From Klebsiella pneumoniae (GTDB taxonomy: Bacteria > Pseudomonadota > Gammaproteobacteria > Pseudomonadales > UBA5518), in NCBI GenBank assembly GCA_945862145.1, contig CAMAXE010000018.1:1-64000 (forward strand): a DNA stretch of 64,000 nt. Direction: 5' to 3'. A model generated the notes under the pieces. That model worked only from the letters and a program-made list of their open reading frames with translations. It did no database searches and was not told where the DNA came from. The position numbers and the translations under genes are program-made. This document shows, one piece after another, positions 1 through 64,000 of the stretch. Every line of letters begins with the position of its first letter. Position 1 is the stretch's first letter.

Positions 1-357
1 CCCGCGATTCCACGGCGTCCACGCCGTCCGGGTGTAGGAGCGGGCCATGCCCGCGATTCCACCGCGTCAACGCCGTCCGGCTGCAGGAGCAGGCCATGCC
101 CGCGATTCCACCGCGTCAACGCCGTCCGGGTGTAGGAGCGGGCCATGCCCGCGATTCCACCGCGTCAACGCCGTCCGGCTGCAGGATCAGGCCATGCCCG
201 CGATTCCACGGCGTCAACGCCGTCCGGGTGCAGGATCAGGCCATGCCCGCGATTCCACGGCGTCAACGCCGTCCGGGTGTAGGAGCGGGCCATGCCCGCG
301 ATTCCACGGCGTCAACGCCGTCCGGGTGTAGGCGCGGGCCATGCCCGCGACATTCAT
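1..357. repeat. 49-bp tandem array of double-hairpin REP-like units
   Basis: Seven near-identical units follow one another with a constant period of 49 bp: the central CATG falls at 46, 95, 144, 193, 242, 291 and 340. Each unit carries two palindromes, GCGGGC-CAT-GCCCGC (some copies degenerate to GCAGG or GATCAGG on the left arm) and ACGGCG-TCAA-CGCCGT. The array starts before the window and ends three bases before the stop codon of the minus-strand GMC gene, so it lies directly downstream of that gene. The first palindrome is the core of REP elements common in gammaproteobacteria. Open reading frames through it are only translations of the repeat. Confidence 0.9.
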
Positions 358-1920
358 TCAGCCGGCGATCTGGCGCCAGTTGTCGATCAGGTGAGCGGCG
401 CTGCGCGCTGCCAGCGCGTGCACGGTGAAGGTGGGGTTCACACCGCCACTGGTGGGGAAGAGGCTCGAGCCTGCCACGAAGAGATTGCCCACCCCATGCA
501 CCGTACCGAAACCGTCGGTGACGGAGGCGGCCGGGTCCTTGCCCATGATGGTGCCGCCCATGTTGTGCATGGGGCCGATGTTCCCTGCCCAGACCTCTTT
601 GGCTCCGCCCGCTTTCAGTACGGCGATACCTTCGTCGCGGGCATGGTTCCAGAGGGCGAGTGACGCCTCGGAGCTGCTGTGGTTCACCGTGGCGAGCGGC
701 ACGCCGCGCGTATCGGTCTTGCCGTCCAGCGTCACACGGTTGTCTGCGAGCGGTGCGTCTTCCACCACGCCGGTCATCATCGCGAAGCCGCGCGTGGCGC
801 GCTTCATGAAGTCATCCAGCGCGGGGCCGTAGAGGTCCACGCGGCTCATCGCGATGCCCAGCAGATCGTTGGGTTTCATGGACTGCGCGATCAGCCACTG
901 GTAACTGCCGAAGGGGCCACCTTCGCGCACTTTCGCGTAGCCGTCCTGGTTCAATAGCTGCCCGCCCGTCGCGCCCAGATGCGGTTCCGTATTCTCGTCC
1001 CACAGCCCGAAGACGGGGCAGGCGAGGTGGATCATGACATAGCGGCCGAGTTGGTCCGAGGCATTCCCGATGCCGCGCGCCGAGTGGCTGCGGGAGGCCA
1101 ACAGGAGACGGGAATTCTGGATCGTGGAGGCCGCCACGATCACAACAGAAGCCTCGGTTGTCTGGCGCGCGCCGGATTCATCGAACCACGCCACGCCGGT
1201 CGCGCGGGAGCCGGAGGCGCCCTGAAGGATCTCGGCTACTTCCGCGCGGTTCTTCAACACGGCGCCTGCGGCGAGTGCCCGGGGCAGGTAGGTAACCAGC
1301 GGATTTGCCAGCGCCCCGATCGGGCAGCCCGAATCGCACCAGCCGTCCCAAAGGCAGGCCTTGCGATCTCCCTCCGGGGCGGTGTGGATGGCGATGGGAA
1401 TGGGTGCGGTCTTGCGTCCCATCGCGGTGAAACCGCGCCGGATCACCTCGCCGTGGGGGAATACGGGAACGGGTGCCTGCGGATAGGGCGCACCGGCAGG
1501 GCGCCACACTTCCTGTGTGTGGTCACCCGAGACACCCACCTCTTGCTGGATCGTGTCGTACCAGGGCTGCAGGTCGGTGTAGCCGATGGGCCAGTCGAGG
1601 TGGCGCTGATGCGTGCTGGCCTCGTTGAAGTCTTCCGGGTGCAGGCGTGGCCAGACGCCGTAATGGTGCACCGCCGCGCCGCCCGTTCCCCAGCCGGTGT
1701 TGAAGTTGTGGCCTATCGGTTGCGTGCCGGTCTCGATCACGGGTGCGCCGCCCCACTTGAGGCGCCGGCCCCAGAGCCCGTTGCTCACCAGGTCTTGCGT
1801 GCCGCGCGCGGGGCCTGCTTCGAGGATCAGCACGCGTTTGCCCGCCTCGGCGAGACGCGCTGCCATCAGGCTGCCCGCGGCCCCCGAGCCCACGATCACG
1901 GCATCCACACGATTGGCCAT
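358..1920 (-). CDS. GMC-family FAD oxidoreductase (gluconate 2-dehydrogenase-like large subunit)
   Basis: This 520-residue flavoprotein probably oxidises a hydroxyl group on a sugar acid, polyol or other alcohol and passes electrons to a respiratory partner. The N-terminus has an FAD Rossmann motif, GSGAAG, at about residue 11. A cysteine-rich stretch CDSGC lies mid-protein, as in gluconate and fructose dehydrogenase flavoprotein subunits, and HNMGGT and NPTFTVHALA near the C-terminus match the GMC active-site region. The start ATG overlaps the upstream stop as TGATG, so translation is coupled to the subunit-3-like lipoprotein. Longer forms starting further upstream would read through that neighbour and are rejected. 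No cytochrome c subunit is encoded nearby. Family is clear; substrate is unknown. Confidence 0.9.
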   Translation of the reverse strand: MANRVDAVIVGSGAAGSLMAARLAEAGKRVLILEAGPARGTQDLVSNGLWGRRLKWGGAPVIETGTQPIGHNFNTGWGTGGAAVHHYGVWPRLHPEDFNEASTHQRHLDWPIGYTDLQPWYDTIQQEVGVSGDHTQEVWRPAGAPYPQAPVPVFPHGEVIRRGFTAMGRKTAPIPIAIHTAPEGDRKACLWDGWCDSGCPIGALANPLVTYLPRALAAGAVLKNRAEVAEILQGASGSRATGVAWFDESGARQTTEASVVIVAASTIQNSRLLLASRSHSARGIGNASDQLGRYVMIHLACPVFGLWDENTEPHLGATGGQLLNQDGYAKVREGGPFGSYQWLIAQSMKPNDLLGIAMSRVDLYGPALDDFMKRATRGFAMMTGVVEDAPLADNRVTLDGKTDTRGVPLATVNHSSSEASLALWNHARDEGIAVLKAGGAKEVWAGNIGPMHNMGGTIMGKDPAASVTDGFGTVHGVGNLFVAGSSLFPTSGGVNPTFTVHALAARSAAHLIDNWRQIAG

Positions 1921-2471
1921 CACCAGTCTCCCGCGGGTTCGATGTGCGCCATGTAGGGCACACCCAGGCGCTCGAAGCCGGCGCGTGTGCCGTAGGCCAC
2001 GTCCACGGCGTCGGCACGTAGCACAAAGTAAAAAAACGGCGCCGGTGCGGCAGCCCAGGGCGCGGGTTTCCCGCCGGCGATATCGCCCACCAGTTCGGCG
2101 GCCGCGGCGGCATCCAGTGCTTCTATAGGTTTGCCGAATTTCTGTTGCGACCAGGCCTGTGCGGCCGCCAGCGCGGGAAGGTAGAAGTCGGTGTGGGGGG
2201 CAGGAACGCCCAGATAACGGAGCATCAGCATCGCCTGTTCCGGTGCGGCGGCGAGTTGCTTCTCGAGGTAGTCGGCAAAACCTGCCTTGGCCGCGCCGGG
2301 CGCGAGTGCCTCGCCCAGTGCGTTTAGCGCGGCTCGGGCAGTCGCGTCCAGAACAGGGGCCGCAGGCGCTGTGCTCGTGACAGCAGCTACGGCCTCGCGT
2401 CCACAACCGGCAAGGCCTGCTGCAACGCCGATGCCTGCGACTCCCAGGAGCACGAATTCACGCCGATCCAT
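1920..2471 (-). CDS. Gluconate 2-dehydrogenase subunit 3-like, Tat/lipoprotein signal
   Basis: This 183-residue protein begins with MDRREF, a twin-arginine-type motif, then a hydrophobic stretch ending in LAGC, a lipobox-like sequence, so it is probably exported folded and lipid-anchored. The rest matches the gluconate 2-dehydrogenase subunit 3 family, which acts as small subunit or export escort for a GMC flavoprotein. Its stop overlaps the start of the GMC gene by one base, which fits that partnership. The ATG at 2471 is preferred over a TTG one codon upstream because GGGAGA lies at a suitable distance. A lone c-type cytochrome normally completes such complexes and is missing here. Confidence 0.82.
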   Translation of the reverse strand: MDRREFVLLGVAGIGVAAGLAGCGREAVAAVTSTAPAAPVLDATARAALNALGEALAPGAAKAGFADYLEKQLAAAPEQAMLMLRYLGVPAPHTDFYLPALAAAQAWSQQKFGKPIEALDAAAAAELVGDIAGGKPAPWAAAPAPFFYFVLRADAVDVAYGTRAGFERLGVPYMAHIEPAGDW

Positions 2472-2495
2472 CAAATCGTTCTCCCGGAATTGAAA

Positions 2496-2531
2496 ACGCC
2501 GGCGTGACCCCTCGCAGGATCACGCCGGCGT
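2496..2531 (-). terminator. Rho-independent terminator of the TonB-dependent receptor gene
   Basis: A perfect 12-bp inverted repeat (2496-2507 with 2520-2531, core CGCCGGCGTGA) surrounds a 12-nt loop. On the minus strand it is followed by a short T run (TTTTC). It lies 10 bases past the stop of the receptor gene and before the start of the subunit-3-like gene, so it should limit read-through into the flavoprotein pair. Confidence 0.8.
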
Positions 2532-2540
2532 GTTGCTCAC

Positions 2541-4985
2541 TCAGAAGCTATAGCGAACGTTCATCGCATAAAGACGCGGGTTGCGGTAGGACACCTCGTT
2601 GCAACCACAGAGGTTGGCGAGGTCGTAACCCTGCAGGCCCGCGCGCTCGTCGCTCAGGTTCCGACCGGCCAGCGTGATCTGCCACTTCGCGTCGGCGTCG
2701 GTCCAACCGAGGCTTGCGTTGTACATCACGTAGCTGTCGAACTTGTCGGCATCGAAGTTGCGCAGGTTGTAGTAGAACTCGTCGGAGTAGGCGAAATCAC
2801 CCTGGATCGACATCGAGCCACCGAGCGCCGGCCACTCGTAGCGCACCAGGCCCGCGGCCTGGTACTCAGGCGTGTAGGTGGGCTTCACGTTGAGGTTGAC
2901 GTCCTGCGCGGTGAGCGAGAGCGGCACCTTCTGTACTTCGGCATCGGTCCAGGAGGCTGCCAGCATCACGTCCCAGCCGTCGGCAGGCGTCATTTGCAGG
3001 GAGAGTTCCGCGCCGGTGGTCTCGGCGTCGCGGTTGATCACTACGCCGCCCACGCCAGTGAACAGGAAGGCCTGGTAGTCGCTGTAGTCGTAGTAGAAGG
3101 CTGCGCCGTTCAGGCGGGCCAGACCGTCCATCAGGGTGGCCTTGAAGCCGCCCTCGTAGCTCACCAGGATTTCCTCGTCGTAGGGCAGACCGTCATTGCC
3201 GACACGCGCGTAGTTGCCGATCAGGGGGGCGTTGAAGCTCCCCGCTTTCACGCCGCGGTTGACGCCGGCGTAGAGCAGCAGGTCGTCGCTGACCTTGTAG
3301 TCGAGCTGGATCTTGCCGGCCCAGAGGTCGTCGGAGGTCTTGTCGGCGAACTGCCCCAGCGGACCACCAAACACATAACCGCCTTGGTGCACCTTGGTGG
3401 CACTGTTGGAGGCGTAGAAGCCGTTGGTCATGTCGTAGTCTTTGTCTTCCCGCATCACGCGCAGGCCGGTGATCAAGGTCAGTTCATCCGTGAGGTCGTA
3501 TTCGACTTGCCCGAAGAGCGAGTAGGACTCGGTCTTCAGCTTGGCATCCACGCCGATATCGACACCCACGCCTGGCGGCAGGATTGCGCCCTCCAGGATG
3601 CTCCCGTTGGGGATTTTGAGCCCGTTGATGGAGTCGACGTCGATGCTGAGGTAATAGAGTCCTGCGACCCACCGCATCGCGTCCGTGTTGCCGTTCAGAC
3701 GCAGCTCCTGCGTGAAGCTGTTGGAGTCCATCTTGGCGTAGTTGCCGAGCTGGTTGACCGGTGCGGAATCGACGTCGATCGACATGAACTTCTCGTAGTT
3801 CTTGTAATCGGTGATCGAGGTGAGGCTCATGCTGTCGGAGATGTCCCAGCTCACCGTGCCCGCAAGGCCCCAGGTGTCAAGGTAGAAAGCATCTTCGAAG
3901 GCGAGGTCGCTGGAGGTTTTCAGGCCGTCGCCGTCTGGATCGATGTAGCCGAAGAAGTCACCGCCGGCGACCGGACGGGGGCCCGCATCCACAAGGAATC
4001 CGAGGTCGGCGGGGTCGCGGCCGTTGTCGGTGCCGTCTGCCGCGATGCTCTGGCGCGTCTCGTTCGCGCCGATGTTGACCACGTTGATCAGTTCGCCCTG
4101 GCCACCGGAGCCATCGTATATGCCGATCACCGGGATCGACTGGTAGGGGCCGGTGGAGATATCGCTGTTGGCGATGTTACCGCGCAGTTCCACCTTCACA
4201 TCGTCGCTCACCTGGAAATCCAGGGTGCCGCGCGCGGCCTTGGTGTCGTCATCGGCCATGTCCGCGCCGGCGCCCGTGCCGGGCGAGCCACCCACCGCGC
4301 TGTAGGGGTAGAGGTTCTCGATGTAAGCATCCTGCTTGTGATACAGCACGGCCACGCGGCCTGCCACGTTCTCGCTGAGCGGGCCCGAGACTGCGGCCTG
4401 CACGGTACGGTCCTTGGCGTCAGTGGGGCTGTCGAACTGGCCGTAGCCCACGTCGACATAGCCTTCCATCTGCTCGTCGTTCGGCTTGCGGGAAATGTAA
4501 TGCACCAGGCCGCCGGTCGCGTTACGACCAAACAGCGTGCCCTGCGGGCCTTTCAGGATCTCGACGCGGTCGATGTCGAACAGCGCGAAGGTCTGCGCCT
4601 GCGAGGCGGAGATGTAGCCTTCATCGAGGTACACCGCGTTCGGTGCCTCGACCACGTCGTTGAAGTCGTTCTGGGTCACGCCACGGATGGTGAACTGGGT
4701 GTTCTGGCCGGCAAGGCTGCCACCGATATGCACGCCCGGCGTGAAAGCGGCGACATCGAAGCTCTGCTTGATGCCGAGCGCGTTCATCTGATCGCCGGTG
4801 AATGAAGTGATCGAGATCCCGACATCCTGCAGGTTCTGCTCGCGCTTCTGGGCCGTGACGGTGATTTCCTCGAGCACGCTGTCGGCGTTGGCGACGGCAT
4901 TGCCAAGCAGGCCTGCGGCCATCATGGCGAGGGCCAGTGGTGCGCGACGCAGCTCGGCCGGACGCTTGGATGAAGATCTTTGCAT
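2541..4985 (-). CDS. TonB-dependent outer-membrane receptor
   Basis: This 814-residue receptor has an N-terminal signal peptide (hydrophobic ALAMMAAGLLGNAVANA), then EEITVTAQKREQNLQDVG, the typical junction into the plug domain of proteobacterial catabolic TonB receptors. GPQGTLFGRNATGG is a classic plug motif, and the protein ends in RYSF, the aromatic C-terminal residue of outer-membrane barrels. The start ATG at 4985 has GAGGA upstream; the in-frame extension to 5090 lacks a signal-peptide-like start. It is divergent from the ring-cleavage operon at 5209 with a palindrome between them, so it probably imports that pathway's substrate. Siderophore transport cannot be excluded but nothing nearby supports it. 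Confidence 0.93.
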   Translation of the reverse strand: MQRSSSKRPAELRRAPLALAMMAAGLLGNAVANADSVLEEITVTAQKREQNLQDVGISITSFTGDQMNALGIKQSFDVAAFTPGVHIGGSLAGQNTQFTIRGVTQNDFNDVVEAPNAVYLDEGYISASQAQTFALFDIDRVEILKGPQGTLFGRNATGGLVHYISRKPNDEQMEGYVDVGYGQFDSPTDAKDRTVQAAVSGPLSENVAGRVAVLYHKQDAYIENLYPYSAVGGSPGTGAGADMADDDTKAARGTLDFQVSDDVKVELRGNIANSDISTGPYQSIPVIGIYDGSGGQGELINVVNIGANETRQSIAADGTDNGRDPADLGFLVDAGPRPVAGGDFFGYIDPDGDGLKTSSDLAFEDAFYLDTWGLAGTVSWDISDSMSLTSITDYKNYEKFMSIDVDSAPVNQLGNYAKMDSNSFTQELRLNGNTDAMRWVAGLYYLSIDVDSINGLKIPNGSILEGAILPPGVGVDIGVDAKLKTESYSLFGQVEYDLTDELTLITGLRVMREDKDYDMTNGFYASNSATKVHQGGYVFGGPLGQFADKTSDDLWAGKIQLDYKVSDDLLLYAGVNRGVKAGSFNAPLIGNYARVGNDGLPYDEEILVSYEGGFKATLMDGLARLNGAAFYYDYSDYQAFLFTGVGGVVINRDAETTGAELSLQMTPADGWDVMLAASWTDAEVQKVPLSLTAQDVNLNVKPTYTPEYQAAGLVRYEWPALGGSMSIQGDFAYSDEFYYNLRNFDADKFDSYVMYNASLGWTDADAKWQITLAGRNLSDERAGLQGYDLANLCGCNEVSYRNPRLYAMNVRYSF

Positions 4986-5120
4986 GGTGTTGTTCCTCGG
5001 GTTTTCAGGTGGTTCTGGCGACCAGTCAAACGGAGCGTAGCCCATAGCAGGCAGCCACGCGACATTGTCTGGCGCAGGCATCCGTTCCACGGTCGAGCTT
5101 AGCTAGCGCATCCCGGAAGA

Positions 5121-5139
5121 TCAATAGACTTTCTATTGA
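5121..5139. promoter_or_regulatory. Candidate operator: perfect inverted repeat between divergent genes
   Basis: TCAATAGA-CTT-TCTATTGA is a perfect 8-bp inverted repeat with a 3-nt spacer. It sits in the 223-bp divergent region between the TonB receptor (minus) and the hydrolase-led operon (plus), 70 bp from the hydrolase start. Its size and symmetry suit a dimeric repressor or activator. No regulator gene is adjacent; the nearest in the same half of the window is the MarR-type gene at 13639. Confidence 0.5.
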
Positions 5140-5208
5140 ACCTCTATGGGCGTCGTTGTAGGCTTTAGCCCGTAATGTCTTTCTTGTCTCCCTGAGGAAG
5201 CTCTCCCC

Positions 5209-6093
5209 ATGCGCTCCATCCACCTCGACCTGCTCGGCACCGAGACCCGCTTTATCGACACGGGCAAGTACCGGTCACGCGTTATTTCGGGTCGCGGGCA
5301 GGGAGAACACCTGTTCCTGATGCACGGCGGTGGCGGTCATGCCGAGACCTATTCCCGCAACCTGGTGCCCCTGTCTGCTGCATGCCAGCCCCACGCCTTC
5401 GACTACCTCTGGCACGGCATGTCCTCCAAACCCGCCTACTCGAACGCCGGTCCGCGCGAGAAAGGCCACTGGCTCTCCCAGTTCACCGATCAGCTCCTGA
5501 ACCTCATGGACCACATGGGCATCGAGAAGGCGGCAGTGGAGGGCGAGTCTCTCGGCGGCTGGATTGCGCTCGACATGGCGGTGAACCACCCCGACCGCAC
5601 CTCGAAACTCATCCTGAACACCGCCTGGGGCATGCACCTCGATCCCGCCAAAGTCCACGAGGGTGCGAGCGACCTGACGGCCCTGCGCGAGACCTCCGTG
5701 AACGCGCTGATGAATCCCACCCGCGAGTTGCTGCGAAAGCGCCTCGACTGGTTGATGCCGCTCGGCGGCGTAACCGAGGAGCTGGTCGACCTGCGCCTTG
5801 CACTCTGGCAGGACGAGGAAACCCGCAACGCGCTGCTCGAATACTACGAACGCCTGTTTGCCGACAACATCCGCGAGTTCTACTTCAACGAGGAGCAGAT
5901 CCGCACGATCCGTTGCCCCACGCTGGTGCTGTGGACCGACAAGAACCCGATACACGGCACCGATGCCGCCGACCGCCTGGAGGAGATCATCCCCGGCGCG
6001 AGCAAGCACGTGATGGCAGGCTGCGCCCACTGGCCCCAGTGGGAGCGCCCCGAGGAGCACGACCGTGTCGTCTCCGCCTTCATGCGTTCCTGA
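5209..6093 (+). CDS. Alpha/beta hydrolase, meta-cleavage-product hydrolase type
   Basis: This 294-residue protein has the full alpha/beta hydrolase layout: oxyanion-hole motif HGGGG near residue 40, nucleophile elbow GESLGG with Ser114, acid Asp244 (in WTDKNP) and His274 (in CAHWPQW). Between elbow and acid lies a helical cap as in C-C bond hydrolases that act on ring-fission products. It opens an operon with a Rieske oxygenase and a BphC-type extradiol dioxygenase, exactly where a meta-cleavage-product hydrolase is expected. The start has GAGGAAG upstream. The family call is firm; the C-C bond role is inferred from context, and an esterase role is possible. Confidence 0.85.
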   Translation: MRSIHLDLLGTETRFIDTGKYRSRVISGRGQGEHLFLMHGGGGHAETYSRNLVPLSAACQPHAFDYLWHGMSSKPAYSNAGPREKGHWLSQFTDQLLNLMDHMGIEKAAVEGESLGGWIALDMAVNHPDRTSKLILNTAWGMHLDPAKVHEGASDLTALRETSVNALMNPTRELLRKRLDWLMPLGGVTEELVDLRLALWQDEETRNALLEYYERLFADNIREFYFNEEQIRTIRCPTLVLWTDKNPIHGTDAADRLEEIIPGASKHVMAGCAHWPQWERPEEHDRVVSAFMRS

Positions 6094-6133
6094 TGCCGAG
6101 CCACAATCCCAGACAACACCGAGGAGTGCCCGT

Positions 6134-7477
6134 ATGAACGAAGCCGTACCTCCGCAGCGCCGCAAGTCGCGTGGCCGCCTGAATACCATCAGCGGCACCC
6201 GCACCAATGACCAGAAGACGCAGAGCCAGTACCAGCCCTACAAGGATGCGGCCTGGGGTTTCATCAACCACTGGTACCCGGCGCTCTTCAGCCACGAAAT
6301 GCCCGAGGATCATGTCGAGGGCATCCAGATCTGCGGCATCCCGATCGTGCTGCGCCGGGTCGACGGCCGCGTCCACGCACTGAAAGACCAGTGCGTCCAT
6401 CGCGGTGTGCGCCTGTCGGCCAAGCCCATGTGCTTCAACAAGCAGACCATCAGCTGCTGGTACCACGGCTTTACCTACGACCTGCAGACCGGCGGCTTGA
6501 CCACCATCGTCGGCAACCCCGATGACACGCTGATCGGCACCACCGGCATCACTACCTACCCGGTGCAGGAAATAGCCGGGATGATCTTTGTTTTCGTGCG
6601 TGAGGATGCCTTCCCCGACGAGGACGTGCCGCCGCTGTCGGAGGACCTGCCGGTGCGCTTCCCGCAGAGCAGCGAGCGCTTCCCGCACCCGCTGTGGCCT
6701 GCAGCCCCGGGCTTGCTGGACGAGAACGCCGTAGTGCTCGGCATGCACCGCACGGGCGACTGCAACTGGCGCATCGCCTGCGAGAACGGTTTCGACAACG
6801 CCCACATCCTGATCCACCAGGACAACACCATCGTGCAGGCCATGAACTGGGTGTTGCCGCTCGGCATACGCCCGGCGAGCGATGACTGCATCACCGTGAT
6901 CGAAGACGAGAACGGACCCAAGGGCCTGATGCAGTGGCTGTTCACCGACCGCTGGGAGCCGGTGCTCGAAAACAAGGAGCTCGGCGCGAAGGTCGAGGGC
7001 CTGAACGGCCGCTTCTACCGTACTTCTGTGGTGCTGCCCGGCGTGCTGATGGTAGAGAACTGGCCCGAGGAACATATCGTCCAGTACGAGTGGTACGTGC
7101 CGATCACCGACGACACTTACGAATACTGGGAAGTGCTGGTCAAGGTCTGTTCCACCGAGGAAGAACGCCAGAAGTTCAAGTACCGCTACGAGCGCGTTTT
7201 CAAGCCGCTCTGCCTGCACGGATTCAACGATTGCGACCTCTACGCGCGGGAGGCGATGCACGAGTTTTACGCCGACGGCACCGGCTGGGACGACGAGCAG
7301 CTGATGGCCACCGACGTCTCGGCCATCACCTGGCGCAAGGTGGCCTCGCGGCACAACCGCGGCATCGCCTCGCCGGGCAGAGGGGTGGATGGCGCGACCA
7401 AGAGCTCGAGCATCCGGCTGCGTCGCATCGCCGCGGGTGACGCGCCCGGTTATCGGGTTCAGAAGATTGAGGACTGA
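6134..7477 (+). CDS. Rieske ring-hydroxylating oxygenase, carbazole dioxygenase (CarAa)-like terminal component
   Basis: This 447-residue terminal oxygenase has a Rieske cluster site in CVHRG...CWYHGF (C-x-H and C-x2-H pairs) and a mononuclear iron site in ENGFDNAHILIH. Segments such as NHWYP, FNDCDLYAREAM, FYAD and WRKVASRH match what I recall of carbazole 1,9a-dioxygenase CarAa and related oxoquinoline monooxygenases, which work as alpha-only trimers without a beta subunit. No beta subunit gene is present, in agreement. The electron-transfer gene follows 3 bases downstream. It should dihydroxylate or angularly attack an aromatic or N-heteroaromatic ring. The start ATG has GAGGAG upstream; a longer in-frame start overlapping the hydrolase gene is rejected. 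Confidence 0.88.
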   Translation: MNEAVPPQRRKSRGRLNTISGTRTNDQKTQSQYQPYKDAAWGFINHWYPALFSHEMPEDHVEGIQICGIPIVLRRVDGRVHALKDQCVHRGVRLSAKPMCFNKQTISCWYHGFTYDLQTGGLTTIVGNPDDTLIGTTGITTYPVQEIAGMIFVFVREDAFPDEDVPPLSEDLPVRFPQSSERFPHPLWPAAPGLLDENAVVLGMHRTGDCNWRIACENGFDNAHILIHQDNTIVQAMNWVLPLGIRPASDDCITVIEDENGPKGLMQWLFTDRWEPVLENKELGAKVEGLNGRFYRTSVVLPGVLMVENWPEEHIVQYEWYVPITDDTYEYWEVLVKVCSTEEERQKFKYRYERVFKPLCLHGFNDCDLYAREAMHEFYADGTGWDDEQLMATDVSAITWRKVASRHNRGIASPGRGVDGATKSSSIRLRRIAAGDAPGYRVQKIED

Positions 7478-7480
7478 GCC

Positions 7481-8506
7481 GTGACCGCCGCCTGTTCCGT
7501 GTCGCTGCGCTTCGCCGATGGCGTGGAGCAGCGCGTGGACGTGGCAGCGGGCCACAGCGTGCTCGAAGCGGCGGTGGCGGCCGGTGCGCCGGTGTTGAAC
7601 CAGTGCCGCAGCGGCAGTTGCGGCTCGTGCATGGCGCGCTTGGTGGCCGGTGATGCCCGTATGCGACCGGGCGTGGCGAGCTCGCTACTGCCGGGTGAAC
7701 AGGCGCAGGGCCAGCGTCTGCTCTGCCTCACCGAGGCAGTGGCGGAGTGCGCGTTCGAGTTTGCCTACGACAGTCGCGCGGGCGCTGGTGGGCCTGCCAA
7801 GGCAAGCGCTTTCATAAATGCGATCGAACGCATCGCACCGGATGCTGTGCGTCTCAGGCTGGAACTCGCCGAGGGCGACTGGATCGATTTCCGGCCGGGG
7901 CAGTTCATCGAGCTAACCGTGCCCGGCACGGATGCGCGCCGGCGCTATTCCATGGCCTCCTCGCCGGCGGCGCTGCCCGTGATCGAACTGCTGGTGCGGC
8001 TGCTGCCGGGCGGCGTGATGTCCGATTACCTGTGTGATCGCGCCCGCGTCGATGACGTGATCGCGCTCAGCGGCCCTTACGGCGGGTTTTTCCTGCGCGA
8101 CAAGGTGAAGGCGCCGCACATCATGATCGCCGGCGGCACTGGGCTGGCGCCGATGATGTCCATGCTTGATGCGATCCGGGCGAGGCCCGGCGCTCGGCCC
8201 AACGTGCTGCTCAGCTTCGGCTGCGCCACGCCCGAGGGGCTGTTCAACCTCGAGGAACTGGAGTTGCGCTCCCATTGGATGCCAGGTCTAGCGACGCGCA
8301 TTTCGGTGGACGCGGGTGCTGCCGGTGCGGCGTGGCGCATCGGCAATCCCGTCGAGGCGATTACCGCCGATGACGCACGGGATCCCGCCAGCGTGGCGTA
8401 TCTTTGTGGTCCGCCCGGCATGGTGCGCGCCGCGCGAGAGCACCTCAAGCGGCTGGGACTGGATCCTGCCAATATCCACGCGGAGCAGTTCGTGGCCAGC
8501 GAGTGA
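7481..8506 (+). CDS. Ferredoxin-fused NAD(P)H oxidoreductase of the Rieske oxygenase
   Basis: The 341-residue reductase starts with a plant-type [2Fe-2S] domain (CRSGSCGSC, with a fourth cysteine in LLCL about 35 residues later). It continues with an FAD-binding barrel (RRYSMAS) and an NAD(P)-binding domain (GGTGLAP and CGPPGM). This order is that of single-polypeptide reductases of class IB/III oxygenases such as BenC and CarAd. A GTG start lies 3 bases after the oxygenase stop, so the two are co-translated partners. It carries electrons from NAD(P)H to the Rieske centre. Because its ferredoxin is built in, the operon is self-sufficient as a two- or three-component system. Confidence 0.9.
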   Translation: MTAACSVSLRFADGVEQRVDVAAGHSVLEAAVAAGAPVLNQCRSGSCGSCMARLVAGDARMRPGVASSLLPGEQAQGQRLLCLTEAVAECAFEFAYDSRAGAGGPAKASAFINAIERIAPDAVRLRLELAEGDWIDFRPGQFIELTVPGTDARRRYSMASSPAALPVIELLVRLLPGGVMSDYLCDRARVDDVIALSGPYGGFFLRDKVKAPHIMIAGGTGLAPMMSMLDAIRARPGARPNVLLSFGCATPEGLFNLEELELRSHWMPGLATRISVDAGAAGAAWRIGNPVEAITADDARDPASVAYLCGPPGMVRAAREHLKRLGLDPANIHAEQFVASE

Positions 8507-8559
8507 GCGTTCCGCCTCGCGCGGGATGTCCCGATAACGAGAACAGGGGAGGAAGGAAA

Positions 8560-9432
8560 ATGGGAGTGTCGGCACTGGGCTACGTGGCCCTCAACGTGTC
8601 GCAACCGGCCCGGTGGGTCGAGTTCGCGACGGGTCTTTTTGGTGTGGAAGTGCGCAAGCGCGCCAAGGGCAAGGCCCTCGATCTGCGTATCGATGAGCGC
8701 CATCACCGTTTCACGCTATATCCCGCGAAGACCGACTCGATGGCGGCGCTCGGCTGGGAAGTGGCGACCATGACCGATCTGGAGGCGCTGGCCGAGTCGC
8801 TGCGCGCCGAAGGCATCGAGGTTGCAGCGGGCAGTGCCTCACTCTGCGAGGAGCGCAAGGTGCGCGCGCTTTACAGCTTTCATGAACCGCACATCGGCGT
8901 TCCCACCGAGATCTTTTACGGGGCGCTGGTGTCGAACACGCCCTGGGTGCCGAGCCGTGGGGTTTCCGGCTACACCACCGGCAACGGTCTTGGCCTTGGC
9001 CATGTCGTCTACTGGGTGAAGGACCTGGCTGCCTCCATCGCGTTCTATGAGCGCGTGATGGGGTTCCGGATCTCCGACACCATCGCCTGGGACGACAACG
9101 ACGCGATCTTCATGCACTGCAACCCCCGCCACCACTCGCTTGCGCTGGTGGCCGAGGCGCCAGGCCGTCCGGGCGGCCGACTTAACCACATCATGCTCGA
9201 GGCCCGCACGCTTGATGACGTGGGCTATGGCTTCGATATCGCCAAGGACATGAAGATCCCGATGATCTTCGAGATGGGCAAGCACACCAACGATCATATG
9301 CACTCGTTCTATGTGGTCACGCCCTCGGGCTTTGGCATGGAGTACGGGTTTGGCGGACGCCTGATCGGCGAGAACTGGGAAGTCCGCCACTACGACCAGC
9401 CGATGCTCTGGGGACATCGGCCACCCGCATGA
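8560..9432 (+). CDS. BphC-type extradiol ring-cleavage dioxygenase
   Basis: The protein has 290 residues, the size of two-domain type I extradiol dioxygenases such as 2,3-dihydroxybiphenyl 1,2-dioxygenase. Both domains are VOC folds, and the C-terminal one is catalytic: the Fe(II) ligands His148 (GLGHVV), His210 (RLNHIML) and Glu261 (GMEYGFG) fall almost exactly where BphC has 146, 210 and 260. The FHCN-RHH-type stretch and TLDDVGY are also BphC-like. A strong ribosome site GGGGAGGAAGG precedes the ATG. It cleaves a catechol-type intermediate adjacent to a hydroxyl, giving the substrate of the upstream hydrolase. Its stop overlaps the amidase start as ATGA. Confidence 0.92.
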   Translation: MGVSALGYVALNVSQPARWVEFATGLFGVEVRKRAKGKALDLRIDERHHRFTLYPAKTDSMAALGWEVATMTDLEALAESLRAEGIEVAAGSASLCEERKVRALYSFHEPHIGVPTEIFYGALVSNTPWVPSRGVSGYTTGNGLGLGHVVYWVKDLAASIAFYERVMGFRISDTIAWDDNDAIFMHCNPRHHSLALVAEAPGRPGGRLNHIMLEARTLDDVGYGFDIAKDMKIPMIFEMGKHTNDHMHSFYVVTPSGFGMEYGFGGRLIGENWEVRHYDQPMLWGHRPPA

Positions 9433-10739
9433 GCACGTCACCGGGCCCCGCGCGGCTCGGCGCTGTCGAGGCGGCGTCCGCCATTGCCGCAGGGACGCTC
9501 GGTGTTGGGGAATTTCTCAGCGCGCTGATGGCGAGGATCGACGCGCGCGACGCTGAGATTAGCGCATGGGCTTACCTCGATACCGAGGGCGCCTGGTCAC
9601 AGGCGCGCGCACTCGATCGCCACCCCGCCAGGGGCCCGCTCCACGGTGTGCCGGTGGCGGTGAAGGATGTGATCGATGTGCAGGGCATCCCCTCGGCTTA
9701 CGGGAGCCCTGCCTTTGTGGCCAATGTCCCCCAGCGCGATGCCGCCTGTGTGGCGCGCCTGCGTCGGGCGGGCGCGCTGATCCTCGGCAAGACCGTCACG
9801 GCCGAGTTTGCTACCTACTCCCCCGGTCCGACCCGCAATCCGCGCGATCCTTCCCGCACGCCAGGCGGCTCCTCTAGCGGTTCGGCTGCCGCAGTGGCGG
9901 ATTGCCAAGTGCCGCTCGCGCTCGGCACCCAGACCGCAGGCTCGGTGATACGTCCCGCGAGTTTCTGCGGAGTTTTCGGCTTCAAGCCGAGTTTCGGGCG
10001 CTACGAGATCGAGGGCATGCTGCCCACGGCGCCCAGTCTCGACACGCTGGGCACCTTCGCGCGCTCCGTCGCTGACATCGCCCTTCTCGATGCCGTGCTT
10101 GCCGACGAGGCGCATATGGGGCTTCCGGCACCCCGCGTGACCGGCATTGCCATTTGTCGCAGTCCGGTCTGGCAGCAGGCATCGCCCGACATGCGTCGCG
10201 CGCTGGAGGATGCCGGCGTGCGGCTCGCGCAGGCGGGCGCAAACGTTCGCGAACTTGATCTCGGTGCGCAGTTTGAAGGCCTTGCCGAGGCGCAGGCCGT
10301 GCTGCACCGCCACGAGGCCTTTCGCTGCCTGGGCGAGATACGCCGCAGCAAGGCCGATCAGGTGAGCGAGGTCTTCCGTAATTTCATCGACGCCGGAGCG
10401 CGGGTGACTGCGGCCGAATACGCCGCGGCGCTTGCGGTGCAGTCTTCCTGCCGCATCGCCTTCGAGGACGTGCTCGGGCCCGACGAACTGCTGCTCACGC
10501 CCGGCGCGCCCGGCGTGGCGCCCCCGGGCGTGGCGGCCACGGGTGATCCCGCGTTCAACCGCATCTGGACCGCACTCGGCGTTCCCTGCCTTGGCTTTCC
10601 GGCTGCGCTCGATATGGCGGGAATGCCGCTCGGTTTGCAGTGGGTAGGCCGCGCCGGCGGCGATCGTGCCCTGCTCGCAGCCGCTGACGGGCTCTGCCTG
10701 CTGCTGGGTGCTCCGCAACGCATTCCCTTCAACGATTGA
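9429..10739 (+). CDS. Amidase-signature family hydrolase
   Basis: This 436-residue enzyme carries the amidase signature with its Ser-cisSer-Lys triad: Lys79 in VAVKDVID, the serine-rich GGSSSGS near 146-152, and nucleophile Ser172 in TAGSVIRPAS. The length and KPSFGRY segment are usual for bacterial amidases. It overlaps the dioxygenase gene by ATGA and is therefore part of the ring-cleavage operon. Hydrolysis of an amide or carbamate in the pathway would fit a nitrogen-containing substrate or ring-fission product. The exact substrate cannot be told: this family also includes glutamyl-amidotransferase subunits, but no gatB/C partner is present. Confidence 0.88.
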   Translation: MSTSPGPARLGAVEAASAIAAGTLGVGEFLSALMARIDARDAEISAWAYLDTEGAWSQARALDRHPARGPLHGVPVAVKDVIDVQGIPSAYGSPAFVANVPQRDAACVARLRRAGALILGKTVTAEFATYSPGPTRNPRDPSRTPGGSSSGSAAAVADCQVPLALGTQTAGSVIRPASFCGVFGFKPSFGRYEIEGMLPTAPSLDTLGTFARSVADIALLDAVLADEAHMGLPAPRVTGIAICRSPVWQQASPDMRRALEDAGVRLAQAGANVRELDLGAQFEGLAEAQAVLHRHEAFRCLGEIRRSKADQVSEVFRNFIDAGARVTAAEYAAALAVQSSCRIAFEDVLGPDELLLTPGAPGVAPPGVAATGDPAFNRIWTALGVPCLGFPAALDMAGMPLGLQWVGRAGGDRALLAAADGLCLLLGAPQRIPFND

Positions 10740-10758
10740 CCGGTACTCCGGAGACGCC

Positions 10759-12084
10759 ATGGAACCGACCGTCCAGAAGCCCTTGAGCGAAGAACAGCAG
10801 CGCCATTACGAGACGGCCTGCGCGCGCCTCGATGCCGGACGCCTCAAGCGCCTGCTGTTCGACATCACCAATATCCACAGCCCGACGGGTGCCACCCGGC
10901 AGGTCTGCGAGTACCTCGCGGCCCATATGCAGGACGTCGGCCTGAAGGCCCGCTATCACCCGATGAGCGAGATATCCGGCAATGTGCTGGGTGAAAGGCG
11001 TGGATCCGGTGGCGGTGCCACCCTGCTGCTCTATGCGCCGATCGACACGCACCTTGAAGGCGACGAGACCGACTTCCCGTGGGCCGGGCCCCGGCAGTAC
11101 GTAGATCTGAAGCCCGAGGCGAAGGAAGTCGGCGACTGGATCTACGGACTGGGTTCCTCGAACCCGAAGGCGATGGTCGCCACGCTCACCGAAATCAGCA
11201 CCGCGCTGATCGAGTCAGGCGTGCCCATCAAGGGCGATCTCAATCTCGGCTTTGCCGACGGCGGCATGCCGGTCACTATCCCGCAGCGCAACAACGCCGG
11301 CATGTCGAACGGTGTCCATCACCTGTTGAACCGCGGCATGGCGCCGGATTTCGCGATCATCATGAAGCCGTGGAACTGGGTCTATCACGAGGAGCCCGGG
11401 ATGGGCTGGTTCCGCGTGACGGTGAAGGGCACGCTGGGCTATGCGGGCGTACCGCGCGGCCTGCCGGAGTTCCGTAGTTCCGTGGTTCCCGCCGCCACGC
11501 TCATTCCCGAGCTCGAGCAGTGGTTGATCGAGTACGCCGAGCGCAACACCTCGGGCGTCATTCAGCCGCATGGCTGGATCGCGGGCGTGCGTTCGGGGTG
11601 GCCGGAGCGTCCGGCGTTTCCGTCCGCGGCCACCGAGGTATTTCTCGATGTGCGCATCAATCCGCGCACCACGCCGGGCGAGGTGAAATCACAGTTCGCC
11701 GGGTTCATCGAGGGCTTCCGCGCGCGGCACCCGGACATCGATCTCGACTGGGAGATGTACGGCTCGGCCCCGGGCGGTAGCACCGATCCCGGCAACTGGA
11801 TTATCCAGAGTGCGCGGCGCGGCTGGGAGCATATCGAGGAGCGTGCGTACTCCAAGCCCGACATGCTCGCAGGCCAGACCGATGGCGCGGCGCTGCGGCG
11901 TCTCGGGGTGCCCACGGCGCGTATGGGCTGGCCGTGGCCGGCACAGGGTTCGCCCGAACCCATCGCCGAAGGCCTGGGCGGCATGGGTGCCACTTACATT
12001 CCCGATCTCATGCCCTGCGCGCGCAAGATCATGTATGCCGTGATCGACACGCTGACCCGCCCGCGCGGGGATCTGGGGCTGTAA
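10759..12084 (+). CDS. M20-family protein lacking metal ligands
   Basis: The 441-residue sequence follows the M20 di-zinc peptidase fold from end to end, including a dimerisation-like insert and a C-terminal catalytic-like half. Compared with the intact M20 enzyme at 38744, every metal position differs. GHMD is APID, the bridging Asp of GRGAADNK becomes Asn (GLGSSNPK), GDEE becomes ADGG, the next Asp ligand is Lys (IIMKPW), and no histidine matches the last ligand. It lies 19 bases behind the amidase in the same operon. It may be a non-catalytic partner, or it may use other chemistry. The reading frame is intact, so it is not a decaying gene. Confidence 0.8.
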   Translation: MEPTVQKPLSEEQQRHYETACARLDAGRLKRLLFDITNIHSPTGATRQVCEYLAAHMQDVGLKARYHPMSEISGNVLGERRGSGGGATLLLYAPIDTHLEGDETDFPWAGPRQYVDLKPEAKEVGDWIYGLGSSNPKAMVATLTEISTALIESGVPIKGDLNLGFADGGMPVTIPQRNNAGMSNGVHHLLNRGMAPDFAIIMKPWNWVYHEEPGMGWFRVTVKGTLGYAGVPRGLPEFRSSVVPAATLIPELEQWLIEYAERNTSGVIQPHGWIAGVRSGWPERPAFPSAATEVFLDVRINPRTTPGEVKSQFAGFIEGFRARHPDIDLDWEMYGSAPGGSTDPGNWIIQSARRGWEHIEERAYSKPDMLAGQTDGAALRRLGVPTARMGWPWPAQGSPEPIAEGLGGMGATYIPDLMPCARKIMYAVIDTLTRPRGDLGL

Positions 12085-12113
12085 TCGCGGAGTGAGGCCG
12101 TTGCGCTTTGCGC

Positions 12114-12325
12114 TGCGGCATCCTGCGCTTCGCTTTGCAGCACTTGCGCTTCGCGTAGCGTTGCAGCACCTGCGCTTAGCGTTGCAGCACCCGCGCTTCG
12201 CGCTGCAGCACCCGCGCTTCGCGTAGCGTTGCAGCACCTGCGCTTAGCGTTGCAGCACCCGCGCTTCGCGTTGCAGCACCTGCGCTTAGCGTTGCAGCAC
12301 CCGCGCTTCGCGCTGCGTGGCCTCG
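12114..12325. repeat. Array of about 21-bp GC-rich tandem repeats
   Basis: The stretch is built from imperfect copies of a 21-bp unit of the form TTGCAGCACCYGCGCTTMGCG. Some copies have an extra GTAGCG, which makes them 27 bp. Units contain short self-complementary pieces such as GCGCTTCGCG, so the array could fold. Because the basic unit is a multiple of three, the minus strand has long open frames of repeated Cys-Cys-Asn-Ala-Lys-Arg type, which I do not regard as genes. It occupies the spacer between the ring-cleavage operon and the convergent oxidoreductase gene. Confidence 0.8.
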
Positions 12326-12471
12326 CGTCTCGCTCACGCCGCTGCACATCCCTGTGCAGCGGCTGCCTGCATCCGTTAAATCGTTCCCGACGATTTCACG
12401 GATGAAGGCCGCTCCCCGCGTGACCACGCAGCGCGAAGCGCTCGATCCGGGCGTGTTGCGAATCCCTCCGC

Positions 12472-12595
12472 GTAGGAGCGGGCCATGCCCGCGAAATTGC
12501 CCCCGTAGGAGCGAGCCATGCCCGCGACATTCCTCCGCGTAGGAGCGGGCCATGCCCGCGACATCTCCCCGGGTGGAGGCGAGCCATGCCCGCGA
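12472..12595. repeat. Four REP-like hairpins, about 33-bp spacing
   Basis: Copies of GTAGGAGCGGGCCATGCCCG-type hairpins occur at 12472-12494, 12505-12527, 12539-12561 and 12573-12595. The second and fourth have GCGAGC in place of GCGGGC, and the fourth begins GTGGAGGC. Spacing is 33-34 bp against 49 bp in the array at 1-357, and the second palindrome of that array is absent here. The repeats end just before the 3' end of the minus-strand oxidoreductase gene, a typical intergenic REP position. No REP-associated transposase gene is in the window. Confidence 0.85.
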
Positions 12596-12623
12596 CACTG
12601 AGCTGTGAATGACCCGCGTCCGC

Positions 12624-13625
12624 TCAGGCCTCGATGACGAGCTTCCCGAAATGCAGGCCGCGCGGCAGCGCGGCGTAGGCGAGCGAGGCCTCGTCGAAGC
12701 TGAAGCGCGTGTCGATCACTGGCGATATCCCGTGCAGGTCGATGGCGCGATTCATCGCGATGAAATCCTCGCGGTGCCCCACTGTGATGCCGCAGAGACG
12801 GATGTGGCGGAACAGCATGTGGCGCAGCGAGATGTGCGCCTCCAGGCCCGAGAGCACGCCGATCACCGAGATATGACCGCCCACCGCCACGCAGCGCAGC
12901 GACTGCTCGAGCGTATCGGCGCCTCCCAATTCGACGACCACGTCAACGCCCGCGCCGCCGGTGATCTCCATCACCCGTGATGCCCAGTCGGTGGTTTCGC
13001 GGTAGTTGACGAGGTGGTTTGCTCCCATCTCCCGGGCGCGCTCAAGCTTTGCCTCGCTGCCTGAAATCACCGTGATCTCTGCGCCCGCCATGCGCGCGAA
13101 CTGCAGCGCGAAGGTGGCAACGCCGCCGGTACCCTGCACCAGCACGTGCTGTCCCGAGCGCAGATTGCCCTCGGTGAAGAGCGCTGACCACGCGGTGAGC
13201 GCCGCGCAGGGCAGGGTGGCTGCCTCGGCAAAATCAAGCGTTGTGGGCTTGGCCACCAGCGCCGTTGCCGGCAGGCAGAGGTACTCTGCCAGCATGCCGT
13301 CGTGCTCGCAGCCCAGCGACACGGCGTGGTTTGCCGCGGTGGCAGGGCCTGCCTGCCAGTTGGCGTAAAAACAGCTCACTGCCGCGTCACCCGGCGCAAA
13401 GCCATGCACGCCATGGCCCACGGCCTCGACCACGCCGGCACCGTCCGACAGGGGAATCACGCCGTGTTTGTTCGGATACACGCCGGCGAGGATGGCGATA
13501 TCGCGGTAGTTGACCGATGCGGCCTCAAGCCGCAGCAGCACCTCACCCGCACCGGGTGTGGGTACTGGCTCGTCCATGCGCTGCAGTCCGTCGGCGCCGC
13601 TCGCAACCAGCCTGTAGGTTTTCAT
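12624..13625 (-). CDS. Zinc-independent MDR-family alcohol dehydrogenase / quinone reductase-like
   Basis: This 333-residue NAD(P)H-dependent oxidoreductase has a GroES-like N-terminal half (SVNYRDIAILAG, GAGVVEAVG) and a Rossmann half with VQGTGGVATFALQFAR. The catalytic and structural zinc cysteines of classical alcohol dehydrogenases are not at their usual places, so it is the quinone-reductase/enoyl-reductase branch. It is last in a minus-strand run after the MarR gene (13-bp gap) and racemase-like gene. The start ATG has GAGGAAG upstream. It probably reduces or oxidises an intermediate of that small cluster; substrate unknown. Confidence 0.85.
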   Translation of the reverse strand: MKTYRLVASGADGLQRMDEPVPTPGAGEVLLRLEAASVNYRDIAILAGVYPNKHGVIPLSDGAGVVEAVGHGVHGFAPGDAAVSCFYANWQAGPATAANHAVSLGCEHDGMLAEYLCLPATALVAKPTTLDFAEAATLPCAALTAWSALFTEGNLRSGQHVLVQGTGGVATFALQFARMAGAEITVISGSEAKLERAREMGANHLVNYRETTDWASRVMEITGGAGVDVVVELGGADTLEQSLRCVAVGGHISVIGVLSGLEAHISLRHMLFRHIRLCGITVGHREDFIAMNRAIDLHGISPVIDTRFSFDEASLAYAALPRGLHFGKLVIEA

Positions 13626-13638
13626 GTGCGTAACTTCC

Positions 13639-14163
13639 TCAAAGATCGTGGTTGAAGGCTGCCGCGTTGCGGGCCGATTCCTCGTAGATTCCCGTCATGA
13701 TCGAGAGCGTCTGAGCCGCTTTCTCCGTGCGTTGGTCGATGTCGGCGAGCGCGCGCAAGTTCTTGATGAGCATCTCGGTGCGTATCTTGGCGTACTCGTC
13801 GGTGATCTGGGTGCCGCGGTCAGTGATCTCGTAGACGATGTTCTTGGTGCCTTTTTCCTTTTTCTTGCGGACCAGACCCTCGGACTCGAGTTTGCGCAGG
13901 CTGTACTGGATATTGGGCATATCGTCGCGGTTGACGAGACGCGCGATGGTGGCGGTGCTCTTCGGGCGGTCCTGCATGCGAATCACGTGCAGGATCACGT
14001 GTTCGCTGTACTTCAGCCCCGATGAGCCGGTCAGCTCCCCGATGGTGATCATCCACCGCGTGAAGGCCTCCTGGAAACGGATCACTGAATACTCGAGCTC
14101 GGTGATGGTCAGCTCGGTCTCGTCCTTGGCAAGGTGCCAGTGCCGGTAATAGCGCGATTCCAT
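13639..14163 (-). CDS. MarR/winged-helix transcriptional regulator
   Basis: This 174-residue protein has a winged-helix core: a helix pair around SEHVILHVI and a recognition helix around NRDDMPNIQYSLRKLE. A basic wing with VRKKKEKGTKN and a long C-terminal helix for dimerisation complete a MarR-type layout. It sits 11 bp after the racemase-family gene and 13 bp before the oxidoreductase gene in one transcription unit, so it most likely regulates this catabolic set. Start is the ATG at 14163; the longer in-frame extension overlaps the racemase-family gene and is rejected. Confidence 0.85.
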   Translation of the reverse strand: MESRYYRHWHLAKDETELTITELEYSVIRFQEAFTRWMITIGELTGSSGLKYSEHVILHVIRMQDRPKSTATIARLVNRDDMPNIQYSLRKLESEGLVRKKKEKGTKNIVYEITDRGTQITDEYAKIRTEMLIKNLRALADIDQRTEKAAQTLSIMTGIYEESARNAAAFNHDL

Positions 14164-14174
14164 GCTGGCGTGCC

Positions 14175-14939
14175 TCAGAACACCGAGGGGACGCTGGCGA
14201 GCAGGTTGTCTGCCGTGCGAGCGGGCGAGGGGTAGGCGCGCTTGCTGTGGCTCAGACCGAGATCGAGCAGGGTCTCGCACAGCTTGAAGGCCACCAGCCC
14301 GGGATTGATCAGCGGCACCTCGAGACGCTCGCGCAGCCAGGCGTGGGATTGGTGCATGGTGGTGGAGCCGAGAATCAGCACGTCTGCGCCGTCTTCGTCG
14401 ATGGCGCGGCGGCACTCCCGGAGCAGCTTGTCGAAGACGATCTCCTCCTTGCCAGCCAACAGTTCCGCGGTGTCGGGCCGAGTGTCGATGTGACGGAGTG
14501 ACGCCACGCGTTCCTTCAGCCCGGTCTCGCGGGCGGTTTTTTCGTACATCCAGAACCACTCGGGCCACATCGTGACCACGGAAAAGCGCCGCCCGAGCAT
14601 GGCGGCCATGTGGAAGGACGCCTGTGCCGGCCCCACCACGGGGATCGAGAGCCGCGAACGCAGAGCGTGCAGCCCCGAGTCGCTCATCGAGTTGATGCAA
14701 ACCGCCGCGTAGCCTTCGTCCTCGGCCGTGGCTCCGGCCTCCAGCACGAAAACATCCGAGAGTGCGCCCTCGTAGAGGGAATCGAGGATGGCAGCACCGT
14801 TGCGGGTGCCGAAAAAGTCCACCGTCACGCCGGGGCGCAGCAGCGAGGGCGGGATCTGTGCCGCGAAGGCGGGCAGCGCCTGCGGTGGGATCGGGATCGG
14901 CAACAGCATCTTGATGCGTGTGCTGGCGGTCTCGCTCAC
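14175..14939 (-). CDS. Asp/Glu/hydantoin racemase superfamily protein
   Basis: The 254-residue protein has the two-lobed racemase fold signature. The first catalytic cysteine is present in AAVCINSMSDSG. At the second catalytic position, where most members have GC(T/A), this one reads LGSTTMH with serine. The family includes hydantoin and aspartate racemases, maleate cis-trans isomerase and arylmalonate decarboxylase; the last uses only one cysteine. A GTG start at 14939 with AGGAG upstream is chosen over a longer frame. It is followed by a MarR gene, a pairing common in catabolic clusters. A single-cysteine isomerase, decarboxylase or lyase is more likely than a true racemase. Confidence 0.8.
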   Translation of the reverse strand: MSETASTRIKMLLPIPIPPQALPAFAAQIPPSLLRPGVTVDFFGTRNGAAILDSLYEGALSDVFVLEAGATAEDEGYAAVCINSMSDSGLHALRSRLSIPVVGPAQASFHMAAMLGRRFSVVTMWPEWFWMYEKTARETGLKERVASLRHIDTRPDTAELLAGKEEIVFDKLLRECRRAIDEDGADVLILGSTTMHQSHAWLRERLEVPLINPGLVAFKLCETLLDLGLSHSKRAYPSPARTADNLLASVPSVF

Positions 14940-15244
14940 GGGGTGTTCTCCTGGCTTTGACTGCGAGGTTTTCCGGTGCTGCGCCGCAGCGCCGGGAGTG
15001 GCCTCCAGCCTAGCAGGCGACACCCGCAAAACCAATGCGATGAGCGCGTTTCAGTGCATCTCGGGCGCGCACTAAACGGGCGCTGTGCAGGCCCGTTCCT
15101 GCTGCACCAGCAGCACCTCGGGCGCGAGTTTCGCTGGCAGGACTGATATAGCCACGGGAGTCCGCCAGAGTGGTTGCCCGCACAGAGAGGCGCTCAGGTG
15201 TTCGTGGCGCTCGCCGTAGCACGGGTCGAGCAGCGTGCACGTGC
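14940..15244. other. Intergenic region upstream of the racemase-family gene
   Basis: These 305 bases contain no supported gene. Two inverted repeats are visible: AACGGGC (15075-15081) with GCCCGTT (15091-15097), and TGCTGC-ACCA-GCAGCA (15100-15115). Neither is followed by a T run on the minus strand, so they are not convincing terminators. They may belong to the 3' end of the cyclase-family transcript or the promoter of the racemase-family gene. Confidence 0.5.
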
Positions 15245-16030
15245 TCACGCAGACGGCTCATCGATGATGGCTACCGCCCGCGTCCAGCCTGCGGAGGCTG
15301 CGCGGATCTTCACCGGGAAGCAGCTCACCGTGAACCCGCTTGCCGGCAGCGCCTCGAGGTTGTGGAGTTTCTCGAGGTGGCAGTAGCCGATTTCGCGACC
15401 CGCCTTGTGGCCCTCCCAGATCAGGCTGGCATCGCCGCTGGCGAGGTATTTTTCGCGCGTGTGAATGAAAGGCGCGTCCCAGCTCCAGGCATCGGTGCCG
15501 GTGAGGCGCACGCCGCGCTCGAGCAGGTACAGAGTGGCCTCGTGGCCTATCCCGCATCCGGCCGAGACGTAGTCGGGCTGGCCATAGCGCGCGCCGGCGC
15601 TGGTGTTCACCACCACGATCTCGAGCGGGCTCAGGTGATGGCCGATGCGCGCGAGTTCGGCTTCCACGTCGGCCGCGGTAACTACGTAGCCGTCGGGCAG
15701 GTGGCGGAAGTCGAGTTTAACGCCCGGCTGGAAGCACCATTCGAGTGGCACCTCGTCGATGGTGATGGCCCGCTCGCCCTTGTTCATGGTGCGTGCGAAG
15801 TGATAAGGCGCGTCCAAGTGGGTGCCGTTGTGCGTGATCAGTTCGATGCGCTCGATGGCCCAGGCCTCGCCGTCTGGCAGGTCTTCCTTGCGGAGGCCAG
15901 GAAAGAAACCCGCGATGTCGGGCACCGAACGATCGTGATCGATGTACTCGATGCGCGGCCGGTACGGCTCGGGATCCGAGACGACGTCGTTTTCGAGGAA
16001 GATCGAGATGTCCACGAAGCGTCGCGTCAT
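15245..16030 (-). CDS. Cyclase-family (kynurenine formamidase-like) metal-dependent hydrolase
   Basis: The 261-residue protein carries the family's metal-binding motif HNGTHLDAPYHF at about residues 67-78. The second half has a conserved GTDAWSWD and HKAGREIGYCHLEKL. Members hydrolyse amides, formyl groups or lactones, for instance kynurenine formamidase and isatin hydrolase. The ATG at 16030 has GGAGG upstream. It is divergent from the CoA-transferase gene and upstream, in transcription order, of the racemase-family gene; together they could process a ring-opened nitrogen or oxygen compound. Isatin hydrolase-type activity is plausible but not demonstrable from sequence. Confidence 0.85.
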   Translation of the reverse strand: MTRRFVDISIFLENDVVSDPEPYRPRIEYIDHDRSVPDIAGFFPGLRKEDLPDGEAWAIERIELITHNGTHLDAPYHFARTMNKGERAITIDEVPLEWCFQPGVKLDFRHLPDGYVVTAADVEAELARIGHHLSPLEIVVVNTSAGARYGQPDYVSAGCGIGHEATLYLLERGVRLTGTDAWSWDAPFIHTREKYLASGDASLIWEGHKAGREIGYCHLEKLHNLEALPASGFTVSCFPVKIRAASAGWTRAVAIIDEPSA

Positions 16031-16266
16031 GGGAAAGCCTCCGGGTGAATTCCACCCATTCTGGCGCCTGAGGCGACCCGGGCCAAGGCGACTCCCTAAA
16101 AACAGCAAACAAGATGGCGCGAGCATCGCAAGCGCTTCGGGCGGTGCCTTGCGCCGGTGGATCCACGCTGATCACGGATATCGCGCCCCACAGCCCGTTC
16201 GGCTGGGTGATAATCGCGCCCGCCGCGGCCCCTGGCCGCCACAACACAGCGTGCAGGAGAGACAAT

Positions 16267-17463
16267 ATGGCAGCGGGGCCGCTAGCGGGTCTCAGGGTGC
16301 TGGAGATGGGCCAATTGCTGGCCGGCCCCTTCACCGGCGCGATTCTCGGGTACTTCGGCGCCGAGGTGATCAAGGTCGAACCGCCCGGCGGCGACCCGAT
16401 CCGTGGCTGGCGGGTGCTGGACGACGAGGGCACCTCGTTCTGGTGGCGCAGTCTGGGGCGCAACAAGAAATGCATCACCCTCGACCTGCGCGAGGAACAG
16501 GGCCGGGCGCTGGCCTCGCGGCTGGCGGCACGCGCCGATGTGTTGATAGAGAATTTCAGTCCCGGCGTGATGGAGCGCTGGGGCATGGGCCCGGAGCGCA
16601 TGCGCGAACTGAACCCGGGCCTCGTTTATGCGCGGATCTCGGGCTACGGGCAGGACGGCCCCTATGCGGGGCGCCCCGGTTTTGCCTCGGTCTGCGAGGG
16701 CATCAGCGGATTCCGCTATCTGAACGGTCACCCGGGGGAGGCGCCGGTGCGCCCGAACCTCAGCATCGGTGACACCATCGCAGCCCTACACGCCGCCCTC
16801 GGCATCATGATGGCGCTCCGCGCCCGCGACAGTTCCCCGGAGGCAACGGGGCAGGTGATCGACGTGGCGCTTTACGAGTCGATGTTCAACCTGATGGAGG
16901 CCGTGGTCCCGGAGTTCTCGGGTGCCGGCGTAGTGCGCGAGCCGGCCGGCACTACCGTGACCGGCATCGTGCCCACCAACACCTACCGCTGCACCGATGG
17001 ACGCTTCGTGGTGATCGGTGGTAACGGCGACTCGATCTTCCGCCGGCTGATGGAGGGCATCGGCAGAACCGATCTTGCCACTGACCCCGAGCTTGCAGGC
17101 AACGCAGGCCGCGTGCGCCGGGAGCGCGAGATCGATGCCGCCTTAGCCGCGTGGTGCGCCGCGCGCGATTGCCCTGAGGTGCTGCGCCAGATGCAGGCGA
17201 GCCGTGTGCCGGCCGGTCCGATCTACAGCGTACGCGACATGTTCAGCGACCCGCACTTCCGCGCGCGAGGGCTCTTCGAGCAGGTCGAGATCAATGGCAA
17301 ACCCCTCGAGATTCCGGCGCTGATGCCCCGGCTGACAGGCACCCCCGGGTCCACGCAGTGGCCGGGCGGACAGGTGGGCAGTCACACCGACGAAGTGCTG
17401 CGCGAGGTGCTGGGCCTTGAGGCTGCCGAGATTGCGGCGCTGCGCGCGGCCGGTGTGGTCTGA
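16267..17463 (+). CDS. CaiB/BaiF-type class III CoA-transferase
   Basis: The 398-residue enzyme opens with PLAGLRVLEMGQLLAGPF, characteristic of family III CoA-transferases. It continues with GAEVIKVEPPGGD, and the catalytic aspartate lies in NLSIGDTIAALHA, about residue 170. It moves CoA between acids, activating a carboxylate for further breakdown. AGGAGAG precedes the ATG at 16267, which is preferred over an upstream in-frame start in the divergent promoter region. The neighbouring cyclase-family gene is divergent, 236 bp away. Substrate unknown; it would activate an acid arising from either catabolic cluster. Confidence 0.9.
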   Translation: MAAGPLAGLRVLEMGQLLAGPFTGAILGYFGAEVIKVEPPGGDPIRGWRVLDDEGTSFWWRSLGRNKKCITLDLREEQGRALASRLAARADVLIENFSPGVMERWGMGPERMRELNPGLVYARISGYGQDGPYAGRPGFASVCEGISGFRYLNGHPGEAPVRPNLSIGDTIAALHAALGIMMALRARDSSPEATGQVIDVALYESMFNLMEAVVPEFSGAGVVREPAGTTVTGIVPTNTYRCTDGRFVVIGGNGDSIFRRLMEGIGRTDLATDPELAGNAGRVRREREIDAALAAWCAARDCPEVLRQMQASRVPAGPIYSVRDMFSDPHFRARGLFEQVEINGKPLEIPALMPRLTGTPGSTQWPGGQVGSHTDEVLREVLGLEAAEIAALRAAGVV

Positions 17464-17471
17464 GGCGGGCG

Positions 17472-18857
17472 TCAGTCGAGCCGCGGCATCCGGCAGTAGC
17501 TCCAGCGCGCCACCAGGGGTTGCATCAGTTGCATGTTGCGCCGCGCCACCGCCCAGGTGTGGCGCAGCACGGGAAGCTCGTCTTCCGGGCGCAGCGAGGT
17601 GATCCCGGCAATCAGCGCCCGCCGCGCCGCGGCGAGTGATGTCTGTCCCGATCCCAGCAGCCTGCAGAGCCCCTCAAGTTCCAGCGCGTCGGCCTCGGGT
17701 CCGTGCAGGTGTAGCCGTTCCAGGTAGCGCGTGATCTCGACGGCACCGCGGGCCATCGCGGCGGCAAAGGGATCGGCGAGCTGGGGCGCAACGCCCCGCT
17801 CGAGCTGTTCGGCCAGCACCTGGAACAGGTCTCCCGCCTCGGCGCCCGCCGTGATCGACAGCGGCTCCACGGCCTGTTCGTCGAGCGCGTGCCAGAGCCC
17901 GATGGCCTCGCAGCAGGCGATGTCGCAGAGCGCCTGGTAGCCGAGGTTCAGCGCCACGGTGCTTTTCCAGTCGGGCCGCCGGGTGAGCCCGGGAATGGTC
18001 ATGACCGAGCGCACCAGTTGGTGGACCAGGTAGTAGATGGCCTTCTGACGGTCGACGGTCACACCCGCGCGCTCCGCGTAATGACGCACATAAGGTGTGA
18101 GATCGCCCCCGCAACCCGGGGTGAAGAAATCACGCAGCCACAGATTGCCGATGTCCTCCATCGGGTCGCCGTAATGCGCCCACTCCCAGTCGACCACCGC
18201 CGTGACCCGGCCATCCCGGAACATGAAGTTCCCCGGCCCGGTGTCGCCCTGGAGCAGCACGGTGCGCTCCACATGATGCGGCACGTGGTTCAGCAGCCAG
18301 CGCTGGCCGAAGGCCGCGAGCACGCTGCTTGAATCGGGCGTGAAGCGTGCGAGCCGGGGGTCCTCGACCGCCCGCAGCTCCATCAGCGAGTGCTCCTCTG
18401 GCGTGGGCGGGATCTCGAAGCCTGGCAGGGCGAGCGCGTGGACGTCGATGCGGTGGAGTTCGGCGAGGATTTCCATGAAGTGCAGCATCACCGCATGCTG
18501 TTCGGCACGCGGGGCGGTGTGCAGCTCCGCTCGCCCCGGCTCGAAGGACTGTATTGCCACGCAATGGTCGGCGTTCCAGCCCAGGATCCGTTGCGTGGGT
18601 ATGTTGGTGTTCCCGACGAGCCACTGGATCAGTGCCGTTTCACGCTCCAGGTTCCGGGGATAGGGCTTGCCTGCCGCGCTGGCGCGGTCGATGCGCAGGA
18701 ACAGGGGCTGTGTTGCGCCCTCGCGCCCGATCTCTGCTCGCCAGGCTTCTCGGCGTACCACCATGCGGCTGAGCGCCTGCACGGGCGCGCCCGCTACCTG
18801 CTCGATCCAGGGCAGGACTGCCGCAGGAAATTGCAGGCCTGTTTCGGGGGTGCTCAT
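17472..18857 (-). CDS. Aminoglycoside phosphotransferase-like (APH/choline-kinase fold) protein
   Basis: The 461-residue protein has the C-lobe of the APH fold. LLQGDTGPGNFMF is the catalytic loop (usually HGD, here QGD) and VVDWEWAHYGDPMEDIG holds the metal-binding aspartate. An N-terminal lobe with LFLRIDR supplies the ATP site. Proteins of this type often sit next to acyl-CoA or CoA-transferase genes and probably phosphorylate an alcohol intermediate rather than an antibiotic. The C-terminal 130 residues, rich in Ala and Arg, extend beyond the standard domain. It is convergent with the CoA-transferase, 8 bp apart. ATG at 18857 has AGGAGA upstream. Confidence 0.8.
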   Translation of the reverse strand: MSTPETGLQFPAAVLPWIEQVAGAPVQALSRMVVRREAWRAEIGREGATQPLFLRIDRASAAGKPYPRNLERETALIQWLVGNTNIPTQRILGWNADHCVAIQSFEPGRAELHTAPRAEQHAVMLHFMEILAELHRIDVHALALPGFEIPPTPEEHSLMELRAVEDPRLARFTPDSSSVLAAFGQRWLLNHVPHHVERTVLLQGDTGPGNFMFRDGRVTAVVDWEWAHYGDPMEDIGNLWLRDFFTPGCGGDLTPYVRHYAERAGVTVDRQKAIYYLVHQLVRSVMTIPGLTRRPDWKSTVALNLGYQALCDIACCEAIGLWHALDEQAVEPLSITAGAEAGDLFQVLAEQLERGVAPQLADPFAAAMARGAVEITRYLERLHLHGPEADALELEGLCRLLGSGQTSLAAARRALIAGITSLRPEDELPVLRHTWAVARRNMQLMQPLVARWSYCRMPRLD

Positions 18858-19115
18858 CGTGTTCTCTCCTGGCGGGGCCGATGGATGCTGTGAACGAGTA
18901 TAGGCGAGGGTCGCAGCCGGCAACGAGGGGCGATGGCCTTGCCACGCAGGGAGTTTGCGGAGCGCCGATGGTTCGGGTAAAAGCATCGATGGGAAATCAT
19001 CTATCCCACATTTCCGTCCGGAGCTTCAGAGCTGTGATTAAACCTGTTGCGGTGCCCCCCTCTGGACCGGACCTGTGCGGGTGGGCAGCGGCCGTGTGTC
19101 CCGCGCGGAGCTTCC

Positions 19116-22100
19116 GTGCCTGAGTCCTTGCCCGAGAGGCTGCGGCGTGCAGTGTCCGGCGTCTTCGGCAGTGCCGAGCGCCTCGCGCCGCTGCAGGCCG
19201 GCCTCTTGTTGCCCCAGACTGCCCAGATCTCCGCGCAGATGCGCTATGCGGGCCTCGTTCGGCTGCGCGTCCTCGCCGTGGGCATCATCGTGTTGCTGTG
19301 TCTCGGCATGCCGCTTCGCATCGCGGTGATCACCTACCGCATCGAGCGCAGCGAACTTGTGCTCGAGGCCGAGATGCAGGCGCGGGCGCTGCGCCACTTC
19401 GTGCTGGAGCATCCCGGTGAGCCGGAGGCGCTTTACAACCAGCTCGAGAAGCTGGGTGCGGAGAGCCAGCGGGGTAAAACCCTCCGCCTCCTGAGACTCG
19501 GGCATGGCGATGTGCTGCGCGTCGGCCCCACCCTGTTCGCGCCGGTGCTCACCGAGAGGGCCGAGATCCGGCGCGCCGACGGCAGTCTGGTCGCACAGCT
19601 CAGCCTCTCGCGCTCGCTGTTCTGGGATCTGCCCCTCCTGTTGGGACAGTTGCTGGCGGGCGTGGGTCTCATGCTGGTTCTGATCCGCCAGATCGATCTA
19701 CGGGTCTTCTCCCGCTGGATGCGCGCCGAGGCGGCCCAGCGGCTGTCGCAGGAGCGCCTGGCCGACATCGCCGCCGCATCCTCGGACTTTTTCTGGGAGC
19801 AGAACTCGAGTTACCGCTACACCCTGAACACGCTCGACCAGCCCGGCCTGCCCCGCGGCATCACGTTGCTCGGTCGCCAACTCTGGGACGTGCTCTCGGT
19901 GCAGCCTCCCGAGGACGGCTGGGGCGAGCACCGGCGCGCCCTTGAGGTACGCGAGCCCTTCGTGCTGCGCTGCAGCGTGCGTAACGACACGGGCACCCGG
20001 TGGATCGAGCTGCGTGGTAAACCCTTCTATGGGCCGGAGGGCGAATTCCTTGGTTATCGTGGCGCCGGGCGTGACGTCACGCAGGAGCAGGAGCGTGAGC
20101 GCGAGCTCCTGCGCCACCGCGAGGATCTTCGGCTGCTGGTCGACGAGCGCACCGCCGAGCTGCTGCGCGCCAAGGTGCAGGCCGAGACGATCAGCGACGT
20201 GAAGTCCATGTTCCTCGCCAACATGAGCCACGAGATCCGCACCCCGATCAATGTGATCATGGGGCTCACGCACCTCGCCCTGAACGCCGACCCCTCGACC
20301 CGGATGCGTGGCTACCTGCAGCGTATGGATCAGGCTAGCCACCGGCTGCTGCACCTGGTTAACGACGTCCTCGACCTGAGCAAGATCGAGGCTGGCAAGA
20401 TCGAGTTGGACAGCGTGGAGTTCAGCTTTCAGGACATGCTCGACGAGGTCGCTGCGCTGGTGAGCGAGCGTCTGCAAGCCAAGGGGCTCGAGTTGGTGAC
20501 GGATGTCGTTCTGGACGCCGAGCGGCGGTTCGTGGGGGACCCACAGCGCCTTGGGCAAATCCTGCTCAATCTCATCGGGAATGCGATCAAGTTCACCGAG
20601 TCCGGGCATATCGTGATCCACGTGAGCGCCGAGATGACGGAGGCGGCGCACACGACCCTGCGCTTTGCGGTCAGCGACACCGGCATCGGCATGACGCCGG
20701 AGCAGCAGTCACGGGTCTTCGAGCAGTTCGAGCAGGCGGACCGCAGCACGACACGGCGTTTCGGGGGCACCGGCCTCGGGCTTGCCATCGCGAAGAACCT
20801 GACCGAACTCATGGGCGGCGCCGTGGGCGTGAGCAGCGAACCGGGCGCGGGCTCGACCTTCTGGTTCACGGCGCGCCTTGGCGTGGGGCCGCCGGTCACG
20901 ACGGCGCTGCCGGAGACTGACTTCCATGGCCTGCGTGCGCTGCTGATCGACGACAACCCCGCTACCCGCTGGGTGATGGGCGGCACGCTGGAGCGCATGG
21001 GGCTCGCGGTCGAGCTCCAGGCGGCGGGTGCCGATGCTCTCGAGTGGTTGCGCGGTCTGACCCTGGCCGGCGAGCGGCCGCCCGATGTGGTTTTCATCGA
21101 TCGCGAGATGCCCGGACTCGACGGTGCCCGGACCGCCAGGGCGATCAGTCTGCTGCTGCCCGCGCTGGCGCCGCGGCTCGTGTGTGTTGGGCGCCCGCGC
21201 GCGGAGCATCTTTCCGCGGCGGATGACGAACGCTTCTTTGCCGCTACGCTGGACAAACCCGTCAATGCCCGCGGCCTCCGCGATCTGCTGTTCCGGCTGC
21301 TGGAGCCCGAACGCTACCGTCAGCTGGTGAGCGAAGCATCCCTGGATCCGCTGTCGCCGCGCCTGTTGCCGGCCGTGTCCCTGGCGGGAGCCCGGGTTCT
21401 GGTGGTCGACGACAATGAGGTCAACCGCGAGGTTCTCCGCGAGATGCTCGAGCACGAGGGCATGGTCGTTGCCTGCGCCGAAAACGGCCTGCTCGCCATC
21501 GAGAGAGTGAAGGGAGGCCTTGGTCTCGACATCGTGCTCATGGACCTCAACATGCCCGTCATGGGTGGCATCGAGGCCACGCGGGAGATTCGCGGGCTGG
21601 TGGGCTTCGCGTCGTTGCCCATCGTGGCGCTAACCGCGGATGCCCTGAAGGAAACGCGCGCGAGCTGTCTCGCGGCCGGGATGTCGGATTTTGCCGCCAA
21701 ACCGGTCGAAGTCCAGCACCTGCTCGCCACCCTGAGGCGCTGGCTTGGCTCACGGCCCGGCGCGATGTTCGAAATTGCCGCTTCCCCCGTCAGCGACGAG
21801 GGGCCAGGGCTCGGTCTGGGGGTCCGCGGTCTGCTCGAAGGCGAGGCTCTGGCGCGGTGCATGGGCAACGCCATGCTGTACCGGCGCTTGCTCCATCGCT
21901 TCGTCGCGGAGGCGAGACCCGTATTGCAGAAACTCCACGAGGCCCTGGCGGCGGGTGATGTCGATGCACTCAGGCGAGTCGTGCATGCCCTGAAGGGGGA
22001 GGCCGCACAACTGGGCATGGTGCCCGTGCAGGCGGCGGCAGCCCGGCTCGAGCAGCTGCTGGTCCCGGGTGCACCCCTGCCACCTCGACGCACACTCGAT

Positions 22101-22268
22101 CCCGGGGTCGAATCGCTGCAGGAGGAGCTGGTGCGGATAGTGAGGGAGCTTTCGGCCGCGCTGGAGCGCGAGGCTCAAAACCCCGCGCCACCCCCGGTTG
22201 CCGCGCCGGCGGCGGCCACGCTCGCGGGTGGCGAAGTGGAGCTTTGGCTGGGACCCGACGCGGAATGA
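19116..22268 (+). CDS. Hybrid sensor histidine kinase with PAS, two receivers and Hpt
   Basis: This 1050-residue membrane kinase has two hydrophobic segments (around [15 protein letters not shown] and [17 protein letters not shown]) bounding a short periplasmic loop. Then come a PAS-like domain, HisKA with His372 in NMSHEIRTP, and an ATPase domain ([14 protein letters not shown]). A first receiver ([20 protein letters not shown]), a second receiver with Asp810 ([12 protein letters not shown]) and an Hpt domain with His957 ([12 protein letters not shown]) complete a one-protein phosphorelay. The likely start is GTG 19116 with GGAG upstream; a TTG further upstream is possible. It lies just before the HD-GYP regulator and is divergent from the phosphotransferase-like gene. 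Confidence 0.9.
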
Positions 22269-22503
22269 GCGCCGGCGCTGCGTCGAGCGTAGAGCCGGTT
22301 TCCCCCGAGATGGCCACTGCAGCAACGCGGCCTCCTGCGGTCGGTAGAGGGCTGCGCTGATTCACCGCTTTGACGGCCCGGGCGGCAAGGCTCCGGAGGC
22401 CTCAGCGTAATCGGGGGAGTCCCGATCCCGCGATCTGCGAACGTGTTTGAAAACGCGCCCCCGCAGGGCTCACAATACCCCCTCGGATTCCGAGGACTCA
22501 ACC

Positions 22504-23623
22504 ATGAGCGATGCCCGCCCCGCAGCGGCAGCGGCCGCACGCCCCGTGGTGCTTCTGGTCGACGATACCCCTGAGAACCTTTCGGTGCTCGGGGAGTTGC
22601 TGCAGCCGCTCTATCGCGTACGCGTTGCCAACTCGGGAGCCCGGGCGCTCAGCGTGGTTGCCAGTGATCCGCGCCCGGACCTGATCCTGCTCGATGTGAT
22701 GATGCAGGACATGGACGGCTACGAAGTGATCCAGCGCCTGCGCGCCGACGCCGCCACGCGGGACATCCCGGTGATATTCGTCACCGCGCTCGACGCCACC
22801 GAGGACGAACGCAAGGGCCTCGAACTCGGCGCAGCTGACTACATCACCAAGCCGGTGCGCCCGGCGATCATGCACGCGCGGGTCCGCGCCCAGCTCGAAT
22901 TGAAGCAGGCCCGTGACCGCATGCGCGACGAGAACGTCTGGCTCGAGGCGCAGGTGACGCTGCGCCGGAACGAGAATCAGCGCCTGCAGGATGTCTCGCT
23001 ACGCGCGCTCGCCAGCCTGGCTTCCACGCGCGACAACGAGACCGGCAATCACATCCTGCGGACTCAGGGCTACGTCAGGATCCTGTGCGAGCACCTCGCC
23101 GCCCGCGGGCGTCACCCCGGCACGCTCACCCCCGACGGCATCCGGTTCATCACGATGGCCGCCCCGCTCCACGATATCGGCAAGGTCGGCATCCCCGACA
23201 ACATCCTGTTGAAGCCCGGCCCGCTCGACGACGCGGAGTGGGTGATCATGCGCACCCACGCCGAAATGGGCGCGCAGGCGATCGAGCGCGCCATGGCCGA
23301 GGACGGCGGTGACACCAAGCCATTCGGCTTCCTGCTCGCAGCCATCGAGATTGCGCATTTCCACCACGAAAAATGGGATGGCAGCGGCTACCCGCGAGGG
23401 CTCGCAGGCGAGGCCATACCGTTGCCGGCCCGGCTGATGGCGCTGGCCGACGTCTTCGATGCACTGATCAGCCGCCGCGTCTACAAGCCGCCATTCCCGC
23501 TGGAAAAGACCGTGGAGATCATCCTCGAGGGTCGCGGCAGGCACTTCGATCCCGAGTTGGTCGATGTCTTCGTCGAGCGCCAGGACGAGTTTCTTAGCGT
23601 GGCCCGGCAGTATGTCGATCACG

Positions 23624-23631
<8 letters not shown>
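22504..23631 (+). CDS. Response regulator with HD-GYP cyclic-di-GMP phosphodiesterase domain
   Basis: The 375-residue protein has an N-terminal receiver (VLLVDDTPENLS; phosphoacceptor Asp in LILLDVMMQDMDG; Lys in YITKPVRP). A coiled linker joins it to an HD-GYP domain with HDIGKVGIPD and HHEKWDGSGYPRGL. Such proteins hydrolyse cyclic di-GMP when phosphorylated. Its last codons overlap the start of the next hybrid kinase by 8 bases, making that kinase the likely partner. The output is therefore a change in c-di-GMP and hence in motility or attachment, rather than direct transcription. Confidence 0.92.
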
Positions 23632-27682
<4,051 letters not shown>

Positions 27683-27687
27683 GAAGC

Positions 27688-30003
27688 ATGGATTTCCGCG
27701 CGCTGTCTGGCGCCGATGCGCAGCCAGTCGGCTGGCTCCTGATGGGTCTCCTGATGCTCGTTTTACTCCTTTGGCAGACCGTGCCGAGGCAGCATCTCGT
27801 GGCAATCGACGTGCTGCAGGATCCACTGCCTCCCAACGCCTTTGAAGTGGCCCGCAAGGGTGTGTTCATGCCTTCCGGGCAGGTGGTGGCGCGGGGCTTC
27901 ACCGATGCGCCCAACTGGGTGCGCCTGCGGGTGCGGCCGGCCGCCGACGGTGGCGAGCTGCACCTGCGGCTGAATCAATCTTTTCTGGACGAGGTGGTCC
28001 TGTTCGAGCCAGATCCGACACGCGCCGGGGCTTGGCGCAGCCGCACCATGGGCGATCGCTACCCCTATCTGGCGCGCGATTACCTGTCCTCAACGCCCAC
28101 CTTCGTGATTCACCCGACGGCACCGGAGACGACCTACTACATCCGTTTCACCACCACGAGCGCGGCGATGCTGGCACCGCAGGCGGTGTTGCCGCTGGAC
28201 GCCGCGCGCATGGATCGCCACGTGCACCTGCAGGTGGCGTCTTTCATGGTGTTCATGGTGGGGCTGTTGGTGTGGGCACTGCGCCTCTGGCTGCACGAGC
28301 GGCAGCCCGTCATGGGCGCTTTTGTGCTGTACCAGTTCGCCTATGCGGGGCAGATAGTGCTGATCGCCGGGTATCTGCCGTTGCTGGTGCCCGAGGCCCA
28401 TCCGGCATGGGCCGACATGATCGGCACGCTCATGATCTGCCTGCAGGTGTTCGCCGCCACGTTGCTCTACCGCGTGCTGCTGCGCGAGTACGCGGCAAAT
28501 CCCTACCTGCTCAGGGTGTTCGATGTCTGCCTGCTTGTATTCCCGATCCAGCTGCTGCTCATCTTGCTCGGCCACTCCCGGCCGGTGCTCGAGGCCAGCG
28601 CGGTGGCAATGATGTCCCTCGGGGTGTTCTCGGCTGCCTTGAGCTTCACTGCGCGCCGTGACCTGATCCCGTCGCGTCGGGTTTTCCAGCTGGTGATGGT
28701 GCTGCAGGCCGTGGTTCTCGTGTGGTCGAGGTTCGCGATTTTCGCCAGCGTGCAACCGGGTGAAGAGTGGCTCCTGAATCCGCGGGTGCTCGGCTTCGGC
28801 CAGAGCCTGTTTGCCTGCGGGTTGCTCGGCATGCTGCTCGCGGCCCGTGAGAAGGGTTTGGGCCGCCTGGCCCGCGAGGCCGAACAAGCCCGCGAGCGCC
28901 ATGCCACCGAGATCGGACACATGAACCGCGAACTCGAGCAGCGCGCCGAGGCTGCCGAGGCCGCGAGCCGCGCCCAGCGCACCTTCATGACGGCCGTTAA
29001 CCATGAGCTCGGTACGCCCCTGCACGCCGTTCTCGGCTACGCAGAACTCCTCGGCCGCAGTGCGCTGGACGCCGCGCAGCGCGGTCACGTGGCGGGACTG
29101 CTGCAGGGCGGGCTGAGGTTGCAGGCCATGATTGACCACATCCTCGAGCTTGCCGGCCCGGTCTCCGGCGCCCGGGGCGAGGATCGGGTGGAGTTCGCGC
29201 CTGCGGAACTCCTCGCCGGGTTGCAGGCCGAATTCCGCGACGCCGCCGCAGCCAGGGGTCTCGGGCTCGTGCTCGAGGTCTCGCCAGCCCTGCCGCGCCT
29301 CTTGCGTGGCGACCGCGCGTCCCTGCGCAAGGCTTTGGCGCGTTATCTTTCCAATGCGATCCGTTTCACCAGCAAGGGCGAGATCACGTTGCGTGCCAGT
29401 CCCGAGTTGCAGCCCGTTGACGGGAGCCTGCTGCTGCGACTGGAAGTCGCGGACACCGGCGTGGGCATAGAGGCCGGGCTGCGCGAACAGATCTTCCCGG
29501 ATTTCAGTCCGACCGGGGGCGCAGCCACTCCTGGCGACACGGGCGCGGGGCTTGGCTTGTCCGTCGTGCGCCACCTCGCGCAGCTGATGGGCGGCACCAC
29601 CGGCGTCGACTCGCAGCAAGGCAAGGGCAGCTGCTTCTGGCTGACCGCTCGCCTCGAGTGCCCCCGTGACGCGCCGCACGGTGGTGCAGATGGCGCCGGG
29701 AACCACGCCCGGCAAGTGTCGCTGCCCACGGCACGGGTGGCCCGCACGGATGGCGATCGGGCCCTTGCCATGGCCGCCATCGACAAACTCTTGGGCTTGC
29801 TGCGCGCGGATGACACCGCCATCCAGCGCCGCTTTCCGGCGCTTCTGGAGGCGATGCGTGGCTGCTGTGCAGCGGCACCGCTGGAGGTCCTCGCCGGGCA
29901 GGTGCGGCGCTTTGATTTCGAGGCCGCGATGGTGACGCTTGGCGGCTTGCGTGGTGCGCTCAGCGCTGACAGCGAAGCGGTAACTCGGCCAGACGGCGGA
30001 TGA
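27688..30003 (+). CDS. 7TM-DISM-type sensor histidine kinase
   Basis: The 771-residue kinase has an N-terminal membrane anchor, an extracytoplasmic domain like 7TMR-DISMED2 (NWVRLRVR, TYYIRFTTTSA) and about seven membrane helices. A coiled-coil leads to HisKA with His439 (VNHELGTPLHAVLG) and an ATPase domain (NAIRFT, GDTGAGLGLSVVRHL). It has no receiver, so it must signal to a separate regulator, probably the HD-GYP protein. The C-terminus repeats the short module seen at the end of the preceding kinase. ATG 27688 is given; a GTG at 27679 overlapping the previous stop is equally possible. Its 3' end overlaps the convergent P450 gene by 44 bp. Confidence 0.87.
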   Translation: MDFRALSGADAQPVGWLLMGLLMLVLLLWQTVPRQHLVAIDVLQDPLPPNAFEVARKGVFMPSGQVVARGFTDAPNWVRLRVRPAADGGELHLRLNQSFLDEVVLFEPDPTRAGAWRSRTMGDRYPYLARDYLSSTPTFVIHPTAPETTYYIRFTTTSAAMLAPQAVLPLDAARMDRHVHLQVASFMVFMVGLLVWALRLWLHERQPVMGAFVLYQFAYAGQIVLIAGYLPLLVPEAHPAWADMIGTLMICLQVFAATLLYRVLLREYAANPYLLRVFDVCLLVFPIQLLLILLGHSRPVLEASAVAMMSLGVFSAALSFTARRDLIPSRRVFQLVMVLQAVVLVWSRFAIFASVQPGEEWLLNPRVLGFGQSLFACGLLGMLLAAREKGLGRLAREAEQARERHATEIGHMNRELEQRAEAAEAASRAQRTFMTAVNHELGTPLHAVLGYAELLGRSALDAAQRGHVAGLLQGGLRLQAMIDHILELAGPVSGARGEDRVEFAPAELLAGLQAEFRDAAAARGLGLVLEVSPALPRLLRGDRASLRKALARYLSNAIRFTSKGEITLRASPELQPVDGSLLLRLEVADTGVGIEAGLREQIFPDFSPTGGAATPGDTGAGLGLSVVRHLAQLMGGTTGVDSQQGKGSCFWLTARLECPRDAPHGGADGAGNHARQVSLPTARVARTDGDRALAMAAIDKLLGLLRADDTAIQRRFPALLEAMRGCCAAAPLEVLAGQVRRFDFEAAMVTLGGLRGALSADSEAVTRPDGG

Positions 30004-31192
30004 AAATACTCGGCACCACCCGCGGTTGACGCAGCGGGTCGGCCTCGACCCAGCGGCTCTGGGCGAACAGTTCCTCGAGCGTGATGCGCGCTTCGAGCCG
30101 TGCGAGCGGCGCGCCGATACAGAAGTGGATTCCGTGTCCGAAGCCGAGGTGACGCTGCGGCTGGTGGCGTTCCAGCCGCAACTCATCGGGCGCCTCGAAG
30201 GCCGCTGGATCGCGATTGGCCGCGCCCCAGCCGAGCAGCAGCCGGTCGCCCGTTGCCAGCGCGGCGCCGCAGAGTGTGGTGGGGTGCTTCACCACGCGGT
30301 AATGAAACTTGAAGGGGCTCTCGAGGCGCACCGATTCCTCCACGAAGGCCTCGATCAGCGCGGGATCGGCACGCAACCGTTCCTGCAGGCCGGGGGTGGC
30401 GAGCATCAGGCGCAGCGAACACCCGAGCAGCGCTGCGGTGGACTCGCCCGCCGCGCCAAAGAGGATCACCAGGATCCCGGTAGCCTGCTCGTGGCTGATC
30501 ACCCCGCTCTCGATGCCGCCTGCAAGCGTGTCGGTCAGCGAGCAGCCGCGGGCGTGGGGCTCCAGCGCTAGCGCGCTTTGCAGGTGGGCGCTCAGGAACG
30601 CCGTCATCCGCCCGGTTTCCTCAAGCAGCCGTTGCATGCCGCCGGCATCTATCAGTCCGCCCAGCATATCCCCCCCCATCATCGCCCAGCGCTGCACCAG
30701 TTCGACCGCATCGGCGCCCAGCCCCAGTAACTGCGTTACCACGAAGGCCGGCACCGGCTCGCCCACGGCCGCACACCAGTCACCGCCTCCTGCGCGCACG
30801 AAGGCGGCGATACGCTCGCGCGCAAAGGCGCGCACGGGTTCCTCCATCTGCACCGTGCGGGAGGCTTTCATGGAGGGCATCAGCAGGCGCCGCTGCGCCG
30901 CGTGCTCGGGTTCGTCGGCGGTGGCGATCACATCGCTTGCGGTGCCGGCGCCAGTGAATTCAAACAGGCTCGCACCACCCTGCGGATCACGCAGCAGCAC
31001 GCCCGTCAGCCGGGCCGAGAATTCCTCGTGGCGGCGCACGGCTTCCTCGACCGCGGCATGACCGGCCACGTAGAAGGCCCGCGATCCGTGCAGCGGGCAA
31101 ACCGGGCCCTGGGCACGCAGTCGCGCGTAAAAGGGGTAGGGATCCTCGAGATGCGCGGCGTCAAAGAGTTCGGTTGCAGCGAGGCCTTTCAT
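29960..31192 (-). CDS. Cytochrome P450
   Basis: This 410-residue soluble P450 shows the oxygen-binding I-helix motif (FGAAGESTAA), the K-helix ExxR (ESVRLESP) and the haem loop FGHGIHFCIGAPLARLEA with ligand Cys358. Size and motifs are those of bacterial class I P450s, which need a ferredoxin and reductase; none is encoded next to it. Its ATG overlaps the stop of the luciferase-like gene (ATGA), so the two are translationally coupled. The longer in-frame extension into that gene is rejected. Substrate cannot be told. The tail overlaps the convergent kinase gene by 44 bp. Confidence 0.92.
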   Translation of the reverse strand: MKGLAATELFDAAHLEDPYPFYARLRAQGPVCPLHGSRAFYVAGHAAVEEAVRRHEEFSARLTGVLLRDPQGGASLFEFTGAGTASDVIATADEPEHAAQRRLLMPSMKASRTVQMEEPVRAFARERIAAFVRAGGGDWCAAVGEPVPAFVVTQLLGLGADAVELVQRWAMMGGDMLGGLIDAGGMQRLLEETGRMTAFLSAHLQSALALEPHARGCSLTDTLAGGIESGVISHEQATGILVILFGAAGESTAALLGCSLRLMLATPGLQERLRADPALIEAFVEESVRLESPFKFHYRVVKHPTTLCGAALATGDRLLLGWGAANRDPAAFEAPDELRLERHQPQRHLGFGHGIHFCIGAPLARLEARITLEELFAQSRWVEADPLRQPRVVPSIFIRRLAELPLRCQR

Positions 31193-32208
31193 GCCGCTTT
31201 TGCCCCGAATGCCCCTGCCAGCAGTTCCAGCGAGCGCAACCGGTCGCGCAGGTGAAACGTGTTGGAGACGGCCATGATCTCGGCAGCCCCGAAATGTGCC
31301 GCCATGCCCGTGACACGCTGATGCACCATCGCTGCGGTGCCGGTGGCACGCGCCGCCGAGACACCCTGCACGAAGGCGCGCTCTTCCGCGCTGAAAACGT
31401 GGGCGCGGGCCTCTGCGGGCGAGCACATGCGCGGCGCTTCAGGGTTGCGCAGGAAGCTGATGTAGGTGAGGTCAGCGGCGTGTGCCATGGCCGTTGCCGC
31501 ATCGGGATCATCCGCGCAGAGGATGTTCATGGCGATCATCACGCGCGGCTCGCTCAGCACCGGCGAGGGACGGAAGCGGCTGCGGTAGAGATCGGCGATG
31601 CGCGGATCGAAGCGCGGATTGATGAACAGCGCGATGGCGTAGGGCAGGCCGAGTTCGGCGGCCAGCAGCGCGCTGTCGTGGCTGGTGCCGAGCAGCCAGA
31701 CCGGTATGCGTTCGGCCGGTGCGGGGGAAACCCGCGGACGATGGCCCGGTTCCCACAGCGCCTCGGTGAGGGTCTTCAGCTGCTGCGGGAAGCGATCGAA
31801 GCGCGGTTGGCCGTCGACGGCGAGCGCTGCCGCGGCGCGCATGTCAGCGCCCGGCGCGCGTCCCACCCCGAGATCCACGCGTCCCGGGTACAGGTTGGAG
31901 AGCACGGCGAAGTTCTCGGCCACCTTGAAGGGGCTGTAGTGGGGCAGCATCACGCCGCCTGAGCCGAGCCGTATCCGGGCAGTGGCAGCACCCACCGCGG
32001 CGAGCAGCACTTCGGGGGAGCTTCCGGCGATGATCGGCGAGTCGTGATGCTCCGAGACCCAGAAGCGCGCATAGCCCAGCGATTCCGCGGCCTTCGCGCA
32101 GGTGATGGTCTCCGCCAGCGTATCGCCCGCGCTGGCCTCGGGACGCAGGATTGACTGGTCGAGCAGCGAAATATCCACGTCTTGTACCCTGCGCTGGAGA
32201 GCTTGCAT
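31189..32208 (-). CDS. Luciferase-like (LLM class) flavin-dependent oxidoreductase
   Basis: The 339-residue protein has the LLM TIM-barrel pattern: ISLLDQSILRPEASAGDTL at the N-terminus, GYARFWVSEHHDSPI, then RIRLGSGGVMLPHYSP and RVDLGVGRAPG. Such enzymes use reduced FMN or F420; the SEHH stretch and group-1-like N-terminus suggest FMN. It precedes the P450 in a two-gene operon, so both may oxidise the same compound. A flavin reductase is not encoded nearby. The start ATG at 32208 faces the aspartate kinase gene across a 150-bp divergent region. Confidence 0.87.
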   Translation of the reverse strand: MQALQRRVQDVDISLLDQSILRPEASAGDTLAETITCAKAAESLGYARFWVSEHHDSPIIAGSSPEVLLAAVGAATARIRLGSGGVMLPHYSPFKVAENFAVLSNLYPGRVDLGVGRAPGADMRAAAALAVDGQPRFDRFPQQLKTLTEALWEPGHRPRVSPAPAERIPVWLLGTSHDSALLAAELGLPYAIALFINPRFDPRIADLYRSRFRPSPVLSEPRVMIAMNILCADDPDAATAMAHAADLTYISFLRNPEAPRMCSPAEARAHVFSAEERAFVQGVSAARATGTAAMVHQRVTGMAAHFGAAEIMAVSNTFHLRDRLRSLELLAGAFGAKAA

Positions 32209-32358
32209 TACACCACCAGCGGCGGTCTGGACGGTAGACGTTATCGTGGGCTCTCGGATTCTGCGCGTGTTTCATGCGACACTCCGCTTCGCGCGCTTTA
32301 GTCGCGTTTGTTGCGTCCCGCGGGGCGCCCCGTCTGGTTGTTTGGAGTCCCTGCGCGC

Positions 32359-33687
32359 GTGGAAGCATCTGCCCGTATCGTCTGCAAGTTCGGCGGTTCC
32401 AGCCTCGCCAGCGCGGCGCAGTTCCGCAAGGTGCAGGCCATCATTGAGGCCGACCTGCGCCGCTCGATCATCGTGCCCTCGGCACCGGGCAAGCGCGATG
32501 CGAAGGACGCCAAGATCACCGACCTGCTCTATCTCTGCCAGCACGCGGCAAGCGTGGATGCCGACTTCGCCGTCGCCTTCGAGCAGATCGCCAGCCGCTT
32601 CCTCGGCATCGAGCGTGAGCTCGGGGTGGACGCGGGCCTTGCAGCCGAGCTCGGTGTGCTGCGCGAGGCTCTCTCGCGTGGCATCACGGCCGATCACGCC
32701 GCCTCACGCGGGGAATACCTGAACGGACGGCTGCTCGCCGCGCTGCTGGGTGCGGAGTTCGTCGATCCCGCCGACTGCGTGGTGATCGGCGCCAACGGGC
32801 TGGTTGAGCCGCAGACCTGGGCACTGCTCGGCGCGCGCCTTACGGACACTTCCAGGCGCTACGTGGTGCCGGGTTTTTACGGCTGCGACGGCGAGGGCAA
32901 TGTACGCACGTTCTCGCGTGGGGGCTCCGACGTGAGCGGCGCGGTGGCCGCGCGCGCCGCGGGCGCGGCACTCTACGAGAACTGGACCGACGTGCCCGGG
33001 CTGCTGATGGCCGACCCGCGCATCGTGCCCGATCCGCGCCCGATGGACGAGGTCACCTACGCCGAGATCCGCGAGCTCTCGTACATGGGTGCCTCGGTGT
33101 TGCACGAGGAGGCGATGGCGCCGGTGCGCGAGGCGCGCATCCCGGTGAACATCCGCAACACCAACGATCCCGCGCATCCCGGCACGCGCATCGTGGCCGA
33201 GCTCTCCCCCGAGACGATCAAGAACACTCAGATCGCGGGCGTTGCGGGCAAGTCGAGCTTCGCGATGATCACCGTTGCCAAGCACCTGATGAACCGCGAG
33301 GTCGGCTTCGTCTACCGGCTGCTCGGCGTGCTGGAGCACAACGGCATCGCCTTCGAGCATTGCCCCTCCAGCATCGACAGCGTGAGCGTGGTGGTGGATG
33401 CCGCCAGCATCGAGGGGCGCGCCGAGCAGGTGCTGGCCGAGATCCGCCGCACCCTCGAACCCGACGCCCTCGACTTCGTGCCGCGCATCGCGCTGGTTGC
33501 GATCGTGGGCGAGGGCATGTCGCACTCGGTGGGCATCGCGGCGAAGGTTTTTGCCGCGCTGGCCGCGGCAGGCGTGAATGTGCGTCTGATCAACCAGGGC
33601 GCCTCGGAGCTGAACATCATCGTGGGCGTAGCTCCCGATGATCACCCGGCGGCCGTGCGCGCGATCTACGGGGCCTTCGTGCCGTGA
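32359..33687 (+). CDS. Aspartate kinase, YclM-like class
   Basis: The 442-residue enzyme starts IVCKFGGSSLASA, the kinase nucleotide motif, followed by SAPGKR and DLLYLCQ as in the Bacillus YclM-type aspartate kinases. Two C-terminal ACT domains follow (VAGKSSFAMITV and ALVAIVGEGM...NVRLINQGASELNI). It phosphorylates aspartate at the head of the lysine, threonine and methionine pathway. A GTG start at 32359 with GGAG upstream is chosen. What is odd is its place: the stop overlaps the soxB start as GTGA, which couples it to sarcosine oxidase. The ACT tail may let an amino acid from the methyl-amine pathway tune it. Confidence 0.88.
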   Translation: MEASARIVCKFGGSSLASAAQFRKVQAIIEADLRRSIIVPSAPGKRDAKDAKITDLLYLCQHAASVDADFAVAFEQIASRFLGIERELGVDAGLAAELGVLREALSRGITADHAASRGEYLNGRLLAALLGAEFVDPADCVVIGANGLVEPQTWALLGARLTDTSRRYVVPGFYGCDGEGNVRTFSRGGSDVSGAVAARAAGAALYENWTDVPGLLMADPRIVPDPRPMDEVTYAEIRELSYMGASVLHEEAMAPVREARIPVNIRNTNDPAHPGTRIVAELSPETIKNTQIAGVAGKSSFAMITVAKHLMNREVGFVYRLLGVLEHNGIAFEHCPSSIDSVSVVVDAASIEGRAEQVLAEIRRTLEPDALDFVPRIALVAIVGEGMSHSVGIAAKVFAALAAAGVNVRLINQGASELNIIVGVAPDDHPAAVRAIYGAFVP

Positions 33688-34949
33688 GCGCGCTGTCGCG
33701 CAAGAGCCGCTACTCGGCGTGGTCCTTGCTGCGCGAGGGGCTGCGCGGGCAGGTCGGCTGGACGCCAGCCTGGCGCGACCGCGATCCGGAGCCCGCCTAT
33801 GACGTGGTGGTGATCGGTGGCGGCGGCCATGGTCTTGCCACGGCGTATTACCTCGCCCGCACGCACGGCATCCGCCGCGTTGCGCTGCTCGAGAAAGGCT
33901 GGATCGGTGGCGGCAACACCGGCCGTAACACCACGATCATCCGCTCCAATTATTTCAACCCGCAGAGCGCCGCGCTCTATGACCTCTCGGTGCGGCTCTA
34001 CGAGGGCCTCTCGCGCGAACTGAACTACAACATCATGTTCTCGCAGCGCGGGATCATGGAGGTCGCGCACACGGATGCCGAACTGGAGAGCATGGCCCGC
34101 GCGGCCAACGCCATGCGGATCAGTGGCATCGATATCGAGCTCGTCTCGCGCCAGGCGACGCTCGCGCTCGCCCCGCTGCTCGATGCCTCGCCGCACTGCC
34201 GCTGGCCGGTGCGCGGCGCGCTGGTGCAGCGTCGCGGCGGCACCGCCCGGCACGACGCCGTTGCCTGGGGCTATGCGCGCGCGGCCGATTCGCTGGGCGT
34301 GCACATCATCCAGGGCTGCGAGGTGCAGGGCTTCGAGATCGAGGCTGGCCGCGTGGTGGGCGTGCGCACCAACCGCGGCAATATCCGTGCGGAGCGCATC
34401 GGCATGGCGGTGGCGGGCAGTTCCTCGGTGCTGGCGGAGATGGGCGGGTTCACGCTCCCGCTGCAGAGCTACACGCTACAGGCCATGGTGAGCGAGCCGC
34501 TGAAGCCCTGCCTCGATACCGTGGTGATGTCGGCTAGCAATGGCGTCTACGTGAGCCAGTCCGACAAGGGCGAGATGGTGATCGGCGGCAACCTCGATCG
34601 CAGCCCCTCCTATGCGCAGCGTGGCAGTTTCCACGTCACGCAGTCGGTGCTCGCCACCTTGGTCGAGATGTTCCCGGCGTTCGCCACACTGAAGCTCATG
34701 CGGCAGTGGGGCGGGACCGTCGACACCTCCCCCGACAACTCGCCGCTGATCGGGCCCTCGCCGCTGCCCGGGCTCTACCTGAACTGCGGCTGGGGCACCG
34801 GAGGTTTCAAGGCAATCCCCGCCGGCGGCACGGTGTTCGCGCAACTGCTGGCCACCGGCCGCCACCACGAGCTGTCCGTGGCTTTCGATCTGTCACGCTT
34901 CGCCACCGGCGAGCTGATCGACGAAAGCCACGCCGGCGTGCAGCATTAG
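33684..34949 (+). CDS. soxB: Sarcosine oxidase beta subunit
   Basis: The 421-residue flavoprotein has an FAD-binding VVVIGGGGHGLATAYYLA motif near residue 41, then GNTGRNTTIIRSNYF and the C-terminal WGTGGFKAIPAGG, all characteristic of heterotetrameric sarcosine oxidase beta. It demethylates sarcosine oxidatively to glycine and passes the C1 unit to tetrahydrofolate on the alpha subunit. A GTG start overlaps the aspartate kinase stop. Order B-D-A-G with tight spacing shows a complete four-subunit enzyme. Confidence 0.95.
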   Translation: MSALSRKSRYSAWSLLREGLRGQVGWTPAWRDRDPEPAYDVVVIGGGGHGLATAYYLARTHGIRRVALLEKGWIGGGNTGRNTTIIRSNYFNPQSAALYDLSVRLYEGLSRELNYNIMFSQRGIMEVAHTDAELESMARAANAMRISGIDIELVSRQATLALAPLLDASPHCRWPVRGALVQRRGGTARHDAVAWGYARAADSLGVHIIQGCEVQGFEIEAGRVVGVRTNRGNIRAERIGMAVAGSSSVLAEMGGFTLPLQSYTLQAMVSEPLKPCLDTVVMSASNGVYVSQSDKGEMVIGGNLDRSPSYAQRGSFHVTQSVLATLVEMFPAFATLKLMRQWGGTVDTSPDNSPLIGPSPLPGLYLNCGWGTGGFKAIPAGGTVFAQLLATGRHHELSVAFDLSRFATGELIDESHAGVQH

Positions 34950-34963
34950 GCAAGGAGCGGCGC

Positions 34964-35218
34964 GTGCAGATATTTCCCTGTCCTTTTTGCGGCGAGCGCC
35001 CCGATGCGGAGTTCCGCTACGGCGGCGATGCGCGCAAGTCACGCCCGGGCCGTGACTGCAGCGATGCCGAGTGGGCGCACTACATGTACCAGCGTGCCAA
35101 CACGCGCGGCGAGGCGCTCGAGTTGTGGCAGCATGCAGCGGGCTGCGGGCGCTGGATCGAGATCCGTCGCGATACCGCGAACCATGCCGTCATTGCCACG
35201 GAGCCCATGACCCGATGA
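34964..35218 (+). CDS. soxD: Sarcosine oxidase delta subunit
   Basis: This 84-residue zinc-binding subunit starts MQIFPCPFCGERPDAEF, with the CPFCG pair and a later H-x(n)-C near AAGCGRW that complete the metal site. A GTG start at 34964 has AGGAG upstream; the open frame extends further 5' into soxB but without a plausible start. It overlaps soxA as ATGA. Its size matches known delta subunits. Confidence 0.93.
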   Translation: MQIFPCPFCGERPDAEFRYGGDARKSRPGRDCSDAEWAHYMYQRANTRGEALELWQHAAGCGRWIEIRRDTANHAVIATEPMTR

Positions 35219-38061
35219 GCGCGCGGCGGCTGGAGCAGGGCGGCGAGATCGACCGGACGCAGCCGCTCGGGTTCCGTTTCGACGGTGCGGATTATCGCGG
35301 TTACGCGGGCGACACCGCGGCCTCGGCGCTGCTTGCGGCGGGTTTGCAGGTGCTGGGCAGGAGCTTCAAGTACCACCGCCCGCGCGGGCTGCTGGGGGCG
35401 GGTTTCGAGGAGCCGAATGCCATCCTCGATCTGCGTGACGGCGCGCGCCACGACCCCAATGCGCGCATCACGCGCGAGCCGCTCGCAGCTGGCATGGAAC
35501 TCGCCTCGGTCCATGCGCTGGGCACGGCCTCGCGCGATGCGCTTGCCTTCCTCGACCGTTTCGCGCGCTTCATTCCGGCGGCCTTTTACTACAAGACCTT
35601 CATGTGGCCGCGCTGGTCGCTGTTCGAGGGCGCCATCCGCCGCATGGCGGGCATAGGGCGCATCGATCCGGCCGGGCGGGCGCAGGCGGCGCCGCTGCGT
35701 TACCTGCATGCCGATGTCTGCGTGATCGGTGCCGGCCCCGCCGGAATTACCGCGGCCCGTGCCGCGCAGGCCCGCGGCCAGCGTGTGCTGCTGGTCGATG
35801 AGCGCAGCCGTGCCGGCGGCTCGCTGTTGTGGCGGCAGACGACGATCGAAGGCCAAGCGGGCGCCGAATGGGCAGGCGGTGCCGTGGCGGCGCTGCAAGC
35901 GGTTGGCGCGGAGTTCTTGCCGCTCACCAGCGCGGTGGGTCTCTACGATCACCAGTCGGTGATGCTGGTGCAGCGCGGGCCCGGAGCCGAGCGGCTGATC
36001 CAGGTGCGCGCGCGGGAGATCGTGCTCGCCACCGGCGCCATCGAGCGGCCGCTGTTGTTCGCCGACAACGACCGCCCCGGCGTGATGCTGGCTGACGCGG
36101 CACTCGAGTATCTGCGGCGCTACGCCGTCTGCGCAGGTCAGCAGGTGGTGGTAGCCACCGGCAGTGATCCCGCCTGGGAAACCGCCTTTGCGCTGCGTGC
36201 GGCAGGCGCCGAGTGCCTGGTGGTCGATTCGCGTGCCGCCCCGCCATTGGCAGATCAAGCGCGCGCGCTTGGCATCGCCCTGCGCACCGGTGCGCGCGTG
36301 GCGCGCGCGCTCGGCAAGTCGGCAGTGTCGGGTGTTCGCCTCGACAGCGGTGAGCAGTTGCCCTGCGATCTGCTCGCCGTCTCGGGCGGCTGGACGCCGC
36401 TCATAAACCTCTATTGCCATGCGCGGGGGCGTCCGCGCTGGAACGATTCGCTCGGTGTGTTCGTGCCCGGTGATCCCGTGGCCGGGCTACAGGTGGCGGG
36501 CAGCGCCAACGGTGCCGTGACACTCGCGCAGGCGCTTGGCGAGGGCGCGCTCGCGGGCGGTGGCAGCTCTGGCGATGTGCCGGCGTGTGTGGAGTTCACG
36601 GCCGGTGCGGGCGGCGCGCCTGATCTCTCGCAGGCCACCGCCGGGCGCGTGTGGGTCGACTTGCAGCACGACGTCACTGTGAAGGACCTCCACCTCGCCA
36701 TCCGCGAGAATTTCCGCGCTGTCGAGCACCTGAAGCGCTACACCACGCTCGGCATGGCGAACGACCAGGGTCGCAGTTCCAACGTGAACGGGCTGGCGGT
36801 GCTCGCCGAGCGTACGCAGAAGGCGATCGCCGAGGTTGGCATCACCACGTTTCGTCCGCCCTACGTGCCGGTGTCGATGGCGAGTGTTGCGGGCGCGTAT
36901 CGTGGGCAGTTGCAGGAGCCGTTGCGCCGCCTGCCCGCAGAGCTCGCCCATCGCGACGAGGGCGCGCATTTTCGCGACTACGGCAATCTCCTGCGTCCGG
37001 CATGGTACGGCCCCGAGGCAGGCGCGCTGGAGCGTGAATGCCGCGCGGCGCGCGAGTCTGCCGCCGTGCTTGATGCCTCCTCACTCGGCAAGATCGAGGT
37101 CATCGGCCCGGATGCCGCAGCCCTCCTCGATTTCGTGTTCTACCACCGCCTCTCCACCCTCGCTCCCGGACGCTTGCGTTACGTGCTGGCGCTCGGGGAG
37201 AGCGGCGCGGTCTGGGATGACGGCGTGATCATGCGTCTTGCTCCGGAGCACTTCGTGGTCTCGTGCTCCAGCGGGCATGTGGCTGCCATGACGGCGCATC
37301 TGCTGGAGTGGCGCGAGGATCACTTCGATCTCGCGCGGGTCTTCGTGCACGACTGCACGTCGCAGTGGGCCACGATGGCCGTTTCCGGTCCGCGTGCGAA
37401 GCAGGTGTTGGATCAGCTCGAACTCGGCGTGTCGCTGGATGACGCGGGCTTTGCGCACATGAGCGTGCAGCACGGAAGCTTCCGCCAGCGCCCGACGCGC
37501 ATCGCGCGGGTGAGCTTTACTGGTGAGCGCAGCTACGAGATTTCGGTGCCTGCCGGTCTGGCACACACGCTCTGGCAGGCGGCGCGCGCCGCAGGGGCTG
37601 CGGCGCTCGGGGTGGAAGCCCTCGGCGTGCTGCGCGCCGAGAAAGGCTTTCTGTTCATCGGCCAGGACACCGATTCGGAGACCATGCCGCAGGACCTCGG
37701 AATGGACGGGCCGCGGCAGAACCGGCGCGACTCCTATGTGGGTGACCGTTCGCTCTTGCTTCCGGTGGCGAAGCGCGCAGGACGTCGGCAGTTGGTCGGC
37801 ATCGCGGCCGCCGCAGACGCGATGATCCCACCCGGCGCCCACGCGGTGTGCGCAGCGCAGGGCAGGCCGCACAGCATCGGCTTCATCACCAGCAGCTATC
37901 ACAGCTACGCGCTGGATCGCCCGATCGCGCTGGCGTTGATCGAGGACGGCCTGTCGCGGCAGGGTGAGGTGCTGGCCTTCGAGCACCTAGGGACCCGCCA
38001 CGCGGGCACCGTGGTTGGCAGTTGTTTCCTCGATCCGACCGGAGGGCGCCTGCATGTTTGA
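35215..38061 (+). CDS. soxA: Sarcosine oxidase alpha subunit
   Basis: The 948-residue subunit has an N-terminal ferredoxin-like/2Fe-2S-type fold without cluster (YRGYAGDTAASALLAAG, FKYHRPRG), an NAD-binding Rossmann domain (GAGPAGITAARAAQARG), and a C-terminal GcvT-like tetrahydrofolate domain (SLGKIEVIGPDA, FTGERSYEISVP, GVLRAEKGF). This is the standard alpha layout. It accepts the one-carbon unit from the beta flavin onto folate, giving methylene-tetrahydrofolate. ATG overlaps soxD, and the stop overlaps soxG by 8 bases. Confidence 0.95.
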   Translation: MSARRLEQGGEIDRTQPLGFRFDGADYRGYAGDTAASALLAAGLQVLGRSFKYHRPRGLLGAGFEEPNAILDLRDGARHDPNARITREPLAAGMELASVHALGTASRDALAFLDRFARFIPAAFYYKTFMWPRWSLFEGAIRRMAGIGRIDPAGRAQAAPLRYLHADVCVIGAGPAGITAARAAQARGQRVLLVDERSRAGGSLLWRQTTIEGQAGAEWAGGAVAALQAVGAEFLPLTSAVGLYDHQSVMLVQRGPGAERLIQVRAREIVLATGAIERPLLFADNDRPGVMLADAALEYLRRYAVCAGQQVVVATGSDPAWETAFALRAAGAECLVVDSRAAPPLADQARALGIALRTGARVARALGKSAVSGVRLDSGEQLPCDLLAVSGGWTPLINLYCHARGRPRWNDSLGVFVPGDPVAGLQVAGSANGAVTLAQALGEGALAGGGSSGDVPACVEFTAGAGGAPDLSQATAGRVWVDLQHDVTVKDLHLAIRENFRAVEHLKRYTTLGMANDQGRSSNVNGLAVLAERTQKAIAEVGITTFRPPYVPVSMASVAGAYRGQLQEPLRRLPAELAHRDEGAHFRDYGNLLRPAWYGPEAGALERECRAARESAAVLDASSLGKIEVIGPDAAALLDFVFYHRLSTLAPGRLRYVLALGESGAVWDDGVIMRLAPEHFVVSCSSGHVAAMTAHLLEWREDHFDLARVFVHDCTSQWATMAVSGPRAKQVLDQLELGVSLDDAGFAHMSVQHGSFRQRPTRIARVSFTGERSYEISVPAGLAHTLWQAARAAGAAALGVEALGVLRAEKGFLFIGQDTDSETMPQDLGMDGPRQNRRDSYVGDRSLLLPVAKRAGRRQLVGIAAAADAMIPPGAHAVCAAQGRPHSIGFITSSYHSYALDRPIALALIEDGLSRQGEVLAFEHLGTRHAGTVVGSCFLDPTGGRLHV

Positions 38062-38587
38062 GCGCAGTCCGTTCTGGTCGGCGCCGCCCGAGTGGAGTCG
38101 CGCATGCATCGAGGCTCCGGGCTTCTGCGTACGTGCGAGCCGTGCGCCTGCGCAGCTCGTTTCCGGTGCAGTGGACGGCTGGTTTGCAGCATGCGGCGTT
38201 GCCGTCATCGGCCCGCGCGAGCGCTGCGGCAGCGAGGTGTATGCGCTGCGTCTGGCGCCGGATACGGTATTGCACGTGGGTGGCGCCATGGCATCCCCGG
38301 GGTGGCACGGTGCGGAGCGTGTTGCCGTAAGCGACGCGGGTGATGCCTGGATGATCATCGATGTGGAAGGCGAGGGCGCGCTCGCGGTGCTTGAACAGGG
38401 CGGCGAATATCCCTTCACTTCCACCGCCGGCCCGGCTCGGGAATCGGCGCGCATGCTCTTCGCAGGGCTGGTGGTGGCGGTGTCACGACGCGATGTCAGC
38501 TGGCGCCTGCACGTGGACCGCGCCTGGGCGCCGGCGCTGTGGCGCTGGCTCGAGGTGCACGCCGCCTCACACAACTCCCCCTGCTGA
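38054..38587 (+). CDS. soxG: Sarcosine oxidase gamma subunit
   Basis: The 177-residue protein begins MFERSPFW and has the GcvT-like small-subunit pattern (GDAWMIIDVEG, RDVSWRLHVDRAWAPALWRWLE). It is the least conserved sox subunit, and its place directly after soxA with an 8-base overlap supports the assignment. It completes the soxBDAG operon. Confidence 0.85.
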   Translation: MFERSPFWSAPPEWSRACIEAPGFCVRASRAPAQLVSGAVDGWFAACGVAVIGPRERCGSEVYALRLAPDTVLHVGGAMASPGWHGAERVAVSDAGDAWMIIDVEGEGALAVLEQGGEYPFTSTAGPARESARMLFAGLVVAVSRRDVSWRLHVDRAWAPALWRWLEVHAASHNSPC

Positions 38588-38598
38588 GTTACGCGGGT

Positions 38599-38703
38599 AT
38601 GCTGCTGGTGAAAACCCGACTGGGGCTTAGCAGGATTCACGGCATCGGCCTCTTCGCCGAGGAGTTCATTGCGCGCGGCACGCTGCAGCGCGTGCAGACC
38701 TGA
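38599..38703 (+). pseudogene. Remnant of a SET-domain protein N-terminus
   Basis: A 34-codon frame reads MLLVKTRLGLSRIHGIGLFA then EEFIARGT before ending. From memory, this is the start of bacterial SET-domain lysine methyltransferase-like proteins, which continue for over 100 residues. Here the similarity stops after RGT and a TGA follows. It lies between soxG and the M20 peptidase gene and has no clear ribosome site. It is most likely the stump left by a deletion. Confidence 0.6.
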
Positions 38704-38743
38704 GCCGTCGCGCACCCACCATGCAATCCCCAGGGAGCACACC

Positions 38744-40129
38744 ATGAAAGCCCGGCACATTCTGCTTGCCGCAGTTGCCCTTGCAGCCGGAGGCGCTTTC
38801 GCGGCGCCTCCCGCGGTGGATCCCGCGCTGCACGCGCAGGCCCTGGAGACGCTCAAACGCAGCGTGGCGTTCCGCACCGTGGCGGGTGGCGGGCAGACGC
38901 CGGCCTATGCGGCCTACCTGAAGGACGTGTTACTGAGCTCGGGCTATGCGGCCAACGAGATCACCATCGAGGAACTCGAAGGCTCTGCGATCCTGATCGC
39001 CCGCTACCCGGGCCGCGACGCATCGAAAAAACCCGTCGTGGTGCTGGGTCACATGGATGTGGTGGAAGCCAAACCCGAAGACTGGGAGCGCGATCCGTTC
39101 ACGCCGGTGGTGGAGAACGGCTACGTTTACGGGCGCGGCGCCGCTGACAACAAGTTCGATGTATCGATGGCCGTGACAGCGCTGACGAAGCTGCGCCGCG
39201 CGGGCTGGCAACCGGGGCGTGACGTGATCCTTGCGCTTTCGGGTGACGAGGAAACGCGCATGGTGACCACCGCGGTGCTGGCCAAGCGCCTGTCGAACGC
39301 CAAGCTGGTGATCAACGTCGATGGTGGTGGCGGTCTGATCCGCGACGGCAAGGCTATGTCTTACGGCATCCAGGGCGCCGAGAAGAGCTACGCGGATTTC
39401 GACCTCGTGGCCACCGATCCCGGCGGCCATTCGAGTCGCCCCACGCCCGGGAACCCGATCTACCGCATGGCCCGTGCCATGGTGCGGATGTCCGAGTACC
39501 GCTTTCCGGTGATGTCCAACGAGATCACGCGCGGTTCCTTCGCCGCGTCCGCTGGCGAGTACCCCGGCGCTATGGGGGCGGCCATGGCGCGCTTTGCCGA
39601 GGACCCATCAGACCAGGCGGCGATCGCCACGCTCGAGACCGAACTCAGCAACGTGGGCATGTTGCGCACGACCTGTGTCGCCACCCTGCAGGGCGGCGGG
39701 CACGCGCCCAACGCGCTGCCGCAGCGCGCGACGGCGGTGGTGAACTGCCGCATCTTCCCGGGCACGCCCGCTGAATCGGTGCGCCAGACGCTGGTGTCGG
39801 TGATCAACGACAGCGCCGTAAGCGTGACGCGTCGCAACGATGGTGCGCTGGACAGTCCCGCATCACCCCTTCGCCCGGATGTGATGGCCGCCGTGCAGCG
39901 TTCCGTCCACGCCCTGCATCCCGGCATTCCGATCTCGCCCTCGATGTCGGCGGGCGCTACCGACAGCATGTATTTCCGTGCGGCCGGCGTGCCGAGCTAC
40001 GGGCTCTCGGGTATGTTCTCGCAGAAGGGCGAGTCCTATGCGCACGGCCTGAACGAGAAATCCCCTGTCGCGGCCATCGACGGCGCGCTCGCGCATTACG
40101 ACTCCATCCTTCGCGACCTCGCGAAGTGA
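38744..40129 (+). CDS. Exported M20/M25/M40-family metallopeptidase
   Basis: The 461-residue protein has a signal peptide (about 1-20, HILLAAVALAAGGAFA) and a complete M20 metal set: GHMDVV, GRGAADNK, SGDEE, an Asp in VINVDGG, and a late His in YAHGLNE. It should cleave peptides or N-acyl amino acids in the periplasm. ATG 38744 has GGGAG upstream. It lies between sox and the dimethylglycine-dehydrogenase-like gene, 25 bp before the latter, and may free an N-methylated or acylated amino acid for them. It also serves here as an intact reference for the degenerate M20 protein at 10759. Confidence 0.9.
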   Translation: MKARHILLAAVALAAGGAFAAPPAVDPALHAQALETLKRSVAFRTVAGGGQTPAYAAYLKDVLLSSGYAANEITIEELEGSAILIARYPGRDASKKPVVVLGHMDVVEAKPEDWERDPFTPVVENGYVYGRGAADNKFDVSMAVTALTKLRRAGWQPGRDVILALSGDEETRMVTTAVLAKRLSNAKLVINVDGGGGLIRDGKAMSYGIQGAEKSYADFDLVATDPGGHSSRPTPGNPIYRMARAMVRMSEYRFPVMSNEITRGSFAASAGEYPGAMGAAMARFAEDPSDQAAIATLETELSNVGMLRTTCVATLQGGGHAPNALPQRATAVVNCRIFPGTPAESVRQTLVSVINDSAVSVTRRNDGALDSPASPLRPDVMAAVQRSVHALHPGIPISPSMSAGATDSMYFRAAGVPSYGLSGMFSQKGESYAHGLNEKSPVAAIDGALAHYDSILRDLAK

Positions 40130-40154
40130 CACTGCAATTCCCGGAGACCGGCAA

Positions 40155-42572
40155 ATGAAATCGCATTACCGCGTGGTGGTGATCGGTGGCGGCATCGTGG
40201 GCACCAGCGTGCTCTACCACCTGGCGCGTTACGGCTGGAGCGATGTGGCGCTGATCGAGCGTGCTGAGCTCACTTCGGGCTCCACCTGGCACGCGGCAGC
40301 GGGTTTCCACGCGCTGAACGATGACCCGAACATCGCCGCGCTGCAGGGCTACACGATCCGTCTCTACGATGAGATCGAGAAGGAGAGCGGCCAGAGCGTG
40401 GGCATGCACATGACCGGTGGCATCAGCCTGGCCGTCTCCGATGAGCGCTGGCAGATGCTGAAGGCCGAGCGCGCCATGTACGAGACCATGGAGATGGAGA
40501 CCCGCCTCGTCACGCCCGAGGAAATCCGCGCCATGTGCCCGATCGTGGACGTGACGGGCCTGAAGGGCGGGCTCTATGACGCGCACGAGGGCTACATGGA
40601 TCCCCACGGCACGACTCACGCGTTCGCGATTGCCGCGAAAAAGCGCGGCGCCGATGTGATCCTGCGTAACCGCGTGCTCGACCTGCAGCAACGCCCCGAT
40701 GGCAGCTGGAATGTCATTACCGAGCAGGGCAGCATCGCAGCCGAGCACGTGGTGAACGCCGCGGGCCTGTGGGCGCGCAAGGTCGGCAACATGGTCGGCA
40801 TCAACCTGCCGGTGACCCCGATGTCGCACCACTACCTGGTGACCGAGACGATTCCCGAACTCGCGGCGCTAGATCACGAAGTGGTGTCCATCACCGATCT
40901 CGAGGGCTTCACCTACATGCAGCCCGAGCGGAAGGGCGTGCTGCTCGGCGTCTACGAGCGCGACCCGCGTCACTGGAGCCCCGAGGGCGCGCCCTGGGAC
41001 TACGGCATGGATCTTTTGCCGCCCGACATAGACCGCATCCTGCCGGAACTCGAGATCGGTTTCGCGCGCTTTCCGGCGCTCGCCGAGGTGGGCATCAAGC
41101 GCTGGGTGAACGGCGCCTTCACTTTCACGCCCGACGGCAACCCGCTGGTTGGCCCCGTGCCGGGCAAGAAGAACTACTGGGTGGCCTGCGGCTGCATGGG
41201 CGGTTTCTCGCAGGGCGGCGCCATCGGGCTCACGCTCGCGCAGTGGATGATCAATGGCGACCCGGGCCACGACATCTTCGGCATGGACGTGGCGCGCTAC
41301 GGGGCCTTTGCCGCGCAGGAGCGCTACCTGCGCGACATGACGAGGCAGTTCTACGCGCGGCGTTTCGTGATTTCCTACCCCAACGAAGAACTGCCCGCGG
41401 GCCGTCCGCTGAAAACTTCTCCGGTGCATGATCTCCTGGCCGCCGACGGCGCGCTTTTTGGCTGCACCTGGGGCATGGAGACACCGCAGTTTTTTGCACG
41501 CGGTGTCAGCGGTTTTACCGAGAACCCCACCGTGCGCCGCTCGAACGCGCACGGCGTTGTGGCCGAGGAAGTGCGCGCCACGCGGGAAGCTGCCGGGATG
41601 TTCGATACCTCGGTCTATGCGCGTTACGAAGTGAGCGGCCCCGGCGCAGAAGCCTGGTTGGACCGCCTGCTCGCCTGCCGCCTGCCTGCGGTGGGCCGCG
41701 TGCGGCTCGCACCGATGCTGGGCCACAGCGGCAAGCTCATGGGCGATCTCACCGTGAGCCGCTTGGCGCAAGATCGCTTCTGGCTGATCGGCTCCTACTA
41801 TCTGCAGGAGTGGCACGGGCGCTGGTTCCGCGAGTCGCTACCTGATCACGGCGTGACATTCGCAAATCTCTCGGATGCATGGACCGGTTTTGCGCTCTCG
41901 GGCCCGGCATCGCGGGATATCGTTGCCCGTCTCGTCGATCACGATCTTGGGCCCGCGAGCTTTCCTTTCATGAGCTGTGCGGAGCTGGACGTGGGCCTCG
42001 CGCGGGCGGTGGTGGCGCGGCTCTCGCTCACCGGGGAACTCGGCTACGAGATCTATGTGCCTGCCGCCGAGCAGCGCGCGCTCTACCACGCGCTGATGGC
42101 GGCGGGGCGCGACAGCGGCCTGCGCAATATCGGCAACCGCGCGCTCGATTCGCTGCGGCTGGAAAAGAGCTACGGCATCTGGTCCACCGAATTCACGCAA
42201 TCGACCACGCCGGGGATGTGCGGGCTCAGTCGCCACGTCGCCTTCGACAAGGGCGATTTCATCGGCCGCGAGGGCGCGCTACGCGAGCGTGAAGCGCCGT
42301 CGGAGCGGGTGCTCGTGACGCTGGCCATCGAGGCGACCGACGCGGATGCCTCGGGCTTCGAGCCGGTGAAGTGCGAAGGCAGATTGGTCGGATACACCAC
42401 ATCCGGTGCGTACGGGCACCATGTGGGGCAGAGCCTGGCGATGGCGTATGTCGACCGCGACATCGTGCGTGAAGCGCCCGCACTCAGCGTGGACGTGGTG
42501 GGGGAGAGCAGGGCGGCGCGTGTGTTGCGGGAGGCGGCGTGGGATCCAAGGGGGGAGAGGATGCGAGGCTGA
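40155..42572 (+). CDS. Dimethylglycine/sarcosine dehydrogenase-like FAD-GcvT fusion
   Basis: The 805-residue enzyme joins an N-terminal amine-oxidising flavoprotein (VVVIGGGIVGTSVLYHLA; GSTWHAAAG, whose His is the covalent FAD site in the dimethylglycine dehydrogenase family) to a C-terminal GcvT-like folate domain (SLTGELGYEIYVPA, LRLEKSYGIW). It demethylates an N-methylated glycine and hands the carbon to tetrahydrofolate. With soxBDAG it would take dimethylglycine through sarcosine to glycine, the lower half of glycine betaine degradation. GGAGA precedes the ATG. No betaine demethylase is in the window, so the exact amine is uncertain. Confidence 0.88.
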   Translation: MKSHYRVVVIGGGIVGTSVLYHLARYGWSDVALIERAELTSGSTWHAAAGFHALNDDPNIAALQGYTIRLYDEIEKESGQSVGMHMTGGISLAVSDERWQMLKAERAMYETMEMETRLVTPEEIRAMCPIVDVTGLKGGLYDAHEGYMDPHGTTHAFAIAAKKRGADVILRNRVLDLQQRPDGSWNVITEQGSIAAEHVVNAAGLWARKVGNMVGINLPVTPMSHHYLVTETIPELAALDHEVVSITDLEGFTYMQPERKGVLLGVYERDPRHWSPEGAPWDYGMDLLPPDIDRILPELEIGFARFPALAEVGIKRWVNGAFTFTPDGNPLVGPVPGKKNYWVACGCMGGFSQGGAIGLTLAQWMINGDPGHDIFGMDVARYGAFAAQERYLRDMTRQFYARRFVISYPNEELPAGRPLKTSPVHDLLAADGALFGCTWGMETPQFFARGVSGFTENPTVRRSNAHGVVAEEVRATREAAGMFDTSVYARYEVSGPGAEAWLDRLLACRLPAVGRVRLAPMLGHSGKLMGDLTVSRLAQDRFWLIGSYYLQEWHGRWFRESLPDHGVTFANLSDAWTGFALSGPASRDIVARLVDHDLGPASFPFMSCAELDVGLARAVVARLSLTGELGYEIYVPAAEQRALYHALMAAGRDSGLRNIGNRALDSLRLEKSYGIWSTEFTQSTTPGMCGLSRHVAFDKGDFIGREGALREREAPSERVLVTLAIEATDADASGFEPVKCEGRLVGYTTSGAYGHHVGQSLAMAYVDRDIVREAPALSVDVVGESRAARVLREAAWDPRGERMRG

Positions 42573-42767
42573 TCGACTTGTTCGGGGGGCGTGCTGCGAA
42601 AGCGCAGTTGGTCTGAAGGGGCCCGTTGAGTGATGCAGTCATGGCCACTGTTCCGATGATTTATGCTGCATCGATTGACTCTGTGAAGTCAGGGCTCACA
42701 CTGCTGCGAGCGAGCGCCTGCGATTGAGTATCACGGGCCGCAGCCCTCGAACAGCAGAGGAACAGAC

Positions 42768-43544
42768 ATGGACATTAGCGGCAAACGTATCGTTGTGACT
42801 GGCTGCGCCCGCGGTATGGGTGCGTCGACTTTGCTCGCCTACGTTAGGGCGGGAGCTCGGGTGATCGGGATGGACATCAATGACACCGATGGTCGGCAGG
42901 TTGCTGGTTTGGCGCATCAGGCCGGTTCGGGCGCCGCGGACTACCTGTCGGTCGATATCTCCAGCAAGGACAGTGTCGAGGCTGCATTCGCGGAAGCAGT
43001 CCGACGTCTGGGAGGCCTGGATGTACTCGCTCATCCGGCCGCGATTCAGCGCTCGTCCGACGCAAGTGATGTCAGCGTCGAGGATTGGGATCTCATGTTC
43101 GACGTGAATGTCAGGGGTACCATGCTTACCAATCAGGTTGCTCACCGTTACATTCGCGAGGCGGGGGGTGGCTCCATCATCAATTTCGGATCGATCTCCG
43201 GGCAGCGGCCCGAACCCGTCGCGGCGGCCTATTCTGCCGCGAAGGGTGCGGTTCACTCGTGGACCAGGACCGCCGCGGCCGCGTGGGGGCAATACAACAT
43301 ACGCGTCAATGCGATCCTGCCGGCAATGGCAACGCCCATGTATCGAGAGGCCATGGAGCGGGCGACCGAAGAGGAGCGAATTGCCAGTTTCTGGCGAAAT
43401 CGCAGTACGATCGCGCTGGGCGGCGAGTACGGCGACCCTGATCGTGATCTCGGCCCAGTTATGGTCTTCCTCGCATCCGATGCGTCCCGCTTCATCACTG
43501 GCCAGTTGCTCCCCGTCGATGGTGGGCAGACTAGCGTGCGCTAA
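42768..43544 (+). CDS. Short-chain dehydrogenase/reductase
   Basis: This 258-residue SDR has the cofactor motif TGCARGMG near residue 11, a Ser in NFGSISG and the catalytic pair in YSAAK. The usual NNAG motif is replaced by HPAA. AGAGGAAC precedes the ATG. It is the first gene of the less GC-rich island and is convergent with the epimerase-like gene. Asp at the end of the second strand (GMDIND) favours NAD. It probably oxidises an alcohol formed in the island pathway, such as a cis-dihydrodiol or secondary alcohol. Confidence 0.87.
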   Translation: MDISGKRIVVTGCARGMGASTLLAYVRAGARVIGMDINDTDGRQVAGLAHQAGSGAADYLSVDISSKDSVEAAFAEAVRRLGGLDVLAHPAAIQRSSDASDVSVEDWDLMFDVNVRGTMLTNQVAHRYIREAGGGSIINFGSISGQRPEPVAAAYSAAKGAVHSWTRTAAAAWGQYNIRVNAILPAMATPMYREAMERATEEERIASFWRNRSTIALGGEYGDPDRDLGPVMVFLASDASRFITGQLLPVDGGQTSVR

Positions 43545-43575
43545 CGTCATCCAGACACGCTGTTCTCTAGCCTCA

Positions 43576-44442
43576 TCACGCGAACCAGCGCTGCAGGCAG
43601 TTTCGGGTAGTCGAGTAGGCACGCCCGGCGGCCTCATCGACATCACGTAGGCGATGCGTATCCGAGAGGAGTTCAATCCCGAAAGTTCCGTCGTAGCCCG
43701 TAGCCTTGATCGCCTCGAGAAAGCCCCTGATATCGAAACATCCCTCTCCGCAGAGCTCCCTGCAGCAGATTGTCTCTTCAAAAAAACCTCGCTCGGGCAC
43801 AGCCGGCCCATCGTCGAGTTCGACATGCGTGATGGCGTCACGAGGTAAATTGGCGATATCGGAGAAGGCGATGTTGCCTCGGGTCATATGCCAGATGTCG
43901 ATGACGAGACCTCCATTGCTGCGCTGGGCCCCGCGCACGACGGCCATCCCGTCCTTGAGGCTTGCCAGGCTCGCGACGGGTAGCAGTTCTATGCCAACAC
44001 GCGTGCCTGCTGTTGCTGCCTCGTCGCAAAGCAGGGCAAATTCCGCTGCCACATGCTCGAGCGGCCAAGTGCCACACGCGAGATCGCTTCCCACCTTGAT
44101 ATGGCGAGCCCCAAGTGCCTCCGCAAACCCCAGCATGCTCCGACGTGCCTGGTCGGACGCCGCACGACGTTCACCATTGCAGAACCAGTCGAGCAGTACC
44201 TCAATCTCTACGTGCTTCAAGCCGTTCGCGTCAAGAATCGTTCGTACTTCCGTGATCGGAGTGGAAGAGAGGATGTGCTCCAGATCGCACAGTTCGAACC
44301 CGAAACCGGTGAAGCCTGCCCGGCCAGCAGCTTCAGCGCGCTGCCTGAAGGTGCGCGGACTCACCACAATGCCCTCCAGCGGTTTGATGTCACCCGCGAG
44401 GGTGAAATAGCTCGCGATGAGGTCAGGTCCTTGTGCAGTCAT
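43576..44442 (-). CDS. Sugar phosphate isomerase/epimerase-like TIM barrel
   Basis: The 288-residue protein has the xylose-isomerase-like barrel pattern. Candidate metal ligands are Glu in VGIELLPV, Asp and His in VIDIWHM, and Glu in TFGIELLSD near the C-terminus. Relatives include inosose dehydratase, 3-dehydroshikimate dehydratase and sugar epimerases. ATG 44442 has GGAG upstream; a longer in-frame start overlaps the next gene. It follows the MDR gene by 25 bp in one transcription unit. An isomerase or dehydratase step on a hydroxylated ring product is possible. Confidence 0.8.
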   Translation of the reverse strand: MTAQGPDLIASYFTLAGDIKPLEGIVVSPRTFRQRAEAAGRAGFTGFGFELCDLEHILSSTPITEVRTILDANGLKHVEIEVLLDWFCNGERRAASDQARRSMLGFAEALGARHIKVGSDLACGTWPLEHVAAEFALLCDEAATAGTRVGIELLPVASLASLKDGMAVVRGAQRSNGGLVIDIWHMTRGNIAFSDIANLPRDAITHVELDDGPAVPERGFFEETICCRELCGEGCFDIRGFLEAIKATGYDGTFGIELLSDTHRLRDVDEAAGRAYSTTRNCLQRWFA

Positions 44443-44467
44443 ATGTTGCTCCGGGGATCGCCCGTAA

Positions 44468-45511
44468 TTACAGAGGCGACAGGGTTGAGGGGTTGCATAT
44501 GCGTACAAGCTTTTTCCCGACGTTTCTGCCGCTGAATTGGTCATGAGAGGCCGCGGGCATGGCGTCAAAACCTTCAGCGATGTCGAGGATCTCGCGGATC
44601 TGTCCAGAACGCATCAACGTTGCCAGTCGGGACACACCTTCCGGGAAGCGATCCGCCAAGTCAAAGAAATAAAAACCCGCCATAGAGCAGCCGCGTACTG
44701 CGAGGATCAGGTGGTTTTTCAGTCCGATGGGCTCCGTGTTGTAAGCTGAAATGCCACCACAAATGACAATCCGGCCCCTCCGGGCCATGTTTGTGAGCGC
44801 GGTGTCGAGGATCGAACCGCCGACGTTGTCGAAGAACACGTCTATACCCGTCGGGCAGAGCTCCTGCAGCCGTAGCGCGATGTCTTCGTTCTTGTAGTCG
44901 ATCGCCGCGTCGAAACCGAGCTGCTCCACCAGCAGCGCGCACTTGCTTGGTCCGCCCGCGATTCCCACCACTCGTGCACCGGAGACACGACCTAGCTGGC
45001 CGGCAACAGTGCCAATTGCCCCCGCTGCGCCCGAGACCACCACTGTATCCCCGGGGCGTGGTCGTCCGATGTCGGCCATACCGAAGTAGGCGCAGAGGCC
45101 GGTCATGCCCAGAGTAGCCAGGCCGGAAGCGAGAGTCGCATCTGCAGGCAGCTTCTGGAGTGGGGCTCCGATGCGATCAACGCTCCCACAGGTCACAAAG
45201 TCGGAGAGTTCGAGGAAGCCGCTGACGGCATCGCCGGGAGCAAAGTCTGGGTGACGTGACGCGATGACTCTGCCCGCGGTGCCGCCACACATCGGCGAGT
45301 CCGGCGGTAGCGGTTTCAGGTGGCCGCCAAGCCCCTTGACCCATGCATGGTTTATCGGGTCGCACGCGAAAAACACGTTCCGAATCAGAACCTCTCCGTC
45401 AGCGGGCTCCGGGATCGACACTTCTCTGCGCCCGAACTGGGCGGTCTCGAGTTGCATCCCCACCTTGCCGGGCGCATCGGTCAACACCCATTGCCGGCTG
45501 ATTTCGTCCAT
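44468..45511 (-). CDS. NADP-dependent MDR oxidoreductase (leukotriene B4 dehydrogenase-like)
   Basis: The 347-residue zinc-free MDR enzyme has CDPINHAWVKG near the N-terminus, GMTGLCAYFG, and the nucleotide motif SGAAGAIGTVAGQLGR; later FFDNVGG and GRIVICGGIS are typical of the alkenal/one or enone reductase group (CurA-like). It likely reduces a conjugated enone with NADPH. It lies downstream of the XRE regulator gene (75 bp) and upstream of the epimerase-like gene on the minus strand. Confidence 0.87.
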   Translation of the reverse strand: MDEISRQWVLTDAPGKVGMQLETAQFGRREVSIPEPADGEVLIRNVFFACDPINHAWVKGLGGHLKPLPPDSPMCGGTAGRVIASRHPDFAPGDAVSGFLELSDFVTCGSVDRIGAPLQKLPADATLASGLATLGMTGLCAYFGMADIGRPRPGDTVVVSGAAGAIGTVAGQLGRVSGARVVGIAGGPSKCALLVEQLGFDAAIDYKNEDIALRLQELCPTGIDVFFDNVGGSILDTALTNMARRGRIVICGGISAYNTEPIGLKNHLILAVRGCSMAGFYFFDLADRFPEGVSRLATLMRSGQIREILDIAEGFDAMPAASHDQFSGRNVGKKLVRICNPSTLSPL

Positions 45512-45586
45512 CGGCTTGGCTCATTTGTCGTCAACTGGAGACTACACCACGAGTGGCAGGTAGCGTAGTGCCGAGATGTAAGATCC

Positions 45587-46192
45587 TCAGCTCCGCGGAG
45601 GCTCAGCTTTGTCCCCAAGAATTTCAGGAGCGAGCATCGCGAGGATTGGGCTTGCCCACTCCACCTGAAGGTTGAACTCCACGCTGCCTGCATTGTCGTT
45701 GACGTGCATCTGTCCATCCTTGTGAAGCAGCCAACCCATTCGCTGAGTGCCGTCGCTCCGGCGGATGATGCACCGATGGTCCCACGCATTCGATGCAATA
45801 CCTGAAGTGTCTGCGTAAAAAAACTCCAGCGAGCCATTCATGAGCTCGAAGCGGTCGCGGTTCTCCCATCGGACTGCAGCGAGGCGCGCAGGATCCGGCA
45901 CCAGATAGGGCACTCGGGTCCATTCTGACGAGCCTGCGGGTAACGGCAGGATGTTCGATTGGGCGTCGACGACGCCGATGACCGGCACCCGAACTTCTCC
46001 GCGCATGAGCTCGACTGCGCCTATTCGCAACGCCCCGCACCAAGCCGCGAGCATATCGATAGTGATACGCCGCGTCCCCTTTTCCAGGCGCTGGATCTGA
46101 GAGGCGTTCAACCCGACACGTGCACCAACCTGCTTGAGGGTCATGCGCCGCTTGAGGCGGAGCTCGCGAAGTATTTCAGGACGTATAGCCAT
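45587..46192 (-). CDS. XRE-family regulator with S24-like sensor domain (paralogue 1)
   Basis: The 201-residue protein has an N-terminal Cro/C1 helix-turn-helix (MTLKQVGARVGLNASQIQRL). The C-terminal domain, starting VPVIGVVDAQSNILPLP, follows the order of S24/LexA-like repressor domains (AAVRW..., IIRRSDGTQ..., QVEWASPI). The positions of the catalytic Ser and Lys are not conserved, so self-cleavage is unlikely and ligand sensing more so. It shares most of this domain with the regulator at 54099. The ATG at 46192 is chosen because it puts the HTH at the usual distance. It is divergent from the SnoaL-like gene. Confidence 0.85.
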   Translation of the reverse strand: MAIRPEILRELRLKRRMTLKQVGARVGLNASQIQRLEKGTRRITIDMLAAWCGALRIGAVELMRGEVRVPVIGVVDAQSNILPLPAGSSEWTRVPYLVPDPARLAAVRWENRDRFELMNGSLEFFYADTSGIASNAWDHRCIIRRSDGTQRMGWLLHKDGQMHVNDNAGSVEFNLQVEWASPILAMLAPEILGDKAEPPRS

Positions 46193-46292
46193 GTCTGCAA
46201 TTGTCCTTTCGAATCTGTGGAGTTGGGCGCAGCTGTCGGCTGCCTTCTGCGATAACAGCATTTTTTTGCCAGTTCCGCAAAGATTTTCCGAT

Positions 46293-46423
46293 TACGTCTG
46301 TTCGTCATCGTTTACAGCCAAACGTGTCTGGTCCAAAGTCGTGTCACAGGTCGCGGGCATGCCAACGCCTGTTGTGACTGGTTCAACGGCAAACGTTTAT
46401 CGTGATTGATCGATACGTCTGTT
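46293..46423. promoter_or_regulatory. Divergent promoter region with direct repeats TACGTCTGTT
   Basis: The 10-base sequence TACGTCTGTT occurs at 46293-46302 and again at 46414-46423, and an 8-bp palindrome AAACGTTT lies at 46391-46398. All are in the 275-bp region between the XRE regulator (minus) and the SnoaL-like/Rieske operon (plus). They are candidates for binding sites of the adjacent regulator. The evidence is sequence repetition and position only. Confidence 0.4.
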
Positions 46424-46467
46424 TCCCGATTCGTGCGGGGCAGATCCCTGAAATGGAGATCTCGCGA

Positions 46468-46935
46468 ATGGACAGGCTGGACAAACTCTGGGCGATGGAA
46501 GAGGTACGCCAGCTCAAAGCCCGCTATTTTCGCTATCTCGATACCCAAGACTGGGTAGGTATGCGGACGATCTGGACAGCGGACGCCATTTTCGATGCGC
46601 GTACAGCCCACACCATCGGAGGCAGCGCTCAGTCTGCACTCTCTGGCAGCGACGATTGGGTATACAGCGGGTGTGATTCCATCGTCGACTTCATCTCTGC
46701 GGTCGCCACCCTCCCGTCCGCCCACCATGGGCATTGCCATGAGATCGAGGTTCTCTCACCGACCGAGGCCCGCGGCATCATCGCCATGGAGGACCGCATA
46801 TGGCCCATCACGGGATCCACGCATCGCACAAGCCTGCACGGTTACGGGCACTACCACGAGGTTTATCGCTGTGTGGACGGACGCTGGCGCATCGCGCGCT
46901 CTCAGTTGACGCGCCTGAACGTATCGAGTTCCTAG
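46468..46935 (+). CDS. SnoaL-like / NTF2-fold protein
   Basis: The 155-residue protein starts MDRLDKLWAMEEVRQLKARY and continues FRYLDTQDW, the typical opening of SnoaL-like_4 proteins, with a C-terminal YHEVYRCVDGRWRI. Members are cyclases, isomerases, dehydratases or small subunits; ring-hydroxylating oxygenase beta subunits share the fold. It is 62 bp upstream of a Rieske alpha gene, but it looks more like the stand-alone enzymes than a true beta subunit. ATG 46468 is preferred over 46453 because GGAG lies 9 bases upstream of it. Confidence 0.8.
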   Translation: MDRLDKLWAMEEVRQLKARYFRYLDTQDWVGMRTIWTADAIFDARTAHTIGGSAQSALSGSDDWVYSGCDSIVDFISAVATLPSAHHGHCHEIEVLSPTEARGIIAMEDRIWPITGSTHRTSLHGYGHYHEVYRCVDGRWRIARSQLTRLNVSSS

Positions 46936-46997
46936 CTCGTGAATCTCGATTATAGAAGTTGTATGGCGAGTCAAATTGTGGTGCGAGGGTAGATCCG

Positions 46998-48374
46998 ATG
47001 AACCAAGTCCGCAAGCCCGGTGAAGCACGTTGCCCGGGCATCAGCGTCCAGGACGTGCTGGCTAGCGACAGTCGCGAGGTGCCGGCTTACCTGCGTGAGC
47101 AACGCTATGAATTCCTTGGTGACGAGGACATCCCTGTAGAGCGGTATACCTCGCCGGAATTCTTCCAACGTGAACTGGAGACGATGTGGACTCGCACGTG
47201 GCAGTGGGCATGCCGTGAAGAGCACATCCCCGAAGCTGGAGATTTCTTTGTTTATGACGTCGGCCCGCTCTCGGTCATCGTCGTGCGGACGGAAAGCGGC
47301 GAGATAAAAGCTCATCGTAATGCCTGCATGCACCGTGGGACGAAGCTCAAGCCCTCATGGAGCGATGGCTGTGCCACGCATATCAGTTGCCCCTACCACG
47401 GTTGGACCTGGAACCTGGATGGCAGTCTCAAACACTTTGCGTGCGAGTGGGATTTCCCGCACGTCGATCCCGAACGGTACGGTCTCGGTAGAGTCTGCGT
47501 CGGCCTGTGGGGCGGATTCGTCTTCATCAACCTCGATCCCAATGCGTGCGCCCTGGAAGACTATCTGGACCCGATGCCGCAACACCTCAGGAGCGAGGTC
47601 TTCGAGAACAGGTATGTTGCAGCACACGTGCAGAAGGAACTGAATTGCAACTGGAAGATCGCATCTGAAGCCTTTCTGGAGGCTTACCACGTCATGACGA
47701 CCCACCCGCAACTCATGCGCACCAATGGCGATGCGAACACCCAGTATGACTTCTATGGTGACAACATCAGCCGGCTAATCAATGTCGCTGGGTTGCCGAG
47801 CGTCTTCCTCGAGGAGACGGTTTCCGAACAGGAGATCATCGACAGCTTCCTTATGGGAGATCGCAGTGACGCGGACGCGGGCCTCGATGTGCCCGAGGGA
47901 GAGACTGCAAGGAGAGTGATGGCCCAGCACCTGCGTGAGGCCGTTGCAGCGGTAGGCGGCGCCGATCTGTCAGCAGTGAGCGATAGTGAAATCGTCGATT
48001 CGATTGCCTATTTCGTGTTCCCCAACCAGCAGTTCTTTTCCGGCGTTGCCTTCCCCATCGTTTATCGATTCCGGCCGCTTGGCATGAGTCACGACAAGTC
48101 GCTTTTTGACCTTCTTATTTTGAAGAACAGGCCAAGCGACGGGACGCCATGGCAGACCGCCCAACCGGTCCGGGTTCGGTCGGAAGAATCCTTTTCAGTC
48201 GTTCCGGGGCTCGATCCATACGTTGCCCATGTCTATGACCAAGACACGGGCAACATGGAGGCCGCGCATGAGGGCGCACTCACCCTTGGGCGTTCCGGCG
48301 TGACGCTTGCGAATTACCAGGAGATCCGTATCCGTCATATGCACCGCACCCTCATGAAGTACATGGACAGATGA
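46998..48374 (+). CDS. Rieske ring-hydroxylating oxygenase alpha subunit (paralogue 1)
   Basis: The 458-residue oxygenase has the Rieske site Cys110-x-His112 and Cys131-x2-His134 (CMHRG...CPYHGW). The iron site helix is EAFLEAYHVMTTH, and ELNCNWK precedes it as in alpha subunits of dioxygenases acting on bulky or alicyclic substrates. No beta subunit with clear similarity follows. It closely resembles the protein at 51757 (shared WQWACREEH, ELNCNWK, PGLDP, YDQDTGN). It should draw electrons from the small Rieske ferredoxin at 57022; a reductase is absent from the island. GAGGG precedes the ATG at 46998. Confidence 0.92.
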   Translation: MNQVRKPGEARCPGISVQDVLASDSREVPAYLREQRYEFLGDEDIPVERYTSPEFFQRELETMWTRTWQWACREEHIPEAGDFFVYDVGPLSVIVVRTESGEIKAHRNACMHRGTKLKPSWSDGCATHISCPYHGWTWNLDGSLKHFACEWDFPHVDPERYGLGRVCVGLWGGFVFINLDPNACALEDYLDPMPQHLRSEVFENRYVAAHVQKELNCNWKIASEAFLEAYHVMTTHPQLMRTNGDANTQYDFYGDNISRLINVAGLPSVFLEETVSEQEIIDSFLMGDRSDADAGLDVPEGETARRVMAQHLREAVAAVGGADLSAVSDSEIVDSIAYFVFPNQQFFSGVAFPIVYRFRPLGMSHDKSLFDLLILKNRPSDGTPWQTAQPVRVRSEESFSVVPGLDPYVAHVYDQDTGNMEAAHEGALTLGRSGVTLANYQEIRIRHMHRTLMKYMDR

Positions 48375-48489
48375 GCACAGTGCGCCCCATGGGTTCCGCC
48401 GGAGCTCTCACAACGCAACCTCGGCCGGTCTTCGGCGGTCAGCAAAATCAACGGCCTGGTACACATCGTAGCCGCGAGGATCGCATCAG

Positions 48490-49185
48490 ATGGCAACAGT
48501 GCTGATCACAGGGGCTGCGCGTGGTCTTGGCTATGAACTCGCGAAACAATTTTCCGAGTCGGGTAACCGGGTCTTTGCTACTTCCCGGAGCCTCGAAAAA
48601 GCGGACAAGCTGAGAGCCGTTGCGGCGGCCTCTGGCGGCCGCATGACTGTGCACCGCATGGACATCGGAGACATGGAGTCCGTGAAGGCTTGTGCGGCGG
48701 AACTCGGCGAGGTGCCGATCGATATCCTGGTCAACAACGCCGGCGTGTGGGGTGGTCTCGCGACGCAGGTATTTGAAAACATGGACTACGCGAACTGGGC
48801 CCACGAAATGAACATCATGACGATGGGTCCCTTCCGTGTACTGCAGACATTCATGCCCAACATACTTGCGTCCGAGCAGAAGAAGATCGTCACGATGACC
48901 AGTCAGGTGGCCGCACACAGCTACAAGAAAATCATCGGCTATTCCTATGCTGCCGCCAAGGCGGGCCTCAACCGGTTGATCACTGCTCTGGCGCGCGAAT
49001 TTGCAGAAAAGGGTGTGACTATGATTCTGCTTCACCCGGGATGGATCCGCACCGATATGGCGGGGCCTGTTGCGGATACTGACCCCCCGGATGCCGCCGC
49101 AATGAATATCGAACTCATCAATCGCCTTACACCCGCCGACAACGGAAAGTTTCTGAAATGGACGGGTGAAGGTCACGAGTGGTGA
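48490..49185 (+). CDS. Short-chain dehydrogenase/reductase
   Basis: The 231-residue SDR has TGAARGLG, LVNNAGVW and the catalytic Ser-Tyr-Lys in MTSQVA and YSYAAAKAG. Its ATSRS after the second strand suggests NADP. The C-terminus (FLKWTGEGHEW) is short and resembles carbonyl-reductase-type SDRs in which the C-terminal region is a single-subunit form. It lies 115 bp after the first Rieske gene and before the TonB receptor. It probably acts on the oxygenase product. GAGGA precedes the ATG. Confidence 0.87.
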   Translation: MATVLITGAARGLGYELAKQFSESGNRVFATSRSLEKADKLRAVAAASGGRMTVHRMDIGDMESVKACAAELGEVPIDILVNNAGVWGGLATQVFENMDYANWAHEMNIMTMGPFRVLQTFMPNILASEQKKIVTMTSQVAAHSYKKIIGYSYAAAKAGLNRLITALAREFAEKGVTMILLHPGWIRTDMAGPVADTDPPDAAAMNIELINRLTPADNGKFLKWTGEGHEW

Positions 49186-49263
49186 GGGCGGGAGAACATC
49201 CGGACAAAGACCGATTTTTTTCGTTAGACCTGATTCTAATAAACCTTCCGTGAGGAGAATGAC

Positions 49264-51702
49264 ATGACCACCATATCTACGTCTCGTCGCCCGGTTCGAA
49301 AACTGTTGCTCGCTTCGGCAGTCGCCGCCGCCAGCACCTTTTCGGCCCTAGACGCCTATGCGCAGCAGGGAGGACTCGAGGAGATCCTTGTCACGGCCCG
49401 AAAACAGACCGAGTCGGCACAGGATGTTCCTGTGGCGGTAACCGTGTTTAGCCAACAGGAGTTGGAGAAGAGGGACCTCACATCCTTGGAGAAGATCGCC
49501 GCCTCCAATCCCGGTCTCATTGTCGGCCGGGGCGGTAACGGCTCAGGTGCGCAGCTGACCCTGCGTGGCATCAGCTCGCAGCCGATCTCGGTGGGCATCG
49601 AGCAATCAATCGCGGTGGTCATCGACGGCGTGTATTACGGCCAGGGGCGCACGATCAACGAGGGGCTTCTGGATTCCTCGCGGGTAGAGATGCTGAAAGG
49701 GCCACAGGCCCTGTTTTTCGGCAAGAATGCTACGGCCGGCGTCATCGCGGTTACCACGGCGGATCCGACGGAGGAGTTCGAAGCGACCGCGCGTGCCGGC
49801 TACGAGGTCAATGCCCAGGAAACCTTTTTTGAAGGTTCCGTATCCGGTCAGCTGGCAGAAAACTTGCTGGGTCGTCTTGCCATGCGCTGGTCGGACATGA
49901 GCGGCAGTTATATGAACAACAAGGGATTTGATGTCACGAACGTGACGCTCGATGCCGCACCCTTGCTTTCCACAGGTAGCTATGTTTTCAACCCGCACTT
50001 ACAGCGCAAGTCGGAAGAGAATCTGCCGGGTACGAATGAGCGGTTCTTGCGTGGCACCCTGAAGTGGATGCCCTCGGAGCAGTTGACCAACACGTTCAAG
50101 GCGAGCTACATGCGGCGGGCCGACGATGCGAACGCCTGGAACTACGTTCCGGTCGGGTGTGCTAGCGGGTTCACCCAGGTCAATGCGAGCGTGCCCTGTC
50201 GTGACAGCTTCGATGTGTACATCGGCATGTTCCCCGAGGATATCGCAGGGAACATTCCCTATGGTCGGGACGACGGTTCCCCCTTCAACCTCTACAAGTC
50301 TTATTCCTTGACCGACAACATCAACTACGAGCTTGAGGACGCCACGATCTCCTCGGTTTTCAACTACCAGTGGAACGAGAACCAGTGGGGATGCTCCTGC
50401 CAGAACATCACTACGCCGGCCTCTTTCATTGCGGCCACTGAGCAGTCGGAGTGGTCTGCGTGGTCGAACGAGACACGCCTCCAGACGACATTTGATGGCT
50501 CAGTGAACCTGATGCTCGGATTCTATTATCAGGACAGTAATCGCAAGCATGACCAGGCGGCCAACTTCGGGGGCATCGAGGACTCCAGCCAGCCACTGGC
50601 CACTCGTTATGTTGCTTACGACAAGCAGTCGGAATCCGACGGTGAGACGTGGTCAGCCTTCGGCCAGTTAAACTGGCAGATGACATCCCAGCTCGAACTG
50701 GCCACGGGTGTTCGGTACATAAAGGAAGAGAAAGACAGCTGGCTTAACCAGAGCTACATTAACGTGCTGTTGCAGGGGCTCTTCCCGGTAAACCGCCCGA
50801 TCGAGGCTAATCAGAGCTTTGACAACTGGTCGCCGGAGGTCTCGCTGACCTACCAGATTAGCGACGACCTCACCGTTTACACCGCTTACAAAACCGCCTA
50901 CAAATCGGGAGGGTTCTCGAATAGTGCGCTCATTGTCACCGCCACTACGCTCGACGACATTGCCTTCGATCCTGAGAAAGCCAAGGGCTTCGAGGTTGGC
51001 TTGAGGTCGGTTCTGCTCGACAACCAGCTGCGCTTCAATGCTACCTATTTCAATTACAAGTACGAGAATCTGCAGGTCGATTACTTCAATTCCATCACCT
51101 TCCAGTTCATCACCACCAACGCAGGTGCTGCCCGCACACAGGGCGTGGAGCTGGATCTCGAGTACGCGCCGTCGACAATCGATGGCCTGACCCTGCATGC
51201 CAGCGTGAATTACGACAAGGCGAAGTATCTTGAATACATCGCGCCCTGCTACGGTGGCCAGTCTATCGCGGCGGGATGTACGACCACATTCGGTGCGGGT
51301 CCCGGGCAGGATCTCAGCGGTGAGGCGACCTCGATGGCGCCGAAATGGACAGGGGCAATCGGTCTCAATTATGAGCGGATGCTAACTGACAGCTTGCTGC
51401 TTGGGCTCACTGTCGATGCACGCTACAGCGCCGACTACAACGCGTCGAACTTTGCAGCGCCGCTGGCTGAACAGAGTTCCTACTGGAGCCTTGATGCATC
51501 GCTGCGGCTCACTGCCCAGAACGAAAAATGGGAGGTCGCGGTGATAGGCCGTAACCTTACCAACGAGTTTTACATGGGGGGGGTGCAGGATCTTCCTAAC
51601 AGTGGTGTGAATACGGGGACAGCGAACGGTATACCCGCTGATCAACTGGCTCTTGCCAGCCTGCCGCGTACGGTGAGAATGCAGGTTACGTGGCGCTATT
51701 GA
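49264..51702 (+). CDS. TonB-dependent outer-membrane receptor
   Basis: The 812-residue receptor has a signal peptide (1 to about 34, ending DAYAQ), LEEILVTARKQTESAQDVPV leading into the plug, LRGIS and VEMLKGPQALFFGKNATAG in the plug, and terminates in VTWRY with the aromatic barrel end. GAGGAGA precedes the ATG. It sits between the two Rieske oxygenase genes and ends in an intrinsic terminator, which indicates import of the island's substrate. It is unlike the receptor at 2541 in most of the barrel, so a different ligand is likely. Confidence 0.93.
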   Translation: MTTISTSRRPVRKLLLASAVAAASTFSALDAYAQQGGLEEILVTARKQTESAQDVPVAVTVFSQQELEKRDLTSLEKIAASNPGLIVGRGGNGSGAQLTLRGISSQPISVGIEQSIAVVIDGVYYGQGRTINEGLLDSSRVEMLKGPQALFFGKNATAGVIAVTTADPTEEFEATARAGYEVNAQETFFEGSVSGQLAENLLGRLAMRWSDMSGSYMNNKGFDVTNVTLDAAPLLSTGSYVFNPHLQRKSEENLPGTNERFLRGTLKWMPSEQLTNTFKASYMRRADDANAWNYVPVGCASGFTQVNASVPCRDSFDVYIGMFPEDIAGNIPYGRDDGSPFNLYKSYSLTDNINYELEDATISSVFNYQWNENQWGCSCQNITTPASFIAATEQSEWSAWSNETRLQTTFDGSVNLMLGFYYQDSNRKHDQAANFGGIEDSSQPLATRYVAYDKQSESDGETWSAFGQLNWQMTSQLELATGVRYIKEEKDSWLNQSYINVLLQGLFPVNRPIEANQSFDNWSPEVSLTYQISDDLTVYTAYKTAYKSGGFSNSALIVTATTLDDIAFDPEKAKGFEVGLRSVLLDNQLRFNATYFNYKYENLQVDYFNSITFQFITTNAGAARTQGVELDLEYAPSTIDGLTLHASVNYDKAKYLEYIAPCYGGQSIAAGCTTTFGAGPGQDLSGEATSMAPKWTGAIGLNYERMLTDSLLLGLTVDARYSADYNASNFAAPLAEQSSYWSLDASLRLTAQNEKWEVAVIGRNLTNEFYMGGVQDLPNSGVNTGTANGIPADQLALASLPRTVRMQVTWRY

Positions 51703-51710
51703 TGAGATCG

Positions 51711-51748
51711 ACGCGCGGCCGGCAGACCGGCCGCGCGTGAGCTTTTTT
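51711..51748 (+). terminator. Rho-independent terminator after the TonB receptor
   Basis: A perfect 12-bp stem (51711-51722 with 51727-51738, ACGCGCGGCCGG) closes a CAGA loop and is followed by GAGC and six T residues at 51743-51748. It lies 8 bases past the receptor stop. The next gene starts 9 bases after the T run, so the second Rieske gene would receive only read-through or needs a promoter inside the receptor gene. Confidence 0.9.
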
Positions 51749-51756
51749 GATTCCGG

Positions 51757-53160
51757 ATGCCGCACATGACTATGCAGGATAACCCGACTTATACGCCCTC
51801 GCGCCCCGCCGGCAGCCCCTCTACCCAGGAACTCATCCACCGGGATGGCAGGCCTGTTCCGCCGATCTTCGAGTTAGAGTGTGGTCGCTTCCTGGGCGAT
51901 CAGGACATTCCTTTCGAGCGCTACACCAGTCAGGCGATTTTCGATGCGGAAATGGAATTGCTGTGGAAGCGCACGTGGCAATGGGCTTGCCGTGAGGAGC
52001 ATCTGGCAGAGTCCGGAGACTACTATGTTTATGAGATCGGGCCCCACTCGGTGCTGATTCTGCGTGGCGATGATGGAGGCATTCATGCCTTCGTCAATTC
52101 GTGCCTGCACCGGGGTACCAAATTGAAGCCCGGGCATTCCAGTGGTAGTTGCGCCGAGATCCGCTGTCCCTTTCACGGTTGGCGCTGGACGCTCGCCGGC
52201 GAACTCGCTCATATACCTTACGCGTGGGACGTGCCTGACCTGAGCGGACGTGACTTCTCCCTCCCGCGTGTACAGGTAGCGACTTGGGCCGGATTCGTGT
52301 TCATCAACCTTGATGAGGGAGCGCCGCCGCTAGCGGAGTACATGGCGCCGATACCTGGGCATCTTGATCGCTTCGACATCGGCAATCGCCATGTGTCGCT
52401 CCATATAGAGAAAGAGCTCAACTGCAACTGGAAAGCCGCAAAGGAAGCCTTCATCGAGAACTACCACACCCAGGAGACTCATCCGCAGCTCCTCTTCGGC
52501 AGCAACGACGAGGGCACGCAGTATGACGTCCTGAGTGAAAATGTCTCGCGGTTTTACTGTGCGTTCGGTGTGCCGAGTCCGCTCATCCAGCCTCCGCCGA
52601 CGGAGCAGGAGATGGTCGATGCCATGCTCGTTGGCGATCGCCAGGCCCTCGGCAACCAGGTCGTCGTTCAGCCGGGAGAGTCGGCACGCATAGTCATGGC
52701 GCGAGTACTGAGGAAAGTGCTCTCGGACGCAACCGGTCGCGATTTCAGCGGGTTTACGGACACTGAGATGATCGATGTCTTCCAGTACACACTGATTCCA
52801 AACATCATTATATTCCCCGCGCTGTCTTTGCCGATGGCGTATCGTTTCAGGCCGCTTGGCGAGGATCCGAACCGCTCGCTCTTCGAGATCATGTTCCTTC
52901 GGCCGGCGCCGGCTGAGGGGCCGTGGCCCGATCCGACGCAGCCGTTCCGCCTCAAAGAGGAAGACAGCTTTACCACCGTTCCGGGTCTCGATCCGCTGCT
53001 CGGTGAGGTTTATGACCAGGACACCGGCAACCTCCGCGCTCAGCAGGAGGGTTTTCGCGCTGCGAGAAAGCGCGGTGAGACACTGCTCAACTACCAGGAG
53101 GTACGGATCCGGCACCTGCATCTTGCGGTGCAGCGCTACCTCGGGGATGCAATTCCCTAG
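51757..53160 (+). CDS. Rieske ring-hydroxylating oxygenase alpha subunit (paralogue 2)
   Basis: The 467-residue oxygenase is a paralogue of the one at 46998. The Rieske site reads CLHRG...CPFHGW and the iron-site helix EAFIENYHTQETH. It shares WQWACREEH, ELNCNWK, YRFRPLG, VPGLDP and YDQDTGN with the first. Two alpha subunits may attack different positions or successive intermediates. Starts at 51757, 51766 and 51772 are all possible, since none has a strong ribosome site. It begins immediately after a terminator, which is unusual. Confidence 0.92.
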   Translation: MPHMTMQDNPTYTPSRPAGSPSTQELIHRDGRPVPPIFELECGRFLGDQDIPFERYTSQAIFDAEMELLWKRTWQWACREEHLAESGDYYVYEIGPHSVLILRGDDGGIHAFVNSCLHRGTKLKPGHSSGSCAEIRCPFHGWRWTLAGELAHIPYAWDVPDLSGRDFSLPRVQVATWAGFVFINLDEGAPPLAEYMAPIPGHLDRFDIGNRHVSLHIEKELNCNWKAAKEAFIENYHTQETHPQLLFGSNDEGTQYDVLSENVSRFYCAFGVPSPLIQPPPTEQEMVDAMLVGDRQALGNQVVVQPGESARIVMARVLRKVLSDATGRDFSGFTDTEMIDVFQYTLIPNIIIFPALSLPMAYRFRPLGEDPNRSLFEIMFLRPAPAEGPWPDPTQPFRLKEEDSFTTVPGLDPLLGEVYDQDTGNLRAQQEGFRAARKRGETLLNYQEVRIRHLHLAVQRYLGDAIP

Positions 53161-53242
53161 AGAATCCTGCTTGCCTGGGTTTCAGCGTGAGAGGTGTCAT
53201 GCCGATAGACTTTGCTCACCAAGAAACGGAACTGGGGGAATT

Positions 53243-54055
53243 ATGGGACGTCTCGATGGCAAGCGCGCGGTTGTGATCGGCGCCTCACTCGAAGGTAATA
53301 TGGGTCAGGCGATTGCGCGGCGCTTTCGCGCAGAGGGTGCCCAGGTCGTTGTCGCTAGCCGTAATCTGGCTGCGAGCGATAAGTTCGCCCGATCGATAGG
53401 TGCGCTTGCGGCGGCCTGCGACATCACCCACCGTACAGATCTCCGTGCGCTCGCAGCTTTCGCGACAGCGAATATTGGCGGACTGGACATCGCGGTCAAT
53501 TCCACGGGTCTGGCGCTTGGCGCGCCATTTCTCGAGTTCGGTGAGCGCGACCTGGACACAATGATCGGGCTACAGTTCAAAGGCGCGTTCTTCTTCTTGC
53601 AGGAGATGGTCGCGGCGATGCTGGACACGGGTGGCTCGATCATCCAGATCAGTTCAGGTGTCGCCCAGCATTCGACCACCGTTGACGGAGGTTTCGAGGC
53701 TTACATGGGCACCAAGGCCGGCATCGACCAAGTGGTTCGTGCTGTTGCCAACCAGTTCGGTCGTGCCGGTATCCGTGTGAACAGCATCGCGGCAGGTCAT
53801 ACTGACACGCCGATGCACCATGCGAACTTCGGGGGAGACATTCCGGCGTGGATGAAGGCTTGTTTTGCTGATGCTACGCCGATGGGCCACTATGGTACCT
53901 GCGAAGATATTGCCGCTGCCGCCGTGTGGCTCGCCAGTGACGAATGCTTCATGACCGGGGATGTGTTGCAGGCCAACGGGGGACTGACGTTGCGTCGGAA
54001 TCCGCTCAAGGCGGATCTTGAACGCTGGCAGAGCGACTGGGAGCAGCGAGACTGA
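53243..54055 (+). CDS. Short-chain dehydrogenase/reductase
   Basis: This 270-residue SDR has a variant nucleotide motif GASLEGNMG, VNSTG in place of NNAG, Ser in QISSG and the catalytic YMGTK. The enoyl-reductase-like spacing in the nucleotide motif is notable, but Tyr-x3-Lys is that of classic SDRs. GGGGGAA precedes the ATG. It follows the second Rieske oxygenase by 82 bp and precedes the second XRE regulator, as one likely unit. A diol or ketone reductase role is likely. Confidence 0.86.
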   Translation: MGRLDGKRAVVIGASLEGNMGQAIARRFRAEGAQVVVASRNLAASDKFARSIGALAAACDITHRTDLRALAAFATANIGGLDIAVNSTGLALGAPFLEFGERDLDTMIGLQFKGAFFFLQEMVAAMLDTGGSIIQISSGVAQHSTTVDGGFEAYMGTKAGIDQVVRAVANQFGRAGIRVNSIAAGHTDTPMHHANFGGDIPAWMKACFADATPMGHYGTCEDIAAAAVWLASDECFMTGDVLQANGGLTLRRNPLKADLERWQSDWEQRD

Positions 54056-54098
54056 TGTTGTTCCGATGCCGGTGATACATGCACGCGAGGTCTCGGTA

Positions 54099-54716
54099 AT
54101 GCAGACGGCTCGCCACGGCTTGACTCCGGCGCCACATTTCAACCTTGAGCTGCTGCGTACGACACGACTCGCGCGTCGCCTCACGCTCCAGCAAGTTGCC
54201 GATCGTGTAGGCGTTAGTTCAGCCCAGATCCAGCGTCTGGAGAAGGGCGAGCGGCACATGACCATGGATATGCTCGAGGCCTGCTGCGCTGTGCTGGAAC
54301 TCGATCCGCTGCGCATTTTCAGCGCGGACTTTCATGTACCCATCATCGGTGTGGTCGATTTCCGGTCGAGTATCCTCCCGCTGCCCGCGGGCTCCGCGGT
54401 GACAACCCCGGTTCCACCGATAGTGCCGGATACCCATCGACTGGCCGCAGTGCGCTGGGAGGCTCGCCATCGCTTCGAACTGCTGAACGGTTCCCTGATG
54501 TTTTTCTATGCCGATGTTGAGAGTGTCTCGCCATCCGCTTGGAATCGACGCAGCATCATTCGGCGCAGCGATGGAACGCAGCGTACTGGTTGGCTGTACC
54601 GGCAGGACGGCCAGGTGCACATCAATGACGTCGTGGGTCCTGTAGAGTTTAATGTGCAGGTCGAGTGGGCGAGTCCCATACTTGCTACGATAAATCCCTG
54701 TGCCTATCCCGGCTGA
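54099..54716 (+). CDS. XRE-family regulator with S24-like sensor domain (paralogue 2)
   Basis: The 205-residue protein has an HTH (LTLQQVADRVGVSSAQIQRL) followed by VPIIGVVDFRSSILPLPAGS and a domain nearly collinear with that of the regulator at 45587 (RFELLNGSL, FFYAD, IIRRSDGTQR, EFNVQVEWASPI). The S24 catalytic serine region aligns with ARHRFEL and the lysine region with TGWLY, so both catalytic residues are lost. GAGG lies before the ATG at 54099; an upstream ATG at 54066 is possible. It is last in the plus-strand run and convergent with the EthD gene. Confidence 0.85.
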   Translation: MQTARHGLTPAPHFNLELLRTTRLARRLTLQQVADRVGVSSAQIQRLEKGERHMTMDMLEACCAVLELDPLRIFSADFHVPIIGVVDFRSSILPLPAGSAVTTPVPPIVPDTHRLAAVRWEARHRFELLNGSLMFFYADVESVSPSAWNRRSIIRRSDGTQRTGWLYRQDGQVHINDVVGPVEFNVQVEWASPILATINPCAYPG

Positions 54717-54718
54717 AC

Positions 54719-55081
54719 TCAGGCCTGCATGTCGGATTCGTACTCTGTCAGTATGAATTGACGCATTTTCGGGCGATCGAACAGTCGCTCCTCGTCTACG
54801 ACGATCTCCTGCCACATGGCCGGCTCGGCAGCGGCACCTATGAACGCGTCCATTCGCGCCTGATTCTCGAACCACACCTCCATGACCACGTCGTGCTCGC
54901 TTTCCTCAACCGCGCCGGTCACCACGTGCGGGATGGGTTGCAGATAACGGCGTACGTAGCGGCAGGCGTGCGGCTTGAGCACTTTCTCGCCGATCACGCG
55001 GTGGCGGGTTTCATAGTGCTCCATGAACTCTTCCATGCTCATGCCCGGCCGGCGTTTGAGCAGCGTGAGCAGCTTGATCAT
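54719..55081 (-). CDS. EthD-domain protein
   Basis: The 120-residue protein shows the ferredoxin-like EthD pattern: MIKLLTLLKRRPGMSMEEF, then HYETRHRVIGEKV, and YDVVMEVWF-like strands later. EthD proteins accompany catabolic oxygenases and are thought to help as small lyases, isomerases or structural partners. It is convergent with the regulator (2-bp gap) and 45 bp downstream of the bicupin gene on the minus strand. Confidence 0.83.
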   Translation of the reverse strand: MIKLLTLLKRRPGMSMEEFMEHYETRHRVIGEKVLKPHACRYVRRYLQPIPHVVTGAVEESEHDVVMEVWFENQARMDAFIGAAAEPAMWQEIVVDEERLFDRPKMRQFILTEYESDMQA

Positions 55082-55126
55082 AGCGCTCTCCTAGACCGGG
55101 GCTGCAGTGTCGCCCCGTCCGTGGGT

Positions 55127-56185
55127 TCATTGGGCCCCGAGCGGCTCCCATGCGAGCAAAGAGGTGTCCGAGGGAAAGCTGCTACGCAGCAGTCGAACGC
55201 CAGCCGCGTCGGCCATCGCCTTGTAGGTCATCCACGAGAAGACGAAACTGATCGGTGTGCCACGTCCACTGTCGAACTGTATCGGGCCGAATAGGTTTGC
55301 TGTGTAGATGAGGTCCCTGTCCGTGAGTCTCTGCGTGGCATCGTGACGTGCGCCTGCGGGCTCGTAGAACCATACGCCGGGACCGTATCCCTCTGGCGGG
55401 CCGGCCCGGTAGCCAATTCGTCCGCTAAGAACCATGAAGTCTGCAGCGCCGAGGTGGTAATGCGGAGGTGCTACGCCATTGTGACGGACGATGACTGAAA
55501 CGAATCCGGTTTCTTCGCTGACCCGAAGGATCTTCAGTCCGACGTCAGGGGTGTCCGGATTGCCAAGCCAGGGCAGGGCCCGTGTATCCACGAAATGCGC
55601 ATGCGAGCTGGGAGCGTCAAGAACAGAGCCGGTGACGAGTCCCGCCGCATCGCCTGAACTCATGGCGAGCGGCGCGAATGCGTCAGGCGCATGCCGCTCC
55701 TGGATGCACTGCGCAAGCGAGTCGGGCACCAACGCGACTCCATGTGCATGCGCCGCTTTACGGATGTCCATGCTAGTCAGTATGGACTTTATGGTTTTTC
55801 CGCCGGCCGTCAGGAAGGCGATCGGCCCGTGGCAGGTTACCAGCAGTTCGGTGTCGACTCCTGCGCGGATGCCATCTAACCGCGAATTCGCTGGAATGTA
55901 GCCAAAAGTGCCTGCGCCAAAATTCCCTGCGATCCCGTTGCCTGCACAGCTGAGTTCACCAGACAGCACCAGCATGTCCATGGCGCCCAGATGCACTGTG
56001 GCTGGCCATGCGGTGCCAGCTGCCAATCGCATTACCGACGTGAATACCCCGGTCTCGGCGCTCGCGCGCAGGGGTTTCACTGCTAGTCCATTCGCGTGAG
56101 GTAGGGCTATCCACGGCAGAGTATTGGTATCTACGCCGCCCTCAATTCCAGTGGGGTCGAAGTCCGGATTGTACGATACGGTCAT
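55127..56185 (-). CDS. Tandem cupin protein (ChrR/acetophenone dioxygenase-like)
   Basis: The 352-residue protein consists of two homologous cupin halves, each starting VDT-x2-LPW and containing HLGA-x-D-x2-VLSG. The second half has the metal-site PPHYH; in the first half the same place is WPATVH, missing one histidine. Similar single or double cupins are 2,4'-dihydroxyacetophenone dioxygenase and ChrR-like sensors. A C-C-cleaving dioxygenase with one active and one structural half is plausible. Start is ATG 56185; a TTG/ATG-type extension to 56236 lacks support. It is divergent from the VOC gene. Confidence 0.78.
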   Translation of the reverse strand: MTVSYNPDFDPTGIEGGVDTNTLPWIALPHANGLAVKPLRASAETGVFTSVMRLAAGTAWPATVHLGAMDMLVLSGELSCAGNGIAGNFGAGTFGYIPANSRLDGIRAGVDTELLVTCHGPIAFLTAGGKTIKSILTSMDIRKAAHAHGVALVPDSLAQCIQERHAPDAFAPLAMSSGDAAGLVTGSVLDAPSSHAHFVDTRALPWLGNPDTPDVGLKILRVSEETGFVSVIVRHNGVAPPHYHLGAADFMVLSGRIGYRAGPPEGYGPGVWFYEPAGARHDATQRLTDRDLIYTANLFGPIQFDSGRGTPISFVFSWMTYKAMADAAGVRLLRSSFPSDTSLLAWEPLGAQ

Positions 56186-56257
56186 GCTTTGGCCTCGTGT
56201 TGCGTCGGGCTGAGACGCCTGAGCGCGATTGGACAAGCGAGTTTGAGAATAAGCGCC

Positions 56258-56269
56258 GTTTCGCGAAAC
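56258..56269. promoter_or_regulatory. Candidate operator palindrome GTTTCGCGAAAC
   Basis: A perfect 12-bp palindrome lies in the 248-bp divergent region between the bicupin gene (minus) and the VOC gene (plus), about 70 bases from the bicupin start. Its position suits control of both genes. It does not match the repeats in the promoter at 46193-46467 except for a loose AAAC/GTTT resemblance to AAACGTTT. Confidence 0.4.
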
Positions 56270-56433
56270 CGTGGGGACTTCAGTCGACGACGCCGCTCGT
56301 TCCGATGGTAATCAATTCTCGCCGGATGTGGATAGGAGAATGTGCTGGCAGCCGCCGCTATCCAGTGAGTCTTGATCTATCCCCTGCGCGCGGATGACAC
56401 TTGACCAGATACATTACGTCAGGAGAGCGATCC

Positions 56434-56910
56434 ATGATCCGTGGCATCCACCATGTAGCATTGGCCACCAGCGATATCGACCGTCTGGTCAGGTTCTATC
56501 GGGAGGGGTTTGGATTCGAGGTAGTCGCATCCATGGGTTGGGAAGTGGGATCCACCCGGATAGATGAAATTGTCGGTCTCAAGGATTCGTCCTGTCGGCA
56601 GGTGATGATGAGGGCGGGCAACACCCACATCGAGATTTTTCAGTACAAGACGCCTTCGGGCCGGCCGGTTGATCCGCGGCGGCCACCGAGTGACCACGGC
56701 TACACTCATTTCTGTGTTGATGTCACGGATATCGACTACGAGTACGAGCGGATGAAGTCGCTCGGGATGACTTTCAATTGCCCTCCGCCCACGCGAGAGG
56801 AGTTGGGTGGCGGTGCTATCAGGGCAACCTATGGTCGTGATCCGGAGGGCAATATCATCGAGCTCCAGGAGGTACTGGACACGAGCCACCCGATGTATCT
56901 GAAGGTCTGA
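56434..56910 (+). CDS. VOC-family (glyoxalase/extradiol-fold) protein
   Basis: The 158-residue protein has IHHVALATSDIDRLVRFYREG at the N-terminus and HFCVDVTDIDYEYERMK and DPEGNIIELQE later, a single pair of VOC modules. Likely metal ligands are His in IHHVA, Glu in THIEIFQ, His in YTHFCV and Glu in IIELQE, so it can be catalytic. Roles in this fold range from lactoylglutathione lyase and epimerase to ring-cleaving dioxygenase. AGGAGAG precedes the ATG. In the island it may isomerise or cleave an intermediate. Confidence 0.85.
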   Translation: MIRGIHHVALATSDIDRLVRFYREGFGFEVVASMGWEVGSTRIDEIVGLKDSSCRQVMMRAGNTHIEIFQYKTPSGRPVDPRRPPSDHGYTHFCVDVTDIDYEYERMKSLGMTFNCPPPTREELGGGAIRATYGRDPEGNIIELQEVLDTSHPMYLKV

Positions 56911-57021
56911 TGCGTCTGCTGTTGAGGGCATTCCAAGGTTGGCCCTCGGAGACGGCTGCCTGTTACGATCGCGACGGTTTCGGTAATTATAGGGCCTTCG
57001 TTCCAAGGATATGAGTAACTA

Positions 57022-57336
57022 ATGAGCCAACGCTTTCATCCTACCGTGGCGGTGGACGCTGTTGCTGGCGATTCATCGCTCGAAGCCTGCGTCGCCGGGA
57101 TATCAATTCTGATCTGTAACTCGGGAGGGAATCTGTTTGCTATCCAGAACCGCTGTCCCCATCAGGGGAAGCCACTGGCAGGAGGTCGCGTACGTCGCGG
57201 AACGATAGCGTGTCCGCTCCATGGGATGCGTTTCGAACTGGGCAGTGGCAAGCCGCTCGGCCAACTCACGGCAGCTTCGCTCAAGGTTTTTTCGACCCGT
57301 CTCGTTGATGGAATTATAGAAGTAGCGGTTGACTGA
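57022..57336 (+). CDS. Rieske-type [2Fe-2S] ferredoxin
   Basis: The 104-residue protein is a stand-alone Rieske ferredoxin with CPHQGKPL and CPLHGMRF as cluster ligands. It is of the size of BphA3/CarAc-like electron carriers. It is 111 bp after the VOC gene and the last gene of the island. The likely clients are the two Rieske alpha subunits, which lack a carrier next to them. The reductase for it is not in the island; the reductase at 7481 has its own plant-type ferredoxin domain and would be an unusual partner. Confidence 0.88.
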   Translation: MSQRFHPTVAVDAVAGDSSLEACVAGISILICNSGGNLFAIQNRCPHQGKPLAGGRVRRGTIACPLHGMRFELGSGKPLGQLTAASLKVFSTRLVDGIIEVAVD

Positions 57337-57853
57337 GCCCGATCCTCGCATCCAGGGAGGCTGCGCCTCGACTACCCGGCGTGCCTGCGGTGGGGCGAGA
57401 TGACCGGTCGGCGCCAAACCGGTCCGCATTGTGCTCAGGCTTTCTCGCGTCAGCCACTCACCTCTCCTTGACCACTCACCGTTACTCTCCATCGATCAGG
57501 GGCGAGAGCTCTTCCTGATTTGGTCGGCCGGGTGACTTGTGCAACGAAACAAGTTTCTGATCGCAGGGTCGCGCAGTCTGCTGTTACAACCTTTTACACG
57601 CGCTGCCTGAACCACTCCCTTTGCGACCCGTCTATATCGGTGAGACGCTTCCGTTCCGGCGGCGCACACGAAGAGACGGATTCACACATGGATCACATAC
57701 TCGCCCAGTCCGCTATCCACCTTCCCGATCCGCCATTGATGGCACTTTGGCTCGTGCCATGCCTAAGGTCTCCCGCTTTACACGGTGCTTTACCGTGCAA
57801 AACGGGGTCCTTGTTTTTTTGCGTCTCCCGCGTGGCGAGAGACGCAGCCGGCC
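57337..57853. other. Intergenic region with hairpins, no supported gene
   Basis: These 517 bases mark the downstream edge of the island. Open frames here have no recognisable product or ribosome site. Hairpins are visible: CACGGT-GCTTT-ACCGTG at 57781-57797 and GCGTCTC (57821-57827) with GAGACGC (57839-57845), the latter preceded on the plus strand by seven T residues. Neither has a T run in the right place for an intrinsic terminator of the minus-strand gene. A small RNA is possible but unproven. Confidence 0.5.
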
Positions 57854-58198
57854 TTACTTGTCCCGGGCCTTGTCGAACATCACCTTGAGGGCGACGATCA
57901 AGGCCGCTGGCGCAACAAACACGTTCAGCATCGTGAAGACCACGCCAACCACCGGGAAGCCGCCCAGCACCTCCCCGAACAGTCTGGCGAACACGATGAA
58001 TGAGACCATGAATGCCATTGCTGCGATCAGGAATTCAGAGGCCTCGTCTTCGGTCACGTTGAGTACACCGACGATGACGCCGTCGATTGCGAGCAGAAGT
58101 ATTGCCCAGAGAGGCACCCCGGTACCCGCCATTACCGCGATCACTACTGCGGCCAGAAGGCCCACCAGAAACGCCCATTTGCCGATGTGTTTGCCCAT
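57854..58198 (-). CDS. Small integral membrane protein, unknown function
   Basis: The 114-residue protein has about four hydrophobic helices: WAFLVGLLAAVVIAVMAG, LWAILLLAIDGVIVGVLN, FLIAAMAFMVSFIV and VVFTMLNVFVAPAALIVALK. The acidic NVTEDEASE lies between helices 2 and 3. I do not recognise a characterised family. GGAG six bases before the ATG at 58198 decides this start over one ten codons upstream. It is downstream of the SDR gene on the same strand after 184 bp. Confidence 0.7.
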   Translation of the reverse strand: MGKHIGKWAFLVGLLAAVVIAVMAGTGVPLWAILLLAIDGVIVGVLNVTEDEASEFLIAAMAFMVSFIVFARLFGEVLGGFPVVGVVFTMLNVFVAPAALIVALKVMFDKARDK

Positions 58199-58382
58199 TT
58201 CGTTCTCCGCGCTTGTTGTGTGTTTCATCAGCGGCTCAGTTATTTGATCCGCAGGTCGCTTATGTCATGGACCAAGGATGGTGGTCAACGGCAACGCCTG
58301 CCGTAACGCTCGGCTGCCGTGCCCGCCCCGGAAAACACTGTAGGGCTGCGAAGGACCTGCCCGGGTGCCTGCCGCCCCGCTG

Positions 58383-59168
58383 TCAGTCGATGGTTGCACC
58401 ACCGTCCATCACGATATGCGCCCCGGTCATGAACGAGGATTCATCCGAGGCCAGAAACACCACGCCAGCGGCGATTTCCTCGGGTCTGCCCAGACGCTTG
58501 AGAAGCGCGTCCTTGCCGAAATCCACCAACGCCTGTTCGGGGTCCAGTCCCAGTGATGCGATATGCCGGTCTGTGGCCCGGGTGTGAATGGCCCCCGGGC
58601 ACACCCCGTTGACCCGTATGTTGTGCGGGGCAAGGTCCATGGCAAGGCAGCGTGTGAGCTGTGCCACGGCCGCCTTCGATGTGTTGTACGGAATGAAGGA
58701 TGGCTGCGCGATGAACGCCGACACGGAGGCAATGTTCACGATGGCCCCGCCCCCGTTTTTTCGCAGTTCGGGCAGGCACTCCCGCACCATGTTTGCGTAA
58801 CCGATCACGTTGACACCAAACACCTGCTGCCAGTCCGCGGGCGTGATGTCCTCGACCTTACCAAACACGAAGGCGGCCGCGTTATTGACCAGAATGTTGA
58901 CCGTTCCGAAGCGGGCAACCGTGGCCGCCACGCAGTTGCGCACGGAATCCGGATCGGCGGTGTCGGTGTGGTGGAAAAATGCCTTTCCTCCGGACGCATT
59001 GATGACGTTCGCAAACTCGCTGCCGGCCGTTTCGTCAATGTCTGCAATCGTTACGGCAGCCCCTTCGCGGGCGAAGCGCTCTGCAATAGCGCGGCCTATT
59101 CCACTGCCCGAACCGGTGACGATGGCGATCTTGTTGTGTAACAGCACTGGCGGGACTCCCGTGTTCAT
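58383..59168 (-). CDS. Short-chain dehydrogenase/reductase
   Basis: The 261-residue classical SDR has TGSGSGIG, the DIDE acidic end of strand two (NAD preference), ILVNNAA, a catalytic Ser in IASVSAF and Tyr-Lys in YNTSK. VMDGGATID at the end is typical. The family covers sterol, sugar and dihydrodiol dehydrogenases, and no neighbour fixes the substrate. Start ATG 59168 is given; a GTG seven codons later with GGGAG upstream is an alternative. Base composition is closer to the island's right flank than to the island itself. Confidence 0.87.
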   Translation of the reverse strand: MNTGVPPVLLHNKIAIVTGSGSGIGRAIAERFAREGAAVTIADIDETAGSEFANVINASGGKAFFHHTDTADPDSVRNCVAATVARFGTVNILVNNAAAFVFGKVEDITPADWQQVFGVNVIGYANMVRECLPELRKNGGGAIVNIASVSAFIAQPSFIPYNTSKAAVAQLTRCLAMDLAPHNIRVNGVCPGAIHTRATDRHIASLGLDPEQALVDFGKDALLKRLGRPEEIAAGVVFLASDESSFMTGAHIVMDGGATID

Positions 59169-59273
59169 TGTGCGTGGAGCGTGGCGATGCAGACCGAATA
59201 TAGCAGCGACCGAACACGCGCCGGCAAAGGCCCGCTGTTGGCAGAGAGCCTGGCGTCGCGGCAGTGCGGTTCC

Positions 59274-60962
59274 TCAGCGGTCGTCGATATACGCGAGCAG
59301 GGCCTGACGGCCGTTTCCCCCGGTCGTGCTCCGCAGTTGGTCCGTCCAGTGTCGCATCAGGGCGATCTGCAGGCTGATATCGTCAGCATCGATATTGACG
59401 GCGCCGGCGGCGGGCAGTGGCTCTCCCACCCACGTCAGCTCTATCTGTAGCCCTACCTCGTCGTAGCAGAGCTGCAGCTCGACCGGTTGGGCAGGGCTTG
59501 CAAGGCGCGGCGCCGCCTGGCTGAATTCCTCGAGGAAATTGCTCGCGCGGTCGATCAGCTCTACCCGGGCGCCCCAGGTGCGGCCCTGCGTTGCAGCGAA
59601 GTCCTTGAGTGCGTTGAAGCCGGTGTCCGGCTGCCAGCGCAGGGTCGCGTTTTTTGGAATGCCAAGGCGCAGCACGGCGTTCAACGCCAGGGCCAGCAGC
59701 ATTGCCGATGCCAGCGGTGACTTCAGCACTTCCTGGACGAACAGAGGCAGATGCGCATGCCCGTACCCGTACCCGTACCCGTGCGAATCCACGACCAGCA
59801 TGCTCGCTGCGATGGCGGAGCCGATGACGAGCGTGCGCCGGGTGTCGACCAGCCGCTGCGACAGCATGGCGATGCCCGTGCGGATCGTGAATGTCGCGGA
59901 GTAGAAGCAGGCGGCGCCGAGTATCCCGGCGGGTATCGCATAGAGCACGCTGGCCGCGCCTGGCAGCAATCCTAGCGCGATCCAGCCCACGCCGGCCGCC
60001 ACGCCCACCCGGCGCGCCAGCACGCCGTTTGCCGCTCCCAGACCCACACTGCCGGAGTAGGTGTTCGTGCCCAGCACACCGACGATGCCGGCGACGACGC
60101 AGCCCAGCCCGTCGGCCAGCGTGCCGGCGCGGAGCGACTGGAAGTCCGGGGCCTTCCAGTTCGGATTGGCGAGCTGCTGGCACGCGGTCAGGTCGGCGAT
60201 GGCGCGGACGAAGCAGGCCACGGCGCCGATCAGGAATCCTGGCAAGAACTCGAGCGGGAAGGTTGGCAGTGCGAGCGGCCAACGCGGGATGACGACAGCG
60301 ACGTGGCTCACGGCAGCCACCACACCACCCGACAACATTGCGGTGGCGAGAAAGGCCACGCACCCGGTTGTCACGCCCACGAGTACCGCCAGCGAGCGCA
60401 GGGCGGGCCGTGCCCATATGGCGACGCCGATGATGGTTGCCAGCGTGATCGCCGAAGCGCTTATCTCCATGCCGCTGGAGCGGCTGCCCAGACCGATACC
60501 CAGCATCAGCCGCAGCCCGAACAGGCCCAGTGTGGCCCCCAGCAGCAGAATCACCACGCCGATGATCTCGGGCGGGATGTACGCGCGCAGACTGCGTATG
60601 TACCGCGACAGCAGCATCTCGGTGCAGCCGGCGACGATCGTGAGTCCCGCCACGGCCCCCAGGCCGCCGGTCCGTGCCGCCTCGACGGCGAAGGGGACGT
60701 AGAGAATCGTGCAATGGCCCAGCAACAAATAGCCCGATCCGATCCCGCGGCGGCCGAAGGCCTGTATCAGCGTGCCCAGTCCCATTGCCACCATGGCAAG
60801 GCTGACGTAGCGGGTGACCGTCTCCGCATCGGCCCCGGCGGCCTCGGCCACGATACGGGGAAACACCAGGGTGACTGCACTGAGCGCGATGTGCTGCAGC
60901 GCGTTCAGCCAGACGATGCGCGCCGGTGGGGCAGCGTCGACTGCATACACAATCGAGGACAT
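59274..60962 (-). CDS. NCS2-family (uracil/xanthine) permease with soluble C-terminal extension
   Basis: The 562-residue protein begins with an NCS2 transporter of about 12 to 14 helices (LNALQHIALSAVTLVFPRIV, then GAVACFVRAIADLTACQ and TNTYSGSVGLGAANGV in the core). After about residue 440 a soluble domain follows (VELIDRASNFLEEFSQ, VELQLCYDEVGLQIELTW) that resembles a reduced anti-sigma/GHKL-type ATPase module. The typical N and G boxes are not obvious. A hexanucleotide repeat encodes HGYGYGYGHAH. Substrates of the family are nucleobases or urate; the extension may regulate transport. ATG 60962 has GGAGG-rich sequence upstream. Confidence 0.8.
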   Translation of the reverse strand: MSSIVYAVDAAPPARIVWLNALQHIALSAVTLVFPRIVAEAAGADAETVTRYVSLAMVAMGLGTLIQAFGRRGIGSGYLLLGHCTILYVPFAVEAARTGGLGAVAGLTIVAGCTEMLLSRYIRSLRAYIPPEIIGVVILLLGATLGLFGLRLMLGIGLGSRSSGMEISASAITLATIIGVAIWARPALRSLAVLVGVTTGCVAFLATAMLSGGVVAAVSHVAVVIPRWPLALPTFPLEFLPGFLIGAVACFVRAIADLTACQQLANPNWKAPDFQSLRAGTLADGLGCVVAGIVGVLGTNTYSGSVGLGAANGVLARRVGVAAGVGWIALGLLPGAASVLYAIPAGILGAACFYSATFTIRTGIAMLSQRLVDTRRTLVIGSAIAASMLVVDSHGYGYGYGHAHLPLFVQEVLKSPLASAMLLALALNAVLRLGIPKNATLRWQPDTGFNALKDFAATQGRTWGARVELIDRASNFLEEFSQAAPRLASPAQPVELQLCYDEVGLQIELTWVGEPLPAAGAVNIDADDISLQIALMRHWTDQLRSTTGGNGRQALLAYIDDR

Positions 60963-61003
60963 CGGGTGATTCCGCCTCCTCCTGATGCGCCGCGACAGGC
61001 GCC

Positions 61004-61117
61004 CTACTTGGCCGGGGACAGGTCCATCGCCACCAAATCACCGTCCGGCAGTTTGTGCGCGATGCCGTAGTGGCAGTCGATGCAGATACGCTCGCCGGCG
61101 GCTAGCCGTTTTGGCAT
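61004..61117 (-). pseudogene. 3' remnant of a NapC/NirT-type multihaem cytochrome c
   Basis: A 37-codon frame reads MPKRLAAGERICIDCHYGIA and then HKLP before its end. ICIDCH is a haem c motif, and the following GIAHKLP is the signature of the last haem site of NapC/NirT/NrfH quinol-oxidising cytochromes. The rest of such a gene (about 160 residues and three more haem motifs) is absent: a stop lies five codons upstream and the binding-protein gene ends 73 bases away. It is a truncated relic between the permease and the binding protein. Confidence 0.65.
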
Positions 61118-61189
61118 AGCTCGCCATGCTCACGATTCCTGTGTCACCCCATGGCGGATTCTCGGCACAGCGGGTTGTGCGGCCTGCCC

Positions 61190-62248
61190 TCAGGGCGCTG
61201 CCCGCAGCCTGGCGAGCGCGGGCGCCTCGGCGTCCTCGATGCCGGCCGGCACGTTCTCGTACCAGTGGATGTTCACGAAGCCTTTCGGGAAGGTGCGGTA
61301 GAGTTGCGCTTTCAGCTTGGGATCCACCAGTTTCAGCGTGCCGCGTGCGGCACTGAAGTTGCCCGCGGCCTTGGTGATGCGCGCGGCGTTTTCCGGACGC
61401 GCCGCAAAGTTGATCCACTTGTAGGCGCCATCGTCATTGCCTCCCTTGGCCGGGATGGTCGATGCAACGATCCAGCCGAGCATGCCTGACTTGGGAGCGA
61501 TATAGCGGATCGGCGCCGCCTCCCGGTTCAGCGCCCATGACGGGGCGTCCCAGAACATCGCGGCGGTCACGGCCCCGGACCTGAAGGCGTCCTGCAGTTC
61601 TTTTTCGCCGCTGAACACCAGCCCGATGTTCTGCTTGCAGGCGATCAGCTTGTCCACCACGCGGTTGGCCATCGCCGCGTAGGCGGGGGGGTCGTTATAG
61701 AGGGCGAAGGGGTCTTCGCCATAGGCAAAGGCAAAGGCGATCAGTACGGGTCGCACGGCGCGGATCGCGGTTTTGCCGCGCAGCGCCGGGTCGCAGAGAT
61801 CTGTGTAGTCGCTGACGCTGGCGCGCCGGGTGTTGACCGCGAGCCCTTCGGTGCCCCAGAGGTAAGGCACGCCGTAGACGGAGCTGTTGACGGTGGTGTT
61901 CTTGCGCGTGGCCTCAAGCATCTCCGGCAGGAAATGGTCGACCTGGATCCGGTTGAGGTCGAGGGGCTTGTAGATGCCGTACTGTTGTTGTGCGCCTGCC
62001 ACGCGGTCGTGCGAGGGGTGCACGAGGTCGTAACCGGCACCCTCGGAGCTGCGCAGCCGCGCGATGATGTCCTCGTTGTCGGTCAGGGTGACCTCGATCT
62101 GGATGCCGGTTTCCTTGCGAAAATCCTCCGCGAGGTCGGCGGGCACGTAGTCTGTCCAGGTAAGGATGCGCAGCTTTCCGGCATCGGCCTGCGCCCACAG
62201 CGACGTACCGAGCGCAAGCAGTAGCAGGCTTAGACGGGCCAGAGTCAT
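61190..62248 (-). CDS. PotD-like periplasmic solute-binding protein
   Basis: The 352-residue protein has a signal peptide (LSLLLLALGTSLWAQADA) and the spermidine/putrescine-binding pattern: LRILTWTDYVPADLAEDFRK, then YDLVHPSHD, VPYLWGTEGLAVN and WINFAARPENAARI. It should bind a polyamine or similar cation in the periplasm. No ATPase or permease of an ABC system is encoded next to it; the only transporter nearby is the NCS2 permease 0.2 kb downstream. It may feed a distant transporter or act as a sensor protein for a membrane receptor. Confidence 0.85.
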   Translation of the reverse strand: MTLARLSLLLLALGTSLWAQADAGKLRILTWTDYVPADLAEDFRKETGIQIEVTLTDNEDIIARLRSSEGAGYDLVHPSHDRVAGAQQQYGIYKPLDLNRIQVDHFLPEMLEATRKNTTVNSSVYGVPYLWGTEGLAVNTRRASVSDYTDLCDPALRGKTAIRAVRPVLIAFAFAYGEDPFALYNDPPAYAAMANRVVDKLIACKQNIGLVFSGEKELQDAFRSGAVTAAMFWDAPSWALNREAAPIRYIAPKSGMLGWIVASTIPAKGGNDDGAYKWINFAARPENAARITKAAGNFSAARGTLKLVDPKLKAQLYRTFPKGFVNIHWYENVPAGIEDAEAPALARLRAAP

Positions 62249-62431
62249 ATCTCGTCCTCGGAGCCGGGGCAGCGCAGGAGTCGCGCCGCCAGCAGGCTGA
62301 CAGGTTGACGCGAGGTTAACCCGCAGGCTTGCGCATTGTCACGCCCGGGCAGGCGTACTCGCGTCAAAGCGACTAAGCTCTCTGGACGCGTGCGGGCCGT
62401 TTCCGCAGGTGCTGCGGCGGACATTGAATAA

Positions 62432-63886
62432 GTGACAGCGAAGGACGATCTTTTGGAAGCCGTAGCCGAGGCGCTTGCACGCCTTGCAGAGGAGTTCGCC
62501 TTCGCCGAGCCCGGCTCCGATACCGGTCTGCTGCCGGTCAACGCGCTGCTGATGGACCTCGAGCAGTTGCCCGCGCAGTTCCTGCCTCCGTCTTTGGCTA
62601 CGGCATTCGCGCGGCCACGGGCCTGGATCGATGCCACGCTCGACGGTTCGGGCAAATTCGACGCAGCGACCTTGGGGCTCCTCCACGACTGGCACGGGTG
62701 GGTGATCGACTCTTTGATGAGCGAATCCACCGGCGGGCCTGCACCGGCGTTGCCGCAAAGCCTGCTTGAGACATCGCCCGCGGATGCCGCCCTGCTGCCG
62801 ACCGACGCCGAGCCGGTGGTGGCGGAGAGTGGCCCGGCGCCAGTTGCCACTTCCGCTGCTGCTCCCGTCCCAGCTTCAGCTCCCGCTCCCGCTCCCGCTC
62901 CCGCTGTTGTATCTGCGCCTGCGCCTGCGCCGGTAGCCCGTGTCGAGGCGCCCCCCGTGCCGCCCGCAGCCACCGCAGCCCCTGCGGACACCAACATCCC
63001 CTCCATGGTGCTGAAGCTCCCGGGTGATCTGGAGCTGCTGCGCGAGTTTCACAGCGAATCCCTGGAACTGCTGCGCTCGATCGAGCAAGCGGTGCTCACG
63101 CTGGAGGAAAACCCCGGCGCGTCCGAGGCCATCAACGCGATTTTCCGTGCTTTCCACACCTTCAAGGGCAGCGCCGGTTTTCTGCAACTGTTGTCGCTGC
63201 GCGACTTTGCGCATGAGTTGGAGTCCTTGCTCGAGGTGGTCCGCAGTGGCGAGGCCGTGGTCACGCGAGCGGTCATCGACGCCATCCTGGCCGGTGCCGA
63301 CGTGCTCGCGGAGTGCACGAGCCAGGTCGGTGTGCAGGTAGCCGGACACAATCCCGGTGCGCCGATACCCGTTCCCGGCGCTTCAGTGCTGGCTCTGGTT
63401 ACGGCGGCGTTGCGCGGTGAGCCGGTCGCTCCGGCGCCCGCGCCTCCGGCTCCGGCGCCTGCGCCCGTCGCCGCCGTCGCGCCCAGCGAGGGCGCGGTAG
63501 TTGCGTCCCCTGTCGCCCAGGCCTCGCCGCCAAAGCCGGTGGCGGTGCCAGCGACATCACGCGAGCCCGCGGTGGCAGACAGCTTTGTCAGGCTGGACGC
63601 GGCGAAGCTCGATGACCTGGTGAACCTGGTCGGCGAACTGGTGGTGGCGCAGTCCTTCGTGCTCGAGAGTGCCGAGGTGCGCGGCTCCCCCAACCTCGAG
63701 CTCGCGCACTCCGTGCGCAAACTGGTGCGTATCACCCGCGGCTTGCAACACAACGCCATGTCGCTGCGCATGGCGCAGCACGGTACGGCTGAAGATGGCC
63801 TGCACGCACTGCTTGCGTGGGGGCAGGGGATCCACGGCCCGGGCCCGCTCGACGACGACTTCTCGATCGTGCGCATCCGCTTCTGA
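62432..63886 (+). CDS. CheA-like protein with Hpt and dimerisation domains but no kinase domain
   Basis: The 484-residue protein has an Hpt domain with His242 in FRAFHTFKGSAGF, flanked by long Ala-Pro linkers, and a CheA P3-type dimerisation helix pair (FVRLDAAKLDDLVNLVGELV, then LVRITRGLQHNAMSLRM). In CheA this leads into the ATPase and CheW-like domains. Here it is followed by AEDGLHALLAWG and ends LDDDFSIVRIRF, which reads like the C-terminal end of SpoIIE/RsbU phosphatases. An in-frame deletion joining cheA to a phosphatase gene is likely. The GTG start at 62432 lacks a strong ribosome site. Confidence 0.72.
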   Translation: MTAKDDLLEAVAEALARLAEEFAFAEPGSDTGLLPVNALLMDLEQLPAQFLPPSLATAFARPRAWIDATLDGSGKFDAATLGLLHDWHGWVIDSLMSESTGGPAPALPQSLLETSPADAALLPTDAEPVVAESGPAPVATSAAAPVPASAPAPAPAPAVVSAPAPAPVARVEAPPVPPAATAAPADTNIPSMVLKLPGDLELLREFHSESLELLRSIEQAVLTLEENPGASEAINAIFRAFHTFKGSAGFLQLLSLRDFAHELESLLEVVRSGEAVVTRAVIDAILAGADVLAECTSQVGVQVAGHNPGAPIPVPGASVLALVTAALRGEPVAPAPAPPAPAPAPVAAVAPSEGAVVASPVAQASPPKPVAVPATSREPAVADSFVRLDAAKLDDLVNLVGELVVAQSFVLESAEVRGSPNLELAHSVRKLVRITRGLQHNAMSLRMAQHGTAEDGLHALLAWGQGIHGPGPLDDDFSIVRIRF

Positions 63887-63985
63887 TTCGCACCTCGCGC
63901 CTCGCGTGTCGCGGTGCAGCATGGGCCGCTCGCGTGGCGTATCGACTTTCACCTTCCCTGCAGCAATTCACAGGAGTCCACGCAA

Positions 63986-64000
63986 ATGAGTATCGTTCGA
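63986..64000 (+). CDS. Start of a gene cut by the window edge
   Basis: ATG at 63986 follows AGGAG by 9 bases and reads MSIVR before the window ends. It lies 99 bases after the truncated CheA-like gene and is probably in the same unit. Nothing can be said of its product; a STAS or receiver protein would fit the context. Confidence 0.55.

Follow-up and report, generated by a model that had tools for sequence, protein, structure and literature searches.

A horizontally acquired cluster of TonB receptor, Rieske oxygenase, SDR and bicupin genes with regulators resembling phage CI-type repressors

Several plasmid-borne gene clusters of sphingomonads, among them those of N. aromaticivorans pNL2, Novosphingobium ES2-1, Croceicoccus marinus pCME4A9I and Sphingobium TomTYG65 pTomTYG65a, share part of their kit with the locus described here. 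Each encodes part of a set that comprises SDR proteins, TonB receptors, SnoaL/NTF2 proteins and multiple Rieske alpha subunits; some add MDR, EthD, VOC and Rieske ferredoxin proteins, and the annotation examined gives no substrate. For Sphingobium Chol11, passages of the published account report a higher abundance of TonB receptors on bile acids and the participation of a 7-hydroxysteroid dehydratase in degradation (PMC8399759). Other described systems bear on single genes: in the accessible parts of two papers, the dioxygenases DAD and Dke1 use three histidines (PMC4219425, PMC4019311), and sections of a third describe the LexA of Synechocystis PCC 6803 as thought to be uncleavable and linked to carbon metabolism (PMC3091678). 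A search of open-licence PMC text found no cluster matching ours, the passages retrieved offering analogies only (PMC8399759, PMC12746152, PMC10653915), and no paper joining DUF3604 with Rieske proteins.

Here we describe a 15-gene island within a window, that is, the whole 64-kb stretch of DNA analysed. On balance we lean slightly towards reading it as an acquired TonB/Rieske/SDR/bicupin catabolic cluster controlled by autocleavage-deficient, CI-like regulators.

Extent, composition and origin of the island

The genes at 42768-57336 belong to the families that the original prediction had named for them. Thirteen match a named Pfam family (three SDRs, an MDR, a xylose-isomerase-like TIM barrel, SnoaL_4, two Rieske/Ring_hydroxyl_A alpha subunits, a TonB receptor, EthD, VOC, a Rieske ferredoxin and a ChrR-type bicupin), and both XRE proteins match through their HTH only (Table 1). 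Several gene starts were placed manually inside the listed ORFs. The two pairs taken for paralogues are indeed so, with 46-47% identity between the oxygenases RO1 and RO2 and 60% over 186 aa between the regulators XRE1 and XRE2.

The fall in base use first noticed by hand (34 G+C in 50341-50400 against 42 in 33001-33060) was counted exactly, and a shift is also present in the computed profile: G+C is 0.668 at 1-42572, 0.588 at 42573-57576, 0.599 at 57577-59168 and 0.667 at 59169-64000. GC3 averages 0.82 in the flanks (19 genes) and ranges from 0.54 to 0.79 in the island (15 genes), and the two sets differ in Mann-Whitney tests for GC3 (P 8e-6) and codon adaptation (P 9e-6), a comparison that favours the flank genes, as these were hand-picked from long ORFs and also served as the codon reference set. 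Within the island codon use and GC3 are broadly similar throughout, the outliers being the ferredoxin and EthD genes.

The left border, at 42573, is the stop of a DAO-GCV_T gene, where homology with the sister genomes ends. On the right, homology resumes at 57636 in one sister genome (G005), with 96.7% identity over 1499 bp, and at 57577 in another (G004), over only 154 bp. The 15 genes stand as delimited originally, with the segment extending some 240-300 bp past 57336 on the right. A fourth SDR gene at 58383-59168 also has lowered GC, yet it is 96.7% shared with a sister genome, which means that low GC is not by itself a marker of transferred DNA here.

Between the same flanks G005 holds a different segment of about 11.8-12 kb, spread over two contigs with a 254-bp overlap and preceded by a DAO-GCV_T end 94.5% identical to that of the window; in G004 this other segment follows the same gene on one contig. 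The five other genomes of the genus contain no RO1 relative above 39%. These sister genomes indicate that the island replaced another segment. No integrase or transposase occurs among the 15 genes (Pfam), the sole tRNA of the window lies at 373-456, a search with seed 12 found no border repeats of at least 20 nt, and plasmids gave no near DNA match to the island. Lacking an integrase or transposase, a border tRNA and direct repeats, it does not qualify as an ICE, an integron or a composite transposon. The comparison within one genus shows how, with no integrase present, a 15-gene catabolic module can occupy a chromosomal locus that otherwise carries a different segment.

Gene order was searched for in a genome scan seeded by two exact peptide patterns, whose 36 loci are a sample and hence no proof of absence elsewhere. 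The order recurs: SDR2 directly follows RO1 in 16 of the 18 loci found, and RO1, SDR2, RO2 and the TonB receptor occur together, within about 12 kb, in four of them, all in other genomes. Neither outcome that would have refuted the original prediction, a flat GC and codon profile or a lack of synteny elsewhere, was seen. Given the GC and codon shift, the alternative segment in the sister genomes, the synteny elsewhere and the TonB receptor inside the cluster, horizontal acquisition and a role in import plus oxidation are well supported, in line with the transferred origin and own import function proposed at the outset.

Table 1. Coordinates of the features of the island
Feature	Coordinates	Strand	Basis or remark
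Transferred segment	42573..57606	.	right border approximate (57577-57636)
Candidate operator GTTCCGATG, copy 1, 5' of SDR1	42650..42658	+	weak
SDR1, short-chain dehydrogenase	42768..43544	+	Pfam
TIM-barrel isomerase/epimerase/dehydratase-like (AP_endonuc_2)	43576..44442	-	Pfam
MDR ene-reductase, CurA-like	44468..45511	-	Pfam
XRE1 regulator, HTH + putative degenerate S24-like domain	45587..46192	-	HTH Pfam, profile comparison, catalytic columns
SnoaL_4 protein	46453..46935	+	Pfam
RO1, Rieske oxygenase alpha subunit	46998..48374	+	Pfam, motifs
SDR2, immediately 3' of RO1	48490..49185	+	Pfam
TonB-dependent receptor	49264..51702	+	Pfam plug and barrel
Intrinsic terminator, TonB gene/RO2 gap	51711..51748	+	stem + T run
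RO2, Rieske oxygenase alpha subunit	51757..53160	+	Pfam, motifs
SDR3, adjoins RO2	53243..54055	+	Pfam
Candidate operator GTTCCGATG, copy 2, XRE2 start	54060..54068	+	weak
XRE2 regulator, XRE1 paralogue	54099..54716	+	HTH Pfam; alternative start 54066
EthD-domain protein	54719..55081	-	Pfam
Bicupin, predicted 3-His C-C cleaving dioxygenase	55127..56185	-	two ChrR-cupin stretches
Candidate operator GTTCCGATG, copy 3, bicupin/VOC gap	56299..56307	+	weak
VOC/glyoxalase-superfamily protein	56434..56910	+	Pfam
Rieske ferredoxin	57022..57336	+	Pfam

The regulators XRE1 and XRE2

The regulators belong to a rare family resembling a phage-CI-type repressor with autocleavage lost. The cleavage pair, the catalytic Ser and the Lys are absent in all six family members aligned. 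In hhalign the regulators matched phage-CI-type S24 domains nearly end to end (probability 94.8, P 5e-8, 126 columns) and unrelated control profiles at 0.1-1.6, with the CI-type profile built from ten hand-chosen members and so leaning towards the query: two came from G762 and had been found earlier by the regulators' own profile, and the other eight were taken from the records that one G762 repressor found in phages (25) and plasmids (7). It is improbable, in our estimate, that the two regulators are plain HTH repressors in which the beta-rich sensor domain has no kinship with S24 and resembles it through chance or convergence. That reading is favoured by the absence of a Pfam S24 call, by marginal E values (0.0006-0.005, for three of the ten CI domains) in a single-profile search, by an XRE1 structure model from two window copies too poor for use (pLDDT 42.7), and by an hhalign comparison in which a LexA-rich profile gave no match, whether the G762 repressor was included or left out; for that profile 25 of 30 S24 loci were tried and 13 kept, a GDSM-type motif being required. 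The extended hhalign match to the CI-type domains, far above the controls, argues against it.

A Parlo phage repressor, which matches XRE1 weakly over its whole length (E 0.1) and was aligned but excluded from the profile, likewise lacks Ser, Lys and Ala-Gly, so the loss may predate any tie to catabolism. In viral contigs the regulators had two hits, over the HTH region, and in plasmids none.

Of 26 genomes that contain RO relatives, five gave a match to the family, all at E 3e-18 or better (profile search; 29 of the 36 loci). Searches with one protein returned none among 94 other relatives (E 1e-10) and none among 368 other genomes of the class (E 1e-12), two sets that partly overlap; in 397 other genomes of the phylum the profile had a single match, an intact S24 repressor. 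The 5 of 26 differ from the 1 of 397 with a Fisher P of 3e-6, the 26 being largely marine and matched in neither habitat nor lineage. In two of the five genomes (L060, L061) the regulator and a Rieske gene are no more than about 10 kb apart; the stretches fetched from the other three hold no RO, two of them being contigs under 6 kb.

As autocleavage is apparently lost, XRE1 and XRE2 presumably respond to a ligand instead of RecA. More tentatively, and with the chances put somewhat below even, a phage CI-like lineage may have been domesticated as catabolic regulators, in which all three parts for RecA-dependent self-cleavage are gone, Gly-Trp has become fixed at the Lys site and the dead protease domain would serve as a small-molecule sensor that controls, and travels with, TonB/Rieske catabolic clusters. 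This rare family may have converted a self-cleaving phage repressor to a metabolite sensor. As to their sites, the candidate operator GTTCCGATG was selected for its presence in three regions; a word common to all three arose in 38 of 2000 simulated sets, and when the window was shuffled 100 times, five of the shuffled sequences had three copies of GTTCCGATG. Exact palindromes in the operator search (4, shuffle mean 2.5) were not commoner than in shuffles. The terminator behind the TonB gene has a perfect 12-bp stem and a T6 run, its region (51703-51756) folding at -30.3 kcal/mol (z -4.4).

Oxygenases, their partners and a possible route

RO1 and RO2 are Rieske alpha subunits by their CxH..CxxH and mononuclear-iron His/His motifs and by PF00355 plus PF00848, the motifs of RO1 reading CMH..CPYH, EAYH....H and QDTGN. 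The Rieske motif is present in all 42 oxygenase rows of at least 400 aa (one shorter row was left out), and a Glu precedes YH in 38 of them, the remaining four lying outside the search pattern. A Glu in the bridging position marks the GbcA/CntA group. Relatives of RO1 with solved structures are only distant.

Around these oxygenases, two loci (L015, L017) have a 60% relative of the TonB receptor in the vicinity of RO1 and RO2, and 68-77% relatives of SDR3 adjoin RO2 in five (L017, L018, L020, L036, L039). A bicupin lies near RO1 in 7 of the 18 loci, and a different VOC gene in nine, upstream and divergent in seven. In L036 and L039 the RO2-SDR3 pair stands without a nearby RO1, the L036 genome being also that of the RO1 locus L026. 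SDR1 is 72% identical to a gene of a gammaproteobacterial MAG (L027), the TIM barrel matches Lmo2234 in the PDB and, more weakly, QuiC and IolI, and the MDR scores 255 bits against the NCBIfam CurA model, under its cut-off of 440.

The bicupin is predicted to be a 3-His C-C cleaving dioxygenase. Its PDB matches, 2o1q and 3bal, both align, in sequence as well as in fold, to the first cupin, which has no His ligands, and in the second cupin His 241, 243 and 280 (numbered as in the seven-member comparison) are invariant in seven of seven bicupins. With the structure model (pLDDT 75.8), VIA gave Z 17.4 and 16.3 for the same two entries amid many other cupins, Foldseek likewise listed many, and the fold is common to oxalate decarboxylase, quercetinase and storage proteins; rank in these searches was not used to assign a reaction. 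No bicupin was seen in the four loci with both oxygenases, nor in those four genomes, hence it is not required wherever RO1 and RO2 work.

The island genes are likely to act together in the uptake and oxidation of a natural compound of cyclic structure, for which we infer the following order of reactions. The TonB receptor would import a cyclic compound of poor permeability, which RO1 and RO2, as alpha-only oxygenases with the bridging-position Glu, would hydroxylate or dihydroxylate, with electrons supplied by the Rieske ferredoxin of the island and by a reductase whose gene would lie outside it. Each oxygenase has an SDR as its conserved neighbour, SDR2 for RO1 and SDR3 for RO2, and these two could convert the alcohols to ketones; the 3-His iron site of the second bicupin domain might then, like that of DAD and Dke1, cleave a C-C bond of the alpha-hydroxyketone or beta-diketone so formed. 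SnoaL, the CurA-like MDR, EthD and the TIM barrel may prepare the fragments for central metabolism by isomerising, dehydrating and reducing them. A complete pathway, as first supposed, is not supported: Pfam lists a single Rieske ferredoxin among the 15 genes, but neither a ferredoxin reductase nor a CoA ligase, acyl-CoA dehydrogenase, thiolase or beta-oxidation gene, and no certain ring-cleavage enzyme unless it is the VOC protein. The island would have to feed into genes elsewhere. Of the lignin-derived or terpenoid substrate once suggested, nothing specific for lignin was found, and a terpenoid or steroid-like class is weakly favoured.

The island might instead be a mosaic of two independent modules in a variable locus, each with its own regulator copy and each acting on a different compound, namely RO1-SDR2-bicupin of marine proteobacteria and TonB-RO2-SDR3 of sphingomonads. 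Among 20 loci with lineage labels from sequence records, the best counterparts of bicupin, VOC and SDR1 are gammaproteobacterial, and those of TonB and SDR3 belong to sphingomonads or other alphaproteobacteria; the RO2-SDR3 pairs without RO1 and the other segment held by the sister genomes fit this as well. The joint occurrence of RO1, SDR2, RO2 and TonB matches elsewhere and the broadly even GC3 and codon use speak for one unit, and we consider a mosaic unlikely.

Equally doubtful is degradation of steroids or bile acids, with SnoaL as a hydroxysteroid dehydratase, the SDRs as hydroxysteroid dehydrogenases and the TonB protein as a steroid importer. No KshA- or KstD-type family occurs among the 15 genes (Pfam), so they do not form a 9,10-seco steroid cluster, although the VOC protein is possible as an extradiol dioxygenase. 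SnoaL_4 is a broad family, yet all three SnoaL PDB matches at E <= 0.001 are the bile-acid 7alpha-dehydratase BaiE (best E 9e-9), and the Chol11 receptors and dehydratase offer a parallel. On a 42-kb plasmid stretch, Sphingobium TomTYG65, isolated from soil treated with tomatine, has counterparts of island genes (TonB 49%, SDR3 54%, EthD 49%, ferredoxin 45%, RO1 40%), EthD and ferredoxin lying some 20 kb from the others; the accessible portion of the tomatine paper makes no mention of this cluster (PMC10653915). A betaine-like substrate, quaternary or N-methylated, is very improbable for the island, since GbcA, though the best NCBIfam model for RO1 and RO2 (137.6 and 118.1 bits), matches their first half only and far below its equivalog cut-off of 670 bits, and a TonB receptor, bicupin and SDR partners ill suit a small polar amine, despite CntA among the RO1 PDB matches and the frequent Glu.

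Comparison with known systems

For the favoured catabolic cluster, one close counterpart is an RO1-SDR2-bicupin module in gammaproteobacterial MAGs (L022, L024, L025, L027, L029, L030, L032), with RO1 67-72% and bicupin 55-62% (over three comparisons) identical to those of the island and in the same order, except that L022 lacks SDR2. Their stretches, some of them short, contain no RO2 (above 51%), SDR3 or TonB relative. RO1-SDR2-bicupin is a recurring three-enzyme unit of marine proteobacteria whose reaction order is testable. The sphingomonad plasmid clusters are less similar (best TonB 46-51%, RO 30-51%); neither the bicupin nor the XRE family has a match in the five stretches compared, where TetR, LacI, LuxR or LysR regulators are annotated in place of XRE.

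Like Dke1 and 2,4'-dihydroxyacetophenone dioxygenase, the bicupin has a cupin with a three-His iron site; those enzymes are single cupins, whereas the island protein is two fused cupins, of which the one matched by sequence has no ligands and the iron site lies outside the match. XRE1 and XRE2 have an HTH and a putative S24-like domain in the order known from phage CI and LexA repressors but, in six of six members, have neither the Ser-Lys dyad nor the Ala-Gly cleavage site. Synechocystis LexA resembles them in that Ala-Gly and Ser are replaced and its role lies away from SOS, as far as the cited sections go (PMC3091678). That protein is a true LexA, whereas the island regulators appear to form a separate CI-like family in which Lys too is replaced, by Gly.

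The island and its locus in sister genomes

The fifteen genes of the island, in the families named in the original prediction, were borne out by open reading frames and Pfam, with 15 of 15 running from ATG to a single stop from starts that we chose. The predicted shift in base use was likewise upheld: GC is 0.588 within the island segment against 0.667-0.668 on either side, GC3 and codon adaptation of the island genes differ from those of 19 flank genes (P about 1e-5), and both earlier hand counts of G+C proved exact on recount. Composition by itself would misplace the right border, because low GC (0.599) runs into a stretch shared with a sister genome.

A close form of RO1, one of the two island Rieske oxygenase alpha subunits (RO1, RO2), occurs in one of six genomes of the genus, namely the window's own; a 39% relative in one other genus genome probably corresponds to another gene of the window's genome. 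DAO-GCV_T, the left neighbour of the island, has 90% relatives in sister genomes G001 and G004 and lies in two pieces (97-99%) in G005, with no match in G002 or G003. Downstream of it the same G004 contig runs into genes other than the island's and, about 13 kb on, matches the window over 154 bp; nothing matches past them, which leaves the right flank in G004 with thin support. One G005 contig carries the DAO-GCV_T end (94.5%) and a second the right flank (96.7%); both carry the G004-type segment (91-94% identity), with a 254-bp mutual overlap and about 11.8 kb between the flanks. These sisters therefore hold another segment where the window's genome has the island. By inference, arrival by recombination through the flanks is favoured, since the 15 genes include no integrase or transposase, and neither a repeat at the borders nor a tRNA nearby was found.

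The locus resembles a replacement hot spot, and an alternative segment of about 12 kb is common to two sister genomes. The second gene right of the island, a xanthine/uracil-type permease of native GC, went unmatched at E 1e-60 in all five other genomes of the genus, so the variability reaches past the island. DAO-GCV_T belongs to a large paralogue family, with eight matches including itself in its own genome at E 1e-60 or better.

Coordinates of the island, its surroundings and related loci
Feature	Sequence	Coordinates	Remark
Island segment	window	42573 to about 57577-57636
Fifteen genes	window	42768-57336
DAO-GCV_T fusion protein	window	40155-42572
Hot-spot-like flanks	window	38669-42572, 57577-59168	with L080, L085, L089
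Low-GC shared stretch	window	57577-59168
G004 match	window	57577-57729
G005 right flank	window	57636-59133
Permease	window	59274-60962
Oxygenase locus	L061	1878-11750
Regulator adjoining DUF3604 gene	L060	11296-16595	TonB gene present; Pfam
Regulator adjoining DUF3604 gene	L061	14083-18957	TonB gene present; Pfam
Regulator adjoining DUF3604 gene	L062	7753-10382	DUF3604 by eye

Relatives and enzymes

A single pattern-based scan with RO1 and RO2 across the genome collection gave 36 loci, 18 of them with RO1 at 67-73%. Parts of the gene order recur, as the original prediction required: the short-chain dehydrogenase SDR2 directly follows RO1 in 16 of the 18, the other two being a stretch that ends shortly past RO1 and one running directly to the bicupin, which lies near RO1 in seven (55-59%). 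RO1, SDR2, RO2 and the TonB-dependent receptor match together in four loci, three of which also match SDR3: L018 (Croceicoccus ponticola), L020 (Novosphingobium marinum), and the MAGs L015 and L017, L015 bearing a planctomycete name over sphingomonad-like genes; two of these TonB matches and one RO2 match are cut by a stretch end. Among 20 labelled loci, the closest single-gene relatives of SDR1, bicupin and VOC are gammaproteobacterial and those of TonB, SDR3 and RO2 sphingomonad or other alphaproteobacterial, which suggests that the island is probably composite. An alphaproteobacterial MAG locus (L061) has two Rieske oxygenases, of which one matches RO1 at 51%, with MDR, SnoaL and, by eye, two P450-like genes near a regulator of the island's family.

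RO1 and RO2 retain the Rieske ligands and both iron-site histidines, with a glutamate three residues ahead of the first; no beta subunit is listed by Pfam in the island, and relatives of RO1 with solved structures are distant. SDR2 and SDR3 each adjoin one oxygenase in other genomes. The second bicupin domain has the invariant His pair and a third His 37 residues further, all lost in the first domain. A PDB sequence search met two chains, both on the first domain: 3bal, an acetylacetone-cleaving enzyme, and 2o1q, labelled a putative acetylacetone dioxygenase in one listing and otherwise in another. According to passages of PMC4219425 and PMC4019311, 2,4'-dihydroxyacetophenone dioxygenase cleaves an alpha-hydroxyketone with iron on three His, and acetylacetone dioxygenase (Dke1) a beta-diketone with the same ligands. 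Families and gene order would fit a scheme in which a Rieske oxygenase oxygenates, a dehydrogenase oxidises and the cupin cleaves; family resemblance suggests roles for the CurA-like MDR, the SnoaL protein near BaiE, and EthD.

Paired regulators and expression

The paralogous regulators XRE1 and XRE2 (60% identity) have C-terminal 130 residues without a Pfam family above chance in either copy. A phylum profile search with them met an intact phage-type S24 repressor, and the six-member family aligned nearly end to end with a profile of ten phage-type S24 C-terminal domains (probability 94.8; P 5e-8 for that one comparison); the probability was 0.3-0.5 with a LexA-rich S24 profile and 0.1-1.6 with unrelated controls. 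In the alignment to the phage-type profile the catalytic Ser column reads N, A, A, P, P, P; G fills the Lys column in all six, and the Ala-Gly cleavage pair is missing from all; the references keep Lys in 10/10, Ser in 9/10 and Ala-Gly in 9/10. Passages of PMC3091678 describe a Synechocystis LexA in another role that has similarly lost Ala-Gly and Ser. At a guess, the domain may now be a ligand sensor.

The family is rare: it is absent from every other genome in sets of 94 relatives and 368 class members, and present in 5 of 26 genomes carrying oxygenase relatives. Two of the five have it next to TonB and DUF3604 genes and carry a Rieske gene no more than about 10 kb away; regulator, TonB and DUF3604 form a conserved unit.

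The nonamer GTTCCGATG, a candidate operator, has three copies in 64 kb, each of them where an island gene starts or at an island gene border; it was picked by searching for shared words, and such a word arose in 38 of 2000 simulated sets. A strong computed terminator lies between the TonB gene and RO2, so the plus-strand genes are probably transcribed as more than one unit.

Comparison with known systems

Of the complete, transferred pathway originally predicted, the island is real, transferred and catabolic in kind, and incomplete as a pathway. Megablast met no near copy in plasmids. Sphingomonad plasmids carry its gene kit in parts, and the kit is of a known kind; new, within the searches made, is its combination with a bicupin and a pair of putative dead repressors.
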